Origin: a virus
Direction: 5' to 3' (one strand)
Length of the DNA stretch: 27,937 bases
IMG/VR virus record: IMGVR_UViG_3300007344_000176
Span: 1 to 27,937 of that record
Part shown: piece by piece, positions 1 through 27,937 of the stretch
Position numbering within the stretch: position 1 is the stretch's first letter
How the letters are laid out: every line of letters starts with the position of its first letter
Made by a program: the position numbers and the translations under genes
The notes under the pieces: model-generated
The model's database searches: none
Told to the model about the DNA's origin: nothing
What the model saw: only the letters and a program-made list of their open reading frames with translations

Positions 1-37
1 GCCAGCTTTCGTAGGTTAAGCGATATCCTACAATATT

Positions 38-122
38 GGAAGATTGGCAGAGTGGTCGAATGCGGCAGTCTTGAAAACTGTTGTACCGCAAGGTACCGTA
101 GGTTCGAATCCTACATCTTCCG
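38..122 (+). tRNA. tRNA-Ser (anticodon UGA)
   Basis: The 7-bp acceptor stem pairs 38-44 (ggaagat) with 115-121 (atcttcc), followed by discriminator G at 122; CCA is not encoded. The anticodon stem is 65-69/77-81 (one G-U pair) with loop cttgaaa, giving anticodon TGA at 72-74, which reads UCA and related serine codons. A long variable arm (gtacc/ggtac hairpin, about 83-97) is the class II feature expected for serine. The T arm is gtagg/cctac around ttcgaat. It stands alone here and is followed directly by a terminator. UCA is common in the AT-rich late genes, so the tRNA probably supplements the host pool during infection; that role is inferred. Confidence 0.95.
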
Positions 123-159
123 CGATCGCAGTCAGATGTACATCAGTTGAGAAACTGTG

Positions 160-187
160 GGGGAGTAGCTTGGCTATTCCCCTTTTT
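160..187 (+). terminator. Rho-independent terminator after the tRNA
   Basis: Ten base pairs (ggggagtagc against gctattcccc, one G-U) close a 3-nt loop (ttg) and are followed directly by five T at 183-187. It ends the transcript carrying the tRNA-Ser and separates it from the protein genes to the right. Confidence 0.88.
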
Positions 188-188
188 G

Positions 189-196
189 TATTTATA
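189..196 (+). promoter_or_regulatory. Candidate phage promoter TATTTATA
   Basis: TATTTATA lies just after the terminator and about 60 bases before the start codon at 256. It is the same octamer found before other transcription-unit starts in the window, but here it continues TTG rather than the usual AyAAA. If used as a -10-type element, the transcript would start near 202 and contain the left arm of the inverted repeat (208-230) in its leader. Confidence 0.4.
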
Positions 197-207
197 TTGT
201 ATTTAAA

Positions 208-230
208 TTTATAGTTTTTAGGGGTTCCTT
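208..230. repeat. Left arm of a long inverted repeat flanking the gene at 256-642
   Basis: TTTATAG, two T, then TTTAGGGGTTCCTT. The reverse complement of 656-677 reads TTTATAG, one A, then TTTAGGGGTTCCTT, so 21 bases match with one 1-base length difference. The left arm ends 25 bases before the start codon at 256. Confidence 0.85.
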
Positions 231-255
231 ATCTTAAAAACAAAATTTAGAAAAT

Positions 256-642
256 ATGGAAACAATTTATTTTTTTGTTGGTGCAGTAACAGTAGCCGTA
301 GTATTCGCAATAGTGTGGTTGCTTCGTGTTGTATCATCGCAGATTAAACAAATCCAAGACCTTGAAAGAGGTTTAGAAAGTGTAGTATCAAATGATATTA
401 CTGAGAGTGATGTGAGGGCAATTGTCGATTCTCGAGTAGACAAATATGCCTCTAATGTAGAACGTGAATTCGAGAAAACAACCAATTATGTTGATAGTTT
501 AAATAACAATCAATATGATAATTTAAATGAAGTTCATCGTAGAATTGATGATGTTGTACGTGAGCTTAAAAATGAAATCAATATTAACCGAGTAACCAAC
601 ACTAGAAGGGTAACCAATAGTGACTTACAGAGTGAATATTAA
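256..642 (+). CDS. Small membrane-anchored coiled-coil protein, function unknown
   Basis: This 128-residue protein has an N-terminal hydrophobic helix (about residues 4-24), then a basic turn and a long charged, heptad-like region (about 26-112) predicted to be coiled coil, and a polar tail. There is no cleavable signal-peptide site, so a single-pass inner-membrane protein with its C-terminal rod in the cytoplasm is likely. The start at 256 is the first ATG after an A-rich leader without Shine-Dalgarno sequence, and it keeps the whole membrane helix. The gene is bracketed by an inverted repeat (208-230 and 656-677). I do not recognise a family. A role in superinfection exclusion or lysis timing is possible only by analogy with other phage membrane proteins. 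Confidence 0.8.
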   Translation: METIYFFVGAVTVAVVFAIVWLLRVVSSQIKQIQDLERGLESVVSNDITESDVRAIVDSRVDKYASNVEREFEKTTNYVDSLNNNQYDNLNEVHRRIDDVVRELKNEININRVTNTRRVTNSDLQSEY

Positions 643-655
643 TATGTATTAACCC

Positions 656-677
656 AAGGAACCCCTAAATCTATAAA
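656..677. repeat. Right arm of the long inverted repeat
   Basis: AAGGAACCCCTAAA, T, then CTATAAA: the reverse complement of the left arm at 208-230. It lies between the stop at 642 and the start codon at 681, only three bases before the latter, so pairing with the left arm in one RNA could mask that start. Confidence 0.85.
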
Positions 678-680
678 GTC

Positions 681-851
681 ATGGCTTCAAACGAAAAATT
701 ATATGAAGAATACGGTTTTAAAGCAGCTGAAAAGGGTGTTTTTATAGAATGGAGAGAAAAAACTTCATCTATTTTAGAACAAGACCCCAAAATGCCACGT
801 ATAGAAGCCGCAGAGAAAGCATATTTTGAATTAGTGGGGAGTAAAAAATAG
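681..851 (+). CDS. Small hypothetical protein (56 aa)
   Basis: A short open frame from ATG 681 to TAG 849-851 encodes 56 residues beginning MASNEKLYEEYGFKAAEK and ending FELVGSKK. It is charged and largely helical, with no membrane segment. It follows the right arm of the inverted repeat, fills what would otherwise be a gap of about 270 bases, and has the same A/T-rich codon choice as its neighbours. I do not recognise a family. The reading is supported by its context and lack of internal stops, but the short length limits certainty. Confidence 0.65.
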   Translation: MASNEKLYEEYGFKAAEKGVFIEWREKTSSILEQDPKMPRIEAAEKAYFELVGSKK

Positions 852-905
852 ACTTATGTATTTTATCTACACAAATACCAGCCAAGGGGAAATTCCCTTT
901 ACTTA

Positions 906-913
906 TATTTATA
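906..913 (+). promoter_or_regulatory. Candidate phage promoter TATTTATA abutting a start codon
   Basis: TATTTATA is followed directly by ATG at 914. If it works as a -10-type element, transcription would begin near 919-921, at or after the annotated start, so translation may begin at the in-frame ATG at 920 on a leaderless message. An 11-base palindrome (GGGAAATTCCC, 887-897) lies just upstream. Confidence 0.5.
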
Positions 914-1156
914 ATGGAAATGCCACAGGAAGAAATTATATCCTACCTTCAAATAGCTCATCAACTTTGGGTTGATGGGTGGTTGGATGAAAAAGAATTA
1001 GGTGATTATCTTGATGAAGTTAATCATGAGTTTTCTGTTATTGATCCTAAAACTAAATCATTAAGATTTGTATTCCAAGATGATTATTATCCCACCTATG
1101 TAAAAATAGATTCTACTGGTAAAGTAATCGTAAGTACTGAATTTGATGGGCTATGA
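914..1156 (+). CDS. Small hypothetical protein (80 aa)
   Basis: This is an acidic 80-residue protein. The N-terminal half is helical (QEEIISYLQIAHQLWVDGWL), and the C-terminal half looks like a small beta sheet with alternating hydrophobic residues (SLRFVFQD, YVKIDSTGKVIVS). There is no membrane segment or catalytic motif, and I do not recognise a family. The start is uncertain: ATG 914 abuts the promoter-like TATTTATA at 906-913, and the second ATG at 920 (third codon) would fit a leaderless transcript. Its stop overlaps the next start by ATGA at 1153-1156, so the two genes are probably translated together. Confidence 0.75.
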   Translation: MEMPQEEIISYLQIAHQLWVDGWLDEKELGDYLDEVNHEFSVIDPKTKSLRFVFQDDYYPTYVKIDSTGKVIVSTEFDGL

Positions 1157-1596
1157 TAGATCCTAATAAAATATTTGAATTATTTAATAGAGCAGATCAA
1201 GATCCTCCTCTTAATGAAAAGTCTGAAATTGCGGGCCAATTATTAGAGTTAAAGGATTCACCTGCTTTCAAATTAGGGATATTTAAAAAACTTATTCTTA
1301 ATCATACTACATTTAGCGATAGTTTAGTAAAGCTTATTAAACGCGCAGATAAAGAATTTGACACGGACGACGTGAAAATTGCGGGGGAATGCATTGTATA
1401 CACTAGATCATGGGAATATATAAAAGATTTTGACGTGAAGGACCTCGAAAGTTTTAATATTCTAAAAAATTATTCAAATCAAGAGTTGCTTACCACATTT
1501 AATCTAGCAACCCATTACTTCCAGGAACAGGAAGAATATGAAAAATGTGCACATCTTCATAATATTTCAAAAGTAATTAGATTTTATTGCACCTAA
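1153..1596 (+). CDS. Hypothetical helical protein (147 aa)
   Basis: The 147-residue product looks wholly alpha-helical and soluble, with several amphipathic helices. Near the C-terminus TTFNLATHYFQEQEEYEKC resembles one helix pair of a TPR-like repeat, but a single such unit is too little to assign a fold. No catalytic motif is visible. It begins inside the stop codon of the preceding gene (ATGA), so it is translationally coupled to the 80-residue protein. A noncoding stretch of 148 bases follows. Confidence 0.78.
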   Translation: MIDPNKIFELFNRADQDPPLNEKSEIAGQLLELKDSPAFKLGIFKKLILNHTTFSDSLVKLIKRADKEFDTDDVKIAGECIVYTRSWEYIKDFDVKDLESFNILKNYSNQELLTTFNLATHYFQEQEEYEKCAHLHNISKVIRFYCT

Positions 1597-1657
1597 GCTT
1601 GGAGTGGATCTTTTCTAATCGTACATTTAGAATACGGGGAAAGGGAAAAAAGAGATA

Positions 1658-1698
1658 TTAGGAAATAAGGGGTATAAGATACCGGGGGTTAGGAAATA
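1658..1698. repeat. Direct repeat and small dyad in the leader region before 1745
   Basis: TTAGGAAATA occurs at 1658-1667 and again at 1689-1698, with a perfect small dyad GGTAT-aag-ATACC (1671-1683) between them. This sits in the noncoding 1597-1744 interval, upstream of a TATAAATA element, so it could be a regulator binding site or an RNA structure. No function is established. Confidence 0.4.
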
Positions 1699-1723
1699 TT
1701 CCACCGTGATATGTATAAACGTA

Positions 1724-1731
1724 TATAAATA
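1724..1731 (+). promoter_or_regulatory. Candidate T4-type late promoter TATAAATA
   Basis: An exact TATAAATA, the known core recognised by T4 gp55-type late sigma factors, ends 13 bases before ATG 1745. The spacing is the same as for the TATTTATA elements elsewhere in the window. It would start transcription near 1737 and give a leader of about eight bases. Confidence 0.55.
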
Positions 1732-1744
1732 AATAATAAAAATT

Positions 1745-1951
1745 ATGAGATATAGAAACATCGTTTTAGACAAGACAGTAGTTCTTGAAGGAAAACTTAA
1801 GCAATTAGAGATGATTGTTCAACGCCAACAACCTGTTAGTGATTTTATGAAGGTTATTTCCGATGCAAAGGAGTTAATTGATGATATCCAAGGTTATGTT
1901 GATCGTGAAGAACGCACACCCGGAGAAATTAACACCGGAATTAATAGATAA
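1745..1951 (+). CDS. Small coiled-coil protein (68 aa), function unknown
   Basis: The 68-residue protein is helical and charged. A heptad pattern (residues about 8-56, LEGKLKQLEMIVQ then FMKVISDAKELIDDIQGYV) is split by a QQP turn, which suggests a short antiparallel helical hairpin. There is no membrane segment or enzyme motif. It opens a run of genes (1745-3741) that continues through the HD protein to the late sigma factor, behind a TATAAATA element. I do not recognise a family. Confidence 0.72.
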   Translation: MRYRNIVLDKTVVLEGKLKQLEMIVQRQQPVSDFMKVISDAKELIDDIQGYVDREERTPGEINTGINR

Positions 1952-1967
1952 TATTAAAAAATAAGTT

Positions 1968-2753
1968 ATGATTTTAGAAGCAAAAGATATCCAACAAAAT
2001 TGGGTACAATTCCTCGCTAACATTGATGCTCACATTACGGGAGAAAGAAAACAAGCATTACTTGAGTTTTATAAAAAGTATGAGGAGCGTGTAATTTTAA
2101 TGCCCGCGGCCCATAAAAAAGAATATCATAATGCTTTTCCGGGAGGATATGTTGAGCATGTAAATCGTGTAGTACGTTGTGCCCTTAAACAGTATGATCT
2201 TTGGGCTGAGGAAGGAGCAGATATGTCTACTTTTACTAAAGAAGAACTTGTATTTTCTGCTATTAACCATGATTTAGGTAAAATGGGAGATGAAACTCAA
2301 GAATCATATATCCCCCAGACTGATAAATGGAGACGTGAAAAATTAGGTGAAGATTATATGTTCAACACTCGGGTTCCATTTGCTTCAGTTCCCGATAGAG
2401 GTTTATTTATGCTTCAATCTCATGGTATTCAATATACCTTTAATGAAATGTTAGCAATTCAAACCCACGATGGTTTGTATGATGATGCTAATAAAAAATA
2501 CCTAATGGCTTACATGCCAGAACAAAAACCACGTACCTGTTTACCATTTATTCTCCACCAGGCAGATTTAATGGCGGCTCGTATTGAGTTTGAACGTGAA
2601 TGGTTACCTAAATTCCAGAATAGCTTGGATGCCCCAAAGGACAATTTTATATTGGGTGACAATGGTAAAAAACCATCCAACTCCGCAGTAAAGAACAAAG
2701 CACTTGGTTCTATTAAAAGTGAAGGTTTAAAAAATATGTTAGATAATTTATGA
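1968..2753 (+). CDS. HD-domain phosphohydrolase
   Basis: The 261-residue protein carries the HD-superfamily metal ligands in order: H64 (GGYVEHVNRV), the doublet H101-D102 (INHDLGKMG), a likely auxiliary H167-D168 (QTHDGLYDD) and D200 in HQADLMAARIE. The domain spans about residues 30-215; the last 45 residues are polar and probably flexible. HD proteins hydrolyse phosphoester bonds in nucleotides or cyclic nucleotides using bound metal ions. Which substrate this one uses cannot be read from the sequence; dNTPs, alarmones and cyclic signalling nucleotides are all possible. It is cytosolic and overlaps the next gene by ATGA, two genes before the sigma factor. Confidence 0.85.
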   Translation: MILEAKDIQQNWVQFLANIDAHITGERKQALLEFYKKYEERVILMPAAHKKEYHNAFPGGYVEHVNRVVRCALKQYDLWAEEGADMSTFTKEELVFSAINHDLGKMGDETQESYIPQTDKWRREKLGEDYMFNTRVPFASVPDRGLFMLQSHGIQYTFNEMLAIQTHDGLYDDANKKYLMAYMPEQKPRTCLPFILHQADLMAARIEFEREWLPKFQNSLDAPKDNFILGDNGKKPSNSAVKNKALGSIKSEGLKNMLDNL

Positions 2754-3031
2754 TAACTACAATTATTATCTCAGTACTTTCGGTTTTAGTCGTAATCTTA
2801 GGATTTACGACTTTTAACCTTTTAAGGAAAAATGAAAAACAAGAAGATATTCTAGTAGAATATATGAAATATCTTAGTATGTTTAGTACTGCTATTGATG
2901 AATCCGACAAACGTCTTAAAAAGATTGATGAAAATGGTTTGTTTAAATCTGATGATGAGATTGGATGGTTTTTTGACGAAATTAAAAAACTACAAACAAT
3001 TCTTAATGAATTTCGAATTAAACAAATTTAA
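2750..3031 (+). CDS. Single-pass membrane protein with coiled coil (93 aa)
   Basis: Residues 2-25 form a strongly hydrophobic helix followed by LLRKNEK, the positive-inside pattern of an N-out or signal-anchor protein. The rest is a soluble helical tail with the conserved-looking block KSDDEIGWFFDEIKKLQ (about residues 66-82). Similar small anchored proteins with an SDDEIG block occur next to late-sigma genes in marine T4-like phages, as far as I recall; their function is unknown. It starts within the stop of the HD gene (ATGA) and ends in a TAATG overlap with the sigma gene, so all three are likely translated from one message. Confidence 0.75.
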   Translation: MITTIIISVLSVLVVILGFTTFNLLRKNEKQEDILVEYMKYLSMFSTAIDESDKRLKKIDENGLFKSDDEIGWFFDEIKKLQTILNEFRIKQI

Positions 3032-3741
3032 TGGACTCTATAATTAGAAAAAGAAGACCAAAATCAAAAAATTATTTTACCCAAGAGACTGAAAACGCAA
3101 TCGTAAGGTATAATAATGAGGATGACCCTGCGGTCCGTTCTAAAATATATGAGCAGGATATTCATTATGCTTTCTTCAAATTAACGGAGAATATTATCCA
3201 TACATTTAAATTTTATTATACTGAGGTAGATGAGATTGAACATCTCCAACACGAGATAATAACTTTTCTCTTATCAAAAATCCACCTTTTTAACCCTGAA
3301 AATGGGGCTAAAGCTTATTCTTATTTTGGTACTATTGTTAAACGTTACTTAATTCTTTCAAACCAGAAAAATTATAAAAAACGAATAGACAAATCCCCAT
3401 ATGAGAGTCTATTAGAAGACGAAAACCACTCATATAATCTAAACCCAGACAAAGATAAAGATCCATTATCAGAATATATTGATCTTTTTGTAGATCATGT
3501 AACCGAAAATATTTTTACTCTTTTTCCAAAGGAACAAGATGCCCGGGTTGCTGATGCTATTCTAGAATTATTTCGTAAAAGAGAAAATTTAGAAATCTTC
3601 AATAAAAAAGCTCTTTACATTTACATCCGTGAGATGGTAGATGTTAAAACTCCTAAAATTACTAAAATCGCTGATAGACTTTACAGCGTATTCAAGGAAA
3701 ATTACATTTTTTATCTAGAGCATGGATATACAAACTTTTAG
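3031..3741 (+). CDS. gp55: Late-transcription sigma factor, gp55-like
   Basis: The 236-residue protein matches phage late sigma factors related to T4 gp55 (185 aa). Residues about 35-118 resemble sigma70 region 2: helices around KIYEQDIHYAFFKLTENII and IEHLQHEIITFL, then the FNPENGAKAYSYFGTIVKRYL block (residues 87-107), the part of sigma that contacts core polymerase and melts the -10 element. A clear region 4 is absent, as in gp55, which relies on a sliding-clamp-linked co-activator. It would redirect host RNA polymerase to late promoters, and the TATAAATA/TATTTATA elements in this window are its obvious candidate targets. It overlaps the upstream gene by TAATG, and the baseplate cluster starts just downstream. 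Confidence 0.8.
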   Translation: MDSIIRKRRPKSKNYFTQETENAIVRYNNEDDPAVRSKIYEQDIHYAFFKLTENIIHTFKFYYTEVDEIEHLQHEIITFLLSKIHLFNPENGAKAYSYFGTIVKRYLILSNQKNYKKRIDKSPYESLLEDENHSYNLNPDKDKDPLSEYIDLFVDHVTENIFTLFPKEQDARVADAILELFRKRENLEIFNKKALYIYIREMVDVKTPKITKIADRLYSVFKENYIFYLEHGYTNF

Positions 3742-3747
3742 TTTTAA

Positions 3748-3755
3748 TATTTATA
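3748..3755 (+). promoter_or_regulatory. Candidate late promoter TATTTATAATAAA before the baseplate cluster
   Basis: TATTTATA followed by ATAAA lies in the 35-base gap between the sigma gene and the first baseplate-cluster gene, 21 bases before ATG 3777. It is one of the full-length matches to the window's recurring motif. Confidence 0.55.
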
Positions 3756-3776
3756 ATAAACTAAAGTGTATGTATT

Positions 3777-4118
3777 ATGTCACAATTAGATAAAATAGTA
3801 TTTGGTAAGAAAAAATTTTCAAGTCTTCTTGAAGAGATTTATAACAACCAAAAGAAAAAAGAAAACCAAATTTCTGCCCTTATCTCAGAATTAAAACCCC
3901 TTATTTCAGATATAGGGGACGCAACCCTTATAGTACCCCTTATAAAAGAATATATGGATATTGGGGTTAAAAATGATGATTTACTTATTAAAATGGCCAC
4001 CTTAGTTCAACGTGCCCTACAAGCAGAAGCATCAGGGGATGATTCATTTGGTATTTCTGATGAGGAAAAAGAACAACTTCTTGCCGAAATTAATAAAATC
4101 CACGATAAGAAAAAATAA
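3777..4118 (+). CDS. Conserved helical protein of the baseplate cluster (113 aa)
   Basis: This charged, all-helical protein of 113 residues contains YNNQKKKENQISALISELK (about 22-40) and a distinctive block DATLIVPLIKEYMDIGVKND (about 48-67), ending in a Lys-rich tail. No membrane segment or enzyme motif is seen. I recall similar proteins next to baseplate genes in marine T4-like phages but no assigned function; a baseplate assembly factor or minor component is plausible. It is the first gene after a candidate late promoter and overlaps the spike gene by TAATG, which couples the two. Confidence 0.75.
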   Translation: MSQLDKIVFGKKKFSSLLEEIYNNQKKKENQISALISELKPLISDIGDATLIVPLIKEYMDIGVKNDDLLIKMATLVQRALQAEASGDDSFGISDEEKEQLLAEINKIHDKKK

Positions 4119-5338
4119 TGGACGTTAGGTATGGTCTTTCTGGTTTAGGTTCTTCAATTCTTTCCCCCGGTGATGTTGGGGGTGGGGGAACTAATTCTAG
4201 CCAAATCTCAGCTGTAAGAGTTGTTGATATTGTTTTAGACGATTCCCATGAGAAATTTGAAGAAGTAGGTGGTTGGAATGGTTTAGGTACTATTTTTTAT
4301 TTATCTACAACAGATCCTACATTTGAGGATTTAACAGAACAAAAAGCAAAACCAGCCTTATCGAATTCAAAGCAATTTCCTCTAATAAACGAAATTGTAT
4401 ATGTGTTTTCTCTCCCTACCCCAGAAAATCAAAATGGTGGTAATGCCCAAGATCAATATTATTTCCATACTGTAAATGTTTGGAATAGCCCCCACCACAA
4501 TGCTCTACCCAATGCTTTAACTTTAAGTGAAAATCAAAAAGCAGATTACCAACAAACCGAAGCAGGTGCTGTTAGAAGAGTAACAGATGGTAGTACAGAA
4601 ATTAATCTTGGAGAAACTTTCCAAGAAAAATCTAACATTAACCCTCTTTTACCTTTTGAAGGGGATGTAATTCATGAAGGTAGATGGGGGAATAGTATTA
4701 GATTTGGTTCTACTGTTAAAGGATTTACAAATTGGTCCGAAGCTGGGGAGAATGGTGATCCTATTATAATTATAAGAAATGGTGAAGACCCAAACAATGG
4801 GGAAAGTGGGTGGATTCCTGTAGTAGAAAATATTAATGATGATTTATCCTCTATTTGGATGTCTTCTACTCAACAACTTCCCCTTAATGCTTCAAGTATA
4901 AATTACAACTCATACAATTCACCCCCAGATACTCCAAATCAATATGAAGGTGAACAAATTATTCTAAATTCAGGACGTTTAGTATTTAATACTAAAACGG
5001 ACCATATAATGTTTTCATCAGCTACATCGGTATCACTGAATGCTGTAGATAGCGTAAATATAGACACTAAAGAACACGTAATAGGCGCAAGTTCTATATT
5101 ACTAGGTAGCAAAGATGCTACTGAATCTTTAATGTTAGGAGATAAAACAGTTGATCTTTTAGATAAAATTTTAACTGAAATGATTTCGGTAATGACTAAA
5201 TTATCTTCTTTAGTTTCTTTACCCCCGGGGGCTCCATTTGCTCCTTTGAATGCTCAAGCAATTGCATCTCAAACATTACTTAATTCATATAAAGCTCAAT
5301 TAAGAACTTTACTTTCTAAACAAAATAAAACAATCTAA
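4118..5338 (+). CDS. Baseplate central spike protein, gp5-like without lysozyme domain
   Basis: The 406-residue protein has three parts. Residues about 30-125 look like the OB-fold platform of gp5/VgrG-type spikes, with a glycine-rich leader. Residues about 175-235 contain the block EGDVIHEGRWGNSIRFGST, which I recognise from T4-like spike proteins. Residues about 275-345 (IILNSGRLVFNTKTDHIMFS and following) show the alternating short-strand pattern of a trimeric beta-helix needle. The C-terminus (345-405) is helical. It would form the membrane-piercing spike at the centre of the baseplate. T4 gp5 (575 aa) also carries a lysozyme domain; none is visible here and the protein is correspondingly shorter. 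Confidence 0.72.
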   Translation: MDVRYGLSGLGSSILSPGDVGGGGTNSSQISAVRVVDIVLDDSHEKFEEVGGWNGLGTIFYLSTTDPTFEDLTEQKAKPALSNSKQFPLINEIVYVFSLPTPENQNGGNAQDQYYFHTVNVWNSPHHNALPNALTLSENQKADYQQTEAGAVRRVTDGSTEINLGETFQEKSNINPLLPFEGDVIHEGRWGNSIRFGSTVKGFTNWSEAGENGDPIIIIRNGEDPNNGESGWIPVVENINDDLSSIWMSSTQQLPLNASSINYNSYNSPPDTPNQYEGEQIILNSGRLVFNTKTDHIMFSSATSVSLNAVDSVNIDTKEHVIGASSILLGSKDATESLMLGDKTVDLLDKILTEMISVMTKLSSLVSLPPGAPFAPLNAQAIASQTLLNSYKAQLRTLLSKQNKTI

Positions 5339-6729
5339 TGGCAGGGTTCGGAGGTATAGTAGGGTCTATGGTTAAAAATGCCACCAAAAGTGCAGTTAAA
5401 TTTGAATTGGCTATTGATCCTTTAATAGCACAATTGCAAAAATCTTGCCCTCCAAGAGCTGAAATAGATAAAATATTAGCTCAAAAGAATCAACTTGAAC
5501 AAGCATTAACCCAAATACAATCATCCTTAGATTCATTAACAGGAACTGGGAATAAGGTAAATAGAGTATTATCCACAGTAGATACTTCAATATCTGTCAT
5601 CAAAGCTTTACCTGTTCCTACCTCAGTTCCTCCAGGGGTTGGTATTCCCTTAAACATTATAACAACTTTATCTGATACTTTAGATACTCTTGGTATTATA
5701 GTTAAAGAAGGTAAGGGTGTAATTTCTCAAGTTGCACCTTCAACTCAAATTATTACTGATATAATTTCAAAGGTTCAATCTAAATTAGCCCAATTAGAGG
5801 GTTTAATAGTTGGGTGTTTAGAAGCTGAAACCGAAGGGATGAGTGATGACGAAAAAGAAGCATATTTTTCAAGTTTAGGTATAGATTTAACATCTAAGGA
5901 TGCTAGTAATAGTGGAGCTAATAGTTTAAATGGTAACGATACTATACAAAATGAGACTTTAGAAGATAGATTAAGCCCAAATTCACCCAACCCTGTAGTA
6001 TATAAAGGTTTTACTCTTACAATTGATAGTGATGCTGGGAATAAATTTTCATTTCCTAGTAGGAGGGCAGTTGGGGTAAATGAAGAGGGTGTAAAAATAA
6101 AAACTCCTTTTTCCTTTAGCTCTTCAACTCAAGTATTATTAGATACTGTAAAATGGGAAATTGATAAACTCGATAAACTAGAATTACAAAGACTTTCAGA
6201 AGAAGCAGCCCTTAAAGCTATTGAAGATGCACGAAGGGAAGAATTAGCTAAAATTCAGCAAAGAAAGCAAATAGCAACTGAAGAAGGTAAAACAGCATTT
6301 AAGGCTGGTAAAAAAATAACAGATAATCCTTTCTTAAGGGTTGATACTTATTTGAGAATTTTTTGGGAAAATGGGTGGAATGAAGCTAAAAGAGTATCTT
6401 CTTTAGTTAAAGAATCACCTAGATCTAATTCTAATCTATCATTTACAAAACCAACACCCTCATATTCACCATTTAATGGCCCGGGTTCAAATGGTGAAAT
6501 AAGAATAAAAAGTGGAAAATTCTATAGATATTTGGCACAATCCAAAAAATGGGTTAATCATACACCATCCCCAGCCCCCTTCCAAGTATTAGGAAATGCT
6601 AATGGTGAGCAAAAAACTCTTGAACGTTTTCAAAATGTTGGTGGTTTTAATACCCGAATTGTGGATACCTACCTATGGAATAGTACATTATATAAATGGG
6701 AACTAAAATCCACAAAAGTCTATAATTAA
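5338..6729 (+). CDS. Baseplate-cluster structural protein (463 aa), function unknown
   Basis: Residues 1-165 are helical and hydrophobic in patches, with coiled-coil stretches (about 41-70) and a proline-rich turn (91-105). Residues 222-280 form a conserved-looking beta block (YKGFTLTIDSD, SRRAVGVNEEGVKI, SSSTQVLLDTVKWEIDKLDK) that I recall from other large T4-like phages but cannot name. A coiled coil follows (about 275-315). The last 80 residues (KSGKFYRYLAQSKKWVNHTP) look like a small separate beta domain, perhaps a surface binder. The gene lies between spike and gp25 in a TAATG-coupled run, so it is probably a hub or wedge component of the virion. A tail-tube connector or tape-measure-like role cannot be excluded. 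Confidence 0.65.
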   Translation: MAGFGGIVGSMVKNATKSAVKFELAIDPLIAQLQKSCPPRAEIDKILAQKNQLEQALTQIQSSLDSLTGTGNKVNRVLSTVDTSISVIKALPVPTSVPPGVGIPLNIITTLSDTLDTLGIIVKEGKGVISQVAPSTQIITDIISKVQSKLAQLEGLIVGCLEAETEGMSDDEKEAYFSSLGIDLTSKDASNSGANSLNGNDTIQNETLEDRLSPNSPNPVVYKGFTLTIDSDAGNKFSFPSRRAVGVNEEGVKIKTPFSFSSSTQVLLDTVKWEIDKLDKLELQRLSEEAALKAIEDARREELAKIQQRKQIATEEGKTAFKAGKKITDNPFLRVDTYLRIFWENGWNEAKRVSSLVKESPRSNSNLSFTKPTPSYSPFNGPGSNGEIRIKSGKFYRYLAQSKKWVNHTPSPAPFQVLGNANGEQKTLERFQNVGGFNTRIVDTYLWNSTLYKWELKSTKVYN

Positions 6730-6733
6730 TTTA

Positions 6734-6741
6734 TATTTATA
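6734..6741 (+). promoter_or_regulatory. Candidate late promoter TATTTATAATAAA
   Basis: A full motif match in the 26-base gap before ATG 6756, ending 14 bases before the start codon. Confidence 0.55.
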
Positions 6742-6755
6742 ATAAAAACTCAATA

Positions 6756-7094
6756 ATGAAATCTACGGAATTAAAAAAGATGATTAAGGATGCTGTAAAA
6801 GAAGCAATCCAAGAAGAATTAAAAGATATTCTTTTAGAAGCCGTTCGTTCTCCTAAGTCAATGGTATCTGAAAATATTTCAATGCCAACTCCACAACTTT
6901 CATCCCAACCCCCTTCATTAAACGCAGCTGAGAAAAAAGCAGCTTACATGAATATTTTGGGAGAAACAGGAACCTTTACTGCAAAAGATGCAGCAACGTT
7001 TAACCCATCAGGACCAATTGATCCTGCTAATGGTACTTTACCTCCAGGGGAATTAGGGATGGATCAAATTATGGGTCTTTTAAATAGCAAATAA
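6756..7094 (+). CDS. Small baseplate-cluster protein (112 aa)
   Basis: The N-terminal 30 residues form a charged amphipathic helix (ELKKMIKDAVKEAIQEELK), the middle is Ser/Pro-rich and probably disordered, and the C-terminal half has the pattern EKKAAYMNILGETGTFTAKD followed by Gly/Pro loops. There is no enzyme motif. It is co-expressed with gp25 and gp6 behind a candidate late promoter and overlaps gp25 by TAATG, so a minor baseplate or chaperone role is likely. Near the end of the helix, LLE (26-28) followed by Ala fits the prohead-protease pattern seen in the right-hand block, but placement in the tail cluster argues against head packaging. Confidence 0.68.
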   Translation: MKSTELKKMIKDAVKEAIQEELKDILLEAVRSPKSMVSENISMPTPQLSSQPPSLNAAEKKAAYMNILGETGTFTAKDAATFNPSGPIDPANGTLPPGELGMDQIMGLLNSK

Positions 7095-7507
7095 TGGCCA
7101 GAAGAATAGCAAATAAATTCCCAGTTGATACTCAAACTGGAACCGCGGTAGGTGTAGGTCTTCCATTTTCTGGGGGTAATGATGCTGTTTTTAACATTAA
7201 TTATACTACTCAAGATCAAACTAAATCAAATTTAATTAACTTTTTTTTAACTAATAAAGGTGAAAGACCTTTTAGACCTAATTATGGGGCTAATTTAAGG
7301 GCAGATATATTCCAATCAGCTAACCAACAAAATTTCGACCAATTAAAAGAAAAAATTCAATTTGAAATTTCACAAAATTTTCCAAATGTTGTTGTTGATA
7401 ATGTAGTTATTGTAGGTAGTGAAGATTTAAATGCTATTAATGTAACTATAACTTATAGTATAAATCCTTTTGGGATAAGTGACGAAATCAATTTAACATT
7501 TAACTGA
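7094..7507 (+). CDS. gp25: Baseplate wedge protein, gp25-like
   Basis: The 137-residue protein belongs to the GPW/gp25 family: length close to T4 gp25 (132 aa) and the family core NFFLTNKGERPFRPNYGANL at residues 49-68, followed by an amphipathic helix (LKEKIQFEISQNFP) and a C-terminal strand pair (NAINVTITYSI). In T4-like phages gp25 caps the wedge and contacts the first sheath ring, and the conserved acidic-Arg core helps sheath polymerisation begin. It overlaps both the preceding gene (TAATG) and gp6 (TGATG), the usual arrangement of gp25 directly before gp6 in marine T4-like phages. Confidence 0.93.
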   Translation: MARRIANKFPVDTQTGTAVGVGLPFSGGNDAVFNINYTTQDQTKSNLINFFLTNKGERPFRPNYGANLRADIFQSANQQNFDQLKEKIQFEISQNFPNVVVDNVVIVGSEDLNAINVTITYSINPFGISDEINLTFN

Positions 7508-9363
7508 TGGCAACTAAAAATATAAAATATTTAAATAAGGATTTTAACACACTTAATCAACAGTTGGTTGAGTATGCTAAAACCTATTACCCAAACACAT
7601 ACACAGATTTTACCCCATCTTCTCCAGGTATGATGTTTATGGAAATGGCATCTTATATTGGAGATGTACTTTCATTTTACTTAGATAACCAAATCCAAGA
7701 AAACTTCCTACAGTTTGCCCGTCAGGAATCAAATCTATATAACTTAGCTTATATGATGGGGTATAAACCAAAAGTAACTACAGTTTCTTCTGTGAGGGTT
7801 GATTTTTATCAACAAGTACCTGCTATATTTAGTGCATCTGTGGCCATCCCAGATTTTAGCTATGCATTAAAACTTAATGAAAATGCACAAGTAGGTTCAA
7901 CTTTACAAAGTATTTCCCCATTTCTAGTAAATACTGATGTAGATTTTAGTTTCTCTAGTTCATCAGATCCTACAGATGTTACAGTCTATAGTGTTAGTGG
8001 TAACAACCCAGAATATTTCCTTCTAAAGAAAACAAGAAACGCTGTTTCCTCTACTATTACCTCCACCACCTTTACATTTGGTGCCCCTCAACAATTTCAA
8101 ACTGTTGAAATTAGTGATAGTAACATTGTTGGAATTTTAGATGTAACAGATTCTGATGGTAATGTTTGGTATGAGGTAGATTATTTGGCTCAAGATGTTG
8201 TATTTGATAAAATTCGTAATACAAACACAAACGATCCTAATTTCTCAGATGATTCTTCCGATGCCCCATATTTACTTAAATTAAAACAAGCAGATAGAAG
8301 ATTTGCAACCCGTTTCTTAAGTCCTACAACCCTCCAATTACAGTTTGGTTCTGGGGTTGTTTCTAACAATGATGAAACAATTGTTCCAAACCCTGACAAT
8401 GTTGGTATTGGGTTACCTTTCGAACAAAATAAACTAACTACTGCATTCTCCCCAGCTAACTTTATTTTTACAGATAGCTATGGAATTTCACCATCTAATA
8501 CAACTTTAACAGTTAGGTATTTAACAGGTGGGGGAGTTGAATCAAACATTCAAGCAAATTTAATTAACCAATTACAATCAGGTCAATTTAGATTTGTAAG
8601 TCCTAATCTTAACCCTACAACGGCTCAATACGTTTTTGATTCAATTCAAATTAATAATCCGGTAGCAGCTGATGGGGGTAGTAATGGAGATTCACCTGAG
8701 GAAATTAGACAAAATTCAATGGCTCAATATAGTTCTCAATTAAGAACTGTAACCCAAGATGATTATTTAGTAAGAGCTTTAAGTTTACCATCACAATATG
8801 GTTCGATTGCAAAAGTATTTGCAACTCCAAAACTAGTAAATAATACAATACCTGAAGAAAAAATTGCTGCTTTAGATTTGTATTGTTTATCCTATGATAG
8901 ATTTAAACACCTTCAATCACCATCTTTAACTCTTAAAAATAATCTTAAAACTTACCTTTCTCAATATCGCATGATTAATGATGCTGTATCTATTAAAAAT
9001 GCATATATTGTTAACATTAGTGTAAATTTTGAAATTGTTGTATTACCTAATTACAATAGTAATGAAGTTATTTTAGCATGTATTAACACGTTAAAATCTT
9101 ATTTTAATATTGATAAGTGGCAAATTAATCAACCAATTATTTTTAGAGATGTATATATTCTTTTAGATCAAATTGAAGGTGTTCAAACAGTTAAAAAAGT
9201 ATACTTTAACAACCTTTCAGGAGCATCACTTGGGTATTCAGAATTTGGGTATGATTTAGAAGGTGCGACTATTGATGGTGTACTTTACCCATCTATAGAC
9301 CCATCAATTTTTGAAGTAAAATATCCTAACCAAGATATTAAAGGACGTGTAGTATCTTATTAA
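7507..9363 (+). CDS. gp6: Baseplate wedge protein, gp6-like (baseplate J family)
   Basis: The 618-residue protein is close in length to T4 gp6 (660 aa). Its N-terminal signature is intact: the TDFTPSSPGMMFMEMASYIG block followed by YLDNQIQENF and NLYNLAYMMGYKPK (residues about 38-90). The C-terminal third has the J-like domain with NISVNFEIVVLPNYNSNEV and FRDVYILLDQIEGVQTVKKV (about 500-575). gp6 forms the ring of wedge dimers that holds the baseplate together and changes shape during contraction. The middle (about 120-400) is beta-rich and variable. It directly follows gp25 with a one-base overlap, and a candidate late promoter lies just downstream of its stop. Confidence 0.92.
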   Translation: MATKNIKYLNKDFNTLNQQLVEYAKTYYPNTYTDFTPSSPGMMFMEMASYIGDVLSFYLDNQIQENFLQFARQESNLYNLAYMMGYKPKVTTVSSVRVDFYQQVPAIFSASVAIPDFSYALKLNENAQVGSTLQSISPFLVNTDVDFSFSSSSDPTDVTVYSVSGNNPEYFLLKKTRNAVSSTITSTTFTFGAPQQFQTVEISDSNIVGILDVTDSDGNVWYEVDYLAQDVVFDKIRNTNTNDPNFSDDSSDAPYLLKLKQADRRFATRFLSPTTLQLQFGSGVVSNNDETIVPNPDNVGIGLPFEQNKLTTAFSPANFIFTDSYGISPSNTTLTVRYLTGGGVESNIQANLINQLQSGQFRFVSPNLNPTTAQYVFDSIQINNPVAADGGSNGDSPEEIRQNSMAQYSSQLRTVTQDDYLVRALSLPSQYGSIAKVFATPKLVNNTIPEEKIAALDLYCLSYDRFKHLQSPSLTLKNNLKTYLSQYRMINDAVSIKNAYIVNISVNFEIVVLPNYNSNEVILACINTLKSYFNIDKWQINQPIIFRDVYILLDQIEGVQTVKKVYFNNLSGASLGYSEFGYDLEGATIDGVLYPSIDPSIFEVKYPNQDIKGRVVSY

Positions 9364-9369
9364 TAAAAA

Positions 9370-9377
9370 TATTTATA
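9370..9377 (+). promoter_or_regulatory. Candidate late promoter TATTTATAATAAA
   Basis: A full motif match in the 28-base gap after gp6, ending 14 bases before ATG 9392, the same spacing as at 6734. Confidence 0.55.
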
Positions 9378-9391
9378 ATAAATAAAATATA

Positions 9392-10576
9392 ATGGCAGTA
9401 TATAAATTATTCCCTGAAAAAGACGCAACTTTATATTCAATGTTCCCAACAATGAATACAGGTTTAGATTCCCAAATGGAATCTAGTGCTACTGCCTTTG
9501 CACCTAATGACCCCAACCCTCAAGTATCTCGTTTTTTAGTTCAATTTAACAATACACAAATTGGAAATTTATTAGATAATCTAATTGATGACAATTCAGG
9601 TACAGATTGGAAGGCTTATTTAAGATTATTTTCTTCTAAAGCTACAGGTTTAAGCACAGATACTACAATTGATATTCATTTAGCTGCTAAGTATTGGGAT
9701 ATGGGTACTGGTCTTTATTTAGACTCACCCTTAACTACAAACGGTACAAGTTGGATTTGGGCTGGATATTCAGGTTCTAATAGATGGATGCCTGCTGGTG
9801 ATCCATTTTCAAATGCTTATGGAACTTACACAGGTTCATATGCTACTTCATCAGTTGTTGCCGGTGGGGGTGTTTGGTATACTTCTACAGTTAATGGGTC
9901 TGATGCTTATGGTTGGGCTTTATCAGCATCAACAACATTTACATTTAGAAGCGATTTAGATGTAACCCAAGATGTAACAGAATTGGTTTATCAATTTGCA
10001 GGATCAGGTAGTACATCACCCGCAATTGCTAATAATGGATTTTTAGTTAAACTTACAGGAAGTCAAGAATTTGTTTCAAGTTTTGATGTTCAACCTGAAT
10101 TAAAGTTCTTTTCAGTTGATACCTCAACCATTTATCCACCACAATTAGAATTTAGATGGGATGATTTTTCTTGGTTACCCGATACCGGTTCAATGTCGGT
10201 TTTAACAGCATCAGCAGTTTATTGTTCAATCCAAGAAAACCCAGGCTCATTTAAACAAGATTCTATTAATAGATTTAGAGTTTATTCTCGCCCTAGATAT
10301 CCTGAAAGAGTATTTCAAACAGCTTCATTATACACTCAAAATTACTATTTACCAGAGGGTTCGACATATGCAATTCAAGATTTAGATACTAATTTATATG
10401 TTATAGATTTTGACCCAACATATACAAAGTTAAGTGCAGATTCATCTTCATGTTATTTTGATATTTACATGGATGGCTTAGAACCTGAAAGATATTATAA
10501 ATTATTAATCTCTAGTAGTATTGGTGGGAGTGATTATATATTTGACAACCGCTATTACTTTAAAGTAATTAACTAA
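9392..10576 (+). CDS. Beta-rich structural protein with DNRLRE-like N-terminal domain
   Basis: The first ~130 of 394 residues (FPEKDATLYSMFPTMNTGLD, RFLVQFN, KAYLRLFS, TTIDIHLAA) follow the layout of DNRLRE-type beta domains found in secreted and surface proteins. That likeness is by eye only. Residues about 130-220 are Ser/Gly/Tyr/Trp-rich with repeated YTGSYATSS-like segments. The C-terminal part (about 255-394) is another beta domain. There is no membrane segment or catalytic motif. It sits between gp6 and a 2052-residue structural protein, so it is probably an outer baseplate or fibre-attachment protein. It ends in a TAATG overlap with the next gene. Confidence 0.65.
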   Translation: MAVYKLFPEKDATLYSMFPTMNTGLDSQMESSATAFAPNDPNPQVSRFLVQFNNTQIGNLLDNLIDDNSGTDWKAYLRLFSSKATGLSTDTTIDIHLAAKYWDMGTGLYLDSPLTTNGTSWIWAGYSGSNRWMPAGDPFSNAYGTYTGSYATSSVVAGGGVWYTSTVNGSDAYGWALSASTTFTFRSDLDVTQDVTELVYQFAGSGSTSPAIANNGFLVKLTGSQEFVSSFDVQPELKFFSVDTSTIYPPQLEFRWDDFSWLPDTGSMSVLTASAVYCSIQENPGSFKQDSINRFRVYSRPRYPERVFQTASLYTQNYYLPEGSTYAIQDLDTNLYVIDFDPTYTKLSADSSSCYFDIYMDGLEPERYYKLLISSSIGGSDYIFDNRYYFKVIN

Positions 10577-11019
10577 TGGCTGAAAGAATTAATTTAGACA
10601 AAAATGTTTTTAATAAAGCTGACTTTTTAAAAACTTTCGATACATCATTTAAACAGTTGGGCCCCACAGTTGTTGTAGAGATCCCTTTAATGACTGTAGA
10701 TGAATTTTTTGCTGAATACGAGAGATTATTTTATGAAATACCTCAACTTGGAGAACTAAATTCTCATGAGTATCTTGTTAAAACTAGTGGAGAATACATC
10801 AACTACCCAAGAATAAATGCAGAAATTCAAGCTTTATTAGATGAAATTGCTCAACTAAGACAAGAACTTTTAAATTTAAATGAAGAAAAATTAACTCTTG
10901 AATTAGAATTAGCACAAAAAGATACTCAAAACTTAGATAAGAAACCATCTACAGCAGTAGAGAATATTAAAGCTGCAAAAGCCGCAAGACAAACTGCAAA
11001 TAATAATATACCCCTATAA
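10576..11019 (+). CDS. Coiled-coil baseplate-cluster protein (147 aa)
   Basis: The N-terminal 77 residues hold a compact domain with the block VDEFFAEYERLFYEIP then GELNSHEYLVKTSGEYI, which looks conserved although I cannot name the family. Residues about 78-118 are a regular coiled coil (IQALLDEIAQLRQELLNLNE) and the tail is basic and Ala-rich. The design suggests an oligomeric adaptor. It is translated directly after the 394-residue protein (TAATG) and stops nine bases before the giant gene, so it may help fold or anchor one of them. Confidence 0.68.
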   Translation: MAERINLDKNVFNKADFLKTFDTSFKQLGPTVVVEIPLMTVDEFFAEYERLFYEIPQLGELNSHEYLVKTSGEYINYPRINAEIQALLDEIAQLRQELLNLNEEKLTLELELAQKDTQNLDKKPSTAVENIKAAKAARQTANNNIPL

Positions 11020-11028
11020 CCATAATAA

Positions 11029-14000
11029 ATGGCTACAATAAAACAAATATCACCTGATGAATTTTCAATCCAGGATTACACTTTCCAAGATTATGATATT
11101 GTTCCTAATTTTGAGGTTACTTCTATCTTTCAACCTGAAAATGATTCTGTAGAATATTTTGTGTATGATGCTAACAATAATTTATTAGTTAGTGATTATA
11201 ATTTTAAAAATTACTCATTTACTGAAGACCCATCTATTACTAATAATGATGGGTTCTCAACAATAAACCTCACCCCAGAACAAGATCTAATTGATCGTAA
11301 TCTTGATGTAGGCCAATATAACTCAGTTTATAACTTTTTTGAAAATCAATTAAATAGTAATTCTGAGTCTACTTTCTACATTAAAGAATTATCTACAGAT
11401 AGAACTGAGTTAAGATTAGCGAGCAACGTTGTTGAAGGGGTTTTAGAGGCATTTCCATCATTTAAAGAACAATTAGAAGGCCAAGATTATTTCAATGAAT
11501 TTTACCTTAATTTTGGAGCTAATCAAATTATAATTGCGGTTAATGCTCTTTTAGATAATGGAGAATTATTAATTAAATTATATGAGCCTCTACCATCTCA
11601 ATTTAAAGTAAAATCAACCTGTTGGGTTGTTACTAAAATTGCAGATCCGGTTGCCTATAACATTGATTTAATTTCTCAAATTGAAGATATAATTAAAACA
11701 CCTTATTTAAAAGGTCCAAATACAAATCTTCAAATTAAAGGAGAAGTTAATAATTCTACTAATTTATCATCTGTTAATGATATTGTAACTACATCCTTAA
11801 CAAGCTCATTCCAACAAGTTAATAGTTTGTTAAGTGAGAAAGGAATATCTATCAATGTTGACTATACAGACTTTAATAATTTTGTACAATTTAGTTCGGC
11901 AGAACAAAGATTATTAAACTTTTATACAAAAGCCGCACAAATTGAATCTTATACTAATGAATTAGTAAATTATAACTATTCAATTACAGGTTCAACATCT
12001 TCATCCTTTTATGTATCTGAAAGCAAAGCAAATTTCCAAAGTAAAATTAATAACATAATTAAAAACTTTGATGGATACGAATATTTTTTATATTATGAAT
12101 CAAGCTCATATGCTTGGCCAAAACAAAATACAGAACCTCCTTATATTTTATTTTCAACAGGTTCACCTGAAGTATTAGATTGGATAGGTAATAGTGATGA
12201 AACCGCCACGGGCACAGGCTCAGTTTTCCCTTACGGACCTTATGGGGGTCTAGCACTTTCAGCATCAAGATATGATGCAGATAATGTTAGTAACCTTTTA
12301 TACGCTATGCCTGAGTTTGTTTTAGATGATTCTCAAAACGAACCTTACCAATTATTTGTAGAAATGTTAGGTCAGCATTTTGATAATATTTGGATTTATT
12401 TAAAAGATGTTACTAATAAATACAATGCTGATAATAGATTAAAGTATGGTATTTCAAAAGATTTAGTAGCACAAGCTATTAGAGATTTTGGCTTAAAAAT
12501 ATACCAAAACCAATTCTCTTCAGATGATTTATATTCAGCATTTTTAGGTATTACACCTTCAGGTAGTCTTCTACCGTATACCGGCTCGGAACTTATTACT
12601 TCATATGTTACGGCATCTTCTGAGGTTATCCCGTTAGACGACGTTAATAAATCGATATACAAACGCATATACCACAACATGCCTTACTTACTAAATAAGA
12701 AAGGTACAATTCAAGGTATTAAAGCTTTAATTGCCTCTTATGGTATTCCTAATACAATTTTACGTGTTAGTGAATTTGGAGGTAAAGACAGAGACAACTC
12801 AAACGATTGGGATTACTGGTATAATAAATTTGGATATTCATTCTATACATCGGGTTCAAACCACCTAAGAAGTTCATTTGCTTTGAATTCTGCTTGGGGC
12901 GCCGAAAATGATAGACCAGGAGCTGTAGAATTTAGATTCCAAAGTGAAGGTATCCCTACAGTAAATTTATCACAATCCCTCTGGACTACAGATAATGGTA
13001 TTGCTTTAGAACTCCAATATGAAGGATCAGGTTCAATATCAGGATCATATTCAGGATCTATTACAGATACTTACAACCAGTATGGTTATTTAAAATTATT
13101 CCCTGACCCTGCAAACTTAACAGTTAGTGCTAGTGTTTATTTACCCTTCTTTAATGAAGGTTGGTGGTCAGTATTAATTAATAGTGGAAGTGCTGGGTAT
13201 GACCTTTATGCTAAAAATAAAATTTATATAGGTGATGACGCGTCCTTAATAGGATTCCAAGCCTCATCATCTATCTCAGAGGTTAATACTTTATGGGAAA
13301 ATTCAGTTACTAGTTATTTTGGAAGCGGTAGTCAAGCAAACTTCTCAGGCTCACTTCAAGAAGTTAGATATTATAAAACTGCATTAAGTGAATCAGTATT
13401 TGATGATTATGTAATGAATCAACTTTCAATTGAAGGAAATTCATTAAATTCGTCCCCACTAGATTTAGTATTTAGAGCACCTTTAGGTTCAGAATTAAAC
13501 ACAGGTTCACTTGAATCAGTTCATCCTAAAATTACAGGTTCATGGGAAGTAACTCAATCTTTTGCTTTAAATAGTAATTTTACATTCGATTCAACCCCAG
13601 CATTTACTCCAGGAACTGAATATATTTTCCTAGACCAACCAGCTGCTGGTATTAAAAACCGAATTACTGATAAAGTAAGAATTGGGGAACAAATTTTACC
13701 TACAGGTAGTAATCAAGTATTATCCCAATACCGCTCTATAGAACAACAATTACCTTTATCCCAATCTTACACCCCAGATGTTAATTCAATTGAAGCAGCA
13801 TTCTCACCTCAAAATGAGATTAATGATGATATTATTGAACAAATTGGATATTTTAATTTAGGTGAGAAAATTGGTGATAATCGTTATAATTTCCCATATT
13901 ACACAACATTCCCTACTTCATCTGCTGAGGTAGAAAATGGTTTGTCTTATAGAGGTAGAACAGACTATATTGATTTAAGTAAACTCGCAACCGAATATTT

Positions 14001-17000
14001 TGAAAAGTATACATCAAACTATGATGTTTTTGATTATATTCGCTTAATCAAATATTTTGATAACTCACTATTTAAAATGATTAAGGACTTTGTTCCTGCT
14101 AAATCATCTTTATCCTCAGGTGTAGTTATCAAACAACATTTACTTGAAAGAAGTAGATATCCACACCCTCAGGCTTCAACTCAAACTAAAACAACTAGAG
14201 TTCAAGGAACAGGTTCAGCAGCTGATACTACATTTAATTATTATACTCAAGATTTAGGAGTATCAGGTTCAATTTCAATTGGTTCCTTTAGTGGAGGTGC
14301 TGGTGGTGGGCCAAATGTTTATAATCAATTAGCAAATAACCCATACGAACAAAGTATAGGAACAGAATTACCTTTTGGAACACCAGTTACAAATTTAACA
14401 CAATCCTTTACACAATCTTTAGATACAATAGCAGGCATATTTGAAACTATCGATTCTAAACAAGAAGAATTTTATAATGGTGAATATAGTGGATCAGAAT
14501 ATGTTGTAACTAATGGTGAATTAAGCCCAGGATGTTTTATTTATCTACATGGTCTTCCAGACTCCTATGAATATTCTGCTTCAATTTTTAACACTACATC
14601 TTCATACGTTACTAATGATAGATTTATAAATTCTACACTAACCCCTATGATTGATGGGTATGTTTACTTCTTAGGAAGTAACACCAATATGTCTAAGATA
14701 AGAATTTCTAAAACTGATGCTAATGGTAATGATTTAGCAAGTTCCTTGAATAATTTATTATCAATTTCAACAATATCAGAACTTGGTAATAAAACATATA
14801 CATTTGCAGGCGATCCTACAGATTTAGGAACAGATTACATTTACACAATAGCAAATTCCCAAACACAACCAACATATACCGGGAATAATATTATGAAGAA
14901 TTCTTTTGCTGTAAATGTTGCCCCCACAGGAGACTTTAATGTTAGACCTTCTACGGCAGAACAGTTTTTTGTTAATAACCCTTTCCAATATACAGGTTAT
15001 ACTTTCTTCCCATTAAGTGAAACTAACTATAGTAAACCTATTACTTTAACAGACCGTAATACCTCCTTCCCTACAGAATCAGTGTTTAGAAGTGATAGAG
15101 GGGAAATGATTTACCATTACTCAAATGATAGTGTACTTCAAGTAGCTCCTGGAATGGTTGCTGGTAGTACTCCTCGTAATGTGTACATACCCGGGGGATA
15201 TGGTACTAACTGGAGCGGCAATATTCAAATGGCTATGGTTCAAGTTAGAGGTGGTGATGTGGCAGATGAGGTAAAAGTTATTTGGGATTGTGGAGGTGAT
15301 TGGCAGTCTATCACAGGTACTCCTAATAGTTTTAATAAATTAATTAACTTTGTTGAAGTTTCTTATGCTTCATTAGATAATGAACTTGACTTTATTGCAA
15401 CAGATGATATTACAAAATATTATATAGGTTTTCTAACCCAAAGTGTTACCATCCCATCCCCAGGGAATGATTCAACTATTAGATTAACCTCGGGTGGGGG
15501 TGGTGCTGGACCTGAAATTTCTATTTCAGCATCCCAAGCTTCTTTGGAATTAGATAATCAAGGGTCAATACCTATTATTTTGCAATCTTCATACCCTGCA
15601 GGTTTTCAAAACTCAGACTGTGATGTCTTACAAGGAAATGCTGTTGCTGATAGAGTAGGAACATTATATTATGATGTTGATTATTCAACCAACCAACAAA
15701 CAGCAGTTAATGAAGCAGCTATTCTAAATGGAACCGCTGAAAGAGCTACAGTTCAAGATTCAAACTATACTCTATTAGGTCAAATTAACCCTAGATATAA
15801 GGGTTCAAGAACATCATCACCTGATTTTAATGTTTGGGATTCAAGTTCAGTTAACACATTTGGACAACTTCCAACTGCAGAAAGTGATAAAACATATTTT
15901 GCATATTTTGATTTTATTAATGGTACTGGTCCTGAATTGAATGATAAAAGCATTGCCCACATCCAGTTCTTAGTAGACCAAGATGGTAATACTATCCCAC
16001 CAGATGAAACAAAACTTTACATTACTCAAAACACCTTCCAAACCGGAGAAACAGTATTTGTTAACTTAGATGACCCATTACGATTTGAAACACCAATGAA
16101 TAAATTAAATGGTGTTAAACAGGTTGTAAGAGGAGGTCAACGTATTGATGCCTTATTATATTCTGATAGTGGTAGTTCATATAGTGGTGAAATACAATTT
16201 GAAACAGGTTCATTCTCTGTAACAGATTATCAATTTACAGCAAAAAATACTAATGGCTCTTCTACAATTCCAGGTTCTGATACAACAGTATATGCTTATA
16301 CAACAGGTTCAATAGGAACTAGTGGGACTACATTTAATACTGAAACCCTAACCAATACTCAATATAACAATACTACAGGAGTATTTACATTTACTTCTGA
16401 TACTAACTCACCTGTTAAATTTATAGCAAAAATTGATACCCAATTTTTATACACCACAGGAGCAATATATTTTTATATTGTAAAAAATTGGTCTTCAGGT
16501 ACCCCAACCCCATCTCAAATTTTAGCACAATCTTCATACGGGGGTAGTTTTAGTTCTACTTCAAACCACACATTTAATTTAGATACTGGATTCCAAAATT
16601 TTGATAATGGAGATACAGTTCAGGTAGTGTATTATAGTACTTTTATTACGGGTTATCTTCAATTAATGAATTCTAAAAACTTAGACTATTTCCAAGCTAT
16701 AAACCAAATCAACCCTGAGGGTGTTATTACTGAAGATTATTGGCATGTTACATCCTCAACCGATATTTGGATGACTGGATCTTTATCTCTTTCAGCAGCT
16801 TATGGTGCAACACAATATCAAAGTTGGATTAATTACCCTGAATTTGATCCTATTATTAATAGCTTTACAGTTCAAGTAGGAGATGAAATCCGATTTAATG
16901 GAGCTGAAGCTTATGCTAGAATGGTTCAAGATGTAATTTACCCACAAGATGCAAGTGATGGTTTATTAAAAATAAAATTAAATGCATCTATGTCCTCGGC

Positions 17001-17187
17001 AGCAGACCCTCAACATTTCTTATTAAGGAGATATGTGAACGATGCCTCATATGTAATTATTGATAGTACAAAACCATTAGGAAGCACTTCACCCGGTACT
17101 ATGAGACCCGAATATGTAACGGATTTAGTTGAAAATAATTTTGCAGGTGCTGTATCTTCTATTATAAAATCAAATGCTAATAAATAA
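11029..17187 (+). CDS. Giant virion structural protein with LamG/lectin-like domain (2052 aa)
   Basis: This is the largest gene here. Residues 1-440 are mixed alpha/beta. Residues about 442-500 hold a helical block (LFVEMLGQHFDNIWIYLKDV). Residues 551-580 carry the motif MPYLLNKKGTIQGIKALIAS followed by YGIP, which I recall from large phage baseplate proteins. About 631-800 is a concanavalin/LamG-type sandwich (PGAVEFRF, LWTTDNGIALELQYEG, GSLQEVRYYKTALSESVFDD). A Gly-rich linker lies near 1088, followed by successive beta domains rich in TGS tripeptides. The C-terminal ~110 residues include VQVGDEIRFNGAEAYARM. By position after gp25-gp6 it may stand in for T4 gp7, with added host-binding modules; that equivalence is inferred. 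No frameshift or stop interrupts it. Confidence 0.75.
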   Translation: MATIKQISPDEFSIQDYTFQDYDIVPNFEVTSIFQPENDSVEYFVYDANNNLLVSDYNFKNYSFTEDPSITNNDGFSTINLTPEQDLIDRNLDVGQYNSVYNFFENQLNSNSESTFYIKELSTDRTELRLASNVVEGVLEAFPSFKEQLEGQDYFNEFYLNFGANQIIIAVNALLDNGELLIKLYEPLPSQFKVKSTCWVVTKIADPVAYNIDLISQIEDIIKTPYLKGPNTNLQIKGEVNNSTNLSSVNDIVTTSLTSSFQQVNSLLSEKGISINVDYTDFNNFVQFSSAEQRLLNFYTKAAQIESYTNELVNYNYSITGSTSSSFYVSESKANFQSKINNIIKNFDGYEYFLYYESSSYAWPKQNTEPPYILFSTGSPEVLDWIGNSDETATGTGSVFPYGPYGGLALSASRYDADNVSNLLYAMPEFVLDDSQNEPYQLFVEMLGQHFDNIWIYLKDVTNKYNADNRLKYGISKDLVAQAIRDFGLKIYQNQFSSDDLYSAFLGITPSGSLLPYTGSELITSYVTASSEVIPLDDVNKSIYKRIYHNMPYLLNKKGTIQGIKALIASYGIPNTILRVSEFGGKDRDNSNDWDYWYNKFGYSFYTSGSNHLRSSFALNSAWGAENDRPGAVEFRFQSEGIPTVNLSQSLWTTDNGIALELQYEGSGSISGSYSGSITDTYNQYGYLKLFPDPANLTVSASVYLPFFNEGWWSVLINSGSAGYDLYAKNKIYIGDDASLIGFQASSSISEVNTLWENSVTSYFGSGSQANFSGSLQEVRYYKTALSESVFDDYVMNQLSIEGNSLNSSPLDLVFRAPLGSELNTGSLESVHPKITGSWEVTQSFALNSNFTFDSTPAFTPGTEYIFLDQPAAGIKNRITDKVRIGEQILPTGSNQVLSQYRSIEQQLPLSQSYTPDVNSIEAAFSPQNEINDDIIEQIGYFNLGEKIGDNRYNFPYYTTFPTSSAEVENGLSYRGRTDYIDLSKLATEYFEKYTSNYDVFDYIRLIKYFDNSLFKMIKDFVPAKSSLSSGVVIKQHLLERSRYPHPQASTQTKTTRVQGTGSAADTTFNYYTQDLGVSGSISIGSFSGGAGGGPNVYNQLANNPYEQSIGTELPFGTPVTNLTQSFTQSLDTIAGIFETIDSKQEEFYNGEYSGSEYVVTNGELSPGCFIYLHGLPDSYEYSASIFNTTSSYVTNDRFINSTLTPMIDGYVYFLGSNTNMSKIRISKTDANGNDLASSLNNLLSISTISELGNKTYTFAGDPTDLGTDYIYTIANSQTQPTYTGNNIMKNSFAVNVAPTGDFNVRPSTAEQFFVNNPFQYTGYTFFPLSETNYSKPITLTDRNTSFPTESVFRSDRGEMIYHYSNDSVLQVAPGMVAGSTPRNVYIPGGYGTNWSGNIQMAMVQVRGGDVADEVKVIWDCGGDWQSITGTPNSFNKLINFVEVSYASLDNELDFIATDDITKYYIGFLTQSVTIPSPGNDSTIRLTSGGGGAGPEISISASQASLELDNQGSIPIILQSSYPAGFQNSDCDVLQGNAVADRVGTLYYDVDYSTNQQTAVNEAAILNGTAERATVQDSNYTLLGQINPRYKGSRTSSPDFNVWDSSSVNTFGQLPTAESDKTYFAYFDFINGTGPELNDKSIAHIQFLVDQDGNTIPPDETKLYITQNTFQTGETVFVNLDDPLRFETPMNKLNGVKQVVRGGQRIDALLYSDSGSSYSGEIQFETGSFSVTDYQFTAKNTNGSSTIPGSDTTVYAYTTGSIGTSGTTFNTETLTNTQYNNTTGVFTFTSDTNSPVKFIAKIDTQFLYTTGAIYFYIVKNWSSGTPTPSQILAQSSYGGSFSSTSNHTFNLDTGFQNFDNGDTVQVVYYSTFITGYLQLMNSKNLDYFQAINQINPEGVITEDYWHVTSSTDIWMTGSLSLSAAYGATQYQSWINYPEFDPIINSFTVQVGDEIRFNGAEAYARMVQDVIYPQDASDGLLKIKLNASMSSAADPQHFLLRRYVNDASYVIIDSTKPLGSTSPGTMRPEYVTDLVENNFAGAVSSIIKSNANK

Positions 17188-17226
17188 TAGGTTAAAATAG
17201 CTTGGAAAACAAAATACAGATTAATA

Positions 17227-17234
17227 TATTTATA
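17227..17234 (+). promoter_or_regulatory. Candidate promoter TATTTATA (upstream copy of a tandem pair)
   Basis: First of two octamers 17 bases apart in the 79-base gap before ATG 17267; it continues AAAACGA. The gap has no terminator-like hairpin. Confidence 0.45.
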
Positions 17235-17243
17235 AAACGACAA

Positions 17244-17251
17244 TATTTATA
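17244..17251 (+). promoter_or_regulatory. Candidate late promoter TATTTATAACAAA (proximal copy)
   Basis: Second of the tandem pair, ending 15 bases before ATG 17267, the same spacing as at 6734 and 9370. It would drive the 17267-20314 fibre block separately from the giant gene. Confidence 0.55.
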
Positions 17252-17266
17252 ACAAAAACATAACCC

Positions 17267-17929
17267 ATGGGATATTTAAATAATTCGGTAGTAACAGTTG
17301 ACGCTATCTTAACAACCAAAGGTAGAGAGTTACTCGCAAAGGGTGATGGTTCTTTTGCCATTACTCAGTTTGCTTTAGGGGATGATGAAATTGATTATAC
17401 GCTCTATAATCCAACTCACCCTTCAGGTTCAGCTTATTATGGTCAGGCAATTGAAAACATGCCTTTAATTGAAGCTATTCCTAATGAAATGCAAACAATG
17501 AAGTATAAACTTGTAACGCTTCCAAGAGGAACAGCTAAAATGCCTGTACTGGATCTTGGATATACAGCTATTACATTAAGACAAGGTGCTTCACTTGCAA
17601 TTACTCCTCAAACATTAAATTACTTAGGTGATAATCAATCATTTGAGTCCTCGGGTTACACAGCAACAATTGGAGATATTAGAACAATGGCTTCATTTAC
17701 AGCTACAGGAATTGAAACACCTACAGCTGCTGCTGCTAATTCAACAGTAACACTTGGAACTAATGTTTCTAAAACAGTAATTGGTACTTCTATCACAATG
17801 AGAGCAACTACCATTAATACATTGTTTGGTGCCAATAGTGCGCTTTATACAACATTAACTGTAATTGGTAGAGATTCAGGTGCTAGATTAACTATCCCAG
17901 TAACAATTATTCAAACCGCAGGTCAATAA
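17267..17929 (+). CDS. Conserved tail structural protein (220 aa)
   Basis: The N-terminal ~75 residues are strikingly ordered: VTVDAILTTKGRELLAKGDG, SFAITQFALGDDEIDYTLYN and GSAYYGQAIENMPLIEA. I recall this block from phages of Bacteroidota, without an assigned function; it resembles the attachment part of tail-fibre proteins. The C-terminal half (about 125-220) is Thr/Ala/Ile-rich with a beta-sandwich rhythm (TVTLGTNVSKTVIGTSITMR, LTIPVTIIQTAG), like an Ig-type decoration domain. There is no signal peptide or enzyme motif. It opens a block of three fibre-like genes behind tandem candidate promoters, so it is probably an exposed tail or fibre component. Confidence 0.7.
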   Translation: MGYLNNSVVTVDAILTTKGRELLAKGDGSFAITQFALGDDEIDYTLYNPTHPSGSAYYGQAIENMPLIEAIPNEMQTMKYKLVTLPRGTAKMPVLDLGYTAITLRQGASLAITPQTLNYLGDNQSFESSGYTATIGDIRTMASFTATGIETPTAAAANSTVTLGTNVSKTVIGTSITMRATTINTLFGANSALYTTLTVIGRDSGARLTIPVTIIQTAGQ

Positions 17930-17940
17930 AACCATAAGAT

Positions 17941-18960
17941 ATGTCATCATTTAAACAATTACAGCCTTCTGATTTCGTAATTTCATCCGATTCGGTTTCA
18001 GGAACTTTATGGAGTACGGGAAATCCCACCCTAACAACATTTTTTACATCATCTACACAAGCTGCATCATCTGCTGGAGATTATTATCTTTCAGTATACC
18101 AAACAGCATCTTCAGAAGATTCAGCAGCAATTCAGTTTGATATTGCTTACGCGAATCAATTTGGAAGTGGTAGTCTTTTATTTGATGCCTCTGTGAATGG
18201 TCAATCACCAACAAGATCAGTTTATGGTCAATATAGAAACTTAGTATTAGAGGATGAAAATGCTCAGTTTGTATTTGGTAATGTAACTCAATCTGATTTT
18301 TATGTATTTAATTTTGAAAGAGCTCAATACAAACAATCCCTATTCTTAGGTTCATTTAACTTAACATTAAAAACAGGTAGTGCTTCACTTCACCTTACAG
18401 ATAACAGTCAAGAGACAACAATAGTACAATACAATGGTGCTGGTAGAGTTTACCAACTCATTTCAGGATCTAATGGTGTAGCAGATACTAAAAATCCAAA
18501 TGGTTATACTGCCAACTCAGGTTCATACGGTTTACTCTTACCGGATATTGGAGTAGCTATTTTAAATGCAGCCGCACTTGATTTGTCTGTAGCTAACGAT
18601 GGGGTTAATTTAGGAACTGCTAGAAATAGTAATACTAATGATAATAACAATTCTAAGTTATTTAAAGTACTTAATAGTGGAGTCTCATTTGGTCTAAATT
18701 CAGAAGAAACAATATCATCTGATTTTATATTTGTTAGAGCACAAAACCAAGAATTTAACTATTCAGAAAATCCATCATTCATTTCAGGATCAACTGGTGA
18801 GGTATTGTATAACTCGTTTATCAATAACCCACAAACTTATATCACGACTGTTGGTTTATATAACAACACAAATGATTTAGTTGCTGTAGCCAAATTATCA
18901 CGACCTTTAGAAAAAGACTTCACAAAAGAAACTCTAGTAAGAGTAAAATTAGACTTTTAA
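17941..18960 (+). CDS. Tail fibre/adhesin-like protein, paralogue of the next gene (339 aa)
   Basis: The 339-residue, Ser/Asn/Gly-rich beta protein begins MSSFKQLQPSDFVI. Its C-terminal ~80 residues (FVRAQNQEFNYSENPSFISG, TYITTVGLYNNTNDLVAVAK, then LSRPLEKDF) align by eye with the end of the following gene (NEFNFSLNPSLTTGS, YITTVGLYDNLQNLVAIGK, LAQPI). The two therefore share an attachment or tip domain and differ in the middle, the usual pattern for host-range proteins. No catalytic or membrane motif is present. The start follows AACCATAAGAT; the same AACCATAA lies before the giant gene at 11029. It is separated from the next start by four bases. Confidence 0.72.
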   Translation: MSSFKQLQPSDFVISSDSVSGTLWSTGNPTLTTFFTSSTQAASSAGDYYLSVYQTASSEDSAAIQFDIAYANQFGSGSLLFDASVNGQSPTRSVYGQYRNLVLEDENAQFVFGNVTQSDFYVFNFERAQYKQSLFLGSFNLTLKTGSASLHLTDNSQETTIVQYNGAGRVYQLISGSNGVADTKNPNGYTANSGSYGLLLPDIGVAILNAAALDLSVANDGVNLGTARNSNTNDNNNSKLFKVLNSGVSFGLNSEETISSDFIFVRAQNQEFNYSENPSFISGSTGEVLYNSFINNPQTYITTVGLYNNTNDLVAVAKLSRPLEKDFTKETLVRVKLDF

Positions 18961-18964
18961 ATGA

Positions 18965-20314
18965 ATGAGTGCATTCAAACAATTTACAACCAAGGACATC
19001 AACATTGTCCCCTTTACTGTTAATAAGCAGTTTTCATTTAATGGCAGTCAATTTTATACTGATGCTAATGAAAATGATACTTATAAAGAGTTTGTAGGGA
19101 TTGAGAGATTTTTGGGTACTAATTTAAGTGGTTCTTTGTTTGAAATAGCTACGGATCCTATTACAGGCCATTCTCAGTCTTTGTATCAAAGGCAAGTATA
19201 TGATTCTGTAAAAGAATTATACTATTCAAATTATATTTCATCAAGTTGGGGTGACCCCGGAACTGCAATCCAAAGAGAAAGTATTTCGGGTTCATATAAC
19301 ACTCCAAGCTATTATAATTATCTTTCGAGCACATTAACAGCTTCAAGATATTTTCCAACTTCATCTTATGCTAATGTTGGGGTTATTTCTATTCCTTCAA
19401 AATTATTTGGAGAATACATCCAGCCAAAATCATTTGATTTTAAATACACTGATTCATCTAGTGCTGTTTTAGAAATTTATGATGATGGGGAAGGAAACCT
19501 TTATAGCTCGGGTTCATACACTTGGTATTCGTCATCTTTATTTACAGAAACTTTAATTGCTGAGTTTCAAACTTTTTCCGATGAACCTCTCCCTGGGAGT
19601 TATACCCGATTACTTTTTTCATCACCTCTTACTATTCCCTCAGGATATAATTTAGTTCAAGTAGACTACAGTCCTAGTGGTAATTCATCATTTTATATTG
19701 GGGCCTTAGGAGTTAACTCAGGTTACATAACCTCAAGTCTACAGGGTACTGATTTATCCTATTATGGTTTTACAGATATAGGTATAGATGCTGTAGACCT
19801 TGGCCAAGCCTTTTTCACATCAAGTTTATCTCCATCTCCTGGAGATACTATCACATTTACTTATACAAGTGCATCATTTGAGGGTAGTGGTTCAATTCAA
19901 ACACACACCCACGTAGGAAATATTGTTTATGAACATGGTATGGCGGTATTAACAAACCAACAACTACCATTATTTAATATTGTAGATAATATTAATGTAA
20001 CATCATCTTTCCTTTCATCTGTAACTATAATGGAAGCCCAATACAAGTGTACCATTAGAGAAAACGAATTTAATTTTAGTTTAAACCCATCCCTTACAAC
20101 AGGGAGTACAGAATATTCTAGTTCTATAGGAACTTTCCAATCCCCCGGAGAAATACTTTATGATTATGCTACAGGTTCTTATTTTTCCCCTTATATTACA
20201 ACTGTAGGTTTGTATGATAACTTACAAAATCTAGTAGCTATTGGTAAATTAGCACAACCCATCCAATCTTCTCCAACAACGGATACAACTATTCTGGTTA
20301 ATATAGACCTTTAA
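18965..20314 (+). CDS. Tail fibre/adhesin-like protein, paralogue of the previous gene (449 aa)
   Basis: The 449-residue beta-rich protein begins MSAFKQFTTKDINIVPFTVN, close in pattern to the start of the preceding protein, and shares its last ~90 residues (see the 17941 entry). The middle (about 50-330) is unrelated to its neighbour, Ser/Tyr/Thr-rich, and includes a segment that could be a jelly-roll (SSAVLEIYDDGEGNLYSSGS, then GSYTWYSSSLFTETLIAEF). An ATG at 18961 is out of frame and hits a stop within about 20 codons, so the start at 18965 is preferred. It closes the structural cluster, and only two bases separate it from the nuclease gene. Confidence 0.72.
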   Translation: MSAFKQFTTKDINIVPFTVNKQFSFNGSQFYTDANENDTYKEFVGIERFLGTNLSGSLFEIATDPITGHSQSLYQRQVYDSVKELYYSNYISSSWGDPGTAIQRESISGSYNTPSYYNYLSSTLTASRYFPTSSYANVGVISIPSKLFGEYIQPKSFDFKYTDSSSAVLEIYDDGEGNLYSSGSYTWYSSSLFTETLIAEFQTFSDEPLPGSYTRLLFSSPLTIPSGYNLVQVDYSPSGNSSFYIGALGVNSGYITSSLQGTDLSYYGFTDIGIDAVDLGQAFFTSSLSPSPGDTITFTYTSASFEGSGSIQTHTHVGNIVYEHGMAVLTNQQLPLFNIVDNINVTSSFLSSVTIMEAQYKCTIRENEFNFSLNPSLTTGSTEYSSSIGTFQSPGEILYDYATGSYFSPYITTVGLYDNLQNLVAIGKLAQPIQSSPTTDTTILVNIDL

Positions 20315-20316
20315 TT

Positions 20317-20766
20317 ATGAAATGGACATATAAAAACCAATTAATGGAGAGTATTTCTGACTTTCCTGATACTACCTATGGCTTTGTTTATATGATAACG
20401 CATATGCCAACTGGTAAATCTTATATTGGTAAAAAAATACTACAAAATACAACAAAAGTAAAATTAGGAAAAAAAGAATTAGCCCAATATTCAGGTGTTG
20501 TAGGACGTAGACCTGCTTACAAATTAGCAGTTAAAGAATCTAATTGGAAAACTTATTGGGGTTCTAATAAACATATGAAAGAATTATATGAAACAGAACC
20601 TAAAGAAAATTTTGAACGTACTATTTTAGTTTGTGCTCCCACTAAAAAGTTATTAACTTATTATGAGGTAAAATATCAAATGATCTACCAAGTTTTAGAA
20701 AAACCAGAAGAATTCTATAATGATAACATTCTTGGAAAGTTTTTTACACGTGACTTTGATGTGTAA
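20317..20766 (+). CDS. GIY-YIG family endonuclease
   Basis: The 149-residue protein carries the GIY-YIG signature: YGFVYMI (21-27, the GIY strand), SYIGKK (35-40, the YIG strand) and the catalytic Glu in YYEVKYQ (E117). The block WKTYWGSNKHMKELYE (77-92) is typical of the phage branch of this family. The family cuts one DNA strand using a metal held by the Glu. It is little more than the catalytic domain: no obvious DNA-binding tail like those of many homing endonucleases. It could be a free-standing homing enzyme or a resident enzyme in replication, repair or host-DNA breakdown. It lies exactly between the fibre genes and the primase. Confidence 0.82.
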   Translation: MKWTYKNQLMESISDFPDTTYGFVYMITHMPTGKSYIGKKILQNTTKVKLGKKELAQYSGVVGRRPAYKLAVKESNWKTYWGSNKHMKELYETEPKENFERTILVCAPTKKLLTYYEVKYQMIYQVLEKPEEFYNDNILGKFFTRDFDV

Positions 20767-20792
20767 ATTTTAGTTCATATATTAACGGTTAT

Positions 20793-21719
20793 ATGATAAA
20801 TGAATTACTTGTTAATTTAGTTAACTCTGTTTTAGGTCCTGGTAAAAGGACAGCTAGGGGCAACCAAGCCCATAACTGCCCATTTTGCCACCACCATAAA
20901 CCTAAATTAGAAATTAACTTTACTGAAAATAAAAAAGGGCATAACCCTTGGCACTGTTGGGCTTGTGATAAACGAGGCAAAACGGTGTACACTTTATTTA
21001 AACAAGTAGAAGCCACCCCCGAACAATTCTCAGAATTAAATCAATTAGTTAAAACTAATAATGTTGTTGAAGATGTTAAGATTGTTAATACTTTAGAATT
21101 GCCTAAAGAATTTAAATCTATAGTGGATAATAACGATATTATTGCACGTCACGCCAAAGCGTATTTGCATTCGCGAAACATTGGTATAGACGATATTATA
21201 AAGTATAATATGGGGTATTGCGACAGTGGTCGGTATGCTAAAATGGTTATTATTCCTTCATATGATGCTAACGGGAAATTAAATTATTTTACAGGTCGTT
21301 CATTTGAAAAAGACCCATATGTAAAGTATCGTAATCCTGAAGTATCTAGAGATATTATTCCATTTGAACTTTTCATCAATTTTGATTCACCTTTAGTATT
21401 ATGTGAAGGACCGTTTGATGCTATTGCTATTAAGAGAAATGCTATACCTTTATTAGGTAAAAACATTCAAGACAGTTTAATGAAAAAAATCGTCACATCT
21501 ACAGTTAAAAAAATTTATATCGCTTTAGATACTGACGCCATGAAGCAGGCACTTAAGTTTGCTGAATATTTTATGAATCAAGGTAAAGAGGTCTATTTGT
21601 TAGAGCTTGAAGGGAAAGACCCGAGTGATATGGGATTTGCTCATTTCACTAAACTAATCCAAAATACGTTTCCTCTTGATCAATATGGATTGATGGAGAA
21701 GAAACTACAATTACTATGA
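20793..21719 (+). CDS. gp61: DNA primase, gp61-like
   Basis: The 308-residue protein (T4 gp61 is 342 aa) has an N-terminal zinc-binding motif (C29, C32 in CPFCHHHK; C55, C58 in WHCWACDKRGK) and a Toprim core: E205 in LVLCEGPFDAIAIKR, the D246/D248 pair in IYIALDTDAMKQA, and a final acidic patch in GKDPSDMG (D276, D279). Primases of this type make short RNA primers for lagging-strand synthesis together with the gp41-like helicase. The zinc domain helps choose the priming site and the Toprim acids bind magnesium. The start at ATG 20793 leaves a short linker before the first Cys pair. Its stop overlaps the next nuclease gene by ATGA. Confidence 0.92.
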   Translation: MINELLVNLVNSVLGPGKRTARGNQAHNCPFCHHHKPKLEINFTENKKGHNPWHCWACDKRGKTVYTLFKQVEATPEQFSELNQLVKTNNVVEDVKIVNTLELPKEFKSIVDNNDIIARHAKAYLHSRNIGIDDIIKYNMGYCDSGRYAKMVIIPSYDANGKLNYFTGRSFEKDPYVKYRNPEVSRDIIPFELFINFDSPLVLCEGPFDAIAIKRNAIPLLGKNIQDSLMKKIVTSTVKKIYIALDTDAMKQALKFAEYFMNQGKEVYLLELEGKDPSDMGFAHFTKLIQNTFPLDQYGLMEKKLQLL

Positions 21720-22495
21720 GTAAAAGAAACATTAAGCAATCTTACAACCGAATCCTAGAGATTTCAGATGATGCTAAACAAATTACAATGCCAGATTCTC
21801 GCTATTATAGACGAAATAGCAAATATTATCCCTCGGTTACGTATGTTCTTTCATATTACCCAAAAGGTAAATATTTTGAAGACTGGCTTAAAAAGGTAGG
21901 ATATTCTTCTGAACATATTGTTCGTAAAGCAGGAGAAGAAGGTACCCAAGTACACGAAATGATTGAAGATTACCTAAATGGTAAAGAATTAAATTTCCTA
22001 AATTCTCTTGGAAACCCAGCATATAGCCCCGATGTATGGCAAATGTTCCTGCGTTTTGTTGATTTTTGGGAAACTCATAATCCTAAATTAATCGAAACCG
22101 AAGTACACTTATTTTCAGATAAACTTAAAGTAGCAGGTACTTGTGATATGGTTTGTGAAATTGATGGTGAACTTTGGATTATTGATTTTAAAACCTCTAA
22201 TAACCTCCAGACAACCTATGACTTACAGGCAGCTGTTTATGGTAAATGTTATGAAGAATGTTTTGGAAAAACCCCAGATCGTTATGGTATCTTATGGTTA
22301 AAATCTAAATCTAGAGGAGAAGATAAAAGTGGTAAGCGGTTAAAAGGTAAAAATTGGGAAATGTATGAATCAACTCGCAGCCAAGAAGAAAATATTGATA
22401 TTTTTCTTACGGTAAAAAAATTGTTTGATTTAGAAAACCCAAAACACTCACCAATCTTCACTGAATTTAGAACGCAAGTAAAAAGAAAATTGTAA
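21716..22495 (+). CDS. PD-(D/E)XK nuclease, Cas4/RecB-like exonuclease
   Basis: The 259-residue protein shows the RecB/Cas4-type nuclease motifs in order: GEEGTQVHEMIEDYL (H80), GTCDMVCEIDG (D144), LWIIDFKTSNN (D157, K159) and the helix YDLQAAVYGKCYEE (Q171). These residues bind metal and cut DNA. There is no cysteine cluster of the kind that binds an iron-sulphur centre in Cas4, so it is closer to the simpler phage exonuclease group. It is coupled to the primase (ATGA), which suggests a role in recombination-dependent replication, DNA-end processing or degradation of host DNA. Substrate and polarity are not readable from sequence. Confidence 0.85.
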   Translation: MSKRNIKQSYNRILEISDDAKQITMPDSRYYRRNSKYYPSVTYVLSYYPKGKYFEDWLKKVGYSSEHIVRKAGEEGTQVHEMIEDYLNGKELNFLNSLGNPAYSPDVWQMFLRFVDFWETHNPKLIETEVHLFSDKLKVAGTCDMVCEIDGELWIIDFKTSNNLQTTYDLQAAVYGKCYEECFGKTPDRYGILWLKSKSRGEDKSGKRLKGKNWEMYESTRSQEENIDIFLTVKKLFDLENPKHSPIFTEFRTQVKRKL

Positions 22496-22503
22496 TATTT
22501 ATT
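22496..22503 (+). promoter_or_regulatory. Candidate promoter, variant TATTTATTACAAA
   Basis: One mismatch to the recurring octamer (TATTTATT), ending 16 bases before ATG 22520. It begins directly after the nuclease stop codon and would start the right-hand gene block. Confidence 0.4.
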
Positions 22504-22519
22504 ACAAAACGTGCGTTAA

Positions 22520-23320
22520 ATGATTTCTTTGGTACAACTCTTAAATGAGGCGGAAAATTCGCCTAAAGCTGTTATTCTTGCTGGTGCCCCAGGTGCTGGT
22601 AAATCATCAATCGTGGGGGATATTATCTCTGGTTTAGGTTTAAAAGTATTAAACATTGATGATCATTTTATTAAAAACCTAAAAGATGCAGGTGTTTCTT
22701 TAGACCTTAAAAAAGGAGGTCCTGAAGAAAGAAGTAAAGCAGCTATTGCTATGCAAGCAGCCCAAAAATCATATTCATCAGAATTAGAACAAGAAATCAA
22801 AAAACGCGGAAATATTGTAATTGATGGGACTGCTGCTTCATATAAAAAAACAGAACAGCTAAAAGAAACCTTAGAAAATGCAGGTTATAAAGTATTAATG
22901 GTTTATGTCTATTCTTCATTAGAGAAATCATTGCGCAAAAACGAAGATAGATTTGAACGTTCAAAAGGTGAAGATAGAAGTTTAATGCCTTTCATTGTAA
23001 TGCAAACATGGGCAGGGGTTACTAAAAATTTCCTCCCATATCTTGAATTATTTGGTAAAAATTTTATAGCAACTACTAAAGATAAAAACTTAGTTGATGC
23101 TGATTCTTTAGAAGATATTATTAAAAAATATATTGAGCCCTATGCTCCTAAAGACACCAAACCTAAAACCCCAGCTCAACAAGCAAGTTCCGACAAACGG
23201 AAAGCTAAAATGGAACAAGATATTAAAGATTTAATGTCTAAAGAAAAAGTTGGACAGCATATTAAACACATTGTTTCAACTGAAGAAGCCCAATCTAAAT
23301 TAAAGTCATTTTTAGGATGA
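22520..23320 (+). CDS. P-loop kinase, zeta-toxin/polynucleotide-kinase-like, with candidate packaging leader
   Basis: Residues 22-30 are a Walker A loop (GAPGAGKSS). LNIDDHF (45-50) carries the acidic residues placed as in zeta-toxin and related kinases, NIVIDGTAAS (98-106) fits the next strand, and LRKNEDRFERSKGEDR (138-153) is an Arg-rich lid that would hold phosphates. Zeta-type enzymes phosphorylate UDP-sugars, while related kinases act on nucleic-acid ends; the sequence does not settle which. The first residues (MISLVQLLNE then AENS) form a short hydrophobic leader ending in Leu-Asn-Glu, like leaders in the next genes. The C-terminal 60 residues are charged and helical. It overlaps the fusion gene by ATGA. 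Confidence 0.78.
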   Translation: MISLVQLLNEAENSPKAVILAGAPGAGKSSIVGDIISGLGLKVLNIDDHFIKNLKDAGVSLDLKKGGPEERSKAAIAMQAAQKSYSSELEQEIKKRGNIVIDGTAASYKKTEQLKETLENAGYKVLMVYVYSSLEKSLRKNEDRFERSKGEDRSLMPFIVMQTWAGVTKNFLPYLELFGKNFIATTKDKNLVDADSLEDIIKKYIEPYAPKDTKPKTPAQQASSDKRKAKMEQDIKDLMSKEKVGQHIKHIVSTEEAQSKLKSFLG

Positions 23321-25812
23321 ACGAACTAACAAAGTTTTTAGTAAACTCCATATTAAATGAAGATGAAGATGCTATGGGTACTGTAGCTTTATTTGGGGGA
23401 GGGTTTAAACCTCCAACTAAAGGTCACCTTGATGTAGTTTTACAAGGATTAAAAGAATATCCTGAAATAAAACAAGTTTATATTCTTGTAGGTAGTGGCG
23501 TTAGAAATAATATATCTCAAGAAGAATCAGTTAAAATATGGGAAATGTACCAACAATTCATCCCAGTTGCTTCTCAAATTATCCCTGTTAGTTCTCCTTT
23601 TACTTGGATTAAAACTTATTTAACAGATCATAAAGATGAAAAAGTCTACATTTTTATAGGTGCACGTCCCGGAAATGTAGAAGATGAAAAAGATGTAACC
23701 CAAAGACAGGCATTTGCAAAAAAATATAGTGATAAAGTACTTCCTGTTAAAATCCAAACAGGTGGGGGGATTAGTGGAACAAAAGCTAGAGCTGCCGCTA
23801 AAGTATCTAAAGAAGAATTTTTTAAATATATCCCCTCAAAATTATCAAATTCAGAAAAAGAACAAATTTTTAGTTACATTCAATCTGTTGTAACTGAAAA
23901 AGTTGAGGAAGATGGTGAAACTATTACATGCGATAACTGTGGGTGGAGTTGGGGGTATGCTGAAGGAGGAGATAATTTTAATGTTTGCCATAAATGTGGT
24001 CATGATAATTCTCCTGGAAGCTACGTTAACCTTACAGAAGATCTTTCATTTGAAAAGAAACGAGCACTAGTAAAGAAAATTATTACACTTGCTCGTAAAA
24101 AAGGAGATTTTGTTTCATTAGATAAATTAGCAGATATTATTGCTAAACAAATTGAAGTTAATTCACCTCGCTTATCCCCAGGTGAATTTAAAGTAGTTAA
24201 AGAAAATGCTACATATTCCAGTAGTATTGATATAATGGAAAAATGTGCTCAATTAACTAACTATATGAAAGAGTTAGGTATGCCGATTGAACCATTCCCT
24301 GCTGTAGAGTTTATAGATGGTGATACTGAAAACGCAAAAGATTTCTTTGGTAAAACAGCGTATTATGATCCAAATGAACAAAAAATTGTCCTCTATACTG
24401 AAGGACGTCATCCAAAAGATATAGTTCGTTCGTTTGCTCACGAGATGATTCATCATATGCAAAACCTTGAGGATCGTTTGGGTAATATTACAACTACAAA
24501 CACTCAAGAAGACGATAAACTAAATGATCTAGAAGCTGAAGCCAATTTAAAAGGAACAATGACATTCAGAAATTGGACTGATAGTTTACAGGAAAAGAAA
24601 AAAGTAAAAGACCCATTTGGTTTAAATCAATATGCCCGTGAATTAGCTCAAGGTTTAGAAGAAACATTCATAAACGAAGGTGTATATGATTCTATCGTAT
24701 CTAAATTGTCTAAAGATGTTTTAAACGCATGGAAAAAACAATTCGACAATGACCCAAAACGTTTATTTGCTTTAGTTGATACAAACTATGAACTTGAAGA
24801 TGCTAAAGGTCGTCCTTTAGAATTTGACCTTTTAGCTAAACTTGATTTCAAGAAAACTAAAGATAGAACATATAAAGTAGACGGAGGCGCAAACGAAGGT
24901 GATGATGAAAGTGAAGGATTCATAGCACTTAATTTCTCAGTAGATCCTAGAGAATTACCTAGAATGTGGTCTACAATTGCTATGGATATTCGTGATGTAT
25001 TACGCCACGAAATTGAACATTTAACTCAAGGGGGTTGGAATGTCCGTCAAGGTAAAGAAATGGCTGATGATTCATTTATTAGAGATTTAATTAATAAATA
25101 CAAAACATTAGCCCCTAAAAACTACTTCATGTTAGATAAAGAAGTAGACGCTATGCTTCAGGGTATGTATTTTAAAGCTAAAAAGGCAAGAAGACCATTT
25201 GCTGACGTAATCGAGGATTATCTTGATATGGTAGGTTTAGAACCTGAAGAAAAAGAAGAAATTAAAACTCGTTGGAGGGGCAGATTAAAAGCCTTATCTT
25301 TACCATTATTTGAACAAGAAAATATGGAAAAAGAATACAAAATTTATCTTGACATGGACGGGGTAATTGTAGATTTTGATAAAAGATTTGAAGATTTAGC
25401 AGGTATGGGTCCTCGTGAATACGAAGATTCCTTTGGAAAAGAAAAATTTTGGGATTTTATTGATTCAAAAGAAAAAGGTGGTGGTGTAGGTTTTTGGGTT
25501 GGTATGCCTTGGATGCCTGGTGGTAAAGCTTTATACAATAGAGTAGCTCAACACAACCATGCTTTGCTTTCATCTCCATCTAGATCAGAATCTTCTAAAA
25601 TTGGAAAACGTTTATGGAGAAAAAAATTCACCCCATCTACAAAATTAATTTTAGCTCAATCATTCAATAAGAAAAACTACGCAGATAAAGATAGCATCTT
25701 AATTGATGATAGAGAATCCAACATTCAGCAATGGAGAGAAGCAGGTGGCATAGGTATACTATATAAATCAGCAGACCAAGTAAACAAAGAATTAGATAAA
25801 TTAGGTTTATAA
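23317..25812 (+). CDS. Multidomain fusion: NMN adenylyltransferase-like, zinc ribbon, two metallopeptidase-like domains, HAD phosphatase
   Basis: This 831-residue protein is a string of enzymes. Residues 1-15 are a leader ending LNE. About 22-190 is an NMN/nicotinate-nucleotide adenylyltransferase-like Rossmann domain (FGGGFKPPTKGHLD with the TKGH signature, 34-37; GISGTKAR, 151-158), a family that makes NAD from ATP and NMN. C205/C208/C224/C227 form a zinc ribbon. About 290-425 contains HPKDIVRSFAHEMIHH with HEMIH at 375-379 and an acidic partner in LEAEAN. About 455-660 contains a second zinc motif, RHEIEHLTQGG (564-568), with likely third ligand E609. About 670-831 is a HAD phosphatase (D679, D681 in LDMDGVIVDFD; LIDDRESN, D797/D798), like deoxynucleotidases. 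An internal ATG at 25324 could express the last domain alone. Confidence 0.8.
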   Translation: MNELTKFLVNSILNEDEDAMGTVALFGGGFKPPTKGHLDVVLQGLKEYPEIKQVYILVGSGVRNNISQEESVKIWEMYQQFIPVASQIIPVSSPFTWIKTYLTDHKDEKVYIFIGARPGNVEDEKDVTQRQAFAKKYSDKVLPVKIQTGGGISGTKARAAAKVSKEEFFKYIPSKLSNSEKEQIFSYIQSVVTEKVEEDGETITCDNCGWSWGYAEGGDNFNVCHKCGHDNSPGSYVNLTEDLSFEKKRALVKKIITLARKKGDFVSLDKLADIIAKQIEVNSPRLSPGEFKVVKENATYSSSIDIMEKCAQLTNYMKELGMPIEPFPAVEFIDGDTENAKDFFGKTAYYDPNEQKIVLYTEGRHPKDIVRSFAHEMIHHMQNLEDRLGNITTTNTQEDDKLNDLEAEANLKGTMTFRNWTDSLQEKKKVKDPFGLNQYARELAQGLEETFINEGVYDSIVSKLSKDVLNAWKKQFDNDPKRLFALVDTNYELEDAKGRPLEFDLLAKLDFKKTKDRTYKVDGGANEGDDESEGFIALNFSVDPRELPRMWSTIAMDIRDVLRHEIEHLTQGGWNVRQGKEMADDSFIRDLINKYKTLAPKNYFMLDKEVDAMLQGMYFKAKKARRPFADVIEDYLDMVGLEPEEKEEIKTRWRGRLKALSLPLFEQENMEKEYKIYLDMDGVIVDFDKRFEDLAGMGPREYEDSFGKEKFWDFIDSKEKGGGVGFWVGMPWMPGGKALYNRVAQHNHALLSSPSRSESSKIGKRLWRKKFTPSTKLILAQSFNKKNYADKDSILIDDRESNIQQWREAGGIGILYKSADQVNKELDKLGL

Positions 25813-26372
25813 TGTTAAAGAAAGAATTTAAAGAAAAAGACGTTGAACGTATCCGTAACCTTGTTAAAGGTAAAGGTAGCGAACGTACTATTTCTGGGGT
25901 AGGTTTTGCTAAAAAACACCAATTCCATGAAGAGGGAGATATTTGGGAGGAAGATGGTCGTCATTGGACTATTAAAGATGGTTTAAAACAGAATATTACA
26001 AAGCTAGATAAAGCAAAGCAAATAAATAAAATGCCTATGTTTTGTCCTTCATGTAGCAAATTGATGCATAAAAATAGAGATGAAAAACTTTACCCAATTC
26101 ATGGTAAATGTCTCAATTGTGTTATTGATATGGAACATGAATTGCATAAGCAAGGATTATTTGAAGATTATAAAAAAAATATTGTTAATGCAGACATTGA
26201 TGGTCTTATAGAAATGTATAAGAACTGGATGTTTGATCAAATTAATGAAGAAAACAATTCGTTTCTTACTGAAAAAGGTGATAAGGAAAAGTGGGTTGGA
26301 AAGGTTGATAAGGAAAGGGCTATGAAAGCAATGAAAGAAACTATTAACTATTTACAATCACTAAAAAAATAA
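25812..26372 (+). CDS. Zinc-ribbon protein of unknown function (186 aa)
   Basis: The N-terminal half holds a conserved-looking block (KDVERIRNLVKGKG, then GVGFAKKH, EGDIWEEDGRHWTIKDG; about residues 9-57) that I recall from T4-like marine phages without a known role. A four-Cys zinc ribbon follows (C78, C81 in MFCPSCSK; C100, C103 in GKCLNCV). The C-terminal half is helical and charged. It could bind nucleic acid or a protein partner; no catalytic residues are evident. It starts within the stop of the fusion gene (TAATG), so its translation depends on that gene's. Confidence 0.72.
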   Translation: MLKKEFKEKDVERIRNLVKGKGSERTISGVGFAKKHQFHEEGDIWEEDGRHWTIKDGLKQNITKLDKAKQINKMPMFCPSCSKLMHKNRDEKLYPIHGKCLNCVIDMEHELHKQGLFEDYKKNIVNADIDGLIEMYKNWMFDQINEENNSFLTEKGDKEKWVGKVDKERAMKAMKETINYLQSLKK

Positions 26373-26373
26373 G

Positions 26374-26985
26374 ATGGAACCTTTAATGATGTTGACGACA
26401 ATTGCAGTTGCCTTAATTACGGCAGTTTTTGGGCCTATAGCAGTTGCTTGGGCAAAAAAACAATTTGAAAATACCCCCTCCAAAAACCCGGTATGTGAGG
26501 CTATAGAATTAAATAGTCTAGTTGATGAACAATTAGATATAATGATGGGTGAACTCGAGGCTAGTAGAGTATGGGTATCCCAATTCCACAATGGGGGCCA
26601 TTTTTACCCCACAGGAAAATCCATTCAGAAATTTTCTATTTTCTATGAAAAGACATCCCCAGATGCTATGTCTATTCAAAATGTGTTTCAAAATGTTCCT
26701 GTATCTTTATTTCCAAAAGCATTAGCTCAACTTTACAAACAAGGCGAACTAGCTATCCCCACATATGAAGGAGAAGATTACGATTTAACATCAGTATCTC
26801 GCCCATATAATACAAAATCATTTTATATGATTGCATTAGATGATTTACATGGTAAATTTATTGGTGTGATGGCTATAGCTTTTGATCAAGAATATACATT
26901 AACCAAAGAAGATTGGATATTTATACGTCAGAAGGCGGGTGTTATTGGTACTCTGCTTGACGAATACTTAAATGCAAAAAAATAA
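26374..26985 (+). CDS. Membrane-anchored GAF-like sensor-domain protein
   Basis: Residues 4-27 are a hydrophobic anchor followed by KKQ, which places the rest in the cytoplasm. Residues about 45-200 fit a GAF-like fold: helix LVDEQLDIMMGELEASR, strand VWVSQFHNGG (66-75), strand KFSIFYEK, then FYMIALDDLHGKFIGVMAIAF and a final helix. GAF domains bind small ligands such as cyclic nucleotides or haem; ligand residues cannot be assigned here. No kinase, cyclase or output domain is attached, so it is a bare sensor or scavenger at the membrane. The fold assignment is by pattern only. It begins two bases after the previous stop and overlaps the next gene by TAATG. Confidence 0.65.
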   Translation: MEPLMMLTTIAVALITAVFGPIAVAWAKKQFENTPSKNPVCEAIELNSLVDEQLDIMMGELEASRVWVSQFHNGGHFYPTGKSIQKFSIFYEKTSPDAMSIQNVFQNVPVSLFPKALAQLYKQGELAIPTYEGEDYDLTSVSRPYNTKSFYMIALDDLHGKFIGVMAIAFDQEYTLTKEDWIFIRQKAGVIGTLLDEYLNAKK

Positions 26986-27182
26986 TGAAATTTAAACCTT
27001 CCCCTTTCCAAAACTCCCTTAGCAAGATGTCTCCCCAAGCACCTTATATTACTGATGGTGCTTCAACCCCTGTGGTTCAAAAGAAACCACAAGCATCTAA
27101 ATTTGAAGAGTTTACCCCAACACCCGAGGAAGATATCAAACCAACCCCTAAACGGACTACTAAAAAGAAAACAGATGAGTGA
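26985..27182 (+). CDS. Small basic Pro/Lys-rich protein (65 aa)
   Basis: The 65-residue product is low-complexity and probably disordered: Ser/Pro-rich at the start (MKFKPSPFQNSLSKMSPQ), then a Pro/Thr/Glu stretch and a strongly basic end (KPTPKRTTKKKTDE). Small basic disordered proteins in phages often bind nucleic acid, but nothing specific shows that here. It overlaps the previous gene by one base (TAATG) and the next gene by eight bases (27175-27182). These overlaps support it as a real gene despite its composition. Confidence 0.6.
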   Translation: MKFKPSPFQNSLSKMSPQAPYITDGASTPVVQKKPQASKFEEFTPTPEEDIKPTPKRTTKKKTDE

Positions 27183-27699
27183 TTTTAATTTACACAAATG
27201 GTTTAAAAACCAATACCTTCAGGAAAATGATGACCCTAAAATTGGTTCAGAACTTGAAGCTGGATTATTTGGTACTGGAGTAGCTGAATCAGAAGCTTCA
27301 AATAACCTTGTTCCTCTTATTTTAAATGCTATTGATCAAGTAGATGAAACTTTACATTATGGAGATTTTGCTAAAGCTATAGCTACTATTCTTAAAGACG
27401 AATATGGCTCTCATAATTTTGGAAAATTTATGGAAGTACTCCATGCTGAATTAGGTATAGAAGAGTCTTTAAATGAAAATGAAGATTTATCATCATTAGA
27501 TAAATTTCTAAAATACTTTAAATCATATGATGCTTATGTTGAATATATAGATGATGGTGGTCAATATAGAAGAGCAAAAGAAAACAATAATGCTATTTTA
27601 GGTATGTATAATGCTTTATCTCCTGAAGATAAAAAAACAGCTTTTAAAGCAGTTCAAGACCATACTAAAGACGAAAGAACAATCAACGCATTTAAATAA
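27175..27699 (+). CDS. Hypothetical protein with candidate packaging leader (174 aa)
   Basis: The frame is open from an ATG at 27055, but the start is placed at ATG 27175. The 40 upstream residues are an out-of-frame reading of the 65-residue gene, and from 27175 the protein begins MSDFNLHKWFKNQYLQE then NDD: an amphipathic leader ending Leu-Gln-Glu like those of nearby genes. The body has two helical domains: about 45-95 (LVPLILNAIDQVDETLHYGD, then FAKAIATILKDEYG) and about 105-174, which is charged. No catalytic motif is visible and I do not recognise a family. It ends in a TAATG overlap with the last gene. Confidence 0.68.
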   Translation: MSDFNLHKWFKNQYLQENDDPKIGSELEAGLFGTGVAESEASNNLVPLILNAIDQVDETLHYGDFAKAIATILKDEYGSHNFGKFMEVLHAELGIEESLNENEDLSSLDKFLKYFKSYDAYVEYIDDGGQYRRAKENNNAILGMYNALSPEDKKTAFKAVQDHTKDERTINAFK

Positions 27700-27937
27700 T
27701 GGAAGATATTAAAAAAATACAAGAATTCTTTTCTAAATCCTTAAACGAGGAAAAAGAACCATTAGATATTATAGATCTTGCTAAAGTAGTAAAAGTAGTA
27801 CAACAAACAGGACATCCTGTAACTGTACTACTTGTTCCTAAATTTAACGAAATCGAAGTCATCACAGGTATGGATGCCCCTGATGATATGCTTCGTGATC
27901 TTTCTAATGCAGTTGATAGTTTAGGGTATGGTCGTAA
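27699..27937 (+). CDS. Hypothetical protein with candidate packaging leader, cut by the window edge
   Basis: The open frame starts at ATG 27699 inside the previous stop (TAATG) and runs off the right edge after 79 codons. It begins MEDIKKIQEFFSKSLNE followed by EKEPLDIIDL, again an amphipathic helix ending Leu-Asn-Glu. The visible body (VVKVVQQTGHPVTVLLVPKF, then NEIEVITGMDAP) looks like the start of a small alpha/beta fold. The family is not recognised, and the missing C-terminus prevents more. Confidence 0.65.
   Translation, partial: MEDIKKIQEFFSKSLNEEKEPLDIIDLAKVVKVVQQTGHPVTVLLVPKFNEIEVITGMDAPDDMLRDLSNAVDSLGYGR

Follow-up and report, generated by a model that had tools for sequence, protein, structure and literature searches.

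A probable late promoter of T4-like Flavobacterium phages as a two-base variant of the T4 octamer, and its candidate gp55-like reader

T4-type late promoters and the phage group of the locus

The late promoter of bacteriophage T4 is the octamer TATAAATA, which extends from -13 to -6 and is served by gp55, gp33 and gp45. Sigma-A promoters of Bacteroidota, the expected host machinery for the phages described here, consist of a -33 TTTG and a -7 TAnnTTTG element. In flavobacteria, the TAnnTTTG box of the sigma-A promoter has been located at -12 to -5 (PMC9723704). T4 gp55 accommodates A-12, A-9 and A-8 of the late octamer in pockets, to which Y97 (for A-12), N13 and H95 (for -9) and T99 (for -8) contribute and of which the A-9 pocket is shallow (PMC7892883). 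The gp55 family is further characterized by conserved N-proximal aromatic residues at T4 positions 10 and 23, and a review on T4 late transcription discusses why no fused late sigma factor is known (PMC2988020). Variant octamers have been described for other T4-like phages, such as NATAAATA in S-PM2 and others and CTAAATA in the Aeromonas phage Aeh1 (PMC1524935, PMC2984593).

The window, i.e. the whole stretch of 27,937 bases analysed here, is a genome fragment from a relative of Flavobacterium phage vB_FspM_immuto (NC_055915, 160 kb; immuto in the following). Its gene order is collinear with that of immuto and includes genes for an HD-domain hydrolase, the sigma factor candidate discussed below, two baseplate wedge proteins, tail proteins, a DNA primase and an exonuclease. 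The virion of immuto is of the T4 type with a head and a contractile tail, as documented by terminase, gp20, prohead protease, gp23, sheath and tube genes, and its replication genes include a family-A DNA polymerase and a DnaB-type helicase. As a second long relative for comparison we used G003, a contig of 150 kb from the window's own clade. The group is large and mostly uncultured, with at least 595 relatives of the sigma gene in IMG/VR and with immuto, which grows on Flavobacterium sp. LMO8, as cultured member.

The gaps between the genes of these phages contain the octamer TATTTATA, which in the same orientation is identical to TATAAATA at six of eight positions. A-12 and A-8 are kept, whereas the AA of T4 at -10/-9 is replaced by TT. 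In S-PM2 and Aeh1 the late octamer likewise drifts from the T4 consensus along with gp55, but these variants change -13/-12 and TATTTATA changes the centre. A strict T4 late octamer (TATAAATA or its -13/-12 variants) is not what is found, TATTTATA being present instead, and the element is therefore filed as a 'variant' of the T4-type late promoter. In common with T4 are a -10-like octamer lacking a -35 partner, its position before virion-gene operons and an encoded protein predicted to be gp55-like in region 2. Use of the T4 octamer as its reverse complement, suggested by the first-pass annotation of the sequence, was considered and rejected, as TATAAATA occurs at chance and the strand of TATTTATA is consistently the sense strand; the idea is also unnecessary, because the two octamers are the same apart from their two central bases. 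In that part of the literature which was searched, TATTTATA is not described as a late promoter of phages.

Placement, conservation and spacing of the motif

The copies in the window and their neighbours are compiled in Table 1. The first-pass annotation had placed TATTTATA at 189, 906, 3748, 6734, 9370, 17227 and 17244, the form TATTTATT at 22496, TATAAATA at 1724 and a single intragenic copy at 26918, and all of them are found there. Its further description of the sites holds in part. The longer form TATTTATAAyAAA is exact at 3748, 6734, 9370 and 17244 and at none of the other listed sites, and the AAyAAA extension corresponds to an A-rich preference visible in the sequence logo, which is soft and not fixed. 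A distance of 14–21 nt between the end of the octamer and the ATG applies to the sites at 3748, 6734, 9370, 17244 and 22496 but not to that at 906, which adjoins the start codon. In the window clade the usual context is A-TATTTATA-A followed by A-rich sequence; in the immuto clade it is C-TATTTATA. Some of the sites are positioned directly behind terminator-like hairpins, in the window those at 159–183 and 884–900.

Table 1. Motif copies, hairpin and sigma factor candidate in the window
Feature	Position	Strand	Context
Intrinsic-terminator-like hairpin with T tail	159..183	+	immediately 5' of motif at 189
TATTTATA	189..196	+	about 60 nt 5' of gene 256-642; right behind terminator-like hairpin
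TATTTATA	906..913	+	adjoins ATG of gene 914-1156; 5 nt past short hairpin 884-900
TATAAATA (T4-form octamer)	1724..1731	+	gap before gene 1745-1951
gp55-like late sigma factor candidate, 236 aa	3031..3741	+	hhalign with gp55; structure model
Predicted extra C-terminal domain of sigma candidate, about 96 aa, helical	3451..3741	+	structure model
Putative late-promoter motif TATTTATAATAAA	3748..3760	+	ATG of gene 3777-4118 29 nt downstream; upstream of 154/158 orthologues
Putative late-promoter motif TATTTATAATAAA	6734..6746	+	ATG of gene 6756-7094 22 nt downstream; in 50/50 orthologues
Putative late-promoter motif TATTTATAATAAA	9370..9382	+	ATG of gene 9392-10576 22 nt downstream
TATTTATA	17227..17234	+	upstream one of tandem pair
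Putative late-promoter motif TATTTATAACAAA	17244..17256	+	before gene 17267-17929; in 3/3 orthologues including immuto and G003
One-mismatch motif TATTTATTACAAA	22496..22508	+	before gene 22520-23320; octamer TATTTATT
TATTTATA	26918..26925	+	within gene 26374-26985; not a member

Given the high A+T content, counts for the entire window are not informative; nine copies of TATTTATA are observed and 7.45 expected. However, seven of the eight forward copies fall into gaps, which constitute 2% of the window DNA, compared to 0.28 copies in dinucleotide-shuffled gaps. The gaps of immuto contain 26 copies (of 30 forward copies in total) versus 3.0 after shuffling and those of G003 26 versus 1.9, and in none of the three sequences did any of 300 shuffles reach the observed count. 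Among non-redundant loci, 160 copies in gaps compare with 9.0 expected and 161 with 25.4, and the density in gaps exceeds that in genes 29-fold in the window clade (67 loci) and 36-fold in the immuto clade (70 loci). The copies are sense-oriented. Thus, the equal density in genes and gaps by which the first-pass annotation would have abandoned its late-promoter reading is not observed, and the enrichment over shuffled sequence that it had proposed to examine is present. TATAAATA is at chance in the gaps of the window, immuto and G003. The T4-form octamer at 1724 is therefore probably a different element from the TATTTATA sites. In T4 itself, used as a control with codirectional gaps counted, the preference is reversed (TATAAATA 4, TATTTATA 0); S-RIM8 offers too few sites for this purpose. 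Single copies can be due to chance, the motif being composed of A and T only. The intragenic copy at 26918 encodes Tyr-Leu-Tyr, and the G003 homologue likewise has an intragenic copy.

The motif is biased towards the virion-gene block, which is delimited by the sigma gene and the tail genes. It precedes 20 of 79 genes of this block in G003 versus 4 of 112 elsewhere (p 1e-5), and 16 of 78 versus 8 of 141 in immuto (p 1e-3). The eight immuto genes beyond the late block that have the motif count against the late-promoter reading. Among 90 orthologous gene pairs of immuto and G003, whose proteins are mostly 30–60% identical, the motif is present before both genes in 10 pairs, before neither in 75 and before one only in five (p 3e-9). 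Operon heads near the sigma gene retain it to a large extent, as found for gene 3777 (154/158), gene 6756 (50/50) and the immuto-clade counterpart of the latter (62/62), whereas genes coupled to the preceding gene are devoid of it (gene 4118, 0/152; gene 7094, 0/102; gene 10576, 0/67). The junction at 9370 is poorly kept, with the motif in only 3 of 77 orthologues. A second set of junctions comes from loci that were retrieved by way of the tail sheath and major capsid proteins and is therefore independent of the sigma-gene set. Here the motif precedes the genes of the sheath (67/80), the tube (71/74), the hub (48/57) and the tape measure (38/39), and it is absent before those of the protease (0/65), the core gene 56375 (0/71) and the major capsid protein (0/79). 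Pooled over six intra-operon genes, the count is 0 of 536. All counts at one junction refer to related loci and are hence not independent. In 79 of 79 relatives no copy lies within 60 nt before the major capsid gene, which counts against the late-promoter reading; expression of this gene would therefore need an operon promoter further upstream. Beyond the two clades, Mel-JY01, with a sigma 39% identical, carries TATTTAT with A, T or G as the next base before tail genes. In the more distant phage LR756508 (484 kb; sigma 41% identical) neither octamer is enriched, so that the motif rule stops short of this phage.

The first T of the motif lies 8–43 nt before the ATG, and this distance is unevenly distributed. 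Among 582 sites at conserved junctions, it amounts to 11–13 nt in 141, to 14–16 nt in two, to at least 17 nt in 428 and to at most 10 nt in 11; none of the 53 sites of the window, immuto and G003 lies 14–17 nt from the start codon. The start codons of the 11–13 nt class are backed by N-terminal homology, and the class recurs at several different junctions. All 50 orthologues of the 6734 site show a spacing of either 11–13 or 20–22 nt. On the sigma tree, the short class forms clusters within one junction, where short and long spacing were exchanged only two to three times, so that the spacing counts at that junction are not independent. Placing the box at -12 to -5, as in flavobacterial sigma-A promoters (PMC9723704), would put the transcription start of the 11–13 nt class on the A of the AUG or directly beside it. 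From this we infer that this class gives rise to leaderless late mRNAs and that very short leaders are avoided. In F. psychrophilum, leaderless mRNAs account for 5.5% of the mRNAs (PMC9723704).

The gp55-like sigma factor candidate

As a single sequence, the protein encoded at 3031–3741 has no significant match in Pfam, PHROGs or the PDB sequences, and that to Pfam Sigma70_r2 stays below the cut-off. Comparison of its family profile with that of gp55 by hhalign yields an E value of 5e-5 and a probability of 67% over 107 columns, spanning the N-terminus through region 2. The gp55 model phrog_234 matches a sole gene in immuto and in G003, in both cases the sigma gene (E ~0.01). Taken alone, this sequence similarity is weak. 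In VIA-align, the structure closest to the AlphaFold2 model (mean pLDDT 82) is that of T4 gp55 in the open complex (7d7c_F), with 128 residues superimposed at an rmsd of 3.6 and a Z-score of 10.1, which falls below the value of 13 advised for helical proteins; the other matching structures are mostly sigma factors. The gp55-like character attributed to this protein by the first-pass annotation is thus backed by both profile–profile and fold comparison, and we assign it on this basis as a gp55-like sigma factor with a predicted sigma-region-2 domain.

The hhalign alignment also relates the DNA-reading residues to those of T4. The tyrosine of the A-12 pocket (T4 Y97) corresponds to Y98 in 43 of 43 sequences, and the N-proximal aromatic residues at T4 positions 10 and 23 to Y15 (43/43) and Y27 (42 Tyr and one Phe of 43). 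In contrast to T4 gp55, N13 and H95 of the -9 pocket are replaced by T17 and Y/F96, and T99 of the -8 pocket by G/Q/S100, although A-8 is kept in the motif. The changed -9 pocket fits the changed base at -9, which is suggestive but not a proof.

A further difference to T4 gp55 is an added C-terminal domain, predicted as a conserved helical extension of about 95–96 residues (model pLDDT 86). A fold search with this domain gave no match above Z 5.2, and equivalence to sigma region 4 or gp33 is thus neither supported nor contradicted. The sigma together with its C-terminal domain is a candidate for a fused late sigma factor. The gp45 clamp model PF09116 detects its target in T4 and S-RIM8, while immuto, Mel-JY01 and three contigs of 150–167 kb gave no match; the bacterial (beta-type) clamp model PF02768 matched none of the genomes searched. 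Thus, T4 has a gp45 clamp, whereas no clamp of either type was found in immuto, Mel-JY01 and the three long contigs. One might speculate about a single-chain late sigma in which a C-terminal domain fused to region 2 takes the role of a separate gp33 and which works clamp-free on a re-specified octamer and starts some transcripts leaderless; we consider this full scenario rather doubtful.

Two promoter classes and alternative readings

A second class of intergenic motifs is present in the same phages. In immuto, TATATTTAGGTATCAATAATTAAAAC and close variants occur in the genome region from 22 to 74 kb, where they precede small non-virion genes; 16 of 16 copies have a TTG at a distance of exactly 20 nt on their upstream side. 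The counterpart in G003 is TTTGG-N16-TTCGTATATTTAC. These motifs look like host -33/-7 promoters and are most simply interpreted as early promoters of the host type, similar to those of Bacteroidota sigma-A. In contrast, the late motif has neither a -33 element nor a terminal TTTG: a TTG 17–21 nt upstream of TATTTATA is found at 0 of 26 sites in G003 and 4 of 26 in immuto. The gaps of the window and of immuto hold no forward copy of TAnnTTTG. The statement of the first-pass annotation that the motif does not match the Bacteroidota TAnnTTTG consensus is borne out.

Gap density, bias towards the virion-gene block, conservation at operon heads and the missing -33 element all argue for the late-promoter reading put forward in that annotation. 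We conclude that TATTTATA is very probably the late promoter of these T4-like Flavobacterium phages, a two-base variant of that of T4, and that it is probably read by the encoded gp55-like sigma. Mechanistically, TATTTATA would serve as a -10-like element spanning roughly -12 to -5 (or -13 to -6), heading most virion-gene operons without an upstream -33/-35 element, and would be recognized by the host core RNA polymerase in conjunction with the phage sigma, while early genes would rely on promoters of the host type that carry a -33 TTG. In this combination, i.e. late element, lacking upstream box, gp55-like reader and host-type early promoters, we hold the scenario with considerable confidence.

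A promoter read by a primary or alternative sigma factor of the host, as a variant of the Bacteroidota -7 box, instead of the phage sigma would conform to the length and position of the box, which are like those of the flavobacterial TAnnTTTG at -12 to -5 (PMC9723704), and to the TA and the T-rich centre that both have in common. However, the TTTG end and the -33 TTG are missing, a distinct promoter class of these phages, located before other genes, does have TTG at a constant spacing, and the motif tracks late genes and is kept across lineages with the gp55-like sigma. We regard reading by a host sigma factor as improbable. The location near start codons might also reflect an A/U-rich, Kozak-like leader element of the mRNA acting in translation initiation and not a promoter, all the more as A-rich leaders take the place of Shine-Dalgarno sites in Bacteroidota (PMC6847099). 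Such determinants are fixed (-3, -6), which is at variance with the broad range of motif–ATG distances, and the motif is absent both before the coupled genes tested in bulk and before the major capsid gene, which must be strongly translated; a translational role is accordingly judged highly improbable. That the motif is merely a by-product of A+T-rich intergenic DNA would agree with its whole-window count at expectation, but not with gap shuffles that never reach the observed numbers, with the unenriched mirror form TATAAATA and with retention at orthologous junctions, and this explanation can practically be dismissed.

As a testable late-promoter rule, the motif would allow operons to be mapped in hundreds of contigs. 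Leaderless late mRNAs, as predicted from the spacing, are uncommon in a flavobacterium that has been studied (PMC9723704). If the clamp is truly absent, late transcription in these phages would proceed without the clamp coupling that defines T4. Finally, the altered central bases of the octamer and the altered pocket residues may jointly be considered as a natural experiment on DNA reading by gp55-type sigma factors.

Proposed promoter classes and the major capsid gene leader

In all 79 relatives, the proposed late-promoter octamer TATTTATA was not found within 60 nt (≤60 nt) upstream of the major capsid gene, as judged from a comparison of its upstream regions (loci L271–L350 and position 57570 of G003, the 150 kb contig of the window's own clade; L183:17570). 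The gene is instead preceded by a long A/C-rich leader almost poor in G and T (AAAACAAAAACAAAA), which abuts the ATG and is perhaps an unstructured translation enhancer.

A separate intergenic promoter class was detected in immuto at 22–74 kb (GTTG-N20-TATATTTAGGTATCAATAATTAAAAC; L087, L085) and in G003 (TTTGG-N16-TTCGTATATTTAC; L181, L186, L188). Its members are probably early promoters for the host sigma-A. The 8-mers AAAGGTTATG and AAAGTTATG amount to 98 and 51 copies in the intergenic gaps of loci L092–L171 and L005–L084, compared to 1–2 expected, and in G003 words of this type sit downstream of the early-type promoter. One or the other often precedes start codons in the same loci.

Other genes of the window

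The N-terminus of the 831-aa protein only weakly matches a cytidylyltransferase. At the corresponding place, immuto carries NadR-like and nucleotidase genes separately.

Additional features of the window
Feature	Position	Remark
tRNA-Ser(TGA) gene	38-123	immediately 5' of the first terminator and motif
831-aa protein	23317-25812	C-terminus matches 5'-3' deoxyribonucleotidase (phrog_2643)

Affiliation of phage Mel-JY01

Mel-JY01 (PP395634) was reported as a phage of the cyanobacterium Microcystis, a host assignment which deserves a check. The word CTTGCATA is enriched in its gaps. Judged by sequence, with identities to the lineage of 43% for the baseplate and 39% for the sigma candidate, Mel-JY01 is a member of the Flavobacterium-phage lineage of the window and immuto.

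Follow-up and report, generated by a model that had tools for sequence, protein, structure and literature searches.

N-terminal leaders ending in (L/I)-x-E in a T4-like phage fragment: candidate capsid-targeting propeptides and a putative polyprotein

Four genes in the stretch of DNA analyzed here (27,937 nucleotides, hereafter the window) encode proteins that begin with leaders of 10, 15, 17 and 17 residues, each ending in (L/I)-x-E. Taken together, the evidence makes it quite probable that these leaders are capsid-targeting propeptides cut by a homologue of the T4 prohead protease gp21, that the 831-residue protein among them is a polyprotein, and that delivery into the host is the likely outcome. 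The T4-type capsid-targeting sequence (CTS) is already known, and the leaders described here are a further variant of it.

Results

The window represents part of the genome of a T4-like myophage, a relative of Flavobacterium phage immuto. When its first 25,000 bases were compared with named phages by Megablast, a single match of 268 bases was obtained, to the immuto records, and relatives were gathered by protein searches. Genes were called with a simple purpose-made caller, and some starts may be wrong. A gp21-like protease, which the preliminary description had proposed to look for, is encoded in 17 of the 21 relatives' records and gp23 in 16 of the 21, while the 27.9-kb fragment itself contains no protease of this type. 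In immuto the gp21 homologue is gp201. The region that carries the leaders (the cargo zone) is syntenic with head genes in 9/9 relatives' genomes, and the SegE-like gene, primase and exonuclease (Table 1) occur in identical order in all nine. The content of the cargo zone differs from genome to genome, and few of its bodies have Pfam matches.

Table 1. Features of the window; a slash marks a predicted or candidate cut and aa numbers refer to the 831-residue protein.
Feature	Position	Strand	Basis
SegE-like gene, primase, exonuclease	20317..22495	+	synteny markers directly upstream of cargo zone
Kinase leader, predicted cut after E10 (MISLVQLLNE/A)	22520..22549	+	family conservation, leader swaps
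Kinase body (P-loop, Zeta_toxin/AAA family), including stop codon	22550..23320	+	Pfam PF06414
Leader of 831-residue protein, MNELTKFLVNSILNE/D, predicted cut after E15	23317..23361	+	sequence; AlphaFold
Nucleotidylyltransferase domain (PPAT/NMNAT fold), aa 20-194	23374..23898	+	structure match, phrog_395
Candidate internal site NLTE/D, aa 239-241	24031..24039	+	low-confidence segment 233-243
HEMIH, aa 375-379, first HExxH, candidate zincin metallopeptidase	24439..24453	+	motif only
Linker with candidate sites SLQE/K (426), GLEE/T (449), FINE/G (454)	24586..24678	+	low-confidence segment 426-454
HEIEH, aa 564-568, second HExxH, candidate metallopeptidase	25006..25020	+	motif only
Candidate site LFE/Q, aa 664-666, before nucleotidase	25306..25314	+	fused-copy conservation
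5'(3')-deoxyribonucleotidase domain, aa 672-831	25330..25809	+	structure match, phrog_2643
Neighbor without leader, negative control family	25812..26372	+	[LI]xE in 0/124 homologues
Leader MSDFNLHKWFKNQYLQE/N of 27175-27699 gene	27175..27225	+	sequence, family conservation
Leader MEDIKKIQEFFSKSLNE/E of gene cut by record end	27699..27749	+	sequence, family conservation

The open reading frames and N-termini at 22520, 23317, 27175 and 27699 are exactly as the preliminary description gave them, and they are beyond chance. The start at 27175 is an ATG within a longer mechanical ORF from 27055 and overlaps the end of the 26985 ORF, and the gene at 27699 comprises only 79 codons before it runs off the record. 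The leader type at 27175 is also found on immuto gp202, with a related body carrying other leaders in loci L046 and L119, and the type at 27699 recurs in L152, L046 and L047. L-x-E leaders with a predicted cut are likewise carried by immuto gp179, gp184, gp187, gp194 and gp195. Three further genes between 22520 and 27937 (25812, 26374 and 26985) have no such leader. The predicted cut in the leader of the 831-residue protein lies where AlphaFold gives a pLDDT below 50 (residues 13-18).

Conservation was assessed by alignment for the kinase, whose body matches Pfam PF06414 above cut-off (E 2.3e-15); neither the kinase nor the 831-residue protein has a PDB match by phmmer. Across 25 aligned kinases (the window and 24 IMG/VR loci), L4, L or I at residue 7, L or I at residue 8 and E at residue 10 are each present in 25/25, with positions 9 and 11-14 variable, and in a wider set 92 of 94 comparable kinases retain the N-terminal [LI]xE. 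The motif also occurs in 26/35 NMNAT homologues (31/35 with V/M/F allowed; some homologues have no leader, and that of HTVC008M has no L-x-E), in 5/6 homologues for 27175 and in 3/3 for 27699. Variable leaders together with homologues lacking L-x-E had been named as a pattern that would speak against the proposal; the alignments show that L-x-E is kept, and the proposal is not refuted by them.

At the level of sequence, the leaders are portable between bodies. Among proteins of at least 70 residues, non-homologous bodies share N-termini in 162 cargo-cargo pairs, compared with 4 at offset 30. In 392 pairs the same body has different leader classes. Six of the seven leader classes defined here take part in such swaps, and the NFDL type is found on 46 body clusters, a rough number because single-linkage clusters chain together. 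In the kinase family, one body is combined with either of two leader types, the junction falling at L-x-E. From L-x-E to PKAI there are 4 residues in 53/57 MISL-class and 4/4 NFDL-class leaders, where the L-x-E counts inside the MISL class hold by construction since the class expression contains L-x-E.

With 5'-complete genes and proteins of at least 60 residues, (L/I)-x-E is found near the N-terminus in 49 of 93 non-redundant cargo-zone proteins, against 22.7 expected from shuffles (the other 44 lack the strict motif), and in 11 of 14 proteins of the portal-to-capsid gene interval, against 2.6 expected. The remaining genome is not enriched (95/495, 81.8 expected), and neither the cargo-zone nor the head-zone count was reached in any of 500 shuffles.

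The control family at 25812 has the N-terminal motif in 36/124 homologues once V/M/F are allowed, and [LI]xE occurs in 3/29 homologues of 26374, 6/133 of the primase and 28/118 of the SegE-like gene. Among homologues of the neighboring exonuclease (21716), 116/130 show an R-I-L-E-I match, so L-x-E alone is not diagnostic, and with the genomic background of about 20% it was rejected as a classifier. A KSEL-like N-terminus was also observed inside the baseplate cluster (window position 6756). The exonuclease and this N-terminus illustrate that motif and helix can occur without a known head link.

The 831-residue protein looks like a polyprotein built for cutting by the prohead protease, as judged from its sequence and predicted structure. 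Its nucleotidylyltransferase domain matches 6b7b_A (Z 16.9, rmsd 2.6, 153 aligned) and the phrog_395 cytidyltransferase profile (E 2.3e-5), and its deoxyribonucleotidase domain matches 3bwv_A (Z 15.3, rmsd 2.2, 137 aligned) and phrog_2643 (E 6.7e-25); the Foldseek and VIA matches listed are these two end domains, with aa 195-671 hardly covered for fold. HEMIH is invariant between this protein and immuto gp183, which has an internal VMAE candidate site. Further sites between the domains were omitted from the preliminary description. An [LIVMF]xE lies 3-11 residues ahead of the nucleotidase domain in 43/43 fused copies (5.8 expected), and where the nucleotidase is free and carries its own leader, the same site precedes the domain in 41 of 43 copies. 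A FINE/G-type site is present at 35/35 distinct internal junctions, a count that is unconditional in that the junctions were not chosen by motif. Six of the nine [LI]xE sites in the chain are at most one residue from low-confidence segments, which are predicted linkers, and those at 47, 76 and 308 are inside folded parts of the predicted structure.

Published mass spectrometry places related nucleotidylyltransferases in virions of T4-like cyanophages. Virion-detected cytidylyltransferase/NMNAT enzymes and kinases are known for S-CREM2, S-SZBM1, S-SCSM1 and S-SM1, the nucleotidylyltransferase family (phrog_395) being related to that of the window; three cyanophage members match at E 2.4e-59, 6.1e-90 and 1.2e-104. 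In the first three phages the nucleotidylyltransferases have leaders that end in L-x-E (e.g., MKNFSSFLTE/A), and the publications consulted make no mention of a leader. The cyanophage leaders are T4-type (MKxFxxFLxE) and on single enzymes, whereas the window has a multi-enzyme chain, and their enzymes were detected by mass spectrometry. For S-CREM2 we matched 49 of 52 virion-detected proteins to gene calls and put 33 in a tail group by annotation or tail-cluster position. With this group excluded, motif and detection are associated at p 0.00022 to 0.0043 over four motif settings (the motif is missing from 7 of the 16 non-tail proteins detected); with tail proteins kept, the link is weak (12/49 vs. 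24/171, p 0.067). No virion proteomics for the phages studied here was found in the literature.

Discussion

The closest parallel is the T4 CTS, carried by the gp21-cut internal proteins IPI-III and also found at the gp24 and gp22 N-termini, which is likewise a short leader at the N-terminus that closes with (L/I)-x-E, one leader type being found on otherwise different proteins; a gp21-type protease is encoded in the relatives of the window phage. In T4, residues 4 and 7 of the CTS serve targeting and residues 8 and 10 processing, and in the IPIII CTS an Asp as residue 10 inhibits processing while targeting is still allowed (PMC9026906). The kinase leader, the only class so aligned, is conserved at these same four positions and is much like that of T4 gp24 (MAKINELLRE/S). 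The systems differ in that several leader classes occur here, none closely like MKTYQEFIAEA, the cargo consists of large enzymes and a multi-enzyme chain, many such genes occur per genome, and the hosts are Bacteroidota (immuto infects Flavobacterium sp. LMO8). In the giant phages phiKZ and SPN3US, head-packaged ejection proteins are described as cut after glutamate by a gp21-related protease (PMC9026906), but these phages are of another lineage with other propeptides.

During head assembly, an N-terminal helix of roughly 10-25 residues would dock each enzyme in the prohead core, as in T4, and a gp21-type protease would then cut after (L/I)-x-E and free the mature enzyme in the capsid, a course that fits the cleavage specificity, the conservation and the leader swaps. 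For the 831-residue chain, the conserved junctions and the linkers in the predicted structure suggest cutting at similar sites between the domains, so that one leader would load several enzymes which are then separated. The likely purpose, by analogy with the T4 internal proteins and Alt, would be to bring the enzymes into the host together with the DNA. The preliminary description is supported in part: the gp21/gp23 genes, synteny, zone enrichment, leader swaps, CTS positions and cyanophage virions favor by inference the capsid sorting and gp21-type trimming that it put forward.

It is unlikely, though the least improbable of the alternatives, that the 831-residue chain stays whole or that its two metallopeptidase-like domains do the cutting, with L-x-E junctions at which gp21 does not act. 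Such a chain would be similar to the polyvalent proteins known from phages and conjugative elements, which likewise combine several enzyme domains per chain with HExxH, are proposed to be packaged and injected, and have metallopeptidases proposed to self-process (PMC5512222). The chain has two HExxH motifs (motif only) and two enzyme folds. Typical polyvalent-protein domains have no match in the window by Pfam or PHROGs, the borders between domains are marked here by L-x-E-type sites, and the candidate for cutting them is a prohead protease encoded separately. The same site in 41/43 free nucleotidases, which have no metallopeptidase in the chain, and the match of junction sites to the leader motif argue against this reading. 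Somewhat less probable still is a role in which the leaders dock and mature head proteins that serve head assembly or core filling and are not injected effectors. In these phages L-x-E does occur near the N-termini of the scaffold, protease and capsid proteins, and T4 IPIII mutants have head-assembly defects (PMC9026906); against this, indirectly, proteins with kinase, nucleotidylyltransferase or nucleotidase domains would hardly be expected to act as scaffolds, and the content of the cargo zone is variable between genomes.

Amphipathic N-terminal helices can also bind membranes or partners, and the KSEL-like N-terminus in the baseplate cluster would fit sorting to a membrane, a replication compartment or another complex; given the conserved L-x-E boundary, the head-gene adjacency and the cyanophage virion detection, we regard such a destination as very improbable. 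That the leaders are chance or ordinary N-termini is hardly credible: L-x-E is short and lies near the N-terminus in about one-fifth of the remaining proteins, but this reading is contradicted because the shuffles, family conservation (vs. 0/124 in the neighbor control) and leader swaps oppose it.

Returning to capsid targeting, a broader reading that we hold with somewhat more belief than doubt is that T4-like phages of marine Bacteroidota have a general protein delivery system in which several interchangeable leader families load many fast-changing, unrelated enzymes into the head, some of them polyproteins cut by the prohead protease in the capsid and then injected. The parts of the polyprotein would then be an adenylyltransferase, two metallopeptidase-like domains and a deoxyribonucleotidase.

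If this is right, the first 10-25 residues would help to tell whether a phage protein rides in the head, and hypothetical proteins of marine phage genomes could be sorted by sequence into likely injected effectors. It would offer a reason for the recurrent nucleotidylyltransferases and kinases in cyanophage virions, which the authors of those studies could not tell from co-purification, and capsid maturation would gain a polyprotein step. It would also provide candidates for effects on the host that precede phage transcription, among them enzymes of NAD or nucleotide metabolism or of counter-defence.

Genomic Setting of the Leader Genes

Four leaders, short N-terminal segments ending at L-x-E, had been claimed for the genes at 22520 (a kinase), 23317 (an 831-residue NMNAT fusion), 27175 and 27699, and all are present as described. 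The window is a complete IMG/VR record of 27,937 bases and is itself a fragment. Baseplate and tail genes occupy it up to ~20.3 kb and are followed by a SegE-like GIY-YIG gene, primase, exonuclease and the leader genes; it ends within the variable zone after the exonuclease. Among named phages the closest relative found is Flavobacterium phage immuto, whose version of the 831-residue protein is 35% identical over 98%. Immuto and eight other genomes (9/9) share the order SegE, primase, exonuclease, variable zone, terminase, portal, gp21 protease, scaffold and major capsid protein; the gp21-like protease and scaffold genes sought beyond the window are present in these relatives, downstream of the variable zone. 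Peptidase S77 (gp21) is found in 17/21 relatives' records, immuto among them, and the major capsid protein gp23 in 16/21.

Three annotation points emerged. A gp21 match in one relative (G020:10531-10992, L186) contains one in-frame TAA, reflecting either an erroneous sequence or a broken gene copy. Both PHROGs and the immuto record give the name NAD synthetase to the product of window 20317-20766 and immuto gp171; the Pfam match is SegE GIY-YIG (E 1.1e-26), and the name is probably a carried-over error. A tRNA-Ser (TGA) gene at 38-123 is overlapped by an ORF at 44-214 that is probably spurious.

Conservation, Exchange and Enrichment of the Leaders

All 25 aligned kinases have L at residue 4, L or I at residues 7 and 8, and E at residue 10; positions 9 and 11-14 vary. 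The leader was also sought in homologues of the window proteins, and an N-terminal [LI]xE is kept in 92/94 members of the kinase family, 26/35 of the NMNAT fusion family, 5/6 of the 27175 family and 3/3 of the 27699 family; some NMNAT homologues are leaderless, and L-x-E is absent from the HTVC008M homologue. The corresponding control counts are 0/124 (25812), 3/29 (26374), 6/133 (primase), 28/118 (SegE) and 116/130 (exonuclease). The exonuclease (21716-22495) carries a conserved R-I-L-E-I at residues 12-16 that is probably part of its body rather than a leader, so the motif alone is unsafe as a leader criterion.

Leaders are also portable between bodies. With seven leader classes, each defined by an expression, in a set of 3,617 proteins, 392 pairs have a common body and different leader classes, in six class combinations. 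The kinase family itself carries MISL-type or NFDL-type leaders on bodies 91-92% identical (loci L032/L087 and L009/L121), and the last L-x-E lies 4 residues upstream of the conserved PKAI in 53/57 MISL-class and 4/4 NFDL-class leaders, as expected if the mature kinase starts after L-x-E.

Among non-redundant proteins of nine genomes we counted those whose [LI]xE places the E within residues 8-22, and compared the counts with 500 shuffles. In the cargo zone, which runs from exonuclease to terminase, 49/93 proteins have the motif (shuffle mean 22.7, s.d. 3.7; 0/500 as high), as do 11/14 in the portal-to-capsid-protein interval (mean 2.6; 0/500) and 95/495 elsewhere (mean 81.8, s.d. 7.8; 33/500). 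Like N-terminal 20-mers on non-homologous bodies form 162 cargo-cargo pairs at a score of at least 38, compared with 4 and 0 in controls at offsets 30 and 50; among the 121 rest-rest pairs are lipoprotein-like signal peptides as well as leader genes located outside the cargo zone. In one relative (G001 61961-64979), six successive ORFs all start MDNF(D/N)L(K/R)KYLAEG(K/R)L.

Against the leader reading stand, besides the leaderless NMNAT homologues and the HTVC008M homologue, the 44/93 cargo-zone proteins that lack the strict motif and a 112-residue baseplate-cluster protein (window 6756-7094) starting MKSTELKKMIKDAVKEAIQEELKDILLEA, which resembles the KSEL leader class and has similar starts in G001, G004 and G012; it could be either a misplaced head protein or one whose helix serves another role. 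Outside the main cargo zone, six small successive ORFs (L227, in G012, 4062-5670) have KSEL-type starts on differing bodies.

The 831-Residue Protein as a Candidate Polyprotein

The 831-residue protein has an enzyme fold at each end, and its AlphaFold2 model was built from 28 sequences (mean pLDDT 78.7, pTM 0.32).

Features of the 831-residue protein
Feature	Residues	Match
Nucleotidylyltransferase fold	20-194	6b7b_A, Z 16.9, rmsd 2.6, 153 aligned
HEMIH and HEIEH motifs	between the two end folds	
5'(3')-deoxyribonucleotidase fold	672-830	3bwv_A, Z 15.3, rmsd 2.2, 137 aligned
Nine [LI]xE sites	15, 47, 76, 241, 308, 426, 449, 454, 666	
pLDDT < 50	13-18, 192-201, 233-243, 262-301, 426-454, 667-670	

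Six of the nine [LI]xE sites lie at most one residue from the low-confidence segments (binomial 3.5e-4), five without that margin (0.0021), and the sites differ from the protein's other glutamates in this respect (Fisher 0.006); sites 47, 76 and 308 are not near such segments. All 43 distinct copies of the fused nucleotidase domain have [LIVMF]xE 3-11 residues upstream (other windows of these proteins give an expectation of 5.8), and 36/43 have the strict [LI] version (expectation 3.9); with similar junctions removed, the counts are 23/23 and 17/23. Free nucleotidase domains have such a site in the N-terminus upstream of the domain in 41/43 copies. At the junction before GVYD, [LIVMF]xE|G (the bar marking the predicted cut) is found in 35/35 distinct internal copies; two homologues begin there at their N-terminus without a site and 1/41 is unaligned that far. 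The protein is thus likely to be a polyprotein processed in the capsid.

Comparison with T4 and Cyanophage Virions

T4 gp21 is described as cleaving after L/I-X-E, with internal protein (IP) propeptides of 10-19 residues, and the important positions of the IPIII capsid-targeting sequence (CTS) are given as 4 and 7 in targeting and 8 and 10 in processing (PMC9026906). At all four of these, the kinase leader is conserved. The T4 N-termini are MKTYQEFIAEA (IPII and IPIII), MAKINELLRES (gp24) and MLKEQLIAEA (gp22); in nine relatives L-T-E stands close to the start of the gp21 homologue, and early L-x-E sites occur in the capsid protein.

Virion mass spectrometry is reported to find a cytidylyltransferase or NMNAT in cyanophages S-CREM2 (PMC10665884), S-SZBM1 (PMC9146016), S-SCSM1 (PMC9602691) and S-SM1 (PMC3037559). 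The window's nucleotidylyltransferase domain falls into the same family, phrog_395, which it matches at 2.3e-5 and three cyanophage members at 2.4e-59 to 1.2e-104. Enzyme starts taken from the genomes are MKNFSSFLTE|A (S-CREM2), MRFRQFIIE|A (S-SZBM1) and MKSFLQFLKE|A (S-SCSM1), and other virion-detected S-CREM2 proteins start similarly: a kinase (VKRFDAFLTE|E), a SAM hydrolase (MKDFDSFLEE|F), gp13 (MKDLHSFLTE|Q) and gp136 (MQTFSMFFSE|D). The detected Cas9-like gp12 (L266:7704-10313), perhaps a packaged nuclease, has a segment of this kind further in, FASFMAE|A near residue 25. Among non-tail S-CREM2 proteins the motif occurs in 9/16 detected vs. 24/171 undetected (Fisher 2.8e-4); detected tail-group proteins have it in 3/33, and including them gives 12/49 vs. 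24/171 (p 0.067). The authors of the S-CREM2 and S-SCSM1 papers allow co-purification, and the words targeting, leader, N-terminal and propeptide do not occur in those main texts (PMC10665884, PMC9602691).

Discussion

At the level of sequence it is established that the leaders are present, are conserved, are portable as units bounded by L-x-E and concentrate in head and cargo genes, and that the junction sites exist. In the mechanism we propose, the leader would dock its protein in the prohead core, gp21 would cut it, and the leader proteins would be packaged and then injected. In the open-licence literature we found no proteomics for this phage group; the matches listed there cover targeting sequences of T4, P1 and SPN3US, with none on such leaders in Bacteroidota phages and none on L-x-E polyproteins, which is no proof of absence, subscription papers being mostly outside that scope. 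The CTS may enable T4-like phages to package diverse proteins (PMC9026906). We class the present system as retaining the T4 capsid-targeting logic, with the leader families, the many enzyme cargos and a polyprotein likely processed in the capsid as its new elements.
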